From Flavobacterium gilvum (GTDB lineage: Bacteria > Bacteroidota > Bacteroidia > Flavobacteriales > Flavobacteriaceae): a DNA stretch of 64,000 bases. Shown here in pieces: positions 1 to 64,000 of the stretch. Under the pieces are notes generated by a model. It saw nothing but the letters and a program-made list of their open reading frames with translations, ran no database searches and had not been told where the DNA came from. Every line of letters begins with the position of its first letter. The first letter of the stretch is position 1. Where the stretch lies: assembly GCF_001761465.1 (NCBI RefSeq), contig NZ_CP017479.1, positions 3,038,001 to 3,102,000 on the forward strand. The letters run 5' to 3'. Made by a program: the position numbers and the translations under genes.

Positions 1-588
1 AAGCGTAATAGTGTTCAACTCAGTTGAAAACGCTTTCAAATCATCCAACATTTTGGTATAAATTGCCTCTTGGCTGTCATATTTTGCATTTGCACTAGCG
101 TAATTTCCACCGGTCATACTAATTTTTCCAGCTTCAGAGAAAGGAATATCTCCAAAATTATCAACCATTTTTTCAGCATGCTCATACAAATAAATAGTTG
201 AAGCAATAGTATAGATTCTGTTTGCCGTTTGCTCTGAAGCAGGTAAAGCAGCCATCACTCTTTCTAATTCTCTATATTGTGCAAGGAACCCATAAAATCT
301 ACCCCATCTGTCAAGAGAAGCAGCCCCTACAACATATCTACCTGATATATTAGTAAATCCGTGCGCCTGAGTATAGCTTAGGGAAGTTTGTCTAATTACG
401 GTAAAATAGTTCCAATACGCCGGAATCACATCTTCCCAGTTTCTTTTCATAAAACCAGCAAACTGTTTGGGAACAGTGGTTGTTTCAACTGTAGCCGGAT
501 TTTTGTAGGCATCCTCAAAATCAGATTGCGAACAAGAAGCAAATAAACTTGCAACAGTCGCTATTGATATATAAATTAATTTTCTCAT
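1..588 (-). CDS. SusD/RagB-like outer-membrane lipoprotein (3' end cut by window)
   Basis: This is the N-terminal 196 codons of a SusD-type glycan-binding lipoprotein; the gene continues past base 1. The start ATG is the complement of 586-588. The first residues form a lipoprotein signal, MRKLIYISIATVASLFASC, with Cys19 as the probable lipidated residue. The sequence that follows (a Tyr/Trp-rich helix region with YWNYF and a DRWGRFYGFLAQ stretch) resembles the TPR-like helices of SusD homologues. It lies 30 bp downstream of a susC gene on the same strand, the usual susC-susD order, so the two should form one import complex on the outer membrane. Family assignment is strong from context; the substrate is not readable from sequence. 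Confidence 0.85.
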   Translation of the reverse strand, partial: MRKLIYISIATVASLFASCSQSDFEDAYKNPATVETTTVPKQFAGFMKRNWEDVIPAYWNYFTVIRQTSLSYTQAHGFTNISGRYVVGAASLDRWGRFYGFLAQYRELERVMAALPASEQTANRIYTIASTIYLYEHAEKMVDNFGDIPFSEAGKISMTGGNYASANAKYDSQEAIYTKMLDDLKAFSTELNTITL

Positions 589-618
589 GTTCAATTTTTT
601 AAATTATGCTTTATTAAA

Positions 619-3600
619 TTAGAAAGAAACTCTCAACATACCTCCAAAAGTTCTTGTAGATGGAGTCAATCCTGCATTGTTTACGTTTTGAGACCATCTT
701 GATCCAGCCGTAGTTGCCTCAGCATCCATATCTTTAACTGTTCTGTAGAAATAAAACAAGTTACGTCCGAAAACTGAAAAACTTATTTTAGAGGCTCCAA
801 TTCTATTAGCTATTGAAGTAGGTAAAGCATACGCTAATGACAACTCTCTTAATTTGATGTAATCATTTCTTTGGATATAATCTTTGTAAATTGAGTTACT
901 TCCGTATTTAGGGCCTCCCCAGTTGTAAGAGTAGTTATAGTATCTTTCTTGTGGAATTACATTTTTGTTTACTGAACCATCAGCAAGTACTCCATCCATT
1001 AACATACCATCATTAAATACTCTTTCTCCATTTGGACCAGCAGTAGTTCCAACAGGTACTTGATACCCCACTTGGTTTTTATCTTGGTAATAAGACAGAC
1101 CTCCATGCTCAGTATCCATAGCTCCTAAACTCTTTTCAGTCAAACCACGGCTTGTTAACCAACTGATTCCAGATGGCATAACATAACCTCCATAAGAATA
1201 ATCAATATTTACGTCTAAAGTAAAAGCTTTATAAGTAAATGAATTTATTAACCCTCCAATTCCACTAGGCATTGCAGTACCATATTTTTCCCATTTGTCA
1301 CCATCCAATTGGTAAGTACCGTCATCACCAACGATTTGTTTTCCGTTAGCATCTACTCTGATTGGGTGAGCATAAAGACCTCCCATTGATTCACCTACAA
1401 CAGATTTTAACTGTGCACCATCCTCGTAGTCTGCATGCAATAACTCAGTGGCACCATTGGCTAATTTCACAATTTTGTTAATGTTTTTAGCCCAGTTCAA
1501 AGTAACGTCCCAAGAAAAATCCTGAGTTCTAATAGGAGAACCTGTTAAAGCAATCTCAAAACCTTGATTACTCAACTCCCCTACGTTGGCCAAGATAGAT
1601 GTTGCCCCTGTAGTTGGCGCCAAAGACATATCTAAAATTTGATCTTTAATTTTTGCATTATAGTAAGAGAAATCCAATCCTAATCTTCTGTCTAAGAATT
1701 TAGTTTCGAAACCTACCTCAATTTCATTTTTCATCTCTGGTTTGATTCCCTCATTTCCATAACTAGACGATGAATTTGTAATCAATATAGGGCTAGTAGT
1801 TCCTTGAGTACCAAGTGTAGATTGATTAAAAGCAACGTTAGCACGGTATGGATCAGGGTAATTACCCACTTTACCCCAAGAACCACGAATTTTTGCATAA
1901 TTGATTACTTCCGGCAATTTAACAGCATCTGATAATATGAAAGAGGTGTTAATTGAAGGATAAATAAACGAATTGTTATTTGGGTTCATTGTAGAAGTAC
2001 GGTCTCTTCTCAAAGTGGCTTCAACGAACAAATAATTTTTAAAACTACCACTTAAAGTTCCGAAAAGAGCATCTTTTACTACTTCTTTTCTATAAGAATC
2101 GCTTGAAGGCGTATTTACAGAAGCATTCATATCATACCATCCTTCAACACTTAAACCGCCGCTAGTAGATCTTGACAACCAAGAAACTGTTTCTTGAGAT
2201 CCTGAATAACCAACAAGAGCATTAACATTAAAATCATCATTGATTTGTTTGTTATAAGTCAACATTACATCAGCATAAGTCAAATTATAATCGTCCGATC
2301 TCATGCTAAAACTTCCAGGGCCAAATCCATAAACTAGTGGTTTATCAACTCTATTCTCATCCTCTGTATTAATAGATGTTAAATCAGTAGAAATTCTTCC
2401 TTTTACTTTCAACTCTTTCGTAATATCAAAAGTTTCAGTAATAGAAGCCATCAAACGGTTTGTTTTCTCCAATTCTTGATTTGCGTTAACATTCCACATG
2501 AAGTTTCCGATATCTCCTTTAAAACCATTATAAATGATATTTTCACTTGGAGTCAAACTTTGCGTACCTGCTCCCTCAACATATTTGTAACCTAAACTAG
2601 TTTGGTATTTTCCTTTGTACCAATCTCCATTATCAAAAGTTCCAATCATACCTCCAAAACCATTTACTAATTCGTGTACGATTCTAGCACGGTTGTTAAC
2701 ATTCTGATTAATGTAATTTACAACGATATCCGTTTTTGATCTTGTTCCCACTTTAAATGATGTATTCAAGTTAAAAGTGTTTTTCGCAATTTTGTGTCCC
2801 AAACTCAAGCCTTGTGAATCATAGTGTGTATAAGAAAAACGAGTGTTGCTGTTTTCACCTTTGCTTGAGATAGAAATATTTGTAGTCGCATCCCAACTGT
2901 TTTGGAAAAGATTTTTGAAACCATCTTTTTGGAAAGAATAAGGTCTAACTATTCCATCCCAGCTCATAATAGGCTGACCGTCAAATTTAGGTCCAAAGTT
3001 ACGAGTAACATTTTGAATCCCTCTCATATCTTTAATCCCGTCACCATTGGTATCATACATTACGAAACCGTTTGTACTTCTAGTATCATTACCACTGTAA
3101 GAATCCGTATCTCCTGCTCCTCTTACGTTTTGATATTTTGGAGTATAAGCAATTGGGTTACTTGCAAAACTGGTATTAAAATCAACTCCTAAGCCTTTTT
3201 TGCTTGTACCAGATTTTGTAGTTACCAATACAACCCCATTTACAGCCTCAGAACCATATAATGCAGCTGCAGACGCCCCTTTAAGAATAGAGATATTCTC
3301 AATATCCTCAGGGTTTAGATCTGCAAAACCATTACTTTTTACACGTTGTTGAGCCCAGTAATCATTATTATTTACTTCGCCATCACGGATTGGCACCCCA
3401 TCAACCACAATAAGCGGTTGGTTTTTCCCTGTAATAGAGTTCACCCCACGAATTTGAATATTGATTACACCAGTACCTCCTGGAGTTGAACTAATACGAA
3501 CACCCGGAGCTTTACCGTACAAAGCGTTGGCAACTGTAGGCGAACCAGTCTTCACAATTGCATCCGACTTAATAATACTGGTAGCATAACCAATTGCTTT

Positions 3601-3945
3601 GTTCTTTTTGGATTGTCCCAAAGCAGTTACAGTAACTCCTTCCAATTCGTTTGTAGCTCCCTGCATTTTTACTTTTACACCATCAGCTGCTTTTACTTCT
3701 ACAGTTTTAAAACCTATCGAACTTACAACTAGAGTTGCTCCTTCTTTTGCAGAAATTTTAAACGCTCCACTCTCATCTGTAATTGCGCCCTCTTTTGAGC
3801 CTTTTTCCTTAACAGTAACACCTGGAACCGGCATGTTTGCATTATCCGTAATTACTCCGGAAATCGTTTTGTTTTGTGCATTCACATTCTGAAAACACAT
3901 CACTACTAGAAAAACTAACAGTGATTCATATAACAGTTTTCTCAT
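619..3945 (-). CDS. SusC-like TonB-dependent outer-membrane transporter (first module)
   Basis: A 1108-residue TonB-dependent transporter of the SusC/RagA family, which imports oligosaccharides through the outer membrane together with a SusD lid. A Sec signal peptide (about residues 1-24, ending NVNAQ) is followed by a carboxypeptidase-regulatory-like beta domain (about 25-95, containing ISGVITDN and VVSSIGF). Next comes a plug domain (about 105-245, with IQIRGVNS and QPLIVVDGVPI), then a long barrel ending in terminal Phe (GGMLRVSF). The partner susD gene follows 30 bp downstream. A lacI gene lies upstream on the same strand, and the 374-bp leader holds two palindromic operator-like sites. 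Compared with the second SusC at 7407-10757 it has a similar length but clearly diverged barrel sequence, so the two may take different oligosaccharides. Confidence 0.95.
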   Translation of the reverse strand: MRKLLYESLLVFLVVMCFQNVNAQNKTISGVITDNANMPVPGVTVKEKGSKEGAITDESGAFKISAKEGATLVVSSIGFKTVEVKAADGVKVKMQGATNELEGVTVTALGQSKKNKAIGYATSIIKSDAIVKTGSPTVANALYGKAPGVRISSTPGGTGVINIQIRGVNSITGKNQPLIVVDGVPIRDGEVNNNDYWAQQRVKSNGFADLNPEDIENISILKGASAAALYGSEAVNGVVLVTTKSGTSKKGLGVDFNTSFASNPIAYTPKYQNVRGAGDTDSYSGNDTRSTNGFVMYDTNGDGIKDMRGIQNVTRNFGPKFDGQPIMSWDGIVRPYSFQKDGFKNLFQNSWDATTNISISSKGENSNTRFSYTHYDSQGLSLGHKIAKNTFNLNTSFKVGTRSKTDIVVNYINQNVNNRARIVHELVNGFGGMIGTFDNGDWYKGKYQTSLGYKYVEGAGTQSLTPSENIIYNGFKGDIGNFMWNVNANQELEKTNRLMASITETFDITKELKVKGRISTDLTSINTEDENRVDKPLVYGFGPGSFSMRSDDYNLTYADVMLTYNKQINDDFNVNALVGYSGSQETVSWLSRSTSGGLSVEGWYDMNASVNTPSSDSYRKEVVKDALFGTLSGSFKNYLFVEATLRRDRTSTMNPNNNSFIYPSINTSFILSDAVKLPEVINYAKIRGSWGKVGNYPDPYRANVAFNQSTLGTQGTTSPILITNSSSSYGNEGIKPEMKNEIEVGFETKFLDRRLGLDFSYYNAKIKDQILDMSLAPTTGATSILANVGELSNQGFEIALTGSPIRTQDFSWDVTLNWAKNINKIVKLANGATELLHADYEDGAQLKSVVGESMGGLYAHPIRVDANGKQIVGDDGTYQLDGDKWEKYGTAMPSGIGGLINSFTYKAFTLDVNIDYSYGGYVMPSGISWLTSRGLTEKSLGAMDTEHGGLSYYQDKNQVGYQVPVGTTAGPNGERVFNDGMLMDGVLADGSVNKNVIPQERYYNYSYNWGGPKYGSNSIYKDYIQRNDYIKLRELSLAYALPTSIANRIGASKISFSVFGRNLFYFYRTVKDMDAEATTAGSRWSQNVNNAGLTPSTRTFGGMLRVSF

Positions 3946-4092
3946 ATTATTATTGGTTTTGTTTGTTTTGTTTTGATTCTTAAAATTAAGAGGCTATACT
4001 ATTTTTTTCATACAGCGCCTTTTAATCTTTATCGCTTTTTCTCTTTCGGGACTTAACGATAATTTATTAACCATTTAATTCTTTTTTTAAAA

Positions 4093-4116
4093 TTTATATC
4101 ATAAGCAATCGTTTTT
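4093..4116 (-). promoter_or_regulatory. Conserved susC leader element, copy 1
   Basis: A 24-bp block containing TATATCATAAGCAAT on the plus strand. It matches 10902-10925 upstream of the second susC with one mismatch. It lies 148 bp before the first susC start and 145 bp before the second. Conservation inside an otherwise drifting AT-rich leader suggests a promoter core or a 5'-UTR control site. No clean TAnnTTTG box was found, so its exact role is open. Confidence 0.45.
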
Positions 4117-4148
4117 ATTTAATATTCTATTTCAATTTTGTGAATTTT

Positions 4149-4164
4149 ACTACATCGTTTTAGT
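4149..4164. promoter_or_regulatory. Candidate LacI operator, susC copy 1 site A
   Basis: ACTACATCGTTTTAGT, one mismatch from the palindromic consensus ACTAWAWCGWTWTAGT built from the sites in this window. CG-centred palindromes are typical of LacI/GalR-family operators, and two LacI genes flank the susC modules. Confidence 0.55.
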
Positions 4165-4212
4165 GTCTTTGATAAAAAATTGCATTTAATACAATCATTT
4201 TGCTAAAAATTT

Positions 4213-4228
4213 ACTAAATCGTTATAGT
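4213..4228. promoter_or_regulatory. Candidate LacI operator, susC copy 1 site B
   Basis: ACTAAATCGTTATAGT, an exact match to the consensus palindrome. It lies 64 bp from site A, about six helical turns, a spacing that would allow looping or paired binding. It sits between the lacI stop codon and susC. Confidence 0.6.
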
Positions 4229-4319
4229 ATTTTTTATTAAAAAAAAGGATTTTAATTGGTCTAATAAAAATCCTATTTGTGTTTTAAAACAATATCTTGC
4301 CTAAAACTGAACCTTATTT

Positions 4320-5333
4320 TCAAACAGATTCTCTGATAATTAGGTTTCCTTTATTCTTTTCTTTCTGCACCTTAAACTTAGCTTTGTCCTCCATTTGCAT
4401 CATCAATAGCTCAACAGTTTTTTTACCCATTTCCTCAATTGGTTGTGACAAAACCGTTATTGCAGGAGAATGTAATCTAAAACTATCATGATCATCAAAA
4501 CTGATTACCGCTTTGTCTTTTGGAATTTTTAATCCTAATTTTTTAAATGACTGCAAACCTGCCAACAGCAAATAATTGGTACTAAACAAAACAGCATCAA
4601 TATCGGTTACTGTATTCAAAAAATCACATATCTTTTCAATTCGTTCTTCTTCTGTAATATGATAATCTAATTCCAAAATTCTAGATTTATCATACAATTC
4701 CACCTCGTTCAACGCATCGATATAACCCTGCTTTCTCAATTGCATCTGAACCAATTCTCTTAAATTAGTTACAAATCCAATTTTTTTAAATCCTTTTTCC
4801 AAAAAATAACGTGTGGCAGTATAGGCTCCATCCAAATTATCAAGCACTACATGACTAACATTTTGATCTTCAAAATAGCGGTCAATCAATACAACCGGAC
4901 GCTGCAAATCAATCAATCGATCAATGGTAGATTTCATCCCCACTGTAGGCGTGATAATATAGCCATCAACATTTGCCTGCAACAAACTATCTACTAATTC
5001 AACTGCACGGGCATCATCACCACTTGTACTGCAATAAAACACTCTATAATTTGACCGAATTGCTTCTCTTTCAATAACCTTAGCGAAATCAGAAAAAAAC
5101 TGATTTGAAATATCTTCGACAATAAGTCCAATAGATCTGGTTTTGCCTGTTCTTAAACTACTGGCAATCATATTGGGTCTGTAGTTCATTTCTTCAGCTA
5201 TTTTTAGAACTTTTTTAATTACCTCACTACTTATCCCCATCTTCTCTCCTTTGTTATTTAAAACAAAAGAGACCGTTGTAACCGATACGTTTGCTACTTT
5301 GGCGATATCCTTAATAGTAATCATTTTGCCCAT
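4320..5333 (-). CDS. LacI-family transcriptional regulator (copy 1)
   Basis: 337 residues. An N-terminal LacI helix-turn-helix (about residues 4-50, with ITIKDIAKVANVSVTTVS and the hinge-region motif YRPNMIASSL) is followed by a periplasmic-binding-protein-like sensor domain (about 62-330, with IGLIVEDISNQFF and the late motif AVISFDDHD). Such proteins bind palindromic operators and release them, or bind, on sensing a sugar. Copy 2 at 11129-12142 has the same length; I count roughly 31 differences, mostly outside the DNA-binding helices, so both should read the same operator. An operator-like site lies at 5400-5415, 67 bp before the start, suggesting autoregulation. LacI control of a host-glycan-type PUL is less usual than ECF-sigma or hybrid two-component control. 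Confidence 0.93.
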   Translation of the reverse strand: MGKMITIKDIAKVANVSVTTVSFVLNNKGEKMGISSEVIKKVLKIAEEMNYRPNMIASSLRTGKTRSIGLIVEDISNQFFSDFAKVIEREAIRSNYRVFYCSTSGDDARAVELVDSLLQANVDGYIITPTVGMKSTIDRLIDLQRPVVLIDRYFEDQNVSHVVLDNLDGAYTATRYFLEKGFKKIGFVTNLRELVQMQLRKQGYIDALNEVELYDKSRILELDYHITEEERIEKICDFLNTVTDIDAVLFSTNYLLLAGLQSFKKLGLKIPKDKAVISFDDHDSFRLHSPAITVLSQPIEEMGKKTVELLMMQMEDKAKFKVQKEKNKGNLIIRESV

Positions 5334-5399
5334 AAAAGTTAATTCAATCTTTAAAGTCTGTTAATTTTATATTAACAAATATATTGAATAAAACATTTT

Positions 5400-5415
5400 A
5401 CAAAAACGATTTAGT
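5400..5415. promoter_or_regulatory. Candidate LacI operator upstream of lacI copy 1
   Basis: ACAAAAACGATTTAGT, one mismatch from ACTAWAWCGWTWTAGT. It lies 67-82 bp upstream of the lacI start, where autorepression would be expected. The equivalent place upstream of copy 2 holds two overlapping sites. Confidence 0.5.
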
Positions 5416-5721
5416 AATTTTTTTTTTAGTACAAATCAATCTTTAACAATAAACTGAAATGTCTCAAAATAATATTTAAAATTTCTAAGAATAACTCAAA
5501 TATTTTATGTTAATTCTGGAATTATTTTCAGTGAAACAAAAAAACTTATATAGCAATAGAGAAAAGAAATATATTTTTTTAACATGAAATCTATTAATTG
5601 AATTTTTTTTTCCTTCTCTTATTCAACTTTCCGGTATCTCTTTTCGCTTAAAATCTTTCATAGTATAGTATTTCTTAGCACGACTCAATAGAATAACTAA
5701 CACTTTTTTTACATAAAAAAA

Positions 5722-5750
5722 GCCCCTAATAGTTAAAACTATTTAGGGGC
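5722..5750 (-). terminator. Rho-independent terminator after susD
   Basis: On the minus strand the stem GCCCCTAAATAGT pairs with ACTATTAGGGGC (one bulged base) and is followed by a run of seven T. It lies 37 bp beyond the stop codon of the susD gene and ends the susC-susD unit. Confidence 0.85.
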
Positions 5751-5786
5751 AATTCAAACAACTAACTAAAAACTATGACTTTTCAA

Positions 5787-7388
5787 TTACATCATAAACC
5801 ATGGTTTATTTGATATGTTATCATTTCCATTTGAAGCGGCATTCCAATTCTCAAAATTGGTTGCTTTTTCTGTGTTTGGATAAGTAAATTTATTTAGAAC
5901 AGGTACATTTAGTATAGTTACATGCGGTGTGCCATCAGCTGTTCTTCGTTTCAATGTCCAAGCCTCATACGGTTGGTGAAAAAGAGCAATCCAACTTTGT
6001 TTATAAATTTGATCCAATGCAATAGCCGGTGAAGCATTGTAAGCAATTGCTGGATTGCTTAACATTGTTGTCATTTCTAATGGTGTTGGAGCCGCCGCTG
6101 GTTTATTTACTACCCAAATAGCTGCACTATTTGCTCTTTTATACCAGAAATTCACAGATTCTGTAATTCCAGCCTCATAAAATTGTTTTGCTGCAACAGG
6201 ATTTACAGCTACACCACCAATACCTCTAGCATATATTTCTGCTTTCAAAAAATTAACTTCAGCACTAGTAATAAACAATACTGGCATAGTTTCATCATCA
6301 GCATAATAGAAATTTACCGGCGAATAATTATAATTTTGAGCAGGAAGAGGTGTAGCCCAAGCAGTTAACCTAGACTCTTGGTAGCAATAATTCCCATCTA
6401 CTTCATTAGGAGTTGATGAAGTAGGTACTTGTGGATAGGCAACCCATTTACCCGCACGGTTAGGTTCGAATAAAATTTTACATCTTAAGTCATAAATTCC
6501 AGAACCATCATCATTTGTATTACTTGCCATAGCGTTAAACATGGTAGATCCCATTCGGATATAGGAGTTTCCAGTAAAATCTGTAATACGTTTATTTGTA
6601 AAACTAGCAATAGTTCCAGGATACAAACCATAATTATCACCTGTTCCCAACAATGGTTTTGTCAAAGCATCAGCAATAATAGCATCGGCAACTGTTTGGT
6701 TTTTACCTCTAATAACCAATGCATATCTTAGACGTAACGAATTTGCCAGTTTTTGCCATTTTGCAATATCTCCGCCGAAAATCACGTCACTAGCTCCAAC
6801 AGGATTTTGACCTGCATTGGAAGCCAAGTTATCAACAGCCCATTTCAAATCATTCAAGGCTGAAGTCATTATTTCTGATTGAGAATCATAAGAAGGTCTG
6901 TAATAATCTGCTCCATCGTAAGCTTTCCCAGCATTTTTATAAGGCATATCACCAAACATCAAAGTTGCATGAATTGTCTTATATGCCAACATTGTTTTCA
7001 GCATCGCTTTCAAATTAACCATTTTGGCGGCATTTGGATCAGCATCTATTACCGATTCTAATTTTCTTGCATTTGCCAAGGCAGTATAATAATTAGTCCA
7101 ATGACCTATAGCAAGATCATCCATACGATACCCCGAAGAAGCATAAGGAGCAGCCAGTTGAGTCGCTTGATAAATAAAAGACCCCTTCATTCTACCATTA
7201 CCAGAAATATCTGTCATACTTGCTGATATACTATTAAACAAAGCGGGAATTGTTGGAGCATACACTTTATTTTCCCAAGCCTTATTCATGTCACCAAAGT
7301 CCTGTTCACAAGAAGATGTTGTAGCCACAGTTATTGCTCCTAAAAGGAATAATTGAACCGTTTTTATTTTTATATTATTAAATTTCAT
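5787..7388 (-). CDS. SusD/RagB-family glycan-binding lipoprotein (second module)
   Basis: 533 residues. The start gives a lipoprotein signal peptide with lipobox TTSSC (Cys27), so the mature protein is anchored to the outer membrane. The body matches the SusD-like family with TPR-type helices: early HWTNYYTALANARKLE, then FGDMPY, WQKLANSLRLRYAL, a mid-region AEVNFLKAEIYARG and a late QIYKQSWIALFHQPYEAW. SusD proteins form the lid on the SusC barrel and capture oligosaccharides. The gene starts 18 bp after the susC stop codon, so the two are translationally close, and it is followed by a strong hairpin terminator. Family is certain; the ligand cannot be read, but N-glycan fragments are expected from the neighbouring hydrolases. 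Confidence 0.94.
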   Translation of the reverse strand: MKFNNIKIKTVQLFLLGAITVATTSSCEQDFGDMNKAWENKVYAPTIPALFNSISASMTDISGNGRMKGSFIYQATQLAAPYASSGYRMDDLAIGHWTNYYTALANARKLESVIDADPNAAKMVNLKAMLKTMLAYKTIHATLMFGDMPYKNAGKAYDGADYYRPSYDSQSEIMTSALNDLKWAVDNLASNAGQNPVGASDVIFGGDIAKWQKLANSLRLRYALVIRGKNQTVADAIIADALTKPLLGTGDNYGLYPGTIASFTNKRITDFTGNSYIRMGSTMFNAMASNTNDDGSGIYDLRCKILFEPNRAGKWVAYPQVPTSSTPNEVDGNYCYQESRLTAWATPLPAQNYNYSPVNFYYADDETMPVLFITSAEVNFLKAEIYARGIGGVAVNPVAAKQFYEAGITESVNFWYKRANSAAIWVVNKPAAAPTPLEMTTMLSNPAIAYNASPAIALDQIYKQSWIALFHQPYEAWTLKRRTADGTPHVTILNVPVLNKFTYPNTEKATNFENWNAASNGNDNISNKPWFMM

Positions 7389-7406
7389 GTTCTTAAATGT
7401 TAAATG

Positions 7407-10400
7407 TTAGAATTTAGCTTTCAAACTTACACCCAATGTACGTGTGCTTGGAAAAGCAGACCATTGCAAACCTTGCCCGTTTCCAGTACCGTTTATAGCT
7501 TCTGGATTTAAGTGATCAGGTAAAGTGGTATAGAAATAGAAAAGATTTCTACCAATTGCCGATATTGATAAATCTTGGAATACTTTTGATTTATGCAATA
7601 AACTAGGATTGAATCTATAAGTTAACACAACCTCTCTCATTTTTACCCAAGAATTTTCGAAAACAGATAAACTTCTTGGTTTATTCAAATCACTCCATCC
7701 TGCATATTGACCTGCATATTTGTACATATAACTTACAACTCTATCATTTGGTCTATTATCAGAAACGTTGAATCCATCTAAAATTACACCTGAATTTGAT
7801 GTTGTTCCATCAGGGTAAGTATAAGGTAATCCTCCCCCATTTCTTTCAACCAATGTTTCTGGTAACAAACCATTACCCATTGCTGTAGCGTGGTCAACAG
7901 AGTAAATATCTCCTCCATATTTGTAATCAACCAAAAGATTTAAACTTAAGTTTTTATATCTAAATGTATTAGATAAACCTCCTGTTAATTTTGGAGCAGC
8001 ATTACCAATTGCAACTGGAGTACTCGTAATTTTATATTTTGTTCCAATTACTTTTCCAGTACCGTCTAAAATATTTTCAATTTGTTTTCTTCCTTGAGCA
8101 TCATACTCAAAATCAGTACCATAAATAGTTCCGTAGTTTTCTCCTGGCGAAACTTTCATAAAGGCTCCTAAGTTTCCAAAAACAGAACCTATCTCTTCTT
8201 CTTTTACTCCTGGTCCTAATTCCTCAACTCTGTTTGTGTTTTTTGCACCATTAAAAGTAATGTTCCAAGAAAAATCATTTGTTTGTACGGCTGTCGCATT
8301 AATGGTTAAATCAAATCCTCTATTTCTCAAAGCTCCTGTATTAAATTTAACTTCGGAAGCTCCTGAAGCTGTTGAGATAGACGAATTCATGATTTGATTG
8401 TCTGAATAAATATCATAAACTGACAAATCGATATTTAATTTATCTTTGAAAAATCCTAAAGCAGTACCAAATTCAACCGTTTTCGAAGTTTGAAAACCTA
8501 AAGTAAATGGTGGAACAGTTGACGGCAATGAATGTGTTGGCTGATTTCCAAAAGTTCCTGTATTGTACGTTGCATCTAGTTGATATGGATCTGTAGCATT
8601 TGCCGCTTCTCCATAAAGAAATCTTACTTTACCATAAGAAAGTACATTTTCTACTTTACCCATATCAAAAGCTTCTGTAAATACAAAAGAGGCATTAGCT
8701 GATGGATAAAAAGTTGAATTACTATCTTTTGGCAAAGTTGAATTCACGTCTTTTCTACCTGTTGCTTCGAAAAACAAATAGTCTTTATAACTCAAATCTA
8801 ATATTCCAACTCCTGAGTAAGATTGTACATCATATCTTGTTTCTCCTAATGACACCTGAGTTCTATCTGTGAAATTCAATAAAGAATACACTCCTGGAAC
8901 GATAAATTTACTGTTATTGCTACCATTCACACTGGTTTTTTTGGAAGAAGCATCATTATACATTCCAGAAAGTTTAGCATTAAACCCTGGTGTAAACAAA
9001 TTGTCTTTATGAACAGTAACCATAAAATCGGTATTATAAAGATTGTCTTTACCAACTGATTTATAAAAACTTCCTCCAGACAAGCGATCAATAGATGTAG
9101 TATTGTTTTGAGTAACAAACTCGGTTGCTATTAAATTGGCTGATGTTCTTACAAATGCATTAAGCCAAGGAGTAATTTCAGCATTTAATTTAATGGTAGA
9201 AATAAACTCGTCTCTATCTAAATGTGAATTTTTTTCATAAAAATACCAATATAAATCTTGTCCGTATTCCGCATAAGGGTAGGAACTTGGGAAAGCATAT
9301 TTTGAACCATCAGGATTTTTATATACACCTTTTTCCAAAGGTTGATACTCTCTTGACATTCCGTAAACAGAGAATTTAGACCATGAATTATTAGTTCCAA
9401 TTTCTGGAGCATTCAGTCTATAATTTTCATTATAAGAGGCATTAACCTCTGCACTTAATACTTTTGAAATTTTCACATTAGCCCCCAAAGCATAATTACT
9501 GGTTTTGTAATTAGTATTATCTACTACCGCATCACCTTTTTTGTTGTTTATAGAAAGGCGAATACTTCCAAAATCATTTGCAGCAGAAAACGATACGTTG
9601 TGTGTAGTTTCAAGACCTGTTCTATAATAGGACTCTCTATTATCTGGTTGAGGAGAGTAAGATCTAACCTGTCCATCCCACCATCTTACCGGAGATCCGT
9701 CTAATTTTGGTCCCCAAGAAGCACCAGCTCCAAACCAGCTAAAAAGATTCCACGTAGGAGTTCCTCCTGGCAAAGCACCGTGATAATAACCTATACCTGA
9801 TCCTCCTGTTCCATACGAACTACCACCATATAAAGTAGGCAAATATTGCTCTCCCGAACTTGTTTTTGGTAATTTTGGGTTTGCTGTATAAAAAGCAGCG
9901 GCAAAACCTCCTCCATACTCATTCTGAACATCTGCAAATCTATAAACATCTGTGAAATTCGTAATAGTATTGTATTCAACACCAATCCCCTTTTGGGCAG
10001 TACCTTTTTTTGATGTAATTAAAATTACTCCATTTGCCCCTCTAGCACCATACAAAGCCGCAGCTCCCGGCCCTTTCAATACAGAAACTGACTCAACATT
10101 TTCCATATTTACATAACTCATGTAATTCCCCCAATCACGAATACCATCTGTACCATTTGTAGTCGATTGTTCAATAGGATTATTATCTAAAATAGCTCCA
10201 TCAATAACAATTAAAGGCTGGTTATTTCCTTTAATACTGTTATTTCCTCTTATCACTATTCTTGATGAAGCATTACCCAAACCGTTACCTGTAGAAACAT
10301 TCAATCCGGCAATTTTTCCGGCCATACCTTGTGCAAGATCAGCAGGAGCCGCTTTGATCACATCATCACCCTTAATTTGTTGCACGGCATAACCCACAGA

Positions 10401-10757
10401 TTTCTTATCTCGTTTCACACCGAGAGCCGTAACTACAACATTACTAAGATCATTTGCAGAAGACTTCATCTCTACATTTAGAACAGTACTTTTGCTGATT
10501 TTAACTTCGGTAGCTTGTAATCCAATAGAAGTAAAGACCAATACAGCATTATCGTTTACTTTTATTTGAAACTTTCCTTTTTCATCAGCAATAACACCAT
10601 TAGAAGTACCTTTTTCTTTAACGGTGGCCATTGCTACCGGAACGCCATCAGAATCTACGACAGTACCAGTAATCATTTTATTTTCTTGAGCACTAACGCC
10701 TTGGCAGTACACCACTACCAGACAAACTAGCAGCAACTTATGTAACAGTTTTTTCAT
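7407..10757 (-). CDS. SusC-like TonB-dependent outer-membrane transporter (second module)
   Basis: 1116 residues. Signal peptide about 1-23 (ending GVSAQ), carboxypeptidase-regulatory-like domain about 25-100 (ITGTVVDSDG, VFTSIGLQ), plug about 108-250 (IVIRGNNS, QPLIVIDGA), then the beta-barrel ending in Phe (LGVSLKAKF). It should import oligosaccharides with the SusD encoded 18 bp downstream, driven by TonB. The 371-bp leader contains an exact operator-like palindrome at 11020-11035 and the leader element at 10902-10925 shared with the other susC. Upstream is the second lacI gene. The pair of modules looks like a tandem duplication in which regulators stayed nearly identical while the transporters diverged. 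Confidence 0.95.
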   Translation of the reverse strand: MKKLLHKLLLVCLVVVYCQGVSAQENKMITGTVVDSDGVPVAMATVKEKGTSNGVIADEKGKFQIKVNDNAVLVFTSIGLQATEVKISKSTVLNVEMKSSANDLSNVVVTALGVKRDKKSVGYAVQQIKGDDVIKAAPADLAQGMAGKIAGLNVSTGNGLGNASSRIVIRGNNSIKGNNQPLIVIDGAILDNNPIEQSTTNGTDGIRDWGNYMSYVNMENVESVSVLKGPGAAALYGARGANGVILITSKKGTAQKGIGVEYNTITNFTDVYRFADVQNEYGGGFAAAFYTANPKLPKTSSGEQYLPTLYGGSSYGTGGSGIGYYHGALPGGTPTWNLFSWFGAGASWGPKLDGSPVRWWDGQVRSYSPQPDNRESYYRTGLETTHNVSFSAANDFGSIRLSINNKKGDAVVDNTNYKTSNYALGANVKISKVLSAEVNASYNENYRLNAPEIGTNNSWSKFSVYGMSREYQPLEKGVYKNPDGSKYAFPSSYPYAEYGQDLYWYFYEKNSHLDRDEFISTIKLNAEITPWLNAFVRTSANLIATEFVTQNNTTSIDRLSGGSFYKSVGKDNLYNTDFMVTVHKDNLFTPGFNAKLSGMYNDASSKKTSVNGSNNSKFIVPGVYSLLNFTDRTQVSLGETRYDVQSYSGVGILDLSYKDYLFFEATGRKDVNSTLPKDSNSTFYPSANASFVFTEAFDMGKVENVLSYGKVRFLYGEAANATDPYQLDATYNTGTFGNQPTHSLPSTVPPFTLGFQTSKTVEFGTALGFFKDKLNIDLSVYDIYSDNQIMNSSISTASGASEVKFNTGALRNRGFDLTINATAVQTNDFSWNITFNGAKNTNRVEELGPGVKEEEIGSVFGNLGAFMKVSPGENYGTIYGTDFEYDAQGRKQIENILDGTGKVIGTKYKITSTPVAIGNAAPKLTGGLSNTFRYKNLSLNLLVDYKYGGDIYSVDHATAMGNGLLPETLVERNGGGLPYTYPDGTTSNSGVILDGFNVSDNRPNDRVVSYMYKYAGQYAGWSDLNKPRSLSVFENSWVKMREVVLTYRFNPSLLHKSKVFQDLSISAIGRNLFYFYTTLPDHLNPEAINGTGNGQGLQWSAFPSTRTLGVSLKAKF

Positions 10758-10901
10758 AATTTTTTGGTTATAGTTTTTTTGATTTTTTAATATTAAAAGG
10801 ATTTGGATTTTACTTTTGGTTAGTAGCCTTTTAATTTTCTATTGCCTATCTTCTTCATAAGCTATTTGGCAATATTTTTTCTAGATTAACATTTTTCCAT
10901 T

Positions 10902-10925
10902 TTTATATCATAAGCAATTGTTTTT
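10902..10925 (-). promoter_or_regulatory. Conserved susC leader element, copy 2
   Basis: Same 24-bp block as 4093-4116 with one mismatch, 145 bp before the susC start. The matching position relative to both susC genes argues for a shared promoter or untranslated-leader function. Confidence 0.45.
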
Positions 10926-11019
10926 TGTTTCACATTTAATTTTACTGTTTTTAGACTTCATATATCTTTTCACGAAAAATCATCACATTATTTAACAATC
11001 TACCAATTATCAAAACCGA

Positions 11020-11035
11020 ACTATATCGTTATAGT
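11020..11035. promoter_or_regulatory. Candidate LacI operator upstream of second susC
   Basis: ACTATATCGTTATAGT, an exact match to ACTAWAWCGWTWTAGT and a perfect palindrome except for its central W pair. It lies 263 bp upstream of the susC start, a position comparable to the sites upstream of the first susC. Confidence 0.6.
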
Positions 11036-11128
11036 ATCTCTGTTTAAAAAAAAGGATTTCATCATATACTCATAAATAAAACCCTTACTAAATCGTTTAA
11101 ACAATTTTCAAAAAAAACTCCCTTACTT

Positions 11129-12142
11129 TTAAACTGATTCTCTTATAATTAAACTCCCCTTTTCCTTTTCTTTCTGCTCCTTAAACTTAGCTTTGTCCTC
11201 CATTTGCAACATCAATAAACGAACTGTTTTTTTTCCCATTTCCTCAATTGGCTGTGACAATACCGTTATCGAAGGAGAATGTAATCTAAAACTATCATGA
11301 TCATCAAAACTGATTACCGCTTTGTCTTTTGGAATTTTTAATCCCAATTTTTTAAATGACTGCAAACCTGCCAACAGCAAATAATTGGTACTAAACAAAA
11401 CAGCATCAATATCGGTTACTGTATTCAAAAATTCACTAATTTTTTCGATTCGTTCTTCTTCTGTAATATGATATTCTAAGGAAAGTGTTCTTGACTCATC
11501 ATACAATCCAACTTCATTCAGCGCATTGATATAGCCTTGTTTTCTCAATTGCATCTGAACCAATTCTCTTAAATTAGTTACAAATCCAATTTTTTTAAAT
11601 CCTTTTTCCAAAAAATGGCGTGTGGCAGTATAACCACCATCTAAATTATCAAGTACTACATGACTAACATTTTGATCTTCAAAATATCGGTCAATTAATA
11701 CAACCGGGCGCTGCAAATCAATCAATCTATCTATTGTAGATTTCATACCCACTGTAGGCGTGATAATAAAACCATCAACATTTGCTTGTAATAAACTATC
11801 AACCAATTCAATCGCACGAGCATCGTCTCCTCCTGTACTACAGTAAAACACTCTATAGTTCAATTGCACAGCCTCTCTTTCTATCACTCTGGCAAATTCA
11901 GAGAAAAACTGATTTGAAATATCCTCAACAATAAGTCCAATAGATCTGGTTTTGCCCGTTCTCAAACTACTGGCAATCATATTGGGTCTGTAGCTCATTT
12001 CTTCTGCAAGTTTTAGAACTTTTTTAATTACCTCATTGCTTATCCCCATCTTCTCTCCTTTATCATTCAAAACAAAAGAGACTGTTGTAACCGATACGTT
12101 AGCCACTTTGGCGATATCCTTAATAGTAATTATTTTACCCAT
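11129..12142 (-). CDS. LacI-family transcriptional regulator (copy 2)
   Basis: 337 residues, same architecture as copy 1: HTH about residues 4-50 (ITIKDIAKVANVSVTTVS) and a sugar-binding sensor domain from about 62. Recognition-helix and hinge residues are the same as in copy 1, so a shared operator is expected. Differences cluster in the sensor domain, for example around residues 92-94 and 205-220, and near the C-terminus, so the two could respond to different ligands or form heterodimers. Two overlapping operator-like sites at 12196-12224 lie just upstream. It is the first gene of the second LacI-SusC-SusD module. Confidence 0.93.
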   Translation of the reverse strand: MGKIITIKDIAKVANVSVTTVSFVLNDKGEKMGISNEVIKKVLKLAEEMSYRPNMIASSLRTGKTRSIGLIVEDISNQFFSEFARVIEREAVQLNYRVFYCSTGGDDARAIELVDSLLQANVDGFIITPTVGMKSTIDRLIDLQRPVVLIDRYFEDQNVSHVVLDNLDGGYTATRHFLEKGFKKIGFVTNLRELVQMQLRKQGYINALNEVGLYDESRTLSLEYHITEEERIEKISEFLNTVTDIDAVLFSTNYLLLAGLQSFKKLGLKIPKDKAVISFDDHDSFRLHSPSITVLSQPIEEMGKKTVRLLMLQMEDKAKFKEQKEKEKGSLIIRESV

Positions 12143-12195
12143 AAAAGTTAATTATATCTTTAAATTATGTTAAAACTACGTTGACAAATATATAC

Positions 12196-12224
12196 AATAA
12201 AACGTTTTAGAAAAACGTTTTAGC
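12196..12224. promoter_or_regulatory. Two overlapping candidate LacI operators upstream of lacI copy 2
   Basis: Two CG-centred boxes, AATAAAACGTTTTAGA (12196-12211) and AGAAAAACGTTTTAGC (12209-12224), have centres 13 bp apart and two and three mismatches to the consensus. They sit 54-82 bp before the lacI start, the same place as the single site upstream of copy 1. Confidence 0.45.
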
Positions 12225-12540
12225 ATTGTTTTTGAAGTCAAATCTCATTTTTACCAATACAACAACATTTTCCTATAACAATCTTAATAATTTTAAAATA
12301 AAACAAATAATTAATAGTATTAATATATTATCAATAATTAAATCTTAAAACTATAACATAATTATAATCAACAAAACATAGGATTTATTTGAATAAAAAT
12401 ATTTTTTGGCTTATTTTTCTTATTTTTTAAAATATTTTATTAGTTTATAATTTTTTAGGATTTTTTAAAATATTTAACTTTTTATTAGCGATTTAAAATT
12501 TAAAAAAAATAAATTTTCTTGAGTTTTATTATGAATCTGA

Positions 12541-12832
12541 GTCGCTCCTATGGAGCTTTATATTGGTGATAATCCTATTTTCTACAAACATGACGCTCCT
12601 AACCTACCGTGTGGACACATCTAAAAATAGAATACAGATGACCCAGATTTAACGGATTTAAACAGATGAAATTTGATAATCTATTTTCAACAATAAGAAT
12701 TATTTATTTTTTACTTCTCTTTTTTTAGTATTATGAAAAAAAAATCAGCGACAATCTGTCTAATCTATTAAATCTGTGTCCCATTTTAAGTGTAATATAT
12801 TTGTGTCCAGAGGGTAGGCTCCTAACGGAGCT
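12541..12832. repeat. Palindromic intergenic repeat element (MITE-like)
   Basis: An imperfect inverted repeat about 290 bp long. Outer arms carry GCTCCTA...GGAGCTT units (12544-12558 and 12817-12832). Next inwards are CCTACCGTGTGGACACA (12604-12620) against the complement of 12801-12817, then the inner arm CCAGATTTAACGGATTTA (12643-12660) against the complement of a matching block near 12755-12780. No ORF lies inside. The layout fits a non-autonomous mobile or palindromic element of a kind often dispersed in Flavobacterium genomes. Whether other copies exist cannot be seen here. Confidence 0.55.
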
Positions 12833-12858
12833 TGATAATGCTAATTTCATCAATAAAA

Positions 12859-12911
12859 AAACCTGAGTGCGATATCCAATAAATATATTATTGAATATCT
12901 CACTCAGGTTT
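12859..12911 (-). terminator. Long hairpin terminator after the GH3 gene
   Basis: An 11-bp perfect outer stem (AAACCTGAGTG, 12859-12869, against CACTCAGGTTT, 12901-12911) continues into a 12-bp inner stem (12871-12882 against 12888-12899) with one G-U pair. On the minus strand it is followed by a T run. It ends the minus-strand operon that starts with GH38. Confidence 0.85.
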
Positions 12912-13049
12912 GAAGTACCAGATTCTAATCAATTGGCACTATATTAATAATCGAACTTAGGTTATTATCAAATAATAGATGACTGAATCAATAGGAAAGT
13001 CGTTTTTCTTCTTCCCAAAATTCAAAAATCTCAGTACTAAATATTCTTA

Positions 13050-15221
13050 TTATTTTTTAGAAGAAATGAACCTTACCTCTCCTTTGGCACGTATATCACG
13101 CGATGAAGAACCTACACGCAATTCGAAATTACCTTCAGAAGCCTTCCAGCCTTTTTGCTCAACAGACCAATAGGAAAAATCACGTGCTGAAAGTTGAATT
13201 TCTACCATTTTGGTTTCTCCCGGTTTTAATGTTACTTTAGAGAATCCTTTTAATTCTTGTTCTGGTCTTAGCAATACAGGATTTTTTTCATGAATATACA
13301 ATTGCACAACTTCAGCCCCTTCACGTTTCCCTACATTGGTCACAGGTATTTTCACAACAAAAACCTCATTGCTTTTCATTTCCTTTTTCATTTCCAACTT
13401 ACCATATTCAAATTGTGTATAAGACAATCCGTGCCCAAAAGGAAATAATGGTTGAATGTTTTTGGTATCAAACCAGCGATATCCTACTAAAACACCTTCA
13501 CTGTAATTTTCTTCATTATCCACATAACTTTTGTTGGCATGACAAGCTACATCTTCTAGTTTTTGAGGGAAAGTACACGGCAATTTTCCTGAAGGGTTTA
13601 CTGTCCCAAAAAGAACCTCTGCAAGTGCATTACCACCTTCCTGACCAGAGAACCAATATTGAACCACAGTATTTGTTTTTTCTATCCAAGGCATTGCCAC
13701 CGGAGCACCACTTTGATTAATTACAATTGTCTTGGGGTTAATTCCTGCTAGAGCATTCACCATTTCGTCTTGTCCAGCCGGAAGATTAAGTGTCAATCTA
13801 TCTGCTCCTTCTTGCTCCTCAGCATGAGAATTCCCAGTAAAAATCAAAACAGCATCCATCGATTGTACCATTTTCACAAACCCTGGATTGTAAAAATTCT
13901 TTGATGCAGATGATAATGCCTTTTCAAATGAATATTCTTTTGAATTAATATATTTAATTTCAGTATTTGTTCCCAATACATTTTTCAATCCATCGAGAGC
14001 TGTTATTTCATAAAGCGGTTTTGCTTCCCCACTTCCTCCGGCTAAATCCAAATTACAGTAACCACTGGTTTGAATTCCAACACACAATTTCAAATCGGCA
14101 TTTCTACCGATAACCAAAATCTTTTTTAAACTGTTTTTATCTAGAGGAAGGATATTTTCTGAATTTTTCAACAATACAATAGACTCTGCAGCTATTTTTT
14201 TTGCTACCATTTTATGTTCTTCTGTATTGATTGAACCGGATTTTCTATTTCCTGCATCAGGTCCTAATTTTTTAGTTTTGAAGAAATATGTTAACAATCT
14301 TCTTACTTTCACATCAACCACTTCTTCCGAAAGTTCCTTATTTATTACAGCCTTTTCTAAATTTTTATAATAAGGCCCTCTATCGGTTTCTATATCACAA
14401 CCAGCAAGTGCAGCTCGTTTCATGTCGTGAATTGCTCCCCAATCACTAACAACAAGCCCTTTAAAACCCCATTCATCTCTAAGGATCGTCTGCAATAAAA
14501 ACGGATTTTCACAGCTCCAATCACCATTTACCTTGTTGTAGGCTCCCATTATACTCCAGGAATCACCTTGCTTTACTGCCGCTTCAAAACTTGGCAAATA
14601 AATTTCGCGCATAGTACGTTCATCTACTTTGGCATTTACACTTTGACGGTTTAATTCCTGATTGTTCATTGCAAAATGCTTCACGCAAGCACCTATATCG
14701 TTACTTTGTATCCCTTTAATCACGGGTACACAAAGTTTTGAAGTCAAAAAAGGATCTTCGCCCATGTATTCAAAAGTACGGCCATTAAGAGGCGTACGCA
14801 TAATATTTACTCCTGGTCCGAGAACCATATCTTTACCACGTGCACGATTCTCACTCGATAGCGCATTTCCAAAGAGATAACACATATTAACATCCCATGT
14901 GGCTGCAAGTGCCGAAAGTGTTGGAAATGCTGTTGCACAATCTTTCTTATTATTCGTGTTTACATAATCTCCCCCATCCGATAATTCAGGACGAACAGAG
15001 CATGGTCCATCTGAAGGGAAAAATGGTGGAATCCCTAATCGTTCTACACCCGGAAAACTATACAAATGATCCCCATGAAGAATATGAACTTTTTCTGCCA
15101 AAGTCATTTTGGCGAGCAATTCATTTACTGCTTTTTCATAAGAAGGATTTGATACTTTTTTTTGTCCATGCAAATAGCCCACAAGTAAAAGCGAGAAGAC
15201 TGTAATAATGACTTTTTTCAT
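13050..15221 (-). CDS. GH3 family beta-glycosidase
   Basis: The reading frame is open to 15269, but the better start is the ATG at 15221. It gives MKKVIITVFSLLLVGYLHGQ, a clean Sec signal, so the protein has 723 residues. The GH3 N-terminal barrel contains KHFAMNNQE and the nucleophile motif GLVVSDWGA (Asp260 from this start). The GH3 C-terminal domain (ESIVLLKNSENILPLDK, then a GHGLSYTQFEY region) and a fibronectin-III-like tail (VTNVGKREGAEVVQLY) follow. Family members hydrolyse terminal beta-glucosides, beta-xylosides or beta-GlcNAc. In an N-glycan locus beta-xylosidase (plant core xylose) or beta-hexosaminidase action is possible, but neither can be decided from sequence. It is the last gene of its operon, 75 bp after GH20, and is followed by a strong terminator. 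Confidence 0.9.
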   Translation of the reverse strand: MKKVIITVFSLLLVGYLHGQKKVSNPSYEKAVNELLAKMTLAEKVHILHGDHLYSFPGVERLGIPPFFPSDGPCSVRPELSDGGDYVNTNNKKDCATAFPTLSALAATWDVNMCYLFGNALSSENRARGKDMVLGPGVNIMRTPLNGRTFEYMGEDPFLTSKLCVPVIKGIQSNDIGACVKHFAMNNQELNRQSVNAKVDERTMREIYLPSFEAAVKQGDSWSIMGAYNKVNGDWSCENPFLLQTILRDEWGFKGLVVSDWGAIHDMKRAALAGCDIETDRGPYYKNLEKAVINKELSEEVVDVKVRRLLTYFFKTKKLGPDAGNRKSGSINTEEHKMVAKKIAAESIVLLKNSENILPLDKNSLKKILVIGRNADLKLCVGIQTSGYCNLDLAGGSGEAKPLYEITALDGLKNVLGTNTEIKYINSKEYSFEKALSSASKNFYNPGFVKMVQSMDAVLIFTGNSHAEEQEGADRLTLNLPAGQDEMVNALAGINPKTIVINQSGAPVAMPWIEKTNTVVQYWFSGQEGGNALAEVLFGTVNPSGKLPCTFPQKLEDVACHANKSYVDNEENYSEGVLVGYRWFDTKNIQPLFPFGHGLSYTQFEYGKLEMKKEMKSNEVFVVKIPVTNVGKREGAEVVQLYIHEKNPVLLRPEQELKGFSKVTLKPGETKMVEIQLSARDFSYWSVEQKGWKASEGNFELRVGSSSRDIRAKGEVRFISSKK

Positions 15222-15296
15222 TTTGATTTTTTTAGTGATTTGAAACAGAATAGACTTTTTGATTAGCATTTGCTGAAACTGAAATGCTAATTTTTA

Positions 15297-17546
15297 TTAA
15301 TTTTTAAAATGATTCATCATCATAAATCCCTTATCATCAACTGATTTAATTTTGACAGAGAAATTACCTCCAGAATCCAAATCAAAATACTCTGCTGTCA
15401 TTTTATGCCAACCTTTTGCTAAAGCTTTTTGACCTGTTTTGGCTTTATTACCATGTGGCCCATCGTTGTCAATAACCATTGCACCATCCACATACAACAT
15501 CGAACCATCATTAGAAGCTAATTCAAAAGTGTAAACGCCATCTGATTTCACTTCAAAATAACCTTCAAAAATCAATCCAGCATATCCTTTAAAATCTTTT
15601 GGCATTTCCATGCTTTCTGATTTGTATTCTTTTACCAATTTGCTGTTTTTGATGTCAGCGCATTTTTTTGATTTAGAGTCGTATTCTTTTACAATAATTC
15701 CCTCTCCTGCAAAAACTCCTTCGTAGGCTTTTGAATAACTTTCCTTACGGAATTCAGCTTTATAAACTTCTGACCCACTACCATCTGATCTAAATGACCT
15801 AAAGTTAAACTTTGTTGTTTCATTCACTGTAAAAGGAGCAATATATCGTGTTGAAGTAGCTTGCGGAATAGAACCATCTGTTGTATATCTTACGATAATA
15901 TTTGGCAAAATATTGTTTACAGTTACGGTTTCATTATCCGTAAAAACATTCAAATCGTTGAAACCTGTCAGATTTGGAACTCGATAATTTATTTTCTTGG
16001 CATCAAGATATTCGATTTCATTCGCCACTCTGCTTCTGAATTCTTCCCAACCGTTTTTTCCACCATTCCAGGCGCCTTCTGAAAGTGCAAAATACCTTGG
16101 AAAATATTGATGTTCGGCACGACGAACTGTCGGAACCGTTTCTGCCCAAAGATTCCCCTGAAGTCCAATCACGTTTTTGGCTTGTTTTGGCGTAAGCCCT
16201 TTCAGCGGATCATATTTATAAGCAGATTCTAAAGAAGTTGGTCCTTCCAGCAAATCAAAATACATTTCGAAACATGGACTAGCGATAACCTTATTTCCTT
16301 GTTCTGTTGCGGTTGGAATTGCTTTTGGCGCCCAATTTCTCCACCACATAATTGTCGCTGTTGGTGATAATCCACCGTCTAAAATTTCGTCCCAGCCTAT
16401 CAGTTTCTTCCCTAATTTATTGAAATGTTTTTCCATATCGTGAACAAACCAAGCTTGCAGCTCCTCTACCCCTTTTAAATGTTCCTTCTTAACTTTGGCC
16501 TGGCATTTTGGACATGCTGTCCAGTTGGTTCTCTCCACTTCATCAGCTCCCAAATGCATGTATTCATAAGGAAATAATCCGGCAACTTCGGTATAAATTC
16601 CTTTTGCCAATTTCAAAGATTCATTGTTTCCTACACACAATGGATCCGAAAAAATGGTTCCCATGTGCGCCGCCCCTTTGCAGGAAAGATAAGGATAACC
16701 AATAATTGCTGCCATAAAATGCCCTGGCATATCAATTTCTGGCAAAACATCAATTCCTCTTTCTTTGGCATATTTTACCACATTTTTAATTTGCTCTTGA
16801 GTATAAAATCCACCATAAAGTGTATCATTATCAACAATTTTCAAATGCTCTTTTGGTAATTTAAAATCGCTGTTATCTTGTTCTTTGCTCAATTTTATAC
16901 AATCTCTGTCCTGACTGTTCAATTTACGCCAAGCTCCTTTTTCAGTCAACAAAGGATATTTTTTGATTTCTATTCTCCAACCTTGATCATCTGTCAAATG
17001 CCAGTGAAATTTATTCAGCTTATATCTTGCCATCAAATCCAAAAAATGTTTGACTTCCTCTTCACTATAAAAATGACGACTTACATCCAAATGAGCTCCT
17101 CGATAATTGTATCTTGGATAATCTTCTATTTTCAGGAATTGTATTTTTGTTTGGCTTACGCCAACGGGAATCAGTTGTTGTAAAGTTGCAACTGACATCA
17201 GGATACCGGCTGGTGAAGCTCCACTGATGGCGATTCCGTTACTGGAAACATCCATTTTATAAGCTTCCGATTTTTCGCTTTTGTAACCCAACGAAAGAGT
17301 GATATCTGTTTTGCCACTTTTTTCAACTTTCAAATCCAGACCATTTTCTTTAGCAATTGTTGCTACAAGATAATTTGCCAAAGGCGCAAGACTTGGATCG
17401 GTAACACCAACAGTCGAACCGTTTTTCAAAACAAAACCACCTTCATTAAAGGTTATATTTTGCGGTTTGGGAATAATAGAAACTCGATATGGAGCTTGTG
17501 CCAAACAAAAAAATGGCAACAATAAAAGTAAGAATGCTTTTTTCAT
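15297..17546 (-). CDS. GH20 beta-N-acetylhexosaminidase with C-terminal PA14 domain
   Basis: 749 residues. Signal peptide about 1-16 (FFCLAQ). A GH20 N-terminal domain (about 20-145) precedes the catalytic barrel (about 148-500) with FHWHLTDDQGWRIEIKKYP and the catalytic Asp-Glu pair D335-E336 in LHLGADEVE. A chitobiase-type beta domain (about 510-605, with RYTTDGSIP) and a PA14-like domain (about 610-745, with YTFELASNDGSMLYVDG) follow. The reaction is removal of terminal beta-linked GlcNAc or GalNAc, suiting N-glycan antennae after galactose has been removed. The PA14 domain probably binds carbohydrate. It lies 39 bp downstream of PNGase F in the same operon. A second GH20 with a different accessory domain is encoded at 57871. 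Confidence 0.95.
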   Translation of the reverse strand: MKKAFLLLLLPFFCLAQAPYRVSIIPKPQNITFNEGGFVLKNGSTVGVTDPSLAPLANYLVATIAKENGLDLKVEKSGKTDITLSLGYKSEKSEAYKMDVSSNGIAISGASPAGILMSVATLQQLIPVGVSQTKIQFLKIEDYPRYNYRGAHLDVSRHFYSEEEVKHFLDLMARYKLNKFHWHLTDDQGWRIEIKKYPLLTEKGAWRKLNSQDRDCIKLSKEQDNSDFKLPKEHLKIVDNDTLYGGFYTQEQIKNVVKYAKERGIDVLPEIDMPGHFMAAIIGYPYLSCKGAAHMGTIFSDPLCVGNNESLKLAKGIYTEVAGLFPYEYMHLGADEVERTNWTACPKCQAKVKKEHLKGVEELQAWFVHDMEKHFNKLGKKLIGWDEILDGGLSPTATIMWWRNWAPKAIPTATEQGNKVIASPCFEMYFDLLEGPTSLESAYKYDPLKGLTPKQAKNVIGLQGNLWAETVPTVRRAEHQYFPRYFALSEGAWNGGKNGWEEFRSRVANEIEYLDAKKINYRVPNLTGFNDLNVFTDNETVTVNNILPNIIVRYTTDGSIPQATSTRYIAPFTVNETTKFNFRSFRSDGSGSEVYKAEFRKESYSKAYEGVFAGEGIIVKEYDSKSKKCADIKNSKLVKEYKSESMEMPKDFKGYAGLIFEGYFEVKSDGVYTFELASNDGSMLYVDGAMVIDNDGPHGNKAKTGQKALAKGWHKMTAEYFDLDSGGNFSVKIKSVDDKGFMMMNHFKN

Positions 17547-17585
17547 CTAAAAATTATTTAATTATGTATGAGTATTCAAAAAAAA

Positions 17586-18776
17586 TTAAAGTTCATAAAC
17601 AATATACGAACTCACCATCCAATGATTTGAAGTTCCGTTTGCATTTTTTTGGGCTTCGGGAATACTAAAAACTGCTGTGTGTTTTCCAGCTTTTAAATCT
17701 AAAGGAACAACCATTGGCTGTACATTACTTCCCGGACACCAATTGGAACGACTGAGATCACTACTGGCAATAGGTTCTTCGATTTCTTTGGTGGTATAAG
17801 TTCCTGTTTCTTCCTGTATATAAGGTGCTACTCGTTTTTTCAACCAAACACCCGTACCTGGATTGAATCGGCGAAAACTGGCGCAATCATCTCTCCATGG
17901 TATAAAATCAATTACTTTTTTATCATCAATTTTTGCAATATTTTGTTTTTTGACAAATTCATCACCTTCACTATGACCTCCGTGGCCAGTCGTTATATAA
18001 TATAGTTTTGCATTTTTTGCTCCTTTCGGCAAATTAAATTCTACTTGAAAATCTTTGTAGGCAAAAAGTTCGTCGTTACCTTGATTTGTTCCAAAAGGAT
18101 CTGTGTTTAAAATCGGCACAACCACTTTATTTTTAGCAACATCACAACTCAACTCGCTTGGCGTGAGATTTACGGATGCACTTACGATATGACCTCCTTT
18201 GGTATAATTCCCGATGTGAACACCAATCCAAACTTCGCCTTGCAATAAAGTCGAGAATTGCGAAATATCCTCTTTCCATTTCACTTCTTTTTCCCAATAT
18301 GGAATATAAACCGGTTTACGTTTCAAGGAATCATTGCTGAAAAATCCAACACCAAAAGTTGTCATAAAGCGCATTAACTCTACTGTAGGTCCAAAATTTC
18401 CTTCGGGTACAACAGTTTTAATTTTTGTAAATTCATTAGAGGCAAACTTTTTGTTTTTCACCACATCTTCCAATGAATTATTTTTGTCCACAGGCAATAC
18501 ATAAATCGAACCGGCGCGATCGTAACGGTCACCTCCAGAAATTACCGTAACACTTAATTCTGCTTTGGTGTTCAATTTCTGTTTTGGAAAAGTCACTTTT
18601 TTAAACACATACTGTCCTCCTCCAAAATAAATATATCCATTATTATCGGATGAAAAATCTTTACGACTTTCTTCAAAGTTTACTCGTACCTGATCAAAAA
18701 TTTCTATTTTCTGAGCGGTGACATTATTGGCAAAAGCCAAGACCAACAAAATCACCTTGACAAATTTATTTTTCAT
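17586..18776 (-). CDS. Peptide-N-glycosidase F-type amidase (PNGase F)
   Basis: 396 residues with a Sec signal (about 1-22, ending NNVTAQ). It resembles Elizabethkingia PNGase F across two eight-stranded sandwich domains. GDRYDRAGSIYV (Asp83) aligns with the WDRYANVYV segment that holds the catalytic Asp60 of that enzyme. GHSEGDEF (Glu273) aligns with the region of Glu206. SNWCPGSNVQP aligns with the conserved WCPG motif. The enzyme cleaves the amide bond between Asn and the first GlcNAc, releasing whole N-glycans. It is longer than the classic mature enzyme because of insertions after residue 90 and around 320. This gene is the clearest pointer to N-glycoproteins as the substrate of the locus. 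It lies 39 bp before GH20 and 271 bp after GH92. Confidence 0.92.
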   Translation of the reverse strand: MKNKFVKVILLVLAFANNVTAQKIEIFDQVRVNFEESRKDFSSDNNGYIYFGGGQYVFKKVTFPKQKLNTKAELSVTVISGGDRYDRAGSIYVLPVDKNNSLEDVVKNKKFASNEFTKIKTVVPEGNFGPTVELMRFMTTFGVGFFSNDSLKRKPVYIPYWEKEVKWKEDISQFSTLLQGEVWIGVHIGNYTKGGHIVSASVNLTPSELSCDVAKNKVVVPILNTDPFGTNQGNDELFAYKDFQVEFNLPKGAKNAKLYYITTGHGGHSEGDEFVKKQNIAKIDDKKVIDFIPWRDDCASFRRFNPGTGVWLKKRVAPYIQEETGTYTTKEIEEPIASSDLSRSNWCPGSNVQPMVVPLDLKAGKHTAVFSIPEAQKNANGTSNHWMVSSYIVYEL

Positions 18777-18821
18777 TATAGTTTTTTTTTAATTCTTAGA
18801 AATAAAATAATACCTCTATAG

Positions 18822-19000
18822 GACAAACTCATGAGATGTTTTTACCGCAGATTCGCAAATTTTCATAAAAAATCTTATTATAAATTAAACGCTTTCAGCG
18901 GAATTTAAGCGATTTAGTTTTTCAAAAATTACAAAATTCAAGTTTGAAAGGAATAAATCTGCGAATTTGCGGTTATTTTAAAAACTCATGTGTTTGCCCT
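18822..19000. repeat. Inverted-repeat element between GH92 and PNGase F genes
   Basis: About 180 bp. One arm reads GGACAAACTCATGAG...ACCGCAGATTCGCAAATTT (18822-18862) and the other is its near complement (AATCTGCGAATTTGCGGTTA...ACTCATGTGTTTGCCC, about 18957-19000). No ORF lies inside. Elements with CCGCA-type arms like this are typical dispersed Flavobacterium repeats. It may form a hairpin in the GH92-PNGase message and lower or stabilise the downstream part. Confidence 0.55.
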
Positions 19001-19047
19001 GACTACCTCTCTTTTAGCAAAAAACGAAAAATCATACTGTCGCTTTT

Positions 19048-21348
19048 TTAAATCCCCCAGTTTTTATTTGGCTTTTCGCCCATAGTCAATTCGAGGCTTC
19101 CACCATTGGCTATATCACGGTGATCAATCCAGCATTTATTATAGTTTTTACCATTGAGTTTTGCTGATTGGATATATTTATTTTTTGCTGAATTGTTTTT
19201 TGTTGTAATGGTAAATGAATTTCCTTTGGCGTATTTTTTATCCAATTGAAGTGTCACTTTATCAAAAATCGGGCTGCACAATTCATATCTCGTATCCCCC
19301 GGACAAAGCGGATGAAATCCAGAAGCTGCTAATACATACCAAGCCGACATTTGTCCTACATCTTCATTTCCAACAAGACCTTCTTCGGGTAAATTGTGGT
19401 AAGCTCTCGCACAAATTTCTCTTACCCAATACTGTGTTTTCCAAGGTTGTCCCAATCTATTATACAAAAACGGAATAGTATGAACTGGCTCATTAGCATG
19501 ATTGTAATAATTATTCCACGACATATCTGCGGGAACATTCTCGAAAAATGTATCCAATTCTGCAATTGTTTTTTCCTTTCCGCCCAACAATCCAACCAAA
19601 CCATCCGTATCATGCGGTACAAACCAGCCTTGCTGATACAAATTGCTTTCGACACAACCGTAATCCTGAGCCAATCGTCCATCTTTTGGCCATGCTCTCC
19701 AAGTCCCGTCTTTGTCTTTTGGTCGAAACCAGCCAACTGTTGGGTCAAATCTGTTTTTATAATTCTGCCCTCTTTTAGCATATATTTTGGCATCTGCTGG
19801 ATTCCCTAATTCTTTTGCAAATTCTGATAAACACCAATCAAAGTAAGCATTTTCCAATGTGCTAGAAACATCATCGGAAAAGCCAATATATCCAGTTTTA
19901 ACATTATCAACACTATTTTTAGAAAATGTATATGCCTTTTTTACATCAAAATTTCGGATGCCTTTTTTGTAAGCATCTGTTATCATGCTCACAGCCGGAT
20001 TTCCTATCATACAGCCGCTATAAGCATTCAAAAATTCCCAACGTTCTAAGTATTTGGTGCCATTTTCATCAGCCAATTCAACCAATGAATTAATCATATC
20101 ATTTACAACTTCAGGATTTATGATATTTTGCAAAGGCATTTGGCTTCGAAAAACATCCCAACCGCTAAAAATAGTTCGCTTTGTAAAGTTTTTTGATTGA
20201 TGAATTTTACCGTCACCTCCAGGATAATTCCCATTTACATCTGCAAATGAACGGGGATCTATCATAGTGTGATAAAGTGCCGTGTAGAAAACAGCTTTTT
20301 GTTCTTCAGAACCGCCTTCTGTTTTTATTTTGCTTAAAGCATTGTTCCAAAGGTTTGTCGTATTTTTTAAGACCGAATCAAAATCCCAATTCTTCATATC
20401 GGCTTCCAAATTCTGTTTGGCACCTTCCAAGTTTACAAATGAAATTCCCGCTTTAAGCAAAACTTGTTCATTTGGTTTGGTTTCAAATTCAGTGTAAAAC
20501 CCAAGATGTTTGCCTTGTTTTTCACGACAACCTTTCAATATTTCAGCATTTGCTGTCAATTTTTGAAAATCTCCACTTTCTACAAATTGTCTTTTTCTGC
20601 TAATGCCATTTGGAATATCCACACTCCAAACTCCGAAATTTTTCAACGGTTTACTGAATTGTGCATAGAAATAAACGGTATAATCACCTTTACCGTCTCC
20701 ATTTCCCCAACCGCCACCTTCTGGCGGGCATTTCATCCAGCCTTCGATAGTATTTTCATTCACAACTCTCACATATTGCTCAGTTGATGTACCACCAACA
20801 CGTCGTGCCAAATCAATCTGTATTCTCGATTGTTTGTTTTCAGGAAAAGTAAAACGCATTATTCCGCTATGAGGCGCTGCGGTCATCTCTGCTTTTACAT
20901 TGTAATCTGTCAATTGCACCGAATAATAACCTGCTTTGGCAACTTCTGATTTTTTGTCATAAGCGGAACGATACCCTTTTACTCCTGTTTTTTCTTTTCC
21001 CGAATTGGTTTTCATAGCTCCAGTGGTTGGCATCACTAAGAAATTCCCCAAATCACCATACCAGCCAATTCCGCTCATTTGCGTAAATGCAAAACCTTCA
21101 ATCGTTTTGTGTTCGTAACTATAACCCGGGCCGTTATCTCCTCCCGTAATTGTATTTGGGTTCAATTGTGTCAAACCAAAAGGTGTGGTTGCTCCCGGAA
21201 AAGTCTTACCCAATCCATGCAAAACACCAGCTTTATCAGTATTAGTACTGGCACCAACCAACGGATTCACATAATCTACAAATTGTTTCTTTTGTGCTGA
21301 AAGCGTAAAAACAGTTTGAAAAACGAAAATGAATAGTATTTTTTTCAT
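19048..21348 (-). CDS. GH92 alpha-mannosidase
   Basis: 766 residues. Signal peptide about 1-19 (TLSAQ). GH92 hallmarks in order: an N-terminal beta-sandwich with VNPLVGASTNTDKAG and GFAFTQMSGIGWYGDLGNFLVMP, a linker, then the (alpha/alpha)6 barrel with GGDGKIHQSK, SGWDVFRSQMPL, and EGLVGNEDVGQMSAWYVL near the C-terminus. GH92 enzymes are calcium-dependent inverting exo-alpha-mannosidases (mostly alpha-1,2 or alpha-1,3) and trim high-mannose N-glycans. The MSGIGWYGD variant differs from the HLSGTGIGD form of the GH92 at 48241, suggesting a different linkage preference. It lies upstream of PNGase F and 56 bp downstream of the GH95-like gene. Confidence 0.95.
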   Translation of the reverse strand: MKKILFIFVFQTVFTLSAQKKQFVDYVNPLVGASTNTDKAGVLHGLGKTFPGATTPFGLTQLNPNTITGGDNGPGYSYEHKTIEGFAFTQMSGIGWYGDLGNFLVMPTTGAMKTNSGKEKTGVKGYRSAYDKKSEVAKAGYYSVQLTDYNVKAEMTAAPHSGIMRFTFPENKQSRIQIDLARRVGGTSTEQYVRVVNENTIEGWMKCPPEGGGWGNGDGKGDYTVYFYAQFSKPLKNFGVWSVDIPNGISRKRQFVESGDFQKLTANAEILKGCREKQGKHLGFYTEFETKPNEQVLLKAGISFVNLEGAKQNLEADMKNWDFDSVLKNTTNLWNNALSKIKTEGGSEEQKAVFYTALYHTMIDPRSFADVNGNYPGGDGKIHQSKNFTKRTIFSGWDVFRSQMPLQNIINPEVVNDMINSLVELADENGTKYLERWEFLNAYSGCMIGNPAVSMITDAYKKGIRNFDVKKAYTFSKNSVDNVKTGYIGFSDDVSSTLENAYFDWCLSEFAKELGNPADAKIYAKRGQNYKNRFDPTVGWFRPKDKDGTWRAWPKDGRLAQDYGCVESNLYQQGWFVPHDTDGLVGLLGGKEKTIAELDTFFENVPADMSWNNYYNHANEPVHTIPFLYNRLGQPWKTQYWVREICARAYHNLPEEGLVGNEDVGQMSAWYVLAASGFHPLCPGDTRYELCSPIFDKVTLQLDKKYAKGNSFTITTKNNSAKNKYIQSAKLNGKNYNKCWIDHRDIANGGSLELTMGEKPNKNWGI

Positions 21349-21404
21349 CTTAAATTTAATTGATTATTTTTTTTGAAAAACAGTTAAAACATAGAATAAA
21401 TTAG

Positions 21405-23645
21405 TTATAATCCCTTAATCACGATGTCTTTTCTACGGGATCCTGGGAACACTTTTAATTCTTTAATCTTTCCGTTTTCGACACGGCCTTCGATAATTGT
21501 ATTTTTTGGGGCATTCAATTTAAAATTAACATTCCAGTTATTACTCCAAGCCGGCAACAACACAATTTTATCACCTTCGCACTGCATAATCATATATTGT
21601 AACGCGGTCATCATATTTGTAGCGTGGCATTGCTCTGGAGTCCAATCGTAATTTGGACCAAAAAAACCTGGAAAACGATATTCTTTTGCTGTTTTGTTTG
21701 CTCTTGATACAACCATTTTTTGAGCTTCCTCTTTCAAACCGAGCAAAGCTGCCTGAATGCAATTTTGTTGCCAACCATAATCTTCGGGATGCAAACGTTT
21801 TTGCCATGTATTACGACCAATTTCCAATGTTTTCTCATCCGAAAGACTGGTGTAAGCACGATAAGGAAAAACGGCATAGAGTTCTGGATTCTCAATATTC
21901 ATTTTATTTGAAAATTTTTCGGCGGGCAGCAATCGCGTTGCTCCATTTTCGGTTATCATTGGCACTTTAGGTAAATCATTTATTGTTTTTTGCCATTGTT
22001 CTTTCAACGATGAATCTTTTGTTAAATGTATCAAACGATTCCCTATAAAACGTATTCCAACAATTTCTGGAGTTGGGTTTATAGCTGTGTGCCAAGTTTC
22101 AAGTGACTGGGAAGGATCGAACAGAATTTTACCGTCTGTTCCTCTTTTCCAATGCTGATCATAGAATTTAATAATCTCGGTTGCAAAAGGCACCAATGTT
22201 TTAGAAAGAAATTCTTGACTTTGCGTAGCATCATAATAATCAAGCATCAGCGCCACCATTTCTATTCCGCTTTGCCAATAATAACGGATATAAGTATTAT
22301 CTGTCAATCCATCGGGTTTATCTTTTCTGTCAATTCCATAATTTTCATTATCCATGTAATTTCCCCAGAAATAAATTGTCTCAGGAAAAAAAGCGCCTTC
22401 ATGTCCATAGTATTTTATAGTTGCCGCTTTACGCAAAGGAAGTGCTTTCATATACATGTCAAATATTGGAAGCATCATATCATAATCGCCACAAGCCAAC
22501 ATCGACCAATAAGGCAATCGGGTATTTTGCCACCAATACCCCCCGCCCCAAGAACGATAATCCGGGTCAATTCCGTCAACCGTAAAAAGTGAACCATTAA
22601 ATTTTATTGGTAGATTACCACGACCTGCGCAAGCCGTTACAAAACGCTGTAAATTGTAGGCTCTCGAAACCATAAATGGATTCGAATCACCAGCATTTGA
22701 AGATGTTATTTCAATCTTGCTTCGGTTCCAAAATTGATGCCACCAGTTTTTATGTGCAAGAAAACGCGTCTCCGAAGATGATTTTACATTTTTTGCCAAT
22801 TTTTCAGTCGCTTTCAACCAATCTTGAGCATTTTCTGATTGATTCGTCAATGAAAAAATTTGAACAGAAAAAGCCTTAGAACCGGTTTTGGTTTGGATTT
22901 CGGTATCGGAAATAGCTTTGAAGTTTGTTCCTCTCACAAGCGCACCAAAAGTTCGATTCAGAACTGGATCTTTGCCTTTTACAATTTCATTTCCCAATCC
23001 CGTCAATTCGAGATTTCTTTTCCATTGCGATTCTATATTGTGGTGACACCAAGCCAATTGTCCCTCTTTTGAAGGAAGAAAAGTATCTGCATTTACACGC
23101 ATTTTGTCTGGCCAATTTCCCCAAGCAGAAAATGATTCTTTTAAATTCCCAACTGTCTTAAATTCACGAGATTCATTTCTCCAATTTTCAACTATAACTT
23201 TAGCATCAATCGCAGTATTACTTTCAAAATTAACTTGAACTAACGGATTATTTACATCGACCCAAATACGTATTTTCGAAGTCGCTGTTTTTATTTCGAT
23301 AGAACCATCAGAGAGATTTAAACGTTGTGAAAAAGACTGTCCTTCGGTAAAAACAGAAGGATTGGTTTTAATGCGAATGCGTCCAATTTTTAATAAGCGG
23401 TTAAATTCATCAAATGAATCTGATTTCCCTAATAATAAAATCAAATCACCATTGTTTTCTACCCAAACATTGACACCGATATCGCCGTTACCTAGGGGCA
23501 TAGAACCCAATGCGTTTTTACTCGGAGAATCCCAAGTGACATCATATTGAGAAACATTCCATTCTAATGGTTTAATTTTAGAGGTTTGTCCAATAAGCAA
23601 ATTGGTAAACAAAAACAGAAAAATAGGGAAAGTCTTTAAATTCAT
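21405..23645 (-). CDS. GH95-like protein with DUF5703-type N-terminal domain
   Basis: 746 residues. Signal peptide about 1-19 (LLIGQ). The N-terminal beta-sandwich (about 25-290) opens with WNVSQYDVTWDSPSKNALGSMPLGNGDIGVNVW split over about residues 28-60. This is the pattern I associate with DUF5703 and with GH95-type alpha-L-fucosidases. The remainder is an (alpha/alpha)6-like domain with GGGYWWQNTRLPYW, DPSQSLETWHT (Glu candidate) and a C-terminal sandwich with LLPAWSNNWNVNF, as in GH95. The canonical GH95 catalytic context is not fully visible, so alpha-L-fucosidase or alpha-galactosidase-like action is an inference. It is embedded in the N-glycan operon between GH3-PA14 and GH92. Confidence 0.75.
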   Translation of the reverse strand: MNLKTFPIFLFLFTNLLIGQTSKIKPLEWNVSQYDVTWDSPSKNALGSMPLGNGDIGVNVWVENNGDLILLLGKSDSFDEFNRLLKIGRIRIKTNPSVFTEGQSFSQRLNLSDGSIEIKTATSKIRIWVDVNNPLVQVNFESNTAIDAKVIVENWRNESREFKTVGNLKESFSAWGNWPDKMRVNADTFLPSKEGQLAWCHHNIESQWKRNLELTGLGNEIVKGKDPVLNRTFGALVRGTNFKAISDTEIQTKTGSKAFSVQIFSLTNQSENAQDWLKATEKLAKNVKSSSETRFLAHKNWWHQFWNRSKIEITSSNAGDSNPFMVSRAYNLQRFVTACAGRGNLPIKFNGSLFTVDGIDPDYRSWGGGYWWQNTRLPYWSMLACGDYDMMLPIFDMYMKALPLRKAATIKYYGHEGAFFPETIYFWGNYMDNENYGIDRKDKPDGLTDNTYIRYYWQSGIEMVALMLDYYDATQSQEFLSKTLVPFATEIIKFYDQHWKRGTDGKILFDPSQSLETWHTAINPTPEIVGIRFIGNRLIHLTKDSSLKEQWQKTINDLPKVPMITENGATRLLPAEKFSNKMNIENPELYAVFPYRAYTSLSDEKTLEIGRNTWQKRLHPEDYGWQQNCIQAALLGLKEEAQKMVVSRANKTAKEYRFPGFFGPNYDWTPEQCHATNMMTALQYMIMQCEGDKIVLLPAWSNNWNVNFKLNAPKNTIIEGRVENGKIKELKVFPGSRRKDIVIKGL

Positions 23646-23696
23646 TTTATATTTTTAAAAATTAAACAAGCAATTTATTTGAAACCAATTCTATTT

Positions 23697-26366
23697 TTAC
23701 TCCGTAACAATGAGTATATCCCTCAACTTAATGTCTCTTGAAGAAGCTCCAATCATGATTCTGAAATCTCCCGGTTCTACCACCCATTTCATATCACCGT
23801 TAAGCATTTGCAGGGTTTCTTTGTTGATCTCAAATGAAACTTCTTTTGATTCTCCCGCTTTCAGCGAAATTCTCTGAAAGCCTTTCAATTGCTTGATTGG
23901 TTGTGCAATAGACGCCAATACATCTCTTACATACAACTGAACCACTTCGTCTCCATCAACATTGCTGGTGTTTTTTATGGTACAATACACTTTAGTTGTT
24001 TCGGACTTTCCAATTTGTTTTTTGTCAAATCGCATATTACTGTACTCAAAAGTCGAATAACTCAATCCGTAACCAAAAGGAAACAAAGGTGTGCCGTTCA
24101 AATTGGTATAATCATCCGAACGTCCTGTTGGTTTATGGTTGTAAACCAAAGGCAATTGCCCCTCAAAAACAGGAAAAGTAATTGGTAAACGTCCAGAAGG
24201 ATTTTTGTCTCCAAAAAGGATATTTGCCACAGCATTCCCCCCGTCTTCACCCGGGTACCAAACATCCAAAATAGCTGGCACATTATTAATCCATTTGTCC
24301 ATCGTGATGGCACTTCCTCCGACCAAAATCACAACGACTGGTTTTCCTGTTGCCGCAACGGCATTAATCAATTCTTCCTGATGTCCTAACAAACCAAGAT
24401 AAGCTCTATCGTTGAACTCACCTTCTTCAATTCCGGCAGCAATAACCGCCACATTCGATTTTTTGGCAGCAGCCACCGCGTCATTAATTTTATTTTGCCA
24501 ATCGTTATTTACACCAATATTCCAAACCAATTTGAATTTAGCATATCCTTGTGACTCAAAAAATTCCACTTTGATATCGTATTCTTTGTCTTTTTCAAAA
24601 TTGAAATCAACTAGTTTTGTTGAATACGATTGGCTTTTCCAATTGTCGATAATCAATTTTCCATTGAGATACAAACGATAACCGTCGTTGCCTTCAAAAC
24701 CAATTTTGTGAGTTCCTGTCACCGGCGATTTAATTTTTCCTGTCCATTTTGCAGAGAAAAAATCATAGTTAATTTTGGCCGGATCTGGTGAATATAAAGT
24801 CCAATCAAAATTGATTGAGTTGTCAATTCTTGTAACCATTGGAGTTCCACTCAACTGCACATTATTAAAATATTCGGCAGTCAAACCATTTCTTTTTTTA
24901 CCATTGGCTATTTCGAATAAATTTGCTGTTGGAACGACAACATAATCCGTGCTTTTTCTAGCACAACCTTCAGCCAGATTAATCACTACCGATTTTCCCA
25001 ATTTGGCTTTAATTCCGTCAAGCATACTCACTTTTCCGTTTCCGGGTCCGCTGTAACCTCCCAATCGAGCTTCGGTAATATCATTTCCGATTAATGCAAT
25101 TGAGTTTATATTTTTTTTCAAAGGCAAAATTTTATTGTCATTTTTCAACAAAACCATCCCTTTTTCGGCAGCTTCTCTGGACAATAATTTGTGGGCAGGA
25201 TTTCCGTTCCATTTATTGGTTTCCTTTTCATCGGCATACGGATTTTCAAACAATCCCAATTCAAATTTCAATCGTAACACTCTTGCCACCGCTTCATCAA
25301 TATTTTTCTGATTGATTCTTCCGTCAAGGAAAGGTGGCTGAAACAATTTGTAATGATCATAAGCCGTTTGAAAAATCACATCCAAACCGTTATTGATAGC
25401 ATTTGCACCAGATTCTGCATAATCTTTTGCTGTATAATGCAAAACATTTCCACCCCCCACAGCATTTGCATCCGAAATAATGAATCCTTTAAAATTCATT
25501 TCTCCTTTCAATTTTTTATTCAATAACCAATCATTGGCAGTACAAGGACTTCCATTCAAAGTATTATACGAAGTCATAACACTGCGACTTCCGCCTTCGG
25601 TAAAACAGGCTCGAAAAGGCGGAAACTGGTATTCTTCCAAATAACGTTCATTATAATCTATCGGGTAACTGTCGCGTCCGCCATCTCCACTGTTTGCCAA
25701 GAAATGTTTCGGTGTTGTAATCACTCCTCGTTCCTCAAATGAAGACACAAAAGCAACTCCCATTCTGGCAGAAAGGAAAGGGTCTTCTCCGTAGGTTTCT
25801 TCTACACGCCCCCAGCGAACATCCGAAGCAAGGTTTACCACCGGCGATAAAATCTGACGAATTCCACGGCTTTTAGATTCCAATGCAATAGCGGTCGAAA
25901 CCCGTTTCATCAAGCCCGTATCAAATGTCGCTGCCAAGGAAATAGATTGAGGAAAAGCAGTTGCGCCGTCTCTTACCAGTCCGTGCAAAGCTTCGTCAAA
26001 AGCAATAATTGGAATACCTAAACGTGTATTTTCAACAAAATGTTTTTGTATTTTATTAACCAATTTTATCGTTTCCTGCGCATTACTCGCAGCACTGTAA
26101 TCAAGGATTTGGTTAGCGGCATCAGAGCTTCCTTTGGCACTTACCTGAAAGCCAAAAATTCCGTTTTTGTAATTATCAACTCCATCAGACAAATCGCCAG
26201 GAATCATAAACATTTGCCAAAACTTTTCTTCCGGCGTCATTCGGGACAATAAATCCTGAACACGTTCTTCCACGGGTAATTTTGGGTTTTTATATTTTGG
26301 TGTTTTTTGGGAAAACAACAATTGAGTTCCCAAAAACAAGCAAAGCAAAAGTGTTCTTTTTTTCAT
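23697..26366 (-). CDS. GH3 family glycosidase with inserted PA14 domain
   Basis: 889 residues. Signal peptide about 1-20 (LLFSQ). GH3 barrel with PKHFLANSGDGGRDSYP and nucleophile motif GFIISDANAVGG (Asp299). The GH3 C-terminal domain starts near 410 (KGMVLLKNDNKILPLKK). A PA14 domain is inserted in it (about 490-625, with GLTAEYFNN and GFEGNDGYRLYLNGK). It then resumes (VAVIAAGIEEGEF, RLPITFPVFEGQLP) and ends in a fibronectin-III-like tail. This is the beta-glucosidase-type layout; substrates in the family are broad (Glc, Xyl, GlcNAc, Gal). The local context makes a beta-linked residue on glycoprotein or plant glycans plausible. It sits 51 bp from each operon neighbour. Confidence 0.9.
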   Translation of the reverse strand: MKKRTLLLCLFLGTQLLFSQKTPKYKNPKLPVEERVQDLLSRMTPEEKFWQMFMIPGDLSDGVDNYKNGIFGFQVSAKGSSDAANQILDYSAASNAQETIKLVNKIQKHFVENTRLGIPIIAFDEALHGLVRDGATAFPQSISLAATFDTGLMKRVSTAIALESKSRGIRQILSPVVNLASDVRWGRVEETYGEDPFLSARMGVAFVSSFEERGVITTPKHFLANSGDGGRDSYPIDYNERYLEEYQFPPFRACFTEGGSRSVMTSYNTLNGSPCTANDWLLNKKLKGEMNFKGFIISDANAVGGGNVLHYTAKDYAESGANAINNGLDVIFQTAYDHYKLFQPPFLDGRINQKNIDEAVARVLRLKFELGLFENPYADEKETNKWNGNPAHKLLSREAAEKGMVLLKNDNKILPLKKNINSIALIGNDITEARLGGYSGPGNGKVSMLDGIKAKLGKSVVINLAEGCARKSTDYVVVPTANLFEIANGKKRNGLTAEYFNNVQLSGTPMVTRIDNSINFDWTLYSPDPAKINYDFFSAKWTGKIKSPVTGTHKIGFEGNDGYRLYLNGKLIIDNWKSQSYSTKLVDFNFEKDKEYDIKVEFFESQGYAKFKLVWNIGVNNDWQNKINDAVAAAKKSNVAVIAAGIEEGEFNDRAYLGLLGHQEELINAVAATGKPVVVILVGGSAITMDKWINNVPAILDVWYPGEDGGNAVANILFGDKNPSGRLPITFPVFEGQLPLVYNHKPTGRSDDYTNLNGTPLFPFGYGLSYSTFEYSNMRFDKKQIGKSETTKVYCTIKNTSNVDGDEVVQLYVRDVLASIAQPIKQLKGFQRISLKAGESKEVSFEINKETLQMLNGDMKWVVEPGDFRIMIGASSRDIKLRDILIVTE

Positions 26367-26417
26367 TTTTTTGATATTGAATATTTAGACGCTAATCGAA
26401 ATATTTTTTTATTTTAT

Positions 26418-29084
26418 TTATTTTAAAATCAAAGAAATAGGCTTATTTACTTTTAATTTTACTTTAACTGAATTATTCGAAATTGTCAAGATTTCTCCTT
26501 TTTCTTCACCTCTCAAATCACAGAATTGAGCAGTTTTATATGGACTACCTTCTGGCAAAGTCACTAAGCAATCTGTGTCTTTTCCGTTTTGTTCCCAAAG
26601 TCGGATTAAATCTCCTTCCCCATCTCTGTTTTTTCCAAAGAAAGTTACCAAAACACCTTTTTCGGACACAGAAATTCCTTTTGCGGAAGCCTCAAGTTTA
26701 CCAGCTGCACCACCTGCATACGATACCATCAACGGATTTCTGATTTCCTCTGAAGGAACAACAATCGAATTTCCGTCGGTATAACTGTCTATACTCCACA
26801 AATAAAATTTCGCCGTCCATGAACCTTCTACCCATTCTGTAAAATTGGTACTCCATTGGTTATTGTATAAATTGAAAAATACATTTCCTTTTTGAGGAAC
26901 AAAATCAGTAGAATATTTCCACAAGCCCGGACGATCCAAACTTACTCCCGGAACATCTGGAGAGGTAACTCCAAATCCTTGATTATTTTTGTCCAAAACG
27001 CCAATACCTGTATTGATAAAGCCATAATCCAGATTGGAACCTTTTACAATATCTTTCGCAGGATCGATTACTCCACCTAAACGTCCCAACTTAAACTGTG
27101 CGTTTTCGATATTGAAAGGAAAACTTATCCAGCCTCCTTCTGGCCAAGCTTCGGCAGGTTTTCCGTTAATGCTCCAAATCACTTCAACAACGGGTTTGTT
27201 TTCAAACAAAGTAAAAACCATTGTATAATTGTGATTCAAATCGGCATCACCTTTGAAATGCATCATGGCTGAAACCGATAATCCATCTTTAGAAAATTCA
27301 ATTTCAGCATTTTTTCCAGAAGCTTTTTTGTATGAAGCATCATCAAGATTGATTCTGCCCAATTCTGAATACGCCCAATTCCAACCCGCTTTGATATAAT
27401 CCTTGGCGTATTTATCGGTTTGCGTTTTGGCAAAACGTTCGTTACTATATTGTCCAAATTTGTACTCCGAATTGGCGTTTACCATTTCTTTATTTGATTT
27501 TTTGTCAATCAAAGATTTAATCGTTCCGTTTTGTTTATCGAAAGTAATTTTGAAAAATGAATTTTCCATTATTCCTTTTTCTGAATCAAATGATAAACTA
27601 GATTTTTGTAAAGGCGCCTCTTCATCTGTAGCAATAAAAGTGCTGTAACCCATTGCTGGAATGGCATTTGCCTGAAACTGAAGGATATTTTTGTTTTTGA
27701 TAATTGGAATAATTTCTCCCGTTACAACGTTTTTTAATGATTTTTTAAAATCAGAAGCAGTTTGCACAGTTACCATATCGCTACGTTCCCATGGCAGCGG
27801 ATTGTAAACTACGATACGGTTTCCATCTGCTTTTACCGAAGCTGCCAAACGTTTTAATTCCCTGCTGAATGTTGGTAAAATCAATTTTTCAGAACCATTG
27901 ATGTGATTTCCTTTTTCTTTCCAAGAATATTCTATTGCGTCATAATCTCCTTTGGCGCGTAATTTTTCAAATTCATTGCCATACGCCCAATAACCAGAAT
28001 GACCGTGACTCATCGCCAAACCAAAAGTATGCTCATCAAATAAATGAATACCTTCCAAAGATTCGTTCACGATTTTGTTTATTGGCTCTTCTTCTTTTTG
28101 TCCCCAAATAGACGCCAAAGTGCTAAATGCTTCCAAATTCAAAGACGATTTACTCAAAGCACGACTCGATTTCATTTCGCGCGGCATTGACATATAGCCA
28201 TGAATCCAAGTGTCTGGCATATCTCCTTTTATGGTTTCCAATTTTGGATTTTCCTTTATAATAGTATTGTAAAAATCAGCAAGACTTCCTACCCTAACTT
28301 TGGCACCGGGATTAAGTTTTTCTATATTTTTTACTTCTTTCTGGAATTCTTCATACGATTGAGCTCCAGAATTGTCATTGGTTTGAATAATTGCCAACCA
28401 AGTTTTGTGTGGCCAATCTTTTGGTGGCGCAGGACTTGTTCCGTAATATTCTCCAAAATAAAAAGTCATCAGCTTTGATTTATCTGGGCCTTCCCACCAA
28501 AACAGTAAAGGAACTTTTGGCGACATAGAAGCAGGATTACAACCAATGTGCAAAAATTTCACACCTGCATTACTCAACAATGTGGGCATAATCCAAGAAT
28601 GACTTGGCACATCAGACATTTTTGCATCAATGGCTAATGGCAATCCTAAATCTCTATGAATTTTTGAAGCATAACCTAGCGATTGTACCAGAGGCTCCAA
28701 ATCGGCAGCTTCTGTCTCCATCGAAAAAGGCAACGCATGAACAAAAAGATTACCATCAGTTATCGCTTTTTCAATTCTAATTTTGACTTCAGGCTTTGAC
28801 TTCAAAAGCATTTCTTTCATTGGCCAGCCAGAAACCGTCCATTTGAATTGTTGGTCTTTCGGTAAGTTTTTTGACTGTTCAATAGTATTCAGCGCACTGG
28901 TTACCATTGAATTGGCATAATTATACCTCACATTATCTGACCAATCAGTATAACCAATATCAAAATGGGTTTTGAAAACCACAATTACTTCGTTGACTTT
29001 TGGAGTATCGGATTTGCTTTTTTTCTGACTATTCCCTAAGAAAGGTAAAAGTGAAAGCGTTAAAAATAGAATCGTTTTTTTCAT
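26418..29084 (-). CDS. GH38-type alpha-mannosidase-like protein (DUF5054-like)
   Basis: 888 residues. Signal peptide about 1-19 (LGNSQ). The N-terminal domain carries VVFKTHFDIGYTDWSD with metal ligands His40 and Asp42, and SDVPSHSWIMPTLL with candidate nucleophile Asp158. A later HTFGLAMSHGHSGYW supplies the third metal-site region. The long C-terminal beta-sandwich part (about 400-888) resembles GH38 C-terminal domains. Zinc-dependent retaining alpha-mannosidases of this fold remove alpha-1,2/3/6 mannose. The motifs differ from the classical THxDxGW and DPFGHS forms, so this belongs to a divergent branch (I associate it with DUF5054). It is the first gene of the minus-strand operon ending at 13050 and has an operator-like site 47 bp upstream. 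Confidence 0.82.
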   Translation of the reverse strand: MKKTILFLTLSLLPFLGNSQKKSKSDTPKVNEVIVVFKTHFDIGYTDWSDNVRYNYANSMVTSALNTIEQSKNLPKDQQFKWTVSGWPMKEMLLKSKPEVKIRIEKAITDGNLFVHALPFSMETEAADLEPLVQSLGYASKIHRDLGLPLAIDAKMSDVPSHSWIMPTLLSNAGVKFLHIGCNPASMSPKVPLLFWWEGPDKSKLMTFYFGEYYGTSPAPPKDWPHKTWLAIIQTNDNSGAQSYEEFQKEVKNIEKLNPGAKVRVGSLADFYNTIIKENPKLETIKGDMPDTWIHGYMSMPREMKSSRALSKSSLNLEAFSTLASIWGQKEEEPINKIVNESLEGIHLFDEHTFGLAMSHGHSGYWAYGNEFEKLRAKGDYDAIEYSWKEKGNHINGSEKLILPTFSRELKRLAASVKADGNRIVVYNPLPWERSDMVTVQTASDFKKSLKNVVTGEIIPIIKNKNILQFQANAIPAMGYSTFIATDEEAPLQKSSLSFDSEKGIMENSFFKITFDKQNGTIKSLIDKKSNKEMVNANSEYKFGQYSNERFAKTQTDKYAKDYIKAGWNWAYSELGRINLDDASYKKASGKNAEIEFSKDGLSVSAMMHFKGDADLNHNYTMVFTLFENKPVVEVIWSINGKPAEAWPEGGWISFPFNIENAQFKLGRLGGVIDPAKDIVKGSNLDYGFINTGIGVLDKNNQGFGVTSPDVPGVSLDRPGLWKYSTDFVPQKGNVFFNLYNNQWSTNFTEWVEGSWTAKFYLWSIDSYTDGNSIVVPSEEIRNPLMVSYAGGAAGKLEASAKGISVSEKGVLVTFFGKNRDGEGDLIRLWEQNGKDTDCLVTLPEGSPYKTAQFCDLRGEEKGEILTISNNSVKVKLKVNKPISLILK

Positions 29085-29130
29085 GATAACATCAATAAAA
29101 TTTGTTATTCAAAAAATCCTCAGATTTCTC

Positions 29131-29146
29131 ACTAAATCGTTTAAAT
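29131..29146. promoter_or_regulatory. Candidate LacI operator upstream of the GH38 operon
   Basis: ACTAAATCGTTTAAAT: a perfect left half of the consensus palindrome, with two mismatches in the right half. It lies 47 bp before the GH38 start and after the terminator of the preceding unit, so it could control the seven-gene operon to 13050. Confidence 0.4.
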
Positions 29147-29161
29147 AAATTTGATAAAAAA

Positions 29162-29193
29162 AAATGCCATCCTCAAACATGAAGATGACATTT
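29162..29193 (-). terminator. Hairpin terminator after GH29
   Basis: On the minus strand AAATGTCATC and GATGGCATTT pair (one G-U) around a 12-nt loop and are followed by a long T run. It lies 15 bp beyond the GH29 stop codon and separates the GH29-to-GH29 operon from the GH38 operon. Confidence 0.75.
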
Positions 29194-29208
29194 TCCTTTT
29201 TTTTATTA

Positions 29209-30546
29209 TTAATTCGTCAAGAAACCACCTTGGCCTCTGTATAATTTAATTGGCGCATCTAATGTCACCTTGATACAAGTCACATATTTATCGACAGCAG
29301 TTTCTGGTAAATCTATGTAAACCAATCCAGGAACGGCACTCCAAGAAATTTTACCAACTACTTTATGAGTCAATTTTACGTTGGAACCTAAAACAGTAAT
29401 GTCCTTAATTTTGTTATCTAATCCTTTCAACATTACTTGTCCAGAAGTTTTTCCGTGAACAAATAAATAAAGTGTTTTTGAATCTTTGGACAATGTTGTT
29501 GGTCCATAGAAATGACCTTGAGGAATTCCAGGAATAGTTCCGAAAATTCCTTCTCCGTTTCTTTTGTTCCAATCACCTAATTCTTTCAAAGTAGAAACAA
29601 CTGTATCAGGATAAGTTCCATCAGGTTTTGGTCCAATGTCTAATAATAAATTCCCTCCATTTGAAACGGCATCCACAAAAATGGTAATAATCTCGTAAGG
29701 TGTTTTCCAGTTGTTATCGCTCACACGGTAACCCCAGTTTTCGTTCATCGTCATACACAATTCCCACCATTTGAATGCAGGGCGCACCACAGGGAAATTT
29801 TGTTCTGGTGTATCATAATCACCATATCCTTGCAAACGACCATTGATGATAGTATTTGGGTTTCTGTCTAACATCATTTTACGCGTTTTTTCGGCTTGCC
29901 ATTCTTCGGCGCTGTGCTCCCAGTCACCATCAAACCACCACAAATCAGGATTATACCAATCTGAGATTTCTTTGATTTGTCCTTGGAAGAATTTTTGGAA
30001 ACGCTCCCAACGAGCTGGTTCTTTCTTGATATCATAACGTGCTTTTTCTTTCAAAAAACCTGGATAATCATCATGAGTCCAATCAATTAAAGAAAAATAA
30101 GCCCCACATTTTACATCTCTTTTACGCAATTCTGCAAATAAAGGTTTAATCATATCTTTTTTGGCAGCACAAGTTTTTACGGAACTCAACTTCCCTAATT
30201 TCGTGTCATACATCGCCACACCGTCGTGATGTTTTGTTGTAATTACACAATATCTGGCACCACAATCTTTGATCATTTCTGCCCAGGCAGCCGGATCATA
30301 CTTACTCAAAGTATAACCTTTTTGTTGTTTCATATAATCTTCAACCGAAATGTTTCCGTTATGAAAACTCCAAGATTCCGAAACATCGGCCACCGAATAA
30401 ATTCCGGCATGAATGAAGATACCTAATTTAGCATCTTCAAACCATTTCATTTTATCAGCAATATCCTTTGCTGAAATTTTATTCTGGGCATTTCCCACTA
30501 TAGAAGTTCCTGCTAAAAGAACCGCCAATATTAATCTCTTTATCAT
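29209..30546 (-). CDS. GH29 alpha-L-fucosidase
   Basis: 445 residues. Signal peptide about 1-21 (IVGNAQ). The barrel shows LGIFIHAGIYSV, TKHHDGVAMYD and the nucleophile motif LWWFDGDWEH (Asp206). A GGNLLLDIGPKPDGTYP segment follows, then a short C-terminal beta domain. GH29 enzymes retain configuration and remove terminal alpha-L-fucose, such as core or Lewis-type fucose on N-glycans. It is the last gene of its operon, 22 bp after the GH2 beta-galactosidase, and is followed by a terminator. It is clearly distinct from the three other GH29 proteins of the window, so linkage specialisation is likely. Confidence 0.94.
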   Translation of the reverse strand: MIKRLILAVLLAGTSIVGNAQNKISAKDIADKMKWFEDAKLGIFIHAGIYSVADVSESWSFHNGNISVEDYMKQQKGYTLSKYDPAAWAEMIKDCGARYCVITTKHHDGVAMYDTKLGKLSSVKTCAAKKDMIKPLFAELRKRDVKCGAYFSLIDWTHDDYPGFLKEKARYDIKKEPARWERFQKFFQGQIKEISDWYNPDLWWFDGDWEHSAEEWQAEKTRKMMLDRNPNTIINGRLQGYGDYDTPEQNFPVVRPAFKWWELCMTMNENWGYRVSDNNWKTPYEIITIFVDAVSNGGNLLLDIGPKPDGTYPDTVVSTLKELGDWNKRNGEGIFGTIPGIPQGHFYGPTTLSKDSKTLYLFVHGKTSGQVMLKGLDNKIKDITVLGSNVKLTHKVVGKISWSAVPGLVYIDLPETAVDKYVTCIKVTLDAPIKLYRGQGGFLTN

Positions 30547-30568
30547 TATTTGTGTTTTTAAATTCTGT

Positions 30569-33124
30569 TTATTTTATTCTGATAACTGTTGAAGCCAATT
30601 GTAATCCATTGCTTTCGGCTTTTACAGTAAATTGTCCTTTCTGATCTTTTTTGGCTTTTACAATAACCAAAACTTTTCCATTATAGGCTGGGCGTTCATG
30701 ACTTTGAAAAGGAACAAAACTTGTAGCGTCTCCATTGTCTGTTGCTACTATTTCTCCAGCTCCTTCTACTGAAAACTTAACCATTTGATTGGAACGCGGT
30801 ACAACCAAACCATTTTTATCAGCGACATCAACAGTAACGAAAACTAAATCAACATCATCTGCAAGTACTTCGTTTCTGTCGGCTGTCATTTTAAGTTTTG
30901 TGGCTTCACCTGTAGTTTTTACCACATCGGTAGCCCATACTTTTCCTTTTTTGTAACATACCACTTTTAGTTCTCCCGGAGCGTAAACCACATTTTCCCA
31001 AATCAAACGAAAATCTTTTCCGGCTTCCATTTTCTTTCTTCCAAGGCTTTTTCCGTTAAGGAATAATTCACCCTCATCCCCAGAAGTATAAACATGCACA
31101 GGAACTACCTTACCAACACGTTCGCTCCAATTCCAGTGCGGAAGTATATGTGCTGTAGGAACATCTGGTCTCCAGTGTGATTTATAGATGTAATAACGAT
31201 CTTTTGGGAAACCAGCCAAATCGATTATTCCAAAATAACTGCTTCTGGAAGGTGGATTGCTTTTTTGTAATTCTGCTAATTTCGCTTCCAATTCCGCTTG
31301 TTTTGAAGGGTCTGTTCTAAAGTTTAATAAATTGGTTTCATCAGAATTATAAGGAGTTGGTTCTCCCAAATAGTCAAATCCAGTCCAAACATATTCTCCC
31401 AATAAATGAGGGAATTGAGCATTGGTACGGAATTGAGTGTCTGGCGAACAACCCCATCCCGGGAAAGCATCATCATAAGATGAAATTTGCCAAGAAGTTT
31501 TATTGTATTTATCATCAAAGAAATATTCGCCACGAGAACTCACCGTTGAAGATGTTTCACTGCCAATGGTTGGTTTTTTCTCATATCTTGGATCGACATC
31601 CCATTTTGGTTGTTGGCTGAAGAAATAATTTACCCCCATAATATCCAATGCGACTACTGCGCCCGAACTACGTCCTCCATCAGGATCGTTATAACCGTTT
31701 GAAACAGGACGTGTAGGATCTTCTCTGCGCATTATATCTGCCAAACGTTTTGTCAATGCAACGTTTTGTTGGTCTGGTACTTCATTCCCAATTGACCAGA
31801 TAAATACCGAAGGATGGTTTCTATCTCTGTGAACTAATGCCACTAAATCTTTTTCGTGCCATTCATCAAAAATCACGTTATAATCTTTCTTTTTCTTTCC
31901 TTTTTTCCAGGCATCAAAAGCTTCATCCCAAACAAGGAAACCCATTTTATCTGCTAATTCCAACAACTCTGGAGCAGGTGGATTGTGGGAAGTACGAAGT
32001 GAATTACATCCCATTTCTTTCAACATCTTCAATTGTCTTTTTAATGCCGATGTATTAATTGCTGCGCCCAAAGCACCTAAATCGTGGTGGTTACAGGTAC
32101 CAAAAATTTCTACTCTTTTTCCGTTCAAAAGGAATCCGTTCCTTGGTGTGAATTCGATAGTACGAATACCAAAAGGTGTATTGTAGGTATCCACTACTTT
32201 TCCGTCAACAATTACTTTTGTTTGTGCAACGTAACGATTTGGCGTTTTTAAATCCCACAGTTTTGGATTGTTCAAAACTGAATGAGTATCAGATTTTGCT
32301 GTACCATTTGGTTTAATTTCAATTGTTGAAGGAAATAATGAACCTACTTTTATCTTAGGCACATCATTAATGTCTATTTCATATAAATCAGTAGTAACGA
32401 GAGCTTTTACAGTTTTGTCTGTAACATTATCAACCTTTACAATCATTCGAATATCGGCGGCTTCTTTGGTAATATTCGGAGTCGTTAGGTAAGTTCCCCA
32501 ATGACCTACATGCACCGGATTAGTTTTAACCAACCAAACATGACGATAAATTCCTGCTCCAGGATACCAACGCGAATCCCAATTTTCGGTATCCAAACGA
32601 ACCGCTAAAATATTCTCTTGACCGAATTTCAAAAATGGCGTCAAATTCATTCGGAAAGAATTATAACCATAAGGCCAAGTTCCAACATAATTTCCGTTCA
32701 AATAGATTTTTGCATTTGCCATAGCTCCGTCAAAATCAACAAAAATTTCTTTTCCCGAGTCAGAAGCTGGAACAGTAAAATGTTTGCGGTACCAGCCTAT
32801 CCCTTTCCAAGGCAATTTTCCGGTTTCTCCTCTCAATTCAATTCTAAAAGGTCCTTTTATAGCCCAATCGTGAGGCAAATTCAATTTTTCCCAATCAGAT
32901 TCATTGGTAGTAACAGCTTCCAAGTCTTTTGGTTCTTCTTTAATCAATCCATTAGCTTGTAGCCCAAATCGTGAAAAAAGCCAATTATCATCAAATGATT
33001 GTGTTTCTGTCGAACCCATTCTTTTTATAGCAGGGTTTTGAGAAAACATTGAAATCCCCATCATCAGACAGACAACTAGTGAAAGGCAATTGTGCAGCGA
33101 AAACATCTTTTTGTTCCTATTCAT
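30569..33124 (-). CDS. GH2 beta-galactosidase-type enzyme
   Basis: 851 residues. An N-terminal signal (about 1-29, MMGISMFSQ) precedes the GH2 sugar-binding domain (about 40-205, NLPHDWAI, GIGWYRKHF, WYPGAGIYRHVWL). The Ig-like domain follows (about 205-325), then the catalytic barrel (about 330-620) with acid/base Glu448 in WSIGNEVPDQ and nucleophile Glu523 in TIGSETSS. C-terminal Ig-like domains (about 650-850) include VAADKNG-type big-domain repeats. The family removes terminal beta-galactose, which fits complex N-glycan LacNAc antennae after GH110 and GH29 action. The ATG at 33106 is an alternative start that gives a shorter signal. It lies between GH110 (63 bp) and GH29 (22 bp). Confidence 0.9.
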   Translation of the reverse strand: MNRNKKMFSLHNCLSLVVCLMMGISMFSQNPAIKRMGSTETQSFDDNWLFSRFGLQANGLIKEEPKDLEAVTTNESDWEKLNLPHDWAIKGPFRIELRGETGKLPWKGIGWYRKHFTVPASDSGKEIFVDFDGAMANAKIYLNGNYVGTWPYGYNSFRMNLTPFLKFGQENILAVRLDTENWDSRWYPGAGIYRHVWLVKTNPVHVGHWGTYLTTPNITKEAADIRMIVKVDNVTDKTVKALVTTDLYEIDINDVPKIKVGSLFPSTIEIKPNGTAKSDTHSVLNNPKLWDLKTPNRYVAQTKVIVDGKVVDTYNTPFGIRTIEFTPRNGFLLNGKRVEIFGTCNHHDLGALGAAINTSALKRQLKMLKEMGCNSLRTSHNPPAPELLELADKMGFLVWDEAFDAWKKGKKKKDYNVIFDEWHEKDLVALVHRDRNHPSVFIWSIGNEVPDQQNVALTKRLADIMRREDPTRPVSNGYNDPDGGRSSGAVVALDIMGVNYFFSQQPKWDVDPRYEKKPTIGSETSSTVSSRGEYFFDDKYNKTSWQISSYDDAFPGWGCSPDTQFRTNAQFPHLLGEYVWTGFDYLGEPTPYNSDETNLLNFRTDPSKQAELEAKLAELQKSNPPSRSSYFGIIDLAGFPKDRYYIYKSHWRPDVPTAHILPHWNWSERVGKVVPVHVYTSGDEGELFLNGKSLGRKKMEAGKDFRLIWENVVYAPGELKVVCYKKGKVWATDVVKTTGEATKLKMTADRNEVLADDVDLVFVTVDVADKNGLVVPRSNQMVKFSVEGAGEIVATDNGDATSFVPFQSHERPAYNGKVLVIVKAKKDQKGQFTVKAESNGLQLASTVIRIK

Positions 33125-33187
33125 TGTAATTATTTTTTATTTTCTGGTATTATTTCTAAAATGGTAGACCTTTTACAATCAGCCATT

Positions 33188-35005
33188 TTATTTGGTATTT
33201 AAATCTTTTATGTCAGTTTTAATCTGTTTATTCGTCATTTTGAAAGTGATAATTTTCGGTTTCCAAGTTGTGTTAAATCGGTTCTTCTTTATTACTACAT
33301 TTTTGCAGGCAGTAAGCGCAAAAGAATTTTCATTGGAACCCGAAGTCAGCAAATCAGATGGATTAATTGTATTGTTATTAAAAAATAAACCATCAGTCGA
33401 ACGTGCAGACAAAATGGGTTTGTCAAAAATCTTGAATGTATTGTTTTCAATACGGATGTTACGGTGTACATAATAACCTTCAACCAACTCATGATTTTCG
33501 GGAGCAATATTGATGATAGTACCCGAATTGTAAGCACATTCCTCAAAAGTATTGTTGCGAATCGTTACATCATTTACAGCTCCTGACTCGAACCAGCTCG
33601 AAGCATCGTTTGCTATCAAGATGGCATGCATACCTGTGCGATAAAAAACATTGTTTTCTATCAAAACTTTTCTTCGTGTGGTCAACAACAATCCTCTTGT
33701 ATTGGTGCGCTCGAATCTCGAATTTCGAACAGTTACTTCTGGAGTCCAAGTTAAGTTTTCAATAACATTTCCAACACTAACTTTATCCGAAACTTCTCCA
33801 TCCAATACCAATTCCATTTCTTTTTTACTAATCAATTTTGCCGATTTAAGTTTCCCTAAAACGATTGGTTTCAGCGTTTGTGGACTTACAAAACTGATAC
33901 TGTCACCTGCAAAAAAAGCTTCAAATCCATACGTTTGGTGGTGCATGAATTGTACTTTTATTTTTTTATCGGCAGTAATTTCAGTTATTTTCAAATGTGT
34001 TCCGTGTACATTCATTGGGTCGTCATGCGCACCCGATGTACTACATCCGTCAACCAAAATTTTTCCTTTGCATCCCGAAAAATGAAAACAATCTGCAAAT
34101 GACGCAATCACTCGGCCGGAATCTTCACGAGGCGCAACAACAACTTTTGAAAGTGTAATGTTTTCGGCAAATTGAGAAACAATTCCCAATCCGTGCATAA
34201 AATGCATTTTGACATCCGAAAGAACAATATCTTTGCTCAAAGTAATAAATCCGCCACAATTATCTCTGTAGGTATCACGAATAGAAAGCACATCGCCTAC
34301 TTTATAATTTGCCTTTGCAAAATTACCTTCAAACAAAACAGTTCGATTTTCTTCCTGAGTCGCCTTTGAATTCAAAAATGGCCCGAATGAGGAGTAACGC
34401 ATCAGATTTTTTTCTTTATCCAATGAAATGGTATGAAACGAATTGCTCTTCCATCCTTCACCATAAAAACCTATTTTTCCTTTTTCTATAAAATATCTAG
34501 AATCAGGATGGATTTTCATTCTAATGGCCGTTGGTGAAACCGAAGTGATTGTCACTTCCGACATAGTTGGACGTTCATAATCAAATCGGATGTTTTTTAT
34601 TTTAATGTTTTCGCAATTGAACAAAGCAAACGAAACCATTTTACCGTGCAGAACCACCAAAGTATTATTTCCGTCCAAAGTGACATTTTTCAGATGATCA
34701 AAGTAAAAACCAATGTTTTTCACTTTGGACAGCGTATCGCTTTCCGTAGTATTTGAAATAAAGATTTCCTTTTTAACAGCATCTTCTGGCCATAAATCAA
34801 TTCTGCCACCAGGCAACTGAATGACAATATTTTGTTTGCCTTTGCATTTTTCGAGTGCTTGTTTTACCCCTTTGCTGGCATTCTTGTAACTATTGGATTT
34901 CACACCAAATTGCGTCACTTTGATGGTGTCGGCAACCTGTCCAAAAACGCCGAATGTTATTAGACAAAATAAAAACAGAAAAATTTTTGTTTGGGATAAA
35001 TTCAT
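33188..35005 (-). CDS. GH110 alpha-1,3-galactosidase
   Basis: 605 residues. Signal peptide about 1-22 (GVFGQ). The body is a right-handed parallel beta-helix: a short TQFGVKSNSY start, GNNTLVVLHGK, NIKIKNIRFDYERPTMSE, HFSGCKGKILVDGCSTSGAHDDPMNVHG split over about residues 305-333, and repeated VTIRNNTF / RIENNTF rungs. The HDDPMNVHGTH region is the diagnostic part I recognise from GH110. The family hydrolyses alpha-1,3-linked galactose, as in blood group B and the linear alpha-Gal epitope, using a cluster of carboxylates. Genes for beta-galactosidase and fucosidases are immediate neighbours, giving a logical order of attack on antennal caps. It has 63 bp to GH2 and 137 bp to the SDR gene. Confidence 0.85.
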   Translation of the reverse strand: MNLSQTKIFLFLFCLITFGVFGQVADTIKVTQFGVKSNSYKNASKGVKQALEKCKGKQNIVIQLPGGRIDLWPEDAVKKEIFISNTTESDTLSKVKNIGFYFDHLKNVTLDGNNTLVVLHGKMVSFALFNCENIKIKNIRFDYERPTMSEVTITSVSPTAIRMKIHPDSRYFIEKGKIGFYGEGWKSNSFHTISLDKEKNLMRYSSFGPFLNSKATQEENRTVLFEGNFAKANYKVGDVLSIRDTYRDNCGGFITLSKDIVLSDVKMHFMHGLGIVSQFAENITLSKVVVAPREDSGRVIASFADCFHFSGCKGKILVDGCSTSGAHDDPMNVHGTHLKITEITADKKIKVQFMHHQTYGFEAFFAGDSISFVSPQTLKPIVLGKLKSAKLISKKEMELVLDGEVSDKVSVGNVIENLTWTPEVTVRNSRFERTNTRGLLLTTRRKVLIENNVFYRTGMHAILIANDASSWFESGAVNDVTIRNNTFEECAYNSGTIINIAPENHELVEGYYVHRNIRIENNTFKIFDKPILSARSTDGLFFNNNTINPSDLLTSGSNENSFALTACKNVVIKKNRFNTTWKPKIITFKMTNKQIKTDIKDLNTK

Positions 35006-35067
35006 TTTTGATTAAAAATTATGTTTAAGTATGATTCAAAACAAATACTGATATTCTTAAGATTTGA

Positions 35068-35095
35068 CCTAACAGCTTTTAAAAACCTGTTAGGT
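35068..35095. repeat. Short palindrome ACCTAACAG / CTGTTAGGT
   Basis: A 9-bp perfect inverted repeat with a 10-nt loop, between the SDR and GH110 genes. Neither strand has a convincing T run after the stem. Half-copies of the same CCTAACAGGTTTT word appear at 48183-48195, so it is probably a dispersed intergenic hairpin repeat rather than a terminator. Confidence 0.5.
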
Positions 35096-35142
35096 TTCTG
35101 CCGGAAACCAAAAGTTATATAATTAACCCTTGATGTTATAAA

Positions 35143-35922
35143 TTACAGCGAGCGATCCAAATGCGTATAACCACCATCTACATAAATCAACTGACCAGTG
35201 GTATGGCTCGATTTTTCAGACAATAAAAATACAGTCATATTCGCTATTTCCTCAGCAGTCGTCATTCTGTGCTCGAACGGAATTTTGGATGTAATTTCTT
35301 TTAATTTTTCTTCTGGATTCTCAAGGGTTTTTATCCATTTTTCATATAATGGCGTGTAGCATTCGGCTACGATAACTGCGTTTACGCGGATTCCGTATTT
35401 CAATAATTCAACAGCCCATTCTCTTGTCAAAGCATTACGCCCACCATTTGAAGCCGCATACGCCGATGTGTTTCCTTGTCCGGTATCGGCAGTTTTTGAA
35501 CCAATGTTCACGATTGATCCTTTTGTTTTTTTCAGCTCAGGTAAAGCGTGTTGTGCCATCAAATAATAATGTACAAGATTTTTGTGAACCGAAGCAACAA
35601 ATTTTTCGTAATCGCCACTTTCCAAACCTACACCGTCATTTACCCCTGCATTATTTACTAAGCCGTCAATACGGCCGCACATAGCGATAACTTGGTCAAC
35701 GGCACTTTTGCAATCGTCTGGATTAGTTAATTCGGCCACGACAGACAATGCTTTTCCACCTTCAGCCTCTATTTCTTTAATAGCAATTTGATTGTCGGCA
35801 TCTACTCTTCCTACAATTACTGGAACAGCTCCTTCCGAAGCCAGAACTTTACAGATTCCAAGTCCAATTCCCTTTGCACCACCGGTTACAATTATTATTT
35901 TATCTTTTAAATTAAGATTCAT
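35143..35922 (-). CDS. SDR-family dehydrogenase, probable L-fucose pathway; active-site Lys replaced by Asn
   Basis: 259 residues, no signal, cytoplasmic. Rossmann motif TGGAKGIGLGIC (about 13-25), NNAGV (90-94), Asn115, Ser142 in NIGSK and Tyr155 in AYAASNGG. The standard SDR signature is YxxxK; here the fourth residue after Tyr is Asn159 (codon AAT, 35446-35448), so the general catalytic Lys is missing. The rest of the sequence (EWAVELLKYGIRVNAV, YVDGGYTHLDRSL) looks intact and resembles Bacteroidota L-fucose dehydrogenases, which oxidise L-fucose to its lactone with NAD(P). It lies 54 bp from a mutarotase gene and among fucosidases, supporting that pathway. The substitution may abolish or alter activity. 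Confidence 0.82.
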   Translation of the reverse strand: MNLNLKDKIIIVTGGAKGIGLGICKVLASEGAVPVIVGRVDADNQIAIKEIEAEGGKALSVVAELTNPDDCKSAVDQVIAMCGRIDGLVNNAGVNDGVGLESGDYEKFVASVHKNLVHYYLMAQHALPELKKTKGSIVNIGSKTADTGQGNTSAYAASNGGRNALTREWAVELLKYGIRVNAVIVAECYTPLYEKWIKTLENPEEKLKEITSKIPFEHRMTTAEEIANMTVFLLSEKSSHTTGQLIYVDGGYTHLDRSL

Positions 35923-35976
35923 TTTGTTTTATTTTTTTGGTTTAAAATTCGGTTAGGTATGAATTACAAATATGAT

Positions 35977-36324
35977 TTACCCATTTTGATGTAAATCAAA
36001 TATTTTATCCATCATCATCCATTTTTCTCCTTCTTTTGCCCAAGGCAATGCTTTTTGATATTTCCACATCAATTCTTCCCATTCCTGAACTTTAGGATTA
36101 TTAGCATCCATTTCTCCTTTTCTTTCAAATGAAAAAGTCTCATTGGCCTCAATAATCATAAACATTCTGTTGCCAACACAATAAATATCAAGATTTTCAA
36201 TCCCCGAACCAGTGATACTTTTTGTAATTTCTGGCCAAATTTTTTCATGATATTTTTTGTATTCTTCCATAAGCGTCGAGTCTTCAATCAAGTCTAACGC
36301 AAGACAATATTTTTGGGTCACCAT
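35977..36324 (-). CDS. L-rhamnose/L-fucose mutarotase-like protein
   Basis: 115 residues, the usual length of the L-rhamnose mutarotase (DUF718, RhaM/RhaU) family, without a signal peptide. The early motif EYKKYHEKIWPEI contains the expected active-site His (His26), and the C-terminal part has WEELMWKYQKALPWA, also typical. The protein interconverts alpha and beta anomers of 6-deoxy sugars. Beside an SDR of fucose-dehydrogenase type and several fucosidases, L-fucose is the likely sugar. It would speed delivery of the anomer needed by the dehydrogenase. It lies 54 bp upstream of the SDR gene and 83 bp downstream of GH29, in one operon. Confidence 0.9.
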   Translation of the reverse strand: MVTQKYCLALDLIEDSTLMEEYKKYHEKIWPEITKSITGSGIENLDIYCVGNRMFMIIEANETFSFERKGEMDANNPKVQEWEELMWKYQKALPWAKEGEKWMMMDKIFDLHQNG

Positions 36325-36407
36325 TTATTTCTTTTTATTGTTAATAGTAAATTGTTTTCTGTCAATTTTTCAAAGATAATTAATAATCAATTCAAAAAAA
36401 GAGTTGA

Positions 36408-37856
36408 TTATGATGCACTTACTTTTATGACTACACCAGATTGTTTTGCCAATTCTGCTCGCAGTGAATTTGGAATTGTAACGCTAATTCCTCCATTCAC
36501 GTTTTTATAATTCAGTTTTTGTTTGTTTGCCAAAAGCGTAACATTCAATTTTCCCTTCAAACTGTTTTTGATTATAATCTGCGAAGGAATTTCTTTTTCG
36601 GTTGCAGTAGGAAGGTAAATTCCAAAAATAGTTTTTTCACCTTTTGAAGTGTAATACAAATTGCCTTCAGAATAAGGAATTATTGGTTTTGTGGCATAAA
36701 TGGCTTCTCCATTCACATCAAGCCATTTTCCAACTTCAGCCAATGTTTGTTTGATTTTTGGTTCAAATTCCCCTTTTCCGTCTGGCCCCACGCCGAGCAG
36801 TAAATTACCTCCTTTGGCAACAATCCCCGTCAATAATTGAATCACTTCTGTACCTGATTTGTATTTATCATTCGGCACCCATCCCCAGTCATTCCCTAGG
36901 GTTACACAACTTTCCCAAGGCACAGGAATAGGTTTTTCAAGTACTTTTCGTTCCGGGGTTAAGTAATCTTCGTAATCACCAGGAACCCAACGATCTACCA
37001 CAATCAATCCCGGTTGTTTTTTGCGTGCGGTTTCGGCAATCAGTTTCATGTTAATGTCTAAGTTCTGACGCCCTTTTTTCCCTTCATTTTCTTTCACATT
37101 AGACAACGGACGAACCCAGCCACCATCTAGCCATAGGATATCAACTTTTCCATAATTACTAGTCAATTCATCCAACTGATTTTGAGTATATTTTACAAAA
37201 CTTTGCCATCTTTCTGGATGATCCTTGATGCTGTAATTTGGATTTCTGTCTTTTGGTGGATAATACTTCCACCAAAAATCCTGAGATGTCCAGTCTGGTT
37301 TCGAGAAATAAATTCCAACCGATAATCCTTCTTTTCTAGAAGCGTCCAATACGTCTTTTAATACGTCAGCCTTTGGATTTTTGGCGTAAGGTAAATTCGG
37401 GTTGGTAATTTTGAAATCGGTAAATTTCGAATCATACATACAAAACCCATCATGATGTTTTGAAGTAAAAATTAAATATTTAACTCCAGCACTTTTGAAC
37501 ATCTTTGCCCATTTTTCTGAATCCAAATGAGTAGGATTCAAACTAAAACGAGCTCCGCGGTAGTCTGAAGCAAAAGAATCGTAGTCTTCATAACCGTTAC
37601 GCGTCACCCAGTCTTCGGGAGCCAAACCCCACGACTCGCAAATTCCCAATTGGCTGTACAATCCCATATGAATCAAAACCCCAAATTTATAATCCTGCCA
37701 TTTTACAAGATTTTCTTTTGCAGGTTTATCTTTTGGCCCAACATAAGAACCATAAGTTGTTTTCTCGTTTTCGGCCATGATGTCCCCTTGTGCATGCGAT
37801 AAAGTAACAGTTACAAAACAACAGACAGCCAAAGCCAATTTTAATTTATTATTCAT
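36408..37856 (-). CDS. GH29 alpha-L-fucosidase (paralogue of the one at 62930)
   Basis: 482 residues. Signal peptide about 1-23 (LSHAQ). Catalytic domain with YKFGVLIHMGLYSQLGICESW, TSKHHDGFCMYDSK and nucleophile motif DILWLDGGWVRP (Asp244). GGNLLLGVGPDGKGEFEP and a short C-terminal beta domain follow. It hydrolyses alpha-L-fucosides. It is very similar to the fucosidase at 62930: both have Asp244 at the same position and long identical stretches such as PYAKNPKADVLKDVLDASRK, so the two are recent paralogues placed at opposite arms of the locus. It is the first gene of the minus-strand operon facing the divergent control region. Confidence 0.94.
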   Translation of the reverse strand: MNNKLKLALAVCCFVTVTLSHAQGDIMAENEKTTYGSYVGPKDKPAKENLVKWQDYKFGVLIHMGLYSQLGICESWGLAPEDWVTRNGYEDYDSFASDYRGARFSLNPTHLDSEKWAKMFKSAGVKYLIFTSKHHDGFCMYDSKFTDFKITNPNLPYAKNPKADVLKDVLDASRKEGLSVGIYFSKPDWTSQDFWWKYYPPKDRNPNYSIKDHPERWQSFVKYTQNQLDELTSNYGKVDILWLDGGWVRPLSNVKENEGKKGRQNLDINMKLIAETARKKQPGLIVVDRWVPGDYEDYLTPERKVLEKPIPVPWESCVTLGNDWGWVPNDKYKSGTEVIQLLTGIVAKGGNLLLGVGPDGKGEFEPKIKQTLAEVGKWLDVNGEAIYATKPIIPYSEGNLYYTSKGEKTIFGIYLPTATEKEIPSQIIIKNSLKGKLNVTLLANKQKLNYKNVNGGISVTIPNSLRAELAKQSGVVIKVSAS

Positions 37857-37989
37857 ACGATAAAATTTATTTATAAATAGACCTATATACTAGGTAACCT
37901 CTTTTTTTTTTAGTGACGAAACAAACTCGTTTTGAAGGTACTCTTAGCTTTATTTTTGATTTTTTTTAAAATTTCCCTATTTGTAATTC

Positions 37990-38005
37990 ATGAAAACGTT
38001 ATATT
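37990..38005. promoter_or_regulatory. Weak candidate LacI operator in divergent region
   Basis: ATGAAAACGTTATATT, three mismatches from the consensus palindrome. It is supported mainly by its closeness to the better site at 38029-38044. Confidence 0.3.
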
Positions 38006-38028
38006 TTTTAGAGAAATCAACAATAATA

Positions 38029-38044
38029 ACTAAAACGTTTTATA
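38029..38044. promoter_or_regulatory. Candidate LacI operator in divergent region
   Basis: ACTAAAACGTTTTATA, two mismatches from the consensus, with an intact left half and CG centre. It is 173 bp from the minus-strand GH29 start and about 480 bp from the UxaA start, so it could serve both operons. Confidence 0.5.
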
Positions 38045-38349
38045 TTCTCTAAGATAAGATTTCAAAAAATCTCCAAAAAATAAAATTATTGTAATAAAAA
38101 GATATAAACTAACTCAAAATTATCAATAAATAGATAATTATTATCTTAACATTTTTTGACCAAAAAAATAGCAAATTCCTTGCCATTTACCTTCTTTTTT
38201 ATTGTTAAAAAAAAATTAATCCAAAAAAAATGCAAAACCATAAAATCGCACACCTATGATATTGAGCTATTTTTCTTTATTTTTTAAAAGCTATTCAGAC
38301 CAAAATAATAAAGATAAATAACACTTAATTATTGATAAAATTGAGTCAA

Positions 38350-38377
38350 TTGCTAAATTGATTTAGATGTATTTTTG
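38350..38377 (+). promoter_or_regulatory. Possible Bacteroidota promoter for the UxaA operon
   Basis: TTG at 38350-38352 is followed after 17 bp by TATTTTTG (38370-38377). This fits the Bacteroidota -33 TTG / -7 TAnnTTTG pattern, though the spacing is slightly short. It would give a leader of roughly 140 nt. AT-rich DNA makes chance matches common. Confidence 0.35.
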
Positions 38378-38522
38378 ATACTCGAAAGAAAGTCAGGTGA
38401 ATACATTATTAAAATCAAAACATTTCTGAACAAACAAAATCAACTAAGGATTGTTGTTTTTTAATAATTAAAATTTTCGAAATCAATCAAATTAAAATTT
38501 ATAAAAGTATAATATAGATACG

Positions 38523-40178
38523 ATGTCAATAAACGAAACAAAAAGTTTAGTAGTAAAAATGCATCCAAGTGACAATGCTCTTGTGGCATTGGTAGATTTG
38601 GAGAAAGGAAAAGAGGTAACTTTTGAAGGACAAAACTATATCCTTAAAGATAATGTAAAAGCAAAGCATAAATTTTACACCACCGACCTAAAAACAGGTG
38701 ATGAAGTGATGATGTACGGAGTCTTGGTTGGAAAAGCTCAATATGATATTCCACAAGGGAGCCTAATGACGACCGACAATCTGAAACATGCTGCCGATCC
38801 ATACGCCTATCGAAAAGTAGATTATCAATGGAAATCACCTGATGTTTCAAAATTTGAAAATCGAACTTTCATGGGGTATAAACGTAAGGATGGAAGTGTT
38901 GGAACTGCCAATTATTGGATTTTTATTCCAACTGTTTTTTGTGAAAACAGAAATCTAGATGTAATAAAAGAAGCCTTACACAACCAACTGGGATATGCAG
39001 TTTCGGGTAAATACAATCAATTTGCACATGATTTGTTGACTGCTTTTAAAAACGGAGAAGATTTAGCTTCTGCAAATATTCATTTGAACCCAAATCCGAA
39101 AAGCAATCGTGTTTTCAAAAATATTGACGGAATCAAATTCTTAAACCATCAAGGTGGCTGTGGCGGAAATCGTCAGGATTCTGAGACGTTGAGCAAATTA
39201 TTGGCCTCATACGCCAATCACCCAAATGTTGTGGGTGTGACCTTGTTGAGTTTAGGATGTCAACATTTACAGATTAAGAATTTTGTTGCCGATTTAAAGG
39301 TTCAAAATCCGAATTTTGATAAACCTCTTTATGTTTTTGAGCAACAGCAAATGGTAAGCGAGGAAGAATTAATTGCTCAAGCAATCAAATCTACTTTTAT
39401 CGGTTTATCTGAAGCGAATAATATAGAAAGAACACCACAGCCTTTACATTACCTAAATGTTGGTGTAAAATGTGGCGGCAGTGACGGATTTAGCGGTGTA
39501 TCTGCCAATCCTGCTGTAGGCTACACCGCTGATTTAGTGGTGGCATTGGGTGGAAAAGTATTATTGGCTGAATTCCCAGAACTGTGTGGAGTCGAGCAAA
39601 ATATGATCGACCGTTGCCAATCTGAGGAATCCGCGAACAAATTCATCCGCTTGATGGAGGAATACGATGAACAGGCGCACCGAGTGGGTTCTGGTTTCTT
39701 CATGAATCCTTCTCCGGGAAATATCAAGGACGGATTAATTACCGATGCGATAAAAAGCGCTGGTGCTGCAAAAAAAGGTGGAACATCACCAGTCGTTGAT
39801 GTTTTGGACTACACCGAATTGGCAACAAAACCGGGATTGAATTTGGTTTGTACTCCTGGAAATGACGTAGAAGCTACAACGGGCCAGGCATCATCTGGAG
39901 CCAATTTAATTTTATTCACCACAGGTTTGGGAACTCCTACCGGAAACCCTATCTGTCCAGTTATTAAAGTGGCTACCAACACGGTTTTGGCAACCAAAAT
40001 GAAAGATATTATCGATATTGATTGCGGTTCAGTAATTAGAGGTGAAAAAACAATTCCTGAAATGGGTGAAGATATTTTGGAATTTTGTATCAAAGTGGCA
40101 AGTGGTGAAATACTTCCTAAATCGGTACAACTGAACCAAGATGACTTTATTCCTTGGAAAAGAGGAGTTTCGTTATAA
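38523..40178 (+). CDS. UxaA-family sugar-acid dehydratase (altronate-dehydratase-like)
   Basis: 551 residues, no signal, cytoplasmic. An N-terminal SAF-type domain (about 8-90) is followed by the UxaA main domain (about 105-545), with GYKRKDGSVGTANYW, NHQGGCGGNRQDS, GVKCGGSDGFSG and IDCGSVIRGE. The conserved Cys and Gly-rich motifs match iron-dependent sugar-acid dehydratases of the altronate/galactarate group. With a mutarotase and a fucose-type SDR encoded on the other side of the shared control region, its substrate may be L-fuconate or a related aldonate, giving a 2-keto-3-deoxy acid. This is inference; the lactonase, aldolase and later enzymes were not found in the window. It is followed 80 bp later by a transglutaminase-like gene. 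Confidence 0.85.
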   Translation: MSINETKSLVVKMHPSDNALVALVDLEKGKEVTFEGQNYILKDNVKAKHKFYTTDLKTGDEVMMYGVLVGKAQYDIPQGSLMTTDNLKHAADPYAYRKVDYQWKSPDVSKFENRTFMGYKRKDGSVGTANYWIFIPTVFCENRNLDVIKEALHNQLGYAVSGKYNQFAHDLLTAFKNGEDLASANIHLNPNPKSNRVFKNIDGIKFLNHQGGCGGNRQDSETLSKLLASYANHPNVVGVTLLSLGCQHLQIKNFVADLKVQNPNFDKPLYVFEQQQMVSEEELIAQAIKSTFIGLSEANNIERTPQPLHYLNVGVKCGGSDGFSGVSANPAVGYTADLVVALGGKVLLAEFPELCGVEQNMIDRCQSEESANKFIRLMEEYDEQAHRVGSGFFMNPSPGNIKDGLITDAIKSAGAAKKGGTSPVVDVLDYTELATKPGLNLVCTPGNDVEATTGQASSGANLILFTTGLGTPTGNPICPVIKVATNTVLATKMKDIIDIDCGSVIRGEKTIPEMGEDILEFCIKVASGEILPKSVQLNQDDFIPWKRGVSL

Positions 40179-40258
40179 ATTATAAAACAATTTGAAAACG
40201 AATGTTTTTCCTTTGTCATTAGCATTAAACATATTAACCCAAAACAAACACTAGAATT

Positions 40259-41467
40259 ATGAAATTTTTTGCAAACAGAATAGCTATTATTGCTTTTTTT
40301 ATGTTTGTGGCAGGTTGCCATAATGTTATTTCCCAAAAGAAGAACAGGCCTTTTTTACCAAAATATGAAACTTTGCTAACAAAAGCTCTTGAAAAATCAG
40401 GAGACAGAAAAGATTCTATTCGATATGTTTTGAATTCTGTACCAAAAAACCAATTGGAAGGAGCTTCTTTTCTTATAGCCTATATGCCGGAACGGGATTT
40501 AAAATCCCTTTCGGTAAAATTCATCAAGCATCAAATTGACGGAGCGTACAAAGTTAGAGATCAATATTCATGGTGTGCCAAATTACCTGATTCCATATTT
40601 TTTAATGAAGTCCTACCCTATTATTCATTTGACGAAAACCGCGACAATTGGAGAAATGATTTTTACATCAAATTTTCGCCATTGGTAAAAGATTGTAAAG
40701 ACATTCGTCAAGCTATTGATATCGTAAACAAGAACATAAGAGACATTTTATTGGTTGATTACAATGTTAAGCGCAGTAAAACGAATATCAGTCCTTTACA
40801 GGCAATAAAAGAAAAAATGGCTACCTGTACAGGACTTTCCATATTGTTGGTTGATGCTTTTAGATCTGTTGGAATTCCGGCGAGAGCAGCTGGTACACCA
40901 ATGTGGACAAATTTAAGGGGAAATCACAATTGGGTTGAAGTTTGGATAGACGGAGAATGGTTTTTTACAGAATATTATCCCGATGCTTTAAACAAAAGCT
41001 GGTTTTTGGCAGATGCTGGCAAGGCAGATGTGAATAACCCTAAGTTTTGGATTTATGCTTCTTCCTATAAACCAACCAATACTAATTTCCCATTGGTTTG
41101 GGATAAAGTTTCAAAAGATGTTCATGCCGAAAATGTCACCAAAAGATATATAACTCTTTACGAAAAACAACAAGCCGCAGAAGCATTACAACCAGATGAA
41201 GTTTATATAAATTTTACTTTGTATTCTAAAAACTCCGGAAATAACGCACAGCGTGTTGCAGAGAGAATAACTATCAAGCAACAAGACAAGGAAATTAATT
41301 TTGGTTTTTCACCCTCTCCCACAGATGATTTAAATAAATTTTTAAAATTTAGGTTAAAGAAAAACAATAAATACCAAGTTATTTTTACCGACACTAAAGG
41401 AATTGCAAAACAAACCGAAATTGCTGTAAATGACAAAGAGGAGTTATTTAAACTTTATAAGGAATAA
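40259..41467 (+). CDS. Transglutaminase-like lipoprotein
   Basis: 402 residues. The start gives a lipoprotein signal with lipobox MFVAGC (Cys20). The central part has a transglutaminase/papain-like triad: Cys190 in MATCTGLSILL, His223 in GNHNWVEVW and Asp242 in YYPDALN. The C-terminal 100 residues look like a beta-sandwich. The fold includes cytosolic eukaryotic peptide:N-glycanase as well as proteases and transglutaminases. In a locus with PNGase F and glycosylasparaginase, a role in deglycosylation or in proteolysis of the deglycosylated peptide is worth testing, but sequence alone does not decide. It is the second gene of a two-gene unit closed by a terminator at 41498. Confidence 0.8.
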   Translation: MKFFANRIAIIAFFMFVAGCHNVISQKKNRPFLPKYETLLTKALEKSGDRKDSIRYVLNSVPKNQLEGASFLIAYMPERDLKSLSVKFIKHQIDGAYKVRDQYSWCAKLPDSIFFNEVLPYYSFDENRDNWRNDFYIKFSPLVKDCKDIRQAIDIVNKNIRDILLVDYNVKRSKTNISPLQAIKEKMATCTGLSILLVDAFRSVGIPARAAGTPMWTNLRGNHNWVEVWIDGEWFFTEYYPDALNKSWFLADAGKADVNNPKFWIYASSYKPTNTNFPLVWDKVSKDVHAENVTKRYITLYEKQQAAEALQPDEVYINFTLYSKNSGNNAQRVAERITIKQQDKEINFGFSPSPTDDLNKFLKFRLKKNNKYQVIFTDTKGIAKQTEIAVNDKEELFKLYKE

Positions 41468-41497
41468 TTCAAAAAAAATATTAAAATAAAAATATCA

Positions 41498-41526
41498 AAA
41501 GGGTTGACTTTCTTAGTTGACCCTTT
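41498..41526 (+). terminator. Hairpin terminator after transglutaminase-like gene
   Basis: AAAGGGTTGAC pairs with GTTGACCCTTT (11 bp with two G-U pairs) across a 7-nt loop and is followed by ATTTTA. It is 30 bp after the stop codon and separates the UxaA unit from the next GH29. Confidence 0.75.
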
Positions 41527-41540
41527 ATTTTAAATACCAA

Positions 41541-41556
41541 AAAAAATCGATTTCGT
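41541..41556. promoter_or_regulatory. Weak candidate LacI operator upstream of GH29
   Basis: AAAAAATCGATTTCGT, three mismatches from the consensus but with a CG centre and a good right half. It lies 22 bp before the GH29 start, immediately after the terminator. Confidence 0.25.
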
Positions 41557-41577
41557 ATCTTTTAAATACTTAATAAT

Positions 41578-43203
41578 ATGAAAAAAAGAAATTCCTCAAT
41601 TGTTAGTCTCAAAATCAAATTTATTTTTCTTTTGATTTCTATCATTCTATTTCCTCGCCATTCTTATTCTCAGGAAAAGGAAAAAACATGGGCAGAATTA
41701 AAACAAAACTATGAATTTCCCGCATGGTACACCGAAGCCCGTTTTGGAATCTGGCTGCACTGGGGAGCACAATCTCAGCCTGATGAGGGTGGTGGCTGGT
41801 ATGCCCGTCATATGTATATGCAGGATGTAGGTTCGCAAACATTTGGGAAAAATGCTTATCCCAACCACCTTAAACAATACGGACATCCTTCAAAAGTGGG
41901 CTACAAAGAAGTTCTTCAATCTTGGAAAGCCGAAAAATTGAATACAGATGCTTTGATGAAATATTTCAAAGAAATTGGAGCTAAATATTTTATGATTTTA
42001 GCTGTTCATCACGATCATTTTGATGATTTCAATTCGACTTATCAAAAATGGAATTCGGTAAATATAGGTCCAAAAAGAGATATTGTGGGCGATTTTAGAG
42101 AATCGGCACGAAAATACAAAATGCCTTTTGCGGTGAGTTCACACGATGATCGATACTTGAATTGGTGGCTTCCCGCTTTTGGTTCGGATAGTTCTGGTCC
42201 ATTAAAAGGCGTTCCTTATGATGGAAATCTTACCAAAGAAGATGGGAAAGGTTTATGGTGGGATGGTCTGGATCCAGCCGATTTATACGGACTCCCTCCA
42301 GCCAAAAGAACTCCAGAATGGATTGCCGACATGAAAAAAACATGGGTGTTGCGTCACAAAGAATTGGTAACCAAATACGATGTAGATATGATTTGGTTTG
42401 ACGGTTACGGTTTCCCGTATGGAGAACCAGGTAAAGAAGTTTGTCGCACATTGTTTGAAAATAGTTTAAAGAAAAACGGAAAAATAATGGCTGTTGCTGC
42501 CGGAAAAATTTCGGAAGATGATGCAATCGTGAAAGATATTGAATGTGGAACTTCAAACGGAATCAACCTAAAACCATGGCAGGGAATCATAACAACCAGC
42601 AGTGGATGGTTTTACAAAAAAGACAGAGAAATGGTTCACAACGCTCGAACTATTATAGAAATGCTTGCCGATATAAATAGCAAAAATGGGAATTTGTTAC
42701 TCAATATGGAGCTTTTGCCGGATGGAAGTATTTCTCCCGATGAAAAAGCGATTTTTGACGAAGTGGGTGCTTGGGTCAATCAAAATAGTGCGGCCATTTA
42801 CGCTAGTAAACCCTGGAAAGTCTATGGAGACAACCTAAATTCGTCCTTAAAACGTGCCAGTAATATCGCCAATGCCGACTTGGATGCTCTAAAAAAACAA
42901 GCCGAATCTGAGCAGTTTAATCAAAGAACCATCAAAAGTTTACCTTATGGTAATGACGAAGTGCGATTTACTACCAAAGGCGATATTTTATATGTTTTCG
43001 TTCTGAATCCAACCGAAGGCGAAATTGCACTTCCAACATTGGGATTGAAATCAAAACAAGCACCAAAGAAAATTAAATCGATAAAAATGTTGAATGGTAA
43101 AAAAGTTACTTTCGAACAAACAGACGAAAAACTGACTTTAAAAGTTCCTGTAAATCGTCCTTCAAAATACGCTGCCGTTTTTGAAATTAAAGGTGCTTTG
43201 TAA
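41578..43203 (+). CDS. Divergent GH29 alpha-L-fucosidase-like protein
   Basis: 541 residues. A long signal or anchor region (about 1-31, ending HSYSQ) precedes a GH29-type barrel: ARFGIWLHWGAQSQ, ILAVHHDHFDDFNSTY and nucleophile candidate Asp275 in MIWFDGYGFPYGEPG. A segment NGNLLLNMELLPDGSISP and a C-terminal beta domain follow. HHDHFDDF replaces the HHDGF found in the other three GH29 proteins of the window, so this belongs to a distant subfamily whose specificity may differ (other alpha-fucoside linkages or a non-fucose substrate). It is flanked by terminators at 41498 and 43235 and so is probably its own transcription unit. Confidence 0.82.
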   Translation: MKKRNSSIVSLKIKFIFLLISIILFPRHSYSQEKEKTWAELKQNYEFPAWYTEARFGIWLHWGAQSQPDEGGGWYARHMYMQDVGSQTFGKNAYPNHLKQYGHPSKVGYKEVLQSWKAEKLNTDALMKYFKEIGAKYFMILAVHHDHFDDFNSTYQKWNSVNIGPKRDIVGDFRESARKYKMPFAVSSHDDRYLNWWLPAFGSDSSGPLKGVPYDGNLTKEDGKGLWWDGLDPADLYGLPPAKRTPEWIADMKKTWVLRHKELVTKYDVDMIWFDGYGFPYGEPGKEVCRTLFENSLKKNGKIMAVAAGKISEDDAIVKDIECGTSNGINLKPWQGIITTSSGWFYKKDREMVHNARTIIEMLADINSKNGNLLLNMELLPDGSISPDEKAIFDEVGAWVNQNSAAIYASKPWKVYGDNLNSSLKRASNIANADLDALKKQAESEQFNQRTIKSLPYGNDEVRFTTKGDILYVFVLNPTEGEIALPTLGLKSKQAPKKIKSIKMLNGKKVTFEQTDEKLTLKVPVNRPSKYAAVFEIKGAL

Positions 43204-43234
43204 AATAAATTATTCGAAAACAAAAAGTTATTGC

Positions 43235-43270
43235 AAGGATTTTGAATTTAATTAATCCTTATTTTTTTTA
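43235..43270 (+). terminator. Rho-independent terminator after divergent GH29
   Basis: AAGGATT (43235-43241) pairs with AATCCTT (43254-43260) and is followed by A then eight T. It lies 31 bp after the stop codon. Confidence 0.7.
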
Positions 43271-43390
43271 AAAAATAAAATAAGTTTATAACCCTTTTAT
43301 TATTATATTTGTCATAATAGCATCGCTTTTTTTGTCAGATGTTTAAAAAAAAATGGAAATGAAATACTTTCCTTTTTTTTCACCCTTATT

Positions 43391-43406
43391 ACTAAACCGA
43401 TTTAGA
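43391..43406. promoter_or_regulatory. Candidate LacI operator upstream of the 43470 operon
   Basis: ACTAAACCGATTTAGA, two mismatches from the consensus and nearly palindromic. It lies 64 bp before the start of the alpha/beta hydrolase gene, first of a seven-gene run to 57613. Confidence 0.5.
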
Positions 43407-43469
43407 ACTTAATCTTATTTAAAAAAAATAGATTTTTATCAAATAAAAAATAACTAAAGCTGATACAAA

Positions 43470-45926
43470 ATGAAGACAGGACTTTTACTCTCTTTATGCT
43501 TTTTGGGATCAAATTTGTTTTCACAAACAAAAGTTACCGGAAATGTGGTCGAATATTTCGGCAAGGAAAAAATTGTGACAACAGCCGAAGGAAATGTCTT
43601 GTATCATTTTGGTGAAGGTTTTTTTCTTCCAACAGATAAAAAAAACGGAACCCTTTTTAACGGACAAGACCCAGTTGCTTGGCAATATGCTGTGGGAAAG
43701 TTCACGAATCCTAATAAACAAAAAGGAGATTGGCAGGCTATAAAACAAGATTCTGTTGGGGTTTTCAGTCAAAAAGATATGAAATCGGCTTTTCTTTTTA
43801 CCGAATATAATTCACCAAAAGAGCAAATTGCCATTTTGGAAACTACAGGCGGAACTCGAACTTATATAAATGGTATGCCACACGAAGGCGATCATTATGA
43901 TTTTGGATACACGCTGATTCCTTTTAAATTACGCAAAGGAGTAAATGAATTTGTGTACACCAAAGGCCGTTTCGGACGTGTGAAATCAAATGTTGTTATT
44001 CCTTCAAAAAGTATACTATTTACCAAACGAGATTTGACACTTCCAGATGTAATTAATGGTGAAAAAGACGAAAAGTGGGCTGCCATACGTGTAATCAATG
44101 CTACCGAAAAAGACCTTAAAAACCTTGTTATTACTGCAAAACTATCCAGTGGAGAAACTGCAACTTATGCAACCGATGCGATTATGCCTTTGTTTGTCAG
44201 AAAAGTAAAATTCAAAGTTCCTGCCGCCAAAGCTGATTTTACGGGTGAATTAAAAATGAAACTTATCCTTTCTGACAAAAGCGGAAAAGTGATAGACGAA
44301 ACCGAAATCCCAATTCAGCAACGTCCTGCAACCATTCACCACGAACGAACTTTTGTAAGCAAAGTAGATAATAGCGTGCAATATTACAGTGTAGCACCAG
44401 CACTTGGAAGCGGACCAAAAGCTTTGGTGCTTTCTGTTCACGGGGCATCAGTTGAAGCTCGCAATCAGGCACGTGCATACAAACAAAAAGATTGGGCACA
44501 AATCGTAGCGGCCACGAACCGCCGCCCTTTTGGTTTCAACTGGGAAGATTGGGGGCGAATCGATGCTTTGGAAGTCTTGGCGGAAGCCAAAAAAGTATTT
44601 AACACCATACCTTCTCAAACTTATTTGACAGGACATTCTATGGGCGGTCACGGAACCTGGTTTCTAGGAACAACCTATCCCGATAAATTTGCTGCTATTG
44701 CCCCTTGTGCCTCCTACCCTGACATTGCAACCTATGGATTTGACAAAGGCGATGAAATGAACGATCAATTTAAGGCATTTGAACCCATTAAACGTTCAGC
44801 CAATTCTGGTCGTGTGAAAAGCATTGTAAAAAACCTGAAACAAACGGGTGTTTATATTCTTCATGGCGATGCAGATTCTACTGTGCCTATTTCTCAAGTT
44901 AGGGAAATGCGCCAGATTTTGAGTACTTTCCACCCAAATTTTTGTTATTACGAATATCCAGGCGGTGAACATTGGTACGGAGACCATTCTGTGGATTGGT
45001 TCCCTATTTTTGAATTTTTCAAACGCCAATCGATTCCAAATAATAAGGATGTCAAAGAAATTGATTTTCACACCGCTACTCCTGCTGTTTCATCAACCGA
45101 TTACTGGATAAAACTGCAACAACAAATTCGTCCATTTGATTTTTCAAATATTAATGCCAAAATTGTAAAACAGGAAATTAACATCAAAACAGAAAATGTT
45201 TCCATATTTGAACTGGACTTGGCTTCGTTGGAATTAAAAGGAGAAATCACAATAAACATCAACGAACAATCTCTGAAAACTACACCGGATAAAAAGGCTA
45301 TTTTGGCTTTAAAAGATGGTAAATGGACTTTCATAAACGAAATCAATACTGCTGATAAATATGCCGATCGACAAGGCGGATTCAAATTTGCCTTCAATAA
45401 TAATGTTGTTTTTGTTTATGCAACAGGAGGTTCAAACTCCGAAAAAGAATGGTATCAAAACAGAGCCCGCTTTGATGCTGAAACATTCTATTACAGAGGA
45501 AACGGAAGTATCGACGTGATTCCGGACAACGAATTTTCATTGGAAAAATACAAAGACCGAAATGTCGTAATCTACGGAAATGCATCAAACAACAAGGCAT
45601 GGTATTTGTTACTGAAAAACGCACCGATTCAAATTGATAATCATCAAATAAAAGTGGGTGACAAAATCTTAAAAGGAGATGATTTAGCCAGTTATTTCGT
45701 GTATCCAAGAAAAGACAGTAAAACAGCCTTGGTGGGCGTTGTGGCAGGAACTTCGGAAGCGGGAATGAAAGCAACATGGGCAAACAACTATATTTCTGGA
45801 ATTACAGGTTTTCCTGATGTGATGATTTTCAAGGCTGATTTGCTCTTGAACGGTTTGCCAGATATGAAAGTAAGCGGTTTCTTTGATAATAACTGGTCAA
45901 CTAAAATCTTGGATTTTTTTAATTAA
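43470..45926 (+). CDS. Secreted alpha/beta hydrolase, prolyl-oligopeptidase-like (peptidase or esterase)
   Basis: 818 residues. Signal peptide about 1-18 (LFSQ). The N-terminal ~285 residues look like beta-sandwich domains. A catalytic alpha/beta-hydrolase core follows (about 290-525) with Ser390 in TGHSMGGHGTW, Asp469 in HGDADSTVP and His501 in GGEHWYGDHS. The C-terminal ~290 residues have no motif I recognise. The core resembles S9-type peptidases and bacterial carbohydrate esterases such as feruloyl or acetyl esterases. In this locus it may degrade the glycoprotein peptide or remove acyl groups that block the glycosidases. It opens the plus-strand operon and has an operator-like site upstream. 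Confidence 0.8.
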   Translation: MKTGLLLSLCFLGSNLFSQTKVTGNVVEYFGKEKIVTTAEGNVLYHFGEGFFLPTDKKNGTLFNGQDPVAWQYAVGKFTNPNKQKGDWQAIKQDSVGVFSQKDMKSAFLFTEYNSPKEQIAILETTGGTRTYINGMPHEGDHYDFGYTLIPFKLRKGVNEFVYTKGRFGRVKSNVVIPSKSILFTKRDLTLPDVINGEKDEKWAAIRVINATEKDLKNLVITAKLSSGETATYATDAIMPLFVRKVKFKVPAAKADFTGELKMKLILSDKSGKVIDETEIPIQQRPATIHHERTFVSKVDNSVQYYSVAPALGSGPKALVLSVHGASVEARNQARAYKQKDWAQIVAATNRRPFGFNWEDWGRIDALEVLAEAKKVFNTIPSQTYLTGHSMGGHGTWFLGTTYPDKFAAIAPCASYPDIATYGFDKGDEMNDQFKAFEPIKRSANSGRVKSIVKNLKQTGVYILHGDADSTVPISQVREMRQILSTFHPNFCYYEYPGGEHWYGDHSVDWFPIFEFFKRQSIPNNKDVKEIDFHTATPAVSSTDYWIKLQQQIRPFDFSNINAKIVKQEINIKTENVSIFELDLASLELKGEITININEQSLKTTPDKKAILALKDGKWTFINEINTADKYADRQGGFKFAFNNNVVFVYATGGSNSEKEWYQNRARFDAETFYYRGNGSIDVIPDNEFSLEKYKDRNVVIYGNASNNKAWYLLLKNAPIQIDNHQIKVGDKILKGDDLASYFVYPRKDSKTALVGVVAGTSEAGMKATWANNYISGITGFPDVMIFKADLLLNGLPDMKVSGFFDNNWSTKILDFFN

Positions 45927-45942
45927 ATAAAATTATGTTACA

Positions 45943-45992
45943 CCACTAATTCGCTAATTGATGCTGCAAGAAAGATATTAGCGGATTACGGT
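45943..45992. repeat. Short inverted repeat after the alpha/beta hydrolase gene
   Basis: CACCACTAATTCGCTAAT and the near complement of ATTAGCGGATTACGGTG face each other. It is similar in style to the element at 18822-19000 and is probably a remnant of a dispersed repeat. It sits in the 220-bp gap before the beta-mannosidase gene and holds no ORF. Confidence 0.45.
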
Positions 45993-46146
45993 GGGCATAA
46001 GAACATTTTTTGCTGATAACCATTATAAAACGACATGTTTCAAACAAGCGTAAAATCCATTGAAACAACTATTTTAGAAAGTTTATAACCTGAAAAAGGG
46101 AAAAAAAAATAAAGAGAAAATCTTGTTTAAATAAAAAACAAAAAAG

Positions 46147-48159
46147 ATGAATAGAATCAGAAAAAACAATTGGTATGCATTACTGCTCTTAGCAGGAATA
46201 ACTTTTTTAAGTACAAGTTGTTCTAGCAATACAGAAAAAATTTCGATGGAAATCAACAAAGGATGGCAATTCAGCGAAGTGACCAAAAATGATTGGCATC
46301 CGGCAACCATACCCGGTGAAGTACATACTGATTTGTTGAAAAACAAAATGATTCCGGATCCATTCTACCGCGATAACGAAAAAAAATTAGTTTGGATTGA
46401 AAAAAAAGACTGGGAATACAAAACTACTTTTAATGTCGCTCCCGAATTTTTCAAAAAGAAAAATAATCTGTTGGTTTTTGACGGATTAGACACTTACGCC
46501 ACAGTATATATCAACGGAATTGAAGTATTGAAAACCAACAATATGTTCCGTCAATGGACTGCCGATGTAAAACAAAATCTGAAACCAGATAATAACGAAT
46601 TGAGAATTGTTTTTCAGTCGGCTCAAAATGTAGTGGACTCACTCGCCAAAAAAGATTTGCCTTACGTGATTCCAGATAATCCAAGATGTTATGTACGTAA
46701 AGCACAATATCATTTTGGTTGGGATTGGGGACCAAAATTCACCACTTGTGGAATTTGGAAAGCGGTACGTTTGGAAGCTTTTGACGAAAAAGAAGAAGAA
46801 AAAGAATATGTAGCGCCTCATAAATACGAATTGGTTCAGGAAAAAGATACTGCCGGAGCTTCTTTTTATTTCAAAATAGATGACAAAGCCGTGTACATGA
46901 AGGGTGCAAATTACATTCCCTCAGATGCTTTTTTATCCAGAATGACAAATGCCGAATATGACAAAGTGATTGCCACAGCCAAAGATGCAAACATGAATAT
47001 GCTCCGAATTTGGGGTGGCGGTATCTATGAAAGTGATTATTTCTATGATTTATGCGACAAAAATGGAATTTATGTTTGGCAAGATTTCATGTTTGCCGGA
47101 ACGATGGTTCCTGGTGACAAAGACTTTTTCGACAATGTGAAAGAAGAAGTAAAATACCAAGTAAAACGTTTACGCCATCATCCGTCGATTGTGGTTTGGT
47201 GTGGAAATAACGAAATAGACGAAGCTTTCAAAAATTGGGGTTGGCAAAAACAATTCAAAATGAATAAGAAAGATTCTATCAGACTTTGGAGTGATTACAA
47301 AAGGCTCTTTCAGGACAGTATCCCAAAATGGGTAAAAGAAGTTGACCCAAGTCGCCCTTATGTAAGCAGTTCACCTCTTTTTGGCTGGGGCAAAAAAGAA
47401 AGCATCAAGCAAGGCGACAGTCACTATTGGGGAACTTGGTGGGGACTTGAGGATGTTGAAGTTACTTTGAAAAAAACGGGGCGTTTTGTTAGTGAATACG
47501 GTATGCAAGCAATGCCAAATTATTCCACCACCGAAAGAATAACTACTGAAGAGGACAGACATTTGTACTCTGATGTATTGAAAGCGCACCAAAAAGCAGG
47601 CAAAGGATTTAATAAACTGAATTCATACATTCATCGATATTTCAAAGACACTACGAATGTAAAAACCTGGTCGGTGAAAGATTACACCTATATAACGCAG
47701 TGTTTACAGTATTATTCTTTTAAAAACATCATCGGAATTCACCGATCAAAAGAGCCATACAATATGGGAACATTGTTGTGGCAGTTGAACGATTGTTGGC
47801 CAGTAGCGAGCTGGAGTATCACCGATTACTACAACCGTCAGCCAAAAGCCGCTTGGTATGCAGTAAAAGAAGCCTACAGAGATGATGTAAAACCAGTAGT
47901 AGACTTGATGAGACCAATAAACATGAAATTGGAAAATCCACAAGTTACTTTCAAAGTGGATGGCAACAATATTATTTTAAAAGCAACAAAAGCAGCAAAA
48001 TTTGTTTGGATTGACATCAAAGGTTACACTGGAAGATTGAGTGATAATTATTTTGATTTGAAAGCGGGTGAAGAAAAAACTATTGCCATTCAATCACCAA
48101 TATCAAAACCACAAATCACAATTACTTCGTTATTTGATGTTTTGAGTAGAAATAAATAA
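46147..48159 (+). CDS. Compact GH2 beta-mannosidase lacking Ig-like domains
   Basis: 670 residues, a lipoprotein with lipobox LSTSC (Cys25). The GH2 N-terminal sugar-binding domain spans about 33-211 (TIPGEVHTDLL, YHFGWDWGPKF, GIWKAVRLEAF). The barrel spans about 228-580 with acid/base Glu356 in WCGNNEIDEAF and nucleophile Glu450 in RFVSEYGMQAMP. A C-terminal beta domain (about 587-670) follows. Bacteroidota beta-mannosidases of this type are about 860 residues. Here the Ig-like domain 2 is reduced to a charged linker (212-227) and the domain after the barrel is missing near 585-590, both in frame. The enzyme would hydrolyse the core Man-beta-1,4-GlcNAc of N-glycans. All catalytic residues are present, but folding without these domains needs testing. 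Confidence 0.88.
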   Translation: MNRIRKNNWYALLLLAGITFLSTSCSSNTEKISMEINKGWQFSEVTKNDWHPATIPGEVHTDLLKNKMIPDPFYRDNEKKLVWIEKKDWEYKTTFNVAPEFFKKKNNLLVFDGLDTYATVYINGIEVLKTNNMFRQWTADVKQNLKPDNNELRIVFQSAQNVVDSLAKKDLPYVIPDNPRCYVRKAQYHFGWDWGPKFTTCGIWKAVRLEAFDEKEEEKEYVAPHKYELVQEKDTAGASFYFKIDDKAVYMKGANYIPSDAFLSRMTNAEYDKVIATAKDANMNMLRIWGGGIYESDYFYDLCDKNGIYVWQDFMFAGTMVPGDKDFFDNVKEEVKYQVKRLRHHPSIVVWCGNNEIDEAFKNWGWQKQFKMNKKDSIRLWSDYKRLFQDSIPKWVKEVDPSRPYVSSSPLFGWGKKESIKQGDSHYWGTWWGLEDVEVTLKKTGRFVSEYGMQAMPNYSTTERITTEEDRHLYSDVLKAHQKAGKGFNKLNSYIHRYFKDTTNVKTWSVKDYTYITQCLQYYSFKNIIGIHRSKEPYNMGTLLWQLNDCWPVASWSITDYYNRQPKAAWYAVKEAYRDDVKPVVDLMRPINMKLENPQVTFKVDGNNIILKATKAAKFVWIDIKGYTGRLSDNYFDLKAGEEKTIAIQSPISKPQITITSLFDVLSRNK

Positions 48160-48240
48160 AAAAATTAATCTTTTCAACAAAGGCCTAACAGGTTTTAATC
48201 AATTGAAACAGAAGATATTTAAATAAATAAAATAAGAATA

Positions 48241-50508
48241 ATGCAATCTTACAAATTTAAAATTACCATCCTTGCAATGGCAAGTTTCTTTTTGACGAAT
48301 CCCGTTATTGCACAGGAAAAAACAAAAAACGAATCGAAAAGCAATTACACCCAATATGTAAATCCGTACATTGGTTCTGGTGGTCACGGACACGTTTTTT
48401 TGGGTGCCAATGTTCCTTTTGGGGCTGTTCAATTGGGGCCGTCGACTATTTTTGAAGGTTGGGATTGGTGCAGTGGTTATAATTATTCGAGTAATACTAT
48501 TCTCGGGTTCACGCACACCCATTTGAGCGGAACTGGAATTGGCGATTTGAACGATATTCTTCTGTTGCCGGCAACTGGAAAAGTAGCTCTAAACAAAGCA
48601 GATAAAAAAGATCCGAATGGTTACGGTTCTACTTTCTCCCATCAAAATGAAGTCGTAAAACCTGGTTATTACAGCGTTCTTTTGGACAAATACAACGTAA
48701 AAGCAGAATTGACTACATCAGAAAGAGTTGGTTTTCATAAATACACTTTCAATTCAAAAGAAGAAGCGCACGTCTTACTTGACCTCACTGATGGTTTGGG
48801 TTGGGACAGTCCAAAACAAACAATGATTCAAAAAACAGGGAGCAAAACCATTATTGGTTATCGACACTCCAAAGGCTGGGCTGATGACCAACGTTTGTTT
48901 TTTGCAATGGAATTTTCGGAAGATATTTCAAATATTGCTTTGTATGACAGTATCGCTATAAAAAGCGGACTTCAAGGCGAGGGCAAAAAAATGAAAGCTA
49001 TTTTGGATTTTAAAAACAAAAAAGGAAATGTCATCATGGTTAAAGTGGGAATTTCGCCAGTAAGTACCGAAAACGCTTTAGCCAATATCAAAGTCGAAAT
49101 TCCGAATTGGGATTTCTCAAAAGCTGTTCAAAACGCAGATGCAAAATGGAACAAAGCTTTGGCCAAAATTGACATTAAAGCCAATCCTGATACTAAAACA
49201 ATTTTCTACACTTCCTTATATCATACGATGTTTGCCCCATCAATTTTTAATGATGCAAATGGAGATTATAGAGGAACGGATAAAAAAGTTTATAAAAACA
49301 GTGGTTTTACCAACTACACCACCTTCTCTTTATGGGACACCTATCGTGCATTACACCCGCTTTACACAATTATCCAAGAGGATAAAATCAATGATATTGT
49401 AAAAACATTTTTGGCGATTTACCAACAACAAGGGAGATTACCCGTTTGGCATTTGATGGGAAATGAAACTGATTGTATGAACGGAAACCACTCCATTGCC
49501 GTAATTGTCGATGCTTATTTTAAAGGATATCGCAATTACGATGTGAATTTGGCTTACGAAGCCATCAAAAAGACAGCGATGCAAAACCGTGCGGGTATGG
49601 ATTATGTACAAAAAATACAATACATCCCGGCAGACAGTCAGTTGGAAACCGTTGCCAATGCTTTGGAATACGCCATCGATGATTGGTGTATTGCCCGAAT
49701 GGCAAAGGATTTAAACAAAATGGACGATTATGCTTATTTCACCAAAAGAGCCGAATTATACAAACAATATTTTGATAAAAATACCGGTTTCATGCGCGGA
49801 AAATTAGCAAATGGACAATGGAGAGAACCTTTCAATCCGTTGGCTTCATCCCACCGAAAAGACGATTATGTAGAAGGAAATGCTTGGCAATACACTTGGT
49901 TGGTACCTCAAGATCCTTATGGTTTGATTGATTTATTTGGCGGAGACCAAAAATTTATCGAGAAATTTGATCAACTGTTTACACTGACAGAAAAAGTAGC
50001 CGGCGAAGAAGCTTCACCAGATATCAGTGGGTTGATTGGCCAATATGCGCAAGGAAATGAACCGAGTCACCACATTCCGTATTTGTATGCTTATGTGGGA
50101 CAACCTTGGAAAACAGCCAAAATAGTTCGTCAGGTTTTTGACCAATTTTATACCACCAAAATTGACGGAATTTGTGGAAACGAGGATGTTGGTCAAATGT
50201 CGGCTTGGTACGTGTTATCATCTATGGGTTTTTATGCCGTAAATCCTGCAAAAGGGATCTATGTTTTTGGAAGCCCAGCTGTTGACGAAGCTGTTATTCA
50301 TTACAAAGAAAATATTTCATTCAAAATAACTGCTGTAAACAACAGTAAAACAAATATTTATATTCAAAAAGTGGAATACAACGGAAAACCCTATACAAAA
50401 TCATACATTACCCATGACATGATTGTAAAAGGTGGTGAACTTAAATTATATATGGGCAGTCAGCCTTCTATGACTTTTGGTGTTGCAAAAGCTGACAGAC
50501 CTTTGTAG
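48241..50508 (+). CDS. GH92 alpha-mannosidase
   Basis: 755 residues. N-terminal signal about 1-25 (PVIAQ). Typical GH92 motifs: YVNPYIGSGGHGHVFLGA, WCSGYNYSS, GFTHTHLSGTGIGDLNDILLLP (about 84-108), FTNYTTFSLWDTYRALHPL, GNETDCMNGNHS and CGNEDVGQMSAWYVLSSMGFY. The HLSGTGIGD form is the classic exo-alpha-mannosidase version, often alpha-1,2 or alpha-1,3 specific, and Ca2+ dependent. It differs from the other two GH92 proteins in the window, giving three likely linkage specialists. It follows the beta-mannosidase by 81 bp. Confidence 0.95.
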   Translation: MQSYKFKITILAMASFFLTNPVIAQEKTKNESKSNYTQYVNPYIGSGGHGHVFLGANVPFGAVQLGPSTIFEGWDWCSGYNYSSNTILGFTHTHLSGTGIGDLNDILLLPATGKVALNKADKKDPNGYGSTFSHQNEVVKPGYYSVLLDKYNVKAELTTSERVGFHKYTFNSKEEAHVLLDLTDGLGWDSPKQTMIQKTGSKTIIGYRHSKGWADDQRLFFAMEFSEDISNIALYDSIAIKSGLQGEGKKMKAILDFKNKKGNVIMVKVGISPVSTENALANIKVEIPNWDFSKAVQNADAKWNKALAKIDIKANPDTKTIFYTSLYHTMFAPSIFNDANGDYRGTDKKVYKNSGFTNYTTFSLWDTYRALHPLYTIIQEDKINDIVKTFLAIYQQQGRLPVWHLMGNETDCMNGNHSIAVIVDAYFKGYRNYDVNLAYEAIKKTAMQNRAGMDYVQKIQYIPADSQLETVANALEYAIDDWCIARMAKDLNKMDDYAYFTKRAELYKQYFDKNTGFMRGKLANGQWREPFNPLASSHRKDDYVEGNAWQYTWLVPQDPYGLIDLFGGDQKFIEKFDQLFTLTEKVAGEEASPDISGLIGQYAQGNEPSHHIPYLYAYVGQPWKTAKIVRQVFDQFYTTKIDGICGNEDVGQMSAWYVLSSMGFYAVNPAKGIYVFGSPAVDEAVIHYKENISFKITAVNNSKTNIYIQKVEYNGKPYTKSYITHDMIVKGGELKLYMGSQPSMTFGVAKADRPL

Positions 50509-50633
50509 CCTAATACTGTTAGGTTAAGAGATTTTTGATTAACGATTGTCGATTTCAGATTTGGCATGACTAAAATTATATTAATGCCTTAAAGTTTTAT
50601 AAAAAATAAAATCACCGAATAACAACTAATATT

Positions 50634-51491
50634 ATGAGAAAATTCATATTGGTTTTAGAAATATTTTTTGCTTTCGCAAATACAAATGCACAAACCAAAG
50701 CATTATCAAGTCTGAATATAATGACGTTTAATATTCGTTATGACAATCCGGGAGACGGCTTAAACAGTTGGCAGCATCGCAAAGAAAATGTCTTGAAAAT
50801 GATTCGTTTCAACGAAGTGGATATTCTAGGAATGCAGGAAGTTCTTGAGCACCAACTGAAAGATTTCACTACAGGTCTTTCTGGATACGAAGCTATTGGA
50901 GTTGGTCGTGAAGATGGAAAAACAAAAGGAGAATACAGCCCAATTCTTTACAATAAAAATAAATTTACACTAATAAAATCAGGTTATTTCTGGCTGAGCC
51001 AAACTCCGGAAAAACCATCCAAAGGTTGGGATGCCGCTTGCGAACGCATTGCAACTTGGGTGCAACTGAAAGACAAAGCCAACGGGAAAAAACTTTTTGT
51101 AATAAATACTCATTTTGATCACATCGGCGAAATTGCCAGACGTGAAAGTGTGACTTTGATAAAATTAAAAATCGCTCAACTCAGCGAAGGAATGCCTCAA
51201 ATAATGATGGGAGATTTGAATGCTACTCCAGACTCATCGGTGATGACTGCATTATTGACACCGGATAAATCGTTAAGTCTTTTGGATTCCAAAAAACTGG
51301 CACCAATTGTTTACGGTCCAAATTGGTCTTTTTATGATTTTGGAAAAATACCTTTCAATGACCGCCCTCTTATCGATTATATTTTGGTAACCAAAGGAAT
51401 TTCAATCAAAAAATATGCTGTTTTTGCCGAAACATTAAATGAACTTTGTCTTTCTGATCATGCTCCTGTCTTCATCAATATTTCATTTTAA
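50634..51491 (+). CDS. Secreted endonuclease/exonuclease/phosphatase-fold hydrolase
   Basis: 285 residues. Signal peptide about 1-20 (TNAQ). The EEP-fold catalytic set is visible: Asn33 in MTFNIRYD, Glu69 in GMQEVLEH, His160 in NTHFDH, Asp194 and Asn196 in GDLNATP, and Asp275-His276 in SDHAPVF. These metal-dependent enzymes cleave phosphodiesters or phosphomonoesters. Between two GH92 genes a role on phosphorylated mannan or N-glycans (for example removing mannose-6-phosphate or GlcNAc-phosphate caps that block mannosidases) is more likely than DNA repair, since the protein is exported. That role is inference. It has 125 bp to the upstream gene and 34 bp to the next GH92. Confidence 0.85.
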   Translation: MRKFILVLEIFFAFANTNAQTKALSSLNIMTFNIRYDNPGDGLNSWQHRKENVLKMIRFNEVDILGMQEVLEHQLKDFTTGLSGYEAIGVGREDGKTKGEYSPILYNKNKFTLIKSGYFWLSQTPEKPSKGWDAACERIATWVQLKDKANGKKLFVINTHFDHIGEIARRESVTLIKLKIAQLSEGMPQIMMGDLNATPDSSVMTALLTPDKSLSLLDSKKLAPIVYGPNWSFYDFGKIPFNDRPLIDYILVTKGISIKKYAVFAETLNELCLSDHAPVFINISF

Positions 51492-51525
51492 AATCTCCCC
51501 TCCTATCAAACAAAAAAATTCTATA

Positions 51526-53808
51526 ATGAAAAACTGTAACTTCTTTTTGGCACTTCTTTTTTGGGGATTCATTACAAATGCTCAAAACAAAACCGATAAT
51601 CCTGTAGATTATGTCAATACTCTAATGGGAACCCAATCAGTTCACAGCTTGTCAAACGGAAATACGTATCCAGCTATTGCGCGTCCTTGGGGAATGAATT
51701 TTTGGTCACCACAAACAGGCAAAATGGGTGACGGATGGATGTACACTTACACCGCCGAAAAAATACGTGGATTCAAACAAACGCATCAGCCTTCACCTTG
51801 GATCAATGATTACGGACAATTTTCGATTATGCCCGTTACAGGAAAATTAGTTTATAAAGAAGACGATAGAGCAAGCTGGTTCAGTCATAAATCGGAAATT
51901 ACAAAACCACATTATTACAGTGTATATCTTGCCGATTTTGACATTACTACCGAAATGACTGCGACTGAAAGAGCGGCTCATTTTCAAATTACTTTTCCAA
52001 AAAACGATCAATCTTCAATCGTGGTTGATGCATTTGACAAAGGTTCGTACATCAAAATCATTCCTTCCGAAAATAAAATCATTGGTTACACCACAAGAAA
52101 CAGTGGTGGTGTTCCTGATAATTTCAAAAATTATTTTGTTTTGGTTTTCGACAAAGCTTTTGAAACCAAATACACATGGAACGAGAATGGATTAGCAAAA
52201 GACCAACTCGAAATGAAAGCCAATCATTCCGGTGCAGTTGTAGGCTTTAAAACCAATAAGGGAGAGAAAATAAACGTTCGCGTTGCTTCGTCATTTATTA
52301 GTTTTGAACAAGCAGAACAAAACTTAAATGCCGAATTGAAAAATAGGCCTTTCGAAAATGTACTAGCCGAATCAAAAACGGTTTGGAACAAAACACTTGG
52401 AAAAGTAAAAGCTGAAGGCGGAACCGAAGAACAGATTAACACTTTTTACTCTTGTTTATATCGCACGGTTTGTTTTCCGCAAAAATTATATGAAGTCGAT
52501 TCCAACGGAAAAATTGTGCACTACAGTCCGTACAACGGAAAAATTCAAGACGGTTATATGTATGGTGGAACTGGATTTTGGGACACTTTTCGGGCATTGT
52601 ACCCTTTGTTGAACTTAGTTTATCCATCCATCAACAAGGAAATGCAGGAAGCCTTGATTAATGATTACAAAGAAGGCGGCTTTTTGCCAGAGTGGTCAAG
52701 TCCCGGTCTAAGGGATTGCATGGTGGGCAACAACTCGGCTTCGGTAGTTGCAGAGGCTTATTTAAAAGGTTTGAGAGGTTATGACATCAACACTTTGTAC
52801 GAAGCTTTGCAGCATGGTGCAAACAACGAAGGACCAAACGCAACGGGACGTAAAGGAGTTGAATATTACAACACCTTGGGTTATGTTCCTTATGATGTAA
52901 AAATCAACGAGAATGCAGCCAGAACGTTGGAATATGCTTATGATGATTTTGCTATTTGGAAATTGGCGAAAGCCTTAAACCGTCCGGCATCTGAAATTGC
53001 GCAGTACGAAAAACGAATGATGAATTATAAAAACCTGTTCAATCCGGAATTCAATTTAATGAGCGGAAGAGACAAAGACGGCAGTTTTACTAAAAATTTC
53101 AATCCGTTTAAATGGGGCGATGCTTTTACAGAAGGCAACAGCTGGCATTACAGTTGGAGTGTTTTCCACGACATTCAGGGATTAATTAATCTGATGGGAG
53201 GCGAAAAAGCCTTTACCGCAAAATTAGACGAGGTATTTTCGCTACCACCAACATTTGACGACTCTTATTATGGTGGCGTGATTCATGAAATCCGCGAAAT
53301 GCAGATTATGAATATGGGACAATATGCACACGGAAACCAACCAATACAACACATGATTTATCTGTACAATTATGCAGGACAACCTTGGAAAACGCAATAT
53401 TGGTCAAGAGAAGTCATGAACCGTTTGTACAAACCAACCCCAGACGGTTATTGCGGAGACGAAGATAACGGACAAACATCGGCTTGGTATATTTTCTCTT
53501 CCATGGGCTTCTACCCTGTTTGCCCGGCTTCGGATGAATATGTTTTGGGTGCACCTTTATTCAAAAAAATAACCGTTACTTTAGAGAACGGTAAACAAAT
53601 AGTCATTAATGCAGATAAAAATTCTGCCGAAAACAAATACGTTCAGGAATTGAAATGGAATCAAAAAGTCTATGACAAAAACTATATCAATCATTTCGAA
53701 TTACAAAAAGGAGCCGAACTTGACTTTAATATGGTTAACATTCCAAACGAAAAACGTGGGACTTCAAAAACAAGTTATCCATATTCGTATTCAACACAGA
53801 AAAAATAA
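51526..53808 (+). CDS. GH92 alpha-mannosidase
   Basis: The frame is open from 51439, but the ATG at 51526 gives a proper signal (MKNCNFFLALLFWGFITNAQ) and avoids overlapping the upstream gene. The protein then has 760 residues. GH92 motifs: VDYVNTLMGTQSVHSLSNGNTYP (spread over about 24-47), FKQTHQPSPWINDYGQFSIMP, GTGFWDTFRALYPLL, CMVGNNSASV and CGDEDNGQTSAWYIFSSMGF. The HQPSPWINDYG variant marks a subgroup different from the other two GH92 proteins of the locus. Expected action is exo-alpha-mannosidase on N-glycan or mannan arms. It lies 34 bp after the EEP gene and 77 bp before GH125. Confidence 0.94.
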   Translation: MKNCNFFLALLFWGFITNAQNKTDNPVDYVNTLMGTQSVHSLSNGNTYPAIARPWGMNFWSPQTGKMGDGWMYTYTAEKIRGFKQTHQPSPWINDYGQFSIMPVTGKLVYKEDDRASWFSHKSEITKPHYYSVYLADFDITTEMTATERAAHFQITFPKNDQSSIVVDAFDKGSYIKIIPSENKIIGYTTRNSGGVPDNFKNYFVLVFDKAFETKYTWNENGLAKDQLEMKANHSGAVVGFKTNKGEKINVRVASSFISFEQAEQNLNAELKNRPFENVLAESKTVWNKTLGKVKAEGGTEEQINTFYSCLYRTVCFPQKLYEVDSNGKIVHYSPYNGKIQDGYMYGGTGFWDTFRALYPLLNLVYPSINKEMQEALINDYKEGGFLPEWSSPGLRDCMVGNNSASVVAEAYLKGLRGYDINTLYEALQHGANNEGPNATGRKGVEYYNTLGYVPYDVKINENAARTLEYAYDDFAIWKLAKALNRPASEIAQYEKRMMNYKNLFNPEFNLMSGRDKDGSFTKNFNPFKWGDAFTEGNSWHYSWSVFHDIQGLINLMGGEKAFTAKLDEVFSLPPTFDDSYYGGVIHEIREMQIMNMGQYAHGNQPIQHMIYLYNYAGQPWKTQYWSREVMNRLYKPTPDGYCGDEDNGQTSAWYIFSSMGFYPVCPASDEYVLGAPLFKKITVTLENGKQIVINADKNSAENKYVQELKWNQKVYDKNYINHFELQKGAELDFNMVNIPNEKRGTSKTSYPYSYSTQKK

Positions 53809-53885
53809 ACTCACTCAAATTTCTCCAATTTTCACCAATAAAATATCTGAAGATTGGCATAATTCGAGTCAAAAAATAAAAAAAT

Positions 53886-55346
53886 ATGCAATCACGTAGA
53901 AAATTTATAAAAAACACAGGGATTTTATCTGCAGGAATGCTCGCCCTAAACACTGAAGTTTTTGCTTCAAGCTCTAATTTATTTTTAAATTTTGCGCCCG
54001 ATTTTGTGAGCCAGCGTCCGCCATTGGCACAGCGTAAATTCACCAGTAAAGCCGTTGAAGATGCCATTGTTCGTATCAAAAAACAAATTGCCAATCCAGA
54101 ATTGGCTTGGTTGTTTGAGAACTGTTTCCCAAACACTTTGGACACCACAGTCGATTTTGAAATCATCGACGGAAAACCAGATACTTATGTCATTACTGGC
54201 GATATCGATGCAATGTGGCTTCGCGATTCTACAGCACAAATTTGGCCTTATATCCCTTTTGTAAAAGAAGACAAAAAATTGAAGGAATTGGTAAAAGGGG
54301 TTATCAACCGCCAGACAAAATGTATTTTGCTCGATCCATACGCCAATGCTTTTTACAAAGATTTCAATCAGGTGAGTGAATGGAAAAGTGATATCACCAA
54401 AATGCAACCCGGAATCCACGAACGCAAATGGGAAATAGACAGCCTTTGTTATCCCGTTCGATTGGCACATGGTTACTGGAAAGAAACCGGAGATGTTTCC
54501 ATGTTTGACGAAAATTGGAAAAAAGCCATGCATTTGGTTTTACAAACTTTCAAAGAGCAACAACGTTGGACAAGCAAAGGTCCTTATACTTTCCAAAGAA
54601 CAACTGCTTGGGCAACAGACGGTGTTCCTTTATCTGGCTACGGTTATCCGGTAAAACCTTGCGGATTGATTGTTTCTACTTTCCGTCCGAGTGATGACAG
54701 TACTTTGTTTGGATATCTAATACCGAGCAATATGTTTGCCATCGAAATATTGGGATACATGATCGAAATGTGTTCTACTCCTGCTTTAAAAGATGATGAA
54801 ATTGTGAAAAAAGCAAGCGAACTGAGAGCGCAAGTACAACAAGGACTAAAAGAAAACGGAATCATAACACACCCAAAATTCGGGGAAATTATTGCTTTTG
54901 AAGTAAATGGTTATGGCAGTTTTCATTTTATGGATGATGCCAATGTGCCTTCACTATTATCATTGCCTTATTTGGGTGCTGTAAAACCTGACAGCCCTTT
55001 ATATCTAAATACCCGAAAAGTGGTTCTTTCAGATAATAATCCGTTTTTTTACAAAGGAAAAGCAGGTGAAGGAATTGGCGGACCACACACAGGAGCCGAC
55101 ACGATTTGGCCTATGAGTATCATCCTTAGAGCTATTACAAGTGTTGATGAAAACGAAATAAAATATTGCATCAGCATCCTAAAGAAAACCCACGCCGATA
55201 CTGGATTTATGCACGAATCGTTCCATAAAGACGATGCAAAAAAATTCACCCGAAAATGGTTTGCTTGGGCTAATACGTTATTTGGCGAATTAATTGTCAA
55301 TACCAGCAAAAATCATCCGAGTATATTAGCCGATAAAAATATTTAA
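53886..55346 (+). CDS. GH125 exo-alpha-1,6-mannosidase
   Basis: 486 residues. The N-terminus MQSRRKFIKNTGILSAGML has the Arg-Arg pattern and short hydrophobic core of a Tat or lipoprotein-like signal (end near VFAS). The catalytic (alpha/alpha)6 domain contains the diagnostic GDIDAMWLRDSTAQIWPY (about 105-122), RTTAWATDGVPLSGYG, GLIVSTFRPSDDSTLFGY and HADTGFMHESFHKDD. GH125 enzymes are inverting exo-alpha-1,6-mannosidases that act on the alpha-1,6 arm of the N-glycan core or on mannan. This complements the alpha-1,2/1,3-type GH92 enzymes encoded just upstream. It has 77 bp to GH92 and 65 bp to the next gene. Family call is strong. Confidence 0.93.
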   Translation: MQSRRKFIKNTGILSAGMLALNTEVFASSSNLFLNFAPDFVSQRPPLAQRKFTSKAVEDAIVRIKKQIANPELAWLFENCFPNTLDTTVDFEIIDGKPDTYVITGDIDAMWLRDSTAQIWPYIPFVKEDKKLKELVKGVINRQTKCILLDPYANAFYKDFNQVSEWKSDITKMQPGIHERKWEIDSLCYPVRLAHGYWKETGDVSMFDENWKKAMHLVLQTFKEQQRWTSKGPYTFQRTTAWATDGVPLSGYGYPVKPCGLIVSTFRPSDDSTLFGYLIPSNMFAIEILGYMIEMCSTPALKDDEIVKKASELRAQVQQGLKENGIITHPKFGEIIAFEVNGYGSFHFMDDANVPSLLSLPYLGAVKPDSPLYLNTRKVVLSDNNPFFYKGKAGEGIGGPHTGADTIWPMSIILRAITSVDENEIKYCISILKKTHADTGFMHESFHKDDAKKFTRKWFAWANTLFGELIVNTSKNHPSILADKNI

Positions 55347-55411
55347 CAACATTGTTTTAATCCTAATTTTTACTAAAAATTTTAACCCTTGGCGAAAAAA
55401 AGTTCAAAAAA

Positions 55412-57613
55412 ATGGTAAAAAAAATAATTCTGGCATTTCTTATTTCTGTTCCTGCTTTTACAATTAATGCTCAGGACTTGTCGAAACTTCCTATTTTGGA
55501 TATTAAAAACGAAGTTGCTGTATCCAAAGATTGGTTGGTCACTCCTATAGATGCCAAGGCAAATGTGTATGCGAGTAAAGACAAAAAATCGATTGTTTTG
55601 TACAACGGATTGGTAAGGAGAACTTTTCAAATTTCTCCCAATGTCGCCTGTACCGATTTTACCAATCTTACTACAAATCAGCAATTAATCAGAGCAGTAA
55701 AACCAGAAGCAAAAATTACACTTGACGGAAAAGAATACGCCATTGGCGGATTGAAAGGCCAAAAAGAGAATGCTTATTTGTTGCCAGAATGGTTGGATAA
55801 AATGGAAGTTGGAAAAGAAGATTTTACTTTTGTGAATTATACAATTTCAGATATTAAACCATACATCAATTGGAAACCGACCAATTGGGCAATGAACAAA
55901 AAACAAGCCACCGGAAAATTATTGACTTTTGAATATGCTTCTTCCCTACCCGAATTGAAAGGGTTGAAAGTTAAGGTTAATTACGAATTGTATGATGGAT
56001 TACCTTTGATTACAAAGTCGATTTCTATTGAAAATGCCACCCAAAAAGTATTCAAACTAGACAGAGTCGTAAGCGAAACTATCGCCATGGTTGAGGAACA
56101 AAGTGCTGTAGAAGGCGATCCCGAAAAGATGAGAGGCCAACACGGTTTTTATATCGAAACCAATTATGCTTTCAATAACTCAATGAGTTATGAATTGAGC
56201 GATCAAACGACACATTGGAAAATGGATTCCGTTTATACATCTCAGGTGCATTATAACTACAAAACGCCTTGCCTGCTTGAAGTTTATCCCGAAAAAGCAC
56301 CGGGAATAGACCTAAATCCAAATGATGTTTACAATTCTGTTCGCAGCAATGAATTATTAATAGATACTTATGATCGACAACGTCGCGGATTGATGATCAA
56401 AAAAATGTACCGCACAATAGCACCTTGGATTACCGAAAATCCAATTTTCATGCACTTGGTTAGCAAAAATGACGAACAGGTTCGAACAGCTATAGACCAG
56501 TGTGCCGCTACAGGTTACGAAGCATTGATATTAAGTTTTGGAAGCCATTTAAATATGGAATTGGATACGCCGGAAAATCATCAAAAATGGAAAGCATTAG
56601 CCGATTACGCTCATAGCAAAGGTGTGAAAATTGGAGGTTATTCGCTATTCAGCAGCCGACGAATAAGTGACGAAGATGATGTTGTTGATCCCAAAACAGG
56701 AAAACCTGGCGGTGCTTTTTTTGGTGGTCACGCTCCTTGCTTTGGAAGCAAATGGGGATTGTCATATAGAGACCGAATCAAGAAATTTTACACAGAAACT
56801 GGTTTTGATATTTGGGAAAATGACGGGCCATATCCTGGTGATGTTTGTGCATCAACAACACATCCAGGACACAAAGGCCTAGATGACTCACAATGGAAAC
56901 AAATGGAAATCCAGAAAGAATTGTATCGCTGGTTGAATGAAAAAGGTGTATATATCAATGCACCAGACTGGTATTTTTTAGATGGAACACATAAAATCGC
57001 TTTGGGATATAGAGAAAGAAATTTTTCCCTATCAAGAGAACAACAACGCATTTTGAATCGCCAGAATATTCATGACGGCACGATTGAAAAAACAGCTTCA
57101 ATGTCCTGGGGTTTTGTTCCCTTGACAGCATATCAAGGCGGTGATGCTTCAGCGGTTTTGGAACCCTTGAGCGAACACTTAAAAGATTACCAACAATTAA
57201 TGGTACAATATTATGGAGCGGGAGTTCAAGCCTGCTATAGAGGCCCCCGTTTGTATGACACCGATGTCACAAAAGAATTAGTCAAAACAACAATCAATTG
57301 GTACAAAAAATACCGTGACATTCTAAATTCCGATATGATACAATTACGTCGTGCCGATGGAAGGGACTGGGATGGTTTTGTACACGTGAATCCCGCTTTA
57401 AAACAAAAAGCATTTATTATGTTGTACAATCCGACCAAAGAAAAAATGACTAAAACCATCAAAGTACCGTTATACTATTCGGGTTTGACTGAAAATGCTA
57501 AAATTCGGGAGAAAGAAGCCGTTGCCAAAAATTACAAAATCAACCGCAATTATGAAGTCAATCTGACATTCACAATTGAACCCGAAAGTTACACTTGGTA
57601 CGTTGTCGAATAA
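55412..57613 (+). CDS. Unassigned alpha-galactosidase-like (clan GH-D-type) protein
   Basis: 733 residues. Signal peptide about 1-20 (TINAQ). The N-terminal ~290 residues form a beta-supersandwich-like domain (LYNGLVRRTFQISPN, GGLKGQKENAYLLPEWLD). A probable (beta/alpha)8 barrel follows (about 310-640) with IKKMYRTIAPWITENP, GYEALILSFGSHLNME, SKGVKIGGYSLF and WENDGPYPGDVC. Asp471 in WENDGPYPG is the best nucleophile candidate, by analogy with the KxD nucleophile strand of GH27/GH36. A C-terminal beta domain closes the protein. I recognise the shape as alpha-galactosidase-like but cannot place it in a characterised family. Alpha-galactosidase, alpha-GalNAcase or another retaining alpha-glycosidase activity is possible. 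It is last in the plus-strand run that starts at 43470. Confidence 0.65.
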   Translation: MVKKIILAFLISVPAFTINAQDLSKLPILDIKNEVAVSKDWLVTPIDAKANVYASKDKKSIVLYNGLVRRTFQISPNVACTDFTNLTTNQQLIRAVKPEAKITLDGKEYAIGGLKGQKENAYLLPEWLDKMEVGKEDFTFVNYTISDIKPYINWKPTNWAMNKKQATGKLLTFEYASSLPELKGLKVKVNYELYDGLPLITKSISIENATQKVFKLDRVVSETIAMVEEQSAVEGDPEKMRGQHGFYIETNYAFNNSMSYELSDQTTHWKMDSVYTSQVHYNYKTPCLLEVYPEKAPGIDLNPNDVYNSVRSNELLIDTYDRQRRGLMIKKMYRTIAPWITENPIFMHLVSKNDEQVRTAIDQCAATGYEALILSFGSHLNMELDTPENHQKWKALADYAHSKGVKIGGYSLFSSRRISDEDDVVDPKTGKPGGAFFGGHAPCFGSKWGLSYRDRIKKFYTETGFDIWENDGPYPGDVCASTTHPGHKGLDDSQWKQMEIQKELYRWLNEKGVYINAPDWYFLDGTHKIALGYRERNFSLSREQQRILNRQNIHDGTIEKTASMSWGFVPLTAYQGGDASAVLEPLSEHLKDYQQLMVQYYGAGVQACYRGPRLYDTDVTKELVKTTINWYKKYRDILNSDMIQLRRADGRDWDGFVHVNPALKQKAFIMLYNPTKEKMTKTIKVPLYYSGLTENAKIREKEAVAKNYKINRNYEVNLTFTIEPESYTWYVVE

Positions 57614-57784
57614 TGAAAATAAACTTTTATTTTTAAAAAAACACTCCAGTTTCAAATTATTAACTAGAAACGTTTTAACTTTTAAAAAAGAAAGATTATT
57701 TTTACTAAACAAACCAAATCATTAAAATTAAATAATAGAAAATTTTTAGTAATATGTTAAAATTTAATTCTAATAAACCAATTT

Positions 57785-57800
57785 ACTAATACGATTTAGT
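57785..57800. promoter_or_regulatory. Candidate LacI operator upstream of second GH20
   Basis: ACTAATACGATTTAGT, one mismatch from the consensus palindrome. It lies 71 bp before the GH20 start in a 257-bp gene-free gap and could control the unit running to at least 64000. Confidence 0.55.
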
Positions 57801-57870
57801 ATTTTAATAAAAAATAATTACTTTAGCAAAAAATCATTACAATTAAGAAATAAATAACACCGGTTTTTAA

Positions 57871-60180
57871 ATGAAAAAATTTGTCTTTTTAGCGTCAATC
57901 TTGCTCTCCTTTGCTTTGCAAGCTCAGCAGACATTACATATCATTCCAGAACCAGTGAGCCTCGAATTGCAAAAAGGAAGTTTCCGCATTGATCCATCAA
58001 CTGTCATCGCCTACAACACCAAAAACAAAGATGTAGAGCCTACAGTTCTTTTCTTAAAGGAATATATTAAGAGAATTACAGGAACTACATTGGAAATCAA
58101 TACTAAAAAAAATAAAATTATTCGTTTTGAAATAAAAAAATTAAGCGAAATTGGTGATGAAGGTTATCTACTGAATGTCAATCCAAACGAAATCCTTATA
58201 ACTGCGAATACTCCAAAAGGGCTTTTCTATGGTGTACAATCATTAATCCAGACACTTCCCCTATCCCGCACCAACAGCGTGGCCGAAATTCCTTGTATGC
58301 AAATTAAAGATTATCCTCGTTTTCAATGGAGAGGATTGATGCTGGATACAAGTCGTCATTTCTTCGCTGCTGATATGGTCAAGGAATTTATCGACTTACT
58401 TTCATTGTACAAAATGAATGTTTTTCATTGGCATTTGGTTGACGGAGCTGGTTGGCGTCTAGAAATCAAAAAATATCCTAAATTGACTGAGCAGGCAGCT
58501 TGGCGTATAGACGATACTGGCAAACCTTGGAATTGGTCAGGTATAGAATTTTCTGCAGACAATACTAAATCGATTTACGGAGGCTATTATACCCAAGAAG
58601 AAGTCAAAGATATTGTGGCTTACGCAAAAGCCCGAAATATTACAGTTGTTCCCGAAATTGAAATGCCGGGACATACCGAAGCTTTATTGGCCGCTTATCC
58701 AGAACTTTCTTGCAACGGAAAAGTACATTTTGGGAATCAGGATGTTTTTCTGGCGAGTAAAGTTGATGGCAGTTTCTGCGCTGGAAATGACAAAGCTTTT
58801 GATTTTTTGCAAGACGTATTGAGCGAAGTAATGGCGCTATTCCCTTCAAAATACATTCACATTGGTGGTGATGAAGTCAATAAAGACAACTGGAAAGTTT
58901 GTCCAAAATGTCAGGCAAGAATGAAAAGTGAAGGCTTGAAAAATGAAGAAGAATTGCAAAGCTATTTTATCAGAAGAATTGAAAAAATCGTTGTTTCTAA
59001 AAACCGAAAAATGATTGGTTGGGACGAAATTCTGGAAGGTGGATTGGCTCCCGAAGCTACCGTAATGAGTTGGCGAAGTGAAGCCGGTGGAATCGAAGCC
59101 GCAAAAATGGGACACGATGTAATCATGAGTCCTGCCTCCCCTCTTTATTTAGACTATTATCAAGGCGATAGCGAAAATGAACCTCAGGCTTTCGGCGGAT
59201 TTAACACGCTAAAACGTATTTACAATTACGAACCAATTCCCAAAGAATTGACTACCGAACAGGCAAAACATATTTTAGGCTCACAAGGTAACTTATGGAC
59301 GGAATACATTACATCAAGAGAAGAAGTCGAATATATGATTTTACCACGCATGCTTGCGCTATCAGAAGTGGTTTGGTCTCCTAAAGAAAAGCGTGATTGG
59401 AATGGTTTTAACTTGAGATTAAAACCACATTTGACGGCTTTTGATCAAAAAGGTTTTCGATATTCCAAAGGAAACTTTAAAGTAGATATCAAAGCGGAAC
59501 GGATTAATGGTGTAATAACCGTATTCCTTTCATCCGAAAATGAGGACGGGACAATCTATTACAGCACTGACGGAAGTATGCCCAATGTTGGTTCTAAAAA
59601 ATATACGAGGCCATTTGAAATTACTACAACAGCAACCGTAAGAGCTGTTCTTGTTATCGATAATAAAACAATGGTTTCAAGACCTTCAGAACAGCGTTTC
59701 ACTTTCAATAAAGCTACTGGAAAAGAAGTAAAATACGAAAAACAATACAGCAAGAATTATCCTGGAAACGGCAACAACTCGTTAACCGACGGATTCAAAG
59801 GCACTAAAAATCACTATCAAAATTGGCATGGTTTTGAAGGAGATGATGTTGTCGCTACCATCGATTTGGGAACACCAACAGAAATCAGCAGCATTTCGAT
59901 AGGAACTATTCAGTATTTTAATAACTGGATGTTCATGCCAAAATGGGTCAAATTTGAAATTTCGGCTGACGGTACAAATTTCAAAGAAATAGAAACCGTT
60001 CAAAATCCAGTTCCAACCAATGTAACTGAAGTGATGCTGAATGATCTAAAAACAAATTTTGCAAAGCAAAAAGCAAAATCAATCCGGGTAACAGCCAAAA
60101 ATATTGGACTTTGTCCCGAAGGTTCTCCTGGTGCGGGAAAACCGGCCTGGCTTTTCGTCGATGAAATAATAGTAGAATAA
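57871..60180 (+). CDS. GH20 beta-N-acetylhexosaminidase with C-terminal F5/8C domain
   Basis: 769 residues. Signal peptide about 1-18 (LQAQ). The GH20 N-terminal domain (about 22-145) precedes the barrel (about 148-510) with FHWHLVDGAGWRLEIKKYP and the catalytic pair Asp334-Glu335 in IHIGGDEVNKDNW. A chitobiase-type beta domain (about 540-620, YYSTDGSMPN) and an F5/8 type C (discoidin, CBM32-like) domain (about 625-769, with VATIDLGTPTEISS and KWVKFEISADG) follow. It removes terminal beta-GlcNAc or GalNAc. It differs from the PA14-bearing GH20 at 15297 in accessory domain, so the two probably target different positions or carriers. It opens the operon with ROK kinase and glycosylasparaginase. 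Confidence 0.95.
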   Translation: MKKFVFLASILLSFALQAQQTLHIIPEPVSLELQKGSFRIDPSTVIAYNTKNKDVEPTVLFLKEYIKRITGTTLEINTKKNKIIRFEIKKLSEIGDEGYLLNVNPNEILITANTPKGLFYGVQSLIQTLPLSRTNSVAEIPCMQIKDYPRFQWRGLMLDTSRHFFAADMVKEFIDLLSLYKMNVFHWHLVDGAGWRLEIKKYPKLTEQAAWRIDDTGKPWNWSGIEFSADNTKSIYGGYYTQEEVKDIVAYAKARNITVVPEIEMPGHTEALLAAYPELSCNGKVHFGNQDVFLASKVDGSFCAGNDKAFDFLQDVLSEVMALFPSKYIHIGGDEVNKDNWKVCPKCQARMKSEGLKNEEELQSYFIRRIEKIVVSKNRKMIGWDEILEGGLAPEATVMSWRSEAGGIEAAKMGHDVIMSPASPLYLDYYQGDSENEPQAFGGFNTLKRIYNYEPIPKELTTEQAKHILGSQGNLWTEYITSREEVEYMILPRMLALSEVVWSPKEKRDWNGFNLRLKPHLTAFDQKGFRYSKGNFKVDIKAERINGVITVFLSSENEDGTIYYSTDGSMPNVGSKKYTRPFEITTTATVRAVLVIDNKTMVSRPSEQRFTFNKATGKEVKYEKQYSKNYPGNGNNSLTDGFKGTKNHYQNWHGFEGDDVVATIDLGTPTEISSISIGTIQYFNNWMFMPKWVKFEISADGTNFKEIETVQNPVPTNVTEVMLNDLKTNFAKQKAKSIRVTAKNIGLCPEGSPGAGKPAWLFVDEIIVE

Positions 60181-60218
60181 TTTTAAAACATAGTCATATA
60201 AAGAAGAATTACTTTAAA

Positions 60219-61115
60219 ATGGAAAAAAGATTTGCAATAGGAATGGATGTTGGCGGCTCGCATATTACAGCCGCGATTATTGATGTAAATGAGATGAAAA
60301 TTGTGGAAGGATCTGTTTCGAAACTTTCCTTCGATTCTAATTTACCTGTACAAATAGTAATGGATTATTGGGAAAAAGGGATTCGCTCTTTATGTGAAAA
60401 GATAAATTTGGAAAATTTATCTGGAATTGCAATGGCTATTCCTGGGCCATTTGATTATGAAAAAGGAACTTTTTGGATAAAAGATCAAAACAAATACGAA
60501 AATTTCTATGGCCTGAATATCAAAGACCTATTAAGAGAACGTTTTAATTTTGATAACAATTTCCCAATCGTTTCTGATAATGATGCCAATAGTTTTGGAA
60601 AAGGAGAAGTATATAAAAACACAAAAAACCTTACCAAAAGAGTGATGGCAGTTACTTTGGGCACAGGACTTGGCGGTTGCTTTATCGAAAACGGAAAAAT
60701 AGTCCAAAATAGAAAAGATGTTCCTGAAAATGGTGAAATATGGAATCTACCATACAAAAACGGAATTGCCGAAGATGCTGTGTCATTGAGAGGATTACTT
60801 GACAATTACAAAAAGTTTACTGGAAAACAACTTAATGAAGGTTTAGATTTATATCATTTAGCCAATAGCGGAGATGAAAAAGCTAACGAAGCTTTTAGTA
60901 AATTTGGGGAAGATCTTGCCGAGGTCGTGCTTCCATGTTTGAAAAATTTTAATGCCGATATGTTTGTTATTGGCGGGAAATTAGCCAATGCTGGGGATTT
61001 ATTCTTAAATTCATTTAAGGAAAAAATCAAAAATGCTGGTGTTGAAATAGAAGTAGCAATCTCTACCGACAATGAAACTTCCGCTTTATTGGGAGTAGCA
61101 ACTTTATTAAGTTAA
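60219..61115 (+). CDS. ROK-family sugar kinase lacking the zinc motif
   Basis: 298 residues, cytoplasmic. ATP-phosphate motif GMDVGGSHITAA (8-19), catalytic Asp122 in SDNDANSFGKGE, second phosphate motif GTGLGG (148-153) and adenosine-side VIGGKLANAGDL near 250. ROK kinases usually carry a Cys-rich zinc signature (CxCGxxGCxE) after the GH dyad; here that stretch (about 170-190) reads ENGEIWNLPYKNG with no Cys. The protein probably phosphorylates a sugar released by the locus, such as mannose, GlcNAc or ManNAc, to feed glycolysis. The lost zinc site may change substrate range. It has 38 bp to GH20 and 49 bp to glycosylasparaginase. Confidence 0.88.
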   Translation: MEKRFAIGMDVGGSHITAAIIDVNEMKIVEGSVSKLSFDSNLPVQIVMDYWEKGIRSLCEKINLENLSGIAMAIPGPFDYEKGTFWIKDQNKYENFYGLNIKDLLRERFNFDNNFPIVSDNDANSFGKGEVYKNTKNLTKRVMAVTLGTGLGGCFIENGKIVQNRKDVPENGEIWNLPYKNGIAEDAVSLRGLLDNYKKFTGKQLNEGLDLYHLANSGDEKANEAFSKFGEDLAEVVLPCLKNFNADMFVIGGKLANAGDLFLNSFKEKIKNAGVEIEVAISTDNETSALLGVATLLS

Positions 61116-61164
61116 TATAATAAAATACGCTGATTGTTGCCAATCGGATTTAAAAATAAAAGAT

Positions 61165-62169
61165 ATGACTAATCGTAGAAATTTTCTAAAAACAACAGCC
61201 ATTGCATCGGCTGCCGTTGCATTAAGTTCCTTCAGAGGTGCAGTTGAAGAAAGTGAAGAAACCATTTTGGATTCTTCTAAAGTAAGAAAACCAATTGTTC
61301 TTTCAACTTGGCGATTTGGATTAGGTGCCAATGAAGCCGCTTGGGAAGTTTTGAAAAAAGGAGGACGAGCCTTAGACGCTGTAGAAGCTGGTGTAAGAGT
61401 ACCTGAAGCAGACCCAAAAGAAAGAAGTGTGGGTTATGGCGGGCGTCCAGATAGAGACGGACGCGTAACGTTGGATGCTTGTATCATGGATGAAATGTCC
61501 AATATCGGTTCTGTGGGTTGCTTAGAATACATCAAACACCCCATATCTGTAGCTCGTGCCGTAATGGAAAAAACACCACACGTTATGTTGGTTGGAGATG
61601 GAGCACTTCAATTTGCTTTATCACAAGGTTTTCCAAAAGAAAATTTATTGGTTCCCGACTCTGAAAGAGAATGGAAAGAATGGCTGAAAACCTCAGAATA
61701 CAAACCCATTGCCAATATCGAAAATCATGATACTATCGGGATGATTGCCCTTGATGCTGCTGGTAATCTTTCGGGAGCTTGTACTACCAGCGGAATGGCA
61801 TTCAAAATGCATGGACGTTTGGGCGACTCCCCAATTATTGGTGCGGGATTATATGTTGATAACGAAATTGGTGCTGCAACTGCAACTGGCCACGGTGAAG
61901 AAGTAATCCGAATTTCTGGATGCCACTTGGTTGTCGAATTGATGCGTCAGGGAAAATCGCCTCAAAAAGCATGTGAAGAAGCCGTTTTGAGAGTTGTAAA
62001 ACTAATGAAAATAAGAAATAAGAATTTAAAAGACATTCAGGTTGGTTTTATTGCCTTGAACAAAAAAGGTGATTATGGTTCCTATTGTGTACAAAGCGGT
62101 TTCAATTATGCGGTTTATGACGAAACCGGAAACCGATTGATCGACCCAGATTTTTATTTGAAACCATAA
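61165..62169 (+). CDS. N4-(beta-N-acetylglucosaminyl)-L-asparaginase (glycosylasparaginase)
   Basis: 334 residues. The N-terminus MTNRRNFLKTTAIASAAVAL is a twin-Arg (Tat) type signal, so the enzyme is periplasmic. The Ntn-hydrolase self-cleavage site is visible: NHDTIGM with Thr190, which after cleavage at Asp189-Thr190 becomes the N-terminal nucleophile of the beta chain. GSVGCLEYIKHPISVARAVME and GACTTSGMAFKMHGRLGDSP (the substrate-binding part) match Elizabethkingia-type glycosylasparaginase. It hydrolyses the GlcNAc-Asn amide after the peptide and outer sugars are gone, giving Asp and 1-amino-GlcNAc. It provides a second route beside PNGase F and is strong evidence for N-glycan catabolism. 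It lies 19 bp before cutC. Confidence 0.94.
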   Translation: MTNRRNFLKTTAIASAAVALSSFRGAVEESEETILDSSKVRKPIVLSTWRFGLGANEAAWEVLKKGGRALDAVEAGVRVPEADPKERSVGYGGRPDRDGRVTLDACIMDEMSNIGSVGCLEYIKHPISVARAVMEKTPHVMLVGDGALQFALSQGFPKENLLVPDSEREWKEWLKTSEYKPIANIENHDTIGMIALDAAGNLSGACTTSGMAFKMHGRLGDSPIIGAGLYVDNEIGAATATGHGEEVIRISGCHLVVELMRQGKSPQKACEEAVLRVVKLMKIRNKNLKDIQVGFIALNKKGDYGSYCVQSGFNYAVYDETGNRLIDPDFYLKP

Positions 62170-62188
62170 AAAGCATTAACTCAGAACA

Positions 62189-62863
62189 ATGAAAAAATAC
62201 AATCTTGAAATTGCCTGTTTCAATCCGGAATCGGCAGTTATAGCACAAGAAAACGGTGCAAATCGAGTAGAACTTTGCGCTGAAATGAACGAAGGAGGAA
62301 CAACTCCATCTTATGAAGATGTAATTGCTACACGAGAAAAATTGACCATCGACATGAATGTGATGATTCGTCCACGTGGCGGAAATTTCGTTTACAGTGA
62401 TGCCGAGTTCGAACAAATGAAGCAAGAAATAAAAGCATACAAAGAGTTGAAAGTTGACGGATTTGTATTCGGAATTTTGAATAAAGACAATAGTATAAAC
62501 GTAAGACAAAATAAAGAGTTAGTTACTCTCGCAAAGCCTTTGCCTTGTACTTTCCACCGTGCTTTTGATGTTGTTTCTGATGTGTACAATTCCCTAGAAA
62601 CAGTAATAGAATGTGGCTTCAAAACCATTTTGACTTCGGGACAAGAACCCAATGTGGTCAAAGGAATTTCTGTTTTAGAACAATTGGCAAAAAAAGCTGG
62701 AGACCGAATTGTAATCATGCCTGGCGGAGGTGTTCGCTCTTCGAATGTAGCCATGCTGAAAGAAAAAATGAACACGACTTTCTATCATTCATCAGCCATT
62801 ACTGATGGAACAGAAACTGCTGATGGCAAAGAAGTAGAAAACTTAGTGGCTAATTTAAAATAA
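62189..62863 (+). CDS. cutC: CutC-family protein
   Basis: 224 residues, no signal peptide, with the CutC TIM-barrel pattern: LEIACFNPESAVIAQENGANRVELCA, NVMIRPRGGNFVYSD, FHRAFDV, LTSGQEPNV and MPGGGVR. The family was named for copper tolerance in E. coli, but that role is disputed and its true reaction is uncertain. Placement 19 bp after glycosylasparaginase and before a GH29 fucosidase, in an N-glycan operon, suggests an enzymatic role in sugar or amino-sugar metabolism rather than copper handling. That is inference from context only. Confidence 0.92.
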   Translation: MKKYNLEIACFNPESAVIAQENGANRVELCAEMNEGGTTPSYEDVIATREKLTIDMNVMIRPRGGNFVYSDAEFEQMKQEIKAYKELKVDGFVFGILNKDNSINVRQNKELVTLAKPLPCTFHRAFDVVSDVYNSLETVIECGFKTILTSGQEPNVVKGISVLEQLAKKAGDRIVIMPGGGVRSSNVAMLKEKMNTTFYHSSAITDGTETADGKEVENLVANLK

Positions 62864-62929
62864 AAAATAACAAGCATTTTATTTGTGTGGTTTCCATCGT
62901 TTTCAAGTACTTAATAAAAAAGACAAAAA

Positions 62930-64000
62930 ATGAAAAACAGATTTAAATTATTATTTGCGGCATTTGTATTTTCTAATACGATTTCCCTTCATGCACAAGG
63001 CGAATTCAGTATGAAAGCTGACAAATCAGAAGAGGAAGGCTACGTTTGGACAAAAGATCCATTGGTAAAAGCGAACCTTGACAAATGGCAGGGTTATAAA
63101 TTTGGAGTATTAATCCACATGGGACTTTACACCCAGTTGGGAACTGTAGAATCTTGGGGATTGGCACCAGAAGATTGGGTAACCAGAGACGGCTATGACA
63201 GTTATTACAAATACGCAACCGACTACCGAAATACCAAATACAAATTAAACCCCACTAATCTAAATTCAGAGAAATGGGCAAAAATGTTCAAAGGTGCGGG
63301 AGCAAAATATATGATTTTCACTTCCAAACACCACGACGGGTTTTGTATGTATGATTCAAAATACACTGATTTTAAAATCACAAACCCAGAATTACCTTAT
63401 GCTAAAAATCCAAAAGCTGATGTGTTAAAAGACGTTTTGGATGCATCAAGAAAAGAAGGATTGGCTGTTGGAGTATATTTTTCAAAACCCGACTGGACAA
63501 CTGAAAACTTTTGGTGGTCCTATTATCCGCCAAAAGACAGAAACCCCACTTATGACATCAAGAAATTTCCTGAAAGATGGGATAGTTATGTAAAATACAC
63601 CCAAAACCAGTTGAACGAGTTGACAACAAACTACGGAAAAGTTGATATTCTTTGGCTTGACGGATGCTGGGTTCGACCTTTATCAACCATTAACAAAAAG
63701 GTGGAAGAATTCTGCAAATATCCGTATGATATGGACATTAACATGAAACTGATTGCAGAAACAGCCCGTAAAAAACAACCAGGAATGTTGGTAGTAGATC
63801 GTTGGGTTCCTAGCGAATATGAAAACTACTTAACACCCGAACAAAAAACACCTGAAAAACCTTTGTCTGTGCCATGGGAAAGTTGTATTACTCTGGGTGG
63901 AGCTTGGGGATGGGTACCAAATGACCATTATAAATCTTCTAAAGAAGTAATTCAATTACTAACGAATATCGTAGTAAAAGGTGGAAATCTTTTACTTGGA
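62930..64000 (+). CDS. GH29 alpha-L-fucosidase (3' end cut by window)
   Basis: The first 357 codons of a GH29 fucosidase; the gene runs past base 64000. Signal peptide about 1-23 (ISLHAQ). YKFGVLIHMGLYTQLG, TSKHHDGFCMYDSK and nucleophile motif DILWLDGCWVRP (Asp244) are all visible, as is GGNLLLG at the cut end. It is closely related to the fucosidase at 36408-37856, with identical spacing to the nucleophile. The last gene seen in the plus-strand unit that starts with GH20, 66 bp after cutC. Confidence 0.94.
   Translation, partial: MKNRFKLLFAAFVFSNTISLHAQGEFSMKADKSEEEGYVWTKDPLVKANLDKWQGYKFGVLIHMGLYTQLGTVESWGLAPEDWVTRDGYDSYYKYATDYRNTKYKLNPTNLNSEKWAKMFKGAGAKYMIFTSKHHDGFCMYDSKYTDFKITNPELPYAKNPKADVLKDVLDASRKEGLAVGVYFSKPDWTTENFWWSYYPPKDRNPTYDIKKFPERWDSYVKYTQNQLNELTTNYGKVDILWLDGCWVRPLSTINKKVEEFCKYPYDMDINMKLIAETARKKQPGMLVVDRWVPSEYENYLTPEQKTPEKPLSVPWESCITLGGAWGWVPNDHYKSSKEVIQLLTNIVVKGGNLLLG

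Follow-up and report, generated by a model that had tools for sequence, protein, structure and literature searches.

The 16-base palindromes scattered through an N-glycan utilization locus of Flavobacterium gilvum are very probably, to judge from their placement and conservation, docking sites for two LacI-type proteins encoded in the same locus. We are fairly confident in a fuller reading, in which the boxes would serve as operators for the products of lacI1 and lacI2, members of a LacI/GalR clade. This clade would sense an N-glycan breakdown product and, along about 93 kb, control its own gene together with PNGase F-II, the SusCD importers and several units of enzyme genes. We computed where the sites lie, how they recur at the same genes across species, how they co-occur with this LacI and how they are placed relative to the -7 element; from these we infer binding, repression and release by a sugar.

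The locus and its probable regulators

The window, that is, the whole stretch of 64,000 nucleotides analysed, spans positions 3038001-3102000 of a 4,402,594-base chromosome assembled as a single contig. It comprises two susC genes, two lacI genes, one susD gene found by Pfam and enzymes of the PNGase F, GH92, GH125, GH38, GH2, GH20, GH29 and GH3 families (Table 1), which is the set expected for N-glycans. LacI1 and LacI2 both score above cut-off for PF00356 and PF13377, the domains of the LacI/GalR family, and a CG-centred palindrome lies beside their own gene, as in operators of this family. With a LacI helix-turn-helix, a periplasmic-binding-like domain, this type of palindrome and a predicted autoregulatory box, they resemble the LacI/GalR repressors, which include LacI, PurR and CcpA. 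An earlier note on this sequence described two near-identical LacI proteins; this is correct here, but two copies are not the rule, since the orthologous loci of nine species have one lacI each. Relatives of the window LacI that were retrieved by name come almost exclusively from Flavobacterium.

Table 1. Genes, predicted LacI boxes and leader elements of the locus (positions in the window unless marked as chromosomal)
Feature	Position	Strand	Remarks
susC1	619..3945	-	TIGR04056; orthologue of relatives' susC (~70%)
Two-codon ORF before susC1	4093-4106	-	ATG, one codon, stop
Predicted LacI box before susC1, 64 bp distal to 4213	4149..4164		1 mismatch; 17.3 bits
Predicted LacI box before susC1, right after lacI1 terminator-like T-run	4213..4228		exact; 21.9 bits; footprint in relatives
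lacI1	4320..5333	-	PF00356 and Peripla_BP domains; TVSF helix
Predicted LacI box before lacI1, over -33 region	5400..5415		1 mismatch; 23.8 bits; TAnnTTTG starts 24 nt past centre
susD2	5787..7388	-	SusD-like_2
susC2	7407..10757	-	TIGR04056; only ~30% identity to susC1
Two-codon ORF before susC2	10902-10915	-	ATG, one codon, stop
Predicted LacI box before susC2	11020..11035		exact; 17.9 bits
lacI2	11129..12142	-	LacI domains; 91% identity to lacI1
Predicted LacI box before lacI2	12209..12224		3 mismatches; 14.9 bits; TAnnTTTG starts 24 nt past centre
Enzyme block	13050..37856	-	GH3, GH20, PNGase F, GH92, GH38, GH29, GH2, SDR, rhaM and others
Predicted moderate LacI box before GH38 gene	29131..29146		2 mismatches; 9.4 bits
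Predicted moderate LacI box before GH29 gene, divergent region	38029..38044		2 mismatches; 9.9 bits; GH29 orthologue preceded by boxes in G060 and G066
Enzyme block	38523..62863	+	dehydratase, GH29, GH2, GH92, GH125, GH20, ROK and others
Predicted moderate LacI box before S9/esterase-like gene	43391..43406		2 mismatches; 11.5 bits; in G066, box 48 bp before orthologue
Predicted LacI box before GH20 gene	57785..57800		1 mismatch; 17.2 bits
Box within GH20 gene	58564..58579		2 mismatches; 15.1 bits; absent from earlier note
Region before SusC_L with lacI 3'-end relic, T-run and exact box	chromosome 3033713-3034476		

Boxes are concentrated in and around the window

The earlier note listed 13 boxes, all of which we recovered at the coordinates and with the mismatch numbers it gave. 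Besides those in Table 1, they include a two-mismatch box at 12196 and three-mismatch boxes at 11087, 37990 and 41541. In total, the window contains 22 sites with at most three mismatches, versus a mean of 4.9 and a maximum of 10 in 100 shuffles. Nine of these sites are additional to the earlier list. Two of them, at 31842 and 58564, have two mismatches and lie within genes; of the other seven, all with three mismatches, five are intragenic.

To train a matrix, we took 73 distinct boxes that flank lacI in other species and that had been chosen by the earlier note's own pattern with at most two mismatches. Sites of at least 16 bits number nine in the 144 kb around the window and zero in 400 kb elsewhere, sampled as twenty 20-kb stretches spread across the chromosome; with the threshold lowered to 10 bits, the respective counts are 14 and 2, and the background contains 2 sites of at least 9 bits per 400 kb. 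Over the same 144 kb, matrices with permuted half-site columns gave on average 0.23 sites reaching 16 bits (maximum 7).

The cross-species matrix separates the listed boxes into strong ones (4149, 4213, 5400, 11020, 12209 and 57785; 14.9-23.8 bits) and moderate ones (12196, 29131, 38029 and 43391; 9.4-11.5 bits). The 12209 box is better supported than the 12196 match that it overlaps (9.9 bits), while matrix scores do not support the candidates at 11087 (7.1 bits), 41541 (5.2 bits) and 37990 (under 6 bits). The sequence at 57785, off-consensus base included, is identical in five species and differs by one base in a sixth; in relatives, it lies ahead of ROK or AGA genes. No box was seen at 10 bits before the GH38 gene of the relative G060.

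It had also been claimed that boxes precede both susC genes, both lacI genes and nearly every transcription unit. The first part holds, but 'nearly every unit' is too strong, because only 8 of the 13 window gaps of at least 90 bp between genes contain a site reaching 9 bits. The five gaps that do not would fit a more limited role, in which LacI control is confined to the lacI genes, susC and a small number of conserved sites, moderate enzyme boxes are due to chance and most enzymes obey GntR, AraC or some other system. The scores of 29131, 38029 and 43391 (only 9.4-11.5 bits) point the same way, as does the presence of other regulators near the locus, a GntR gene to its left, about 92% identical in those relatives that possess it, and an AraC gene to its right. 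However, three such sites in short gaps are to be compared with a background of two in 400 kb, and boxes recur before the orthologues of PNGase F-II, AraC, ROK/AGA, GH3 and GH29. We therefore consider this limited role rather unlikely, and favour control of several enzyme units by the LacIs.

Raw counts of the pattern over the full genome yielded no excess over a reversed control: with at most two mismatches, the pattern occurs at 62 places and the reversed pattern at 127, and with at most one mismatch, 13 relatives together have 153 and 134, respectively. The reversed pattern is a poor neutral control, being GC-centred rather than CG-centred. We dropped genome-wide counting as proof, since the counts do not exceed this control, and the argument therefore rests on position and conservation. 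As to position, the genome has 15 places that differ from the pattern by one mismatch or none, and 8 of them fall within 3002872-3095785, a stretch that makes up about 2.1% of the chromosome.

Leftward of the window, the predicted regulon continues for about 35 kb, with sites at a GH3 gene, in the divergent region between GntR and PNGase F-II and before a third susC (SusC_L). At chromosome positions 3021897-3026550, the GntR/UTRA regulator gene is divergent from PNGase F-II and a second PNGase F-like gene adjoins.

Elsewhere in the genome, sites of at least 16 bits occur at 3493319 and 3527489; the distal sites at 802967, 1323460, 1496693, 3493319 and 3763601 score 12.8-18.1 bits. The boxes at 3527388 and 3527489 (15.6 and 19.6 bits) precede the susC of a chitin-locus-like cluster; this susC, whose boxes span 3527388-3527504, adjoins a GH20 gene and a glucosamine-6-phosphate isomerase-like gene. 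Its 74% orthologue in G060 has no upstream box of at least 10 bits. In a relative's locus, a one-mismatch box (L159:1501), found as an identical 16-mer in G061 and G062 as well, is followed by a gene whose start, we presume, resembles fructose-bisphosphatase.

Conservation in relatives

Among 80 loci of relatives, a box with at most two mismatches was found before lacI in 79 and after the lacI stop codon in 79; lacI is flanked on both sides in 78. Equal control windows elsewhere in the loci had matches in 1 of 142 cases (200 bases) and 3 of 142 (400 bases). In the orthologous loci of nine species, totalling 715 kb, 58 of the 59 sites of at least 10 bits are intergenic, whereas intergenic DNA makes up 13% of these loci (p 2e-50). 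Recurrent positions are before lacI, susC, PNGase F-II or GntR, AraC, ROK or AGA, GH3 and GH29.

Which protein reads the box

We surveyed 150 Flavobacterium genomes, calling this LacI at an E value of 1e-60 or better. The protein is present in 31 genomes and the exact box ACTAAAWCGWTTTAGT in 33: 27 genomes have both, 4 the LacI only (F. gilvum among them), 6 the box only and 113 neither (Fisher 7e-20). The box lies within 500 bases of lacI in 26 of the 27 genomes holding both. The reversed pattern, found in 12 of 119 genomes without this LacI and 4 of 31 with it, has no association either way.

Could the boxes belong to a regulator other than these LacIs? The 6 genomes out of 119 with an exact box and no such LacI would be in keeping with this idea. 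On the other hand, the exact box is found in 27 of the 31 genomes that do have the LacI, boxes flank lacI in 78 of 80 loci and also in a LacI clade at 60% identity, and half-sites differ for other LacI types. We regard a different reader as very improbable. The box-only genomes (G024, G033, G123, G133, G142 and G154) all share the form ACTAAAACGTTTTAGT, and none of their 17 typeable LacIs is of the Phe type described below.

Our preferred readers, the two window LacIs, have a Phe at the recognition-helix position where most LacIs have Arg. Eight other LacIs are encoded in this genome, three of Lys type and five of Arg type, and none has Phe. In the accessible text of Camas et al. 2010, this position (AA-20) is tied to the sixth base from the operator centre (NT-6), Arg being linked to G, in a code limited to the TVSR (Arg) group (PMC2978694). 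The present case shares the AA-20/NT-6 linkage but differs from the Arg group described there (PMC2978694), AA-20 being Phe and NT-6 being T. We scanned for palindromes upstream of 72 LacIs and retained the best-ranking ones where 6 or more of the 7 positions pair. T occupies NT-6 in 6 of 6 Phe-type and 1 of 2 Tyr-type cases, and G in 6 of 9 Lys-type and 3 of 4 Arg-type cases; comparing Phe with Lys/Arg over T-or-G sites only gives p 0.002, a value that is merely indicative because the compared proteins are related. Phe would thus pair with T, not G, and the other LacIs would read other sites. Upstream of several Lys-type LacIs (L050, L058, L229 and L246), we observed a different candidate operator, TCGAAAACGTTTTCG(T/A).

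One LacI specificity across the locus, as the earlier note proposed, is supported by the cross-species footprints, by the co-occurrence of LacI and box and by a residue absent from the eight other LacIs.

Promoter geometry and sign of control

The flavobacterial -7 element, TAnnTTTG, is located at -12 to -5 according to the accessible part of the source (PMC9723704). In 77 of 80 loci, it starts 21-26 nucleotides past the centre of the lacI box, which puts this centre at about -33 to -38; with the -33 region under the box, autorepression of lacI is likely. At PNGase F-II, 7 of 10 genomes have the element starting 22-23 nucleotides ahead of a box centre, which places that centre at about +10. 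At the AraC gene, a 29-nucleotide spacing between box and element is seen in all eight species with a box there, with a centre at about -41 that fits either activation or repression; in F. gilvum, the AraC-gene site scores only 3.0 bits.

Might LacI mainly activate susC and AraC instead of repressing them? The constant spacing at AraC would suit activation, and so would the lack of a canonical -7 element near the susC boxes, where only 3 occurrences were found in 79 leaders. Yet in the case of lacI and PNGase F-II, the box overlaps either the -33 region or the transcription start, where repressors usually sit, and we find a mainly activating role unlikely.

Under repression, which we prefer, a LacI dimer on the lacI box would cover the -33 region and shut down lacI itself, and a dimer on the PNGase F-II box would cover the first transcribed bases. 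The susC box comes after the lacI T-run; a LacI bound there, behind the lacI terminator, could either stop transcription that runs on from lacI or work at an unusual, non-canonical promoter, both being possible. A sugar released by N-glycan breakdown would then free LacI from its operators; our guess would be a mannose-type sugar, as related LacIs have GH92 or GH125 genes alongside.

We had considered GC[TC]TATGATnnAAA, whose exact form occurs at five places in the genome, three of them before a susC, as a susC promoter; we now tentatively read it as a conserved two-codon ORF. In 15 susC leaders (13 relatives and both window copies), such an ORF follows an A-rich stretch 154-176 nucleotides before susC in 14 cases; the remaining leader has an ORF of six codons with a stop. 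This could be a regulatory upstream ORF.

Possible spread of the regulon

SusC1, SusC2 and SusC_L share only about 30% identity with one another, whereas the two LacIs share 91%. Before SusC_L, a 55-column match to the lacI 3' end with its T-run scores 57, against 28 for the best of 500 shuffles. The three best matches of this relic belong to the N-glycan LacI clade (57, 47 and 45), the 60% clade reaching at most 42, and the two sets of scores overlap. Copied segments of lacI end, terminator and operator may have brought new importers under control. A SusC2 orthologue at an E value of 1e-200 was found in 1 of 150 genomes, its own, a weak count because only five candidates per genome were scored.

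The 60% clade has the same box, also flanking lacI, though its locus differs. Five such loci contain homologues of the window GH2 (5 of 5), GH92 (3 of 5) and EEP (1 of 5) genes, so the window may merge two loci.

A broader proposal, in which we place as much doubt as trust, is that the LacI recognition code has a branch separate from the Arg group, in which T:A at NT-6 accompanies Phe, and perhaps aromatic residues generally, at AA-20. This branch would define a Flavobacteriales clade of glycan-locus LacIs, whose regulon grew by copying of the 'lacI 3' end, terminator, operator' unit before unrelated susC genes, the relic before the third susC marking one such event.

Relation to known systems

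The accessible parts of published descriptions offer several points of comparison. The LacI-type KdgR, UxaR, UxmR and UxuR of Bacteroides thetaiotaomicron are listed for uronate pathways (PMC3878776); like the window LacIs, they are Bacteroidota regulators of carbohydrate use inferred by comparative genomics, whereas the window LacI would cover a SusCD glycan locus. The high-mannose N-glycan loci of B. thetaiotaomicron are under ECF-sigma control (PMC11180146) and alpha-mannan loci under hybrid two-component (HTCS) control (PMC3878776). They have SusC/SusD in the locus, as here, but rely on membrane-linked sigma/anti-sigma pairs or hybrid sensors (PMC11180146, PMC3878776), neither of which occurs among the scanned window genes. 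The chitin utilization locus of Flavobacterium johnsoniae, also with two SusC/D pairs, differs in being controlled by the two-component system CusS/CusR (PMC5127042).

The earlier note saw LacI as replacing ECF-sigma or hybrid control. This agrees with the absence of any ECF sigma/anti-sigma or HTCS gene among the scanned genes of the window and its flanks, but goes too far in that GntR and AraC are also nearby and an additional sigma factor at susC is possible. The titles and abstracts listed in our literature search, of a library with few subscription journals, contained no description of this regulon.

Descriptions of Bacteroidota N-glycan loci have featured membrane-linked sensors, either of the ECF or of the hybrid two-component kind. 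If most of such a locus is governed by a soluble LacI, sensing would take place after import, and a sugar inducer that can be tested is predicted. For the family, the Phe-T pairing would provide a simple rule by which operators could be predicted for LacIs that do not belong to the well-studied Arg group.
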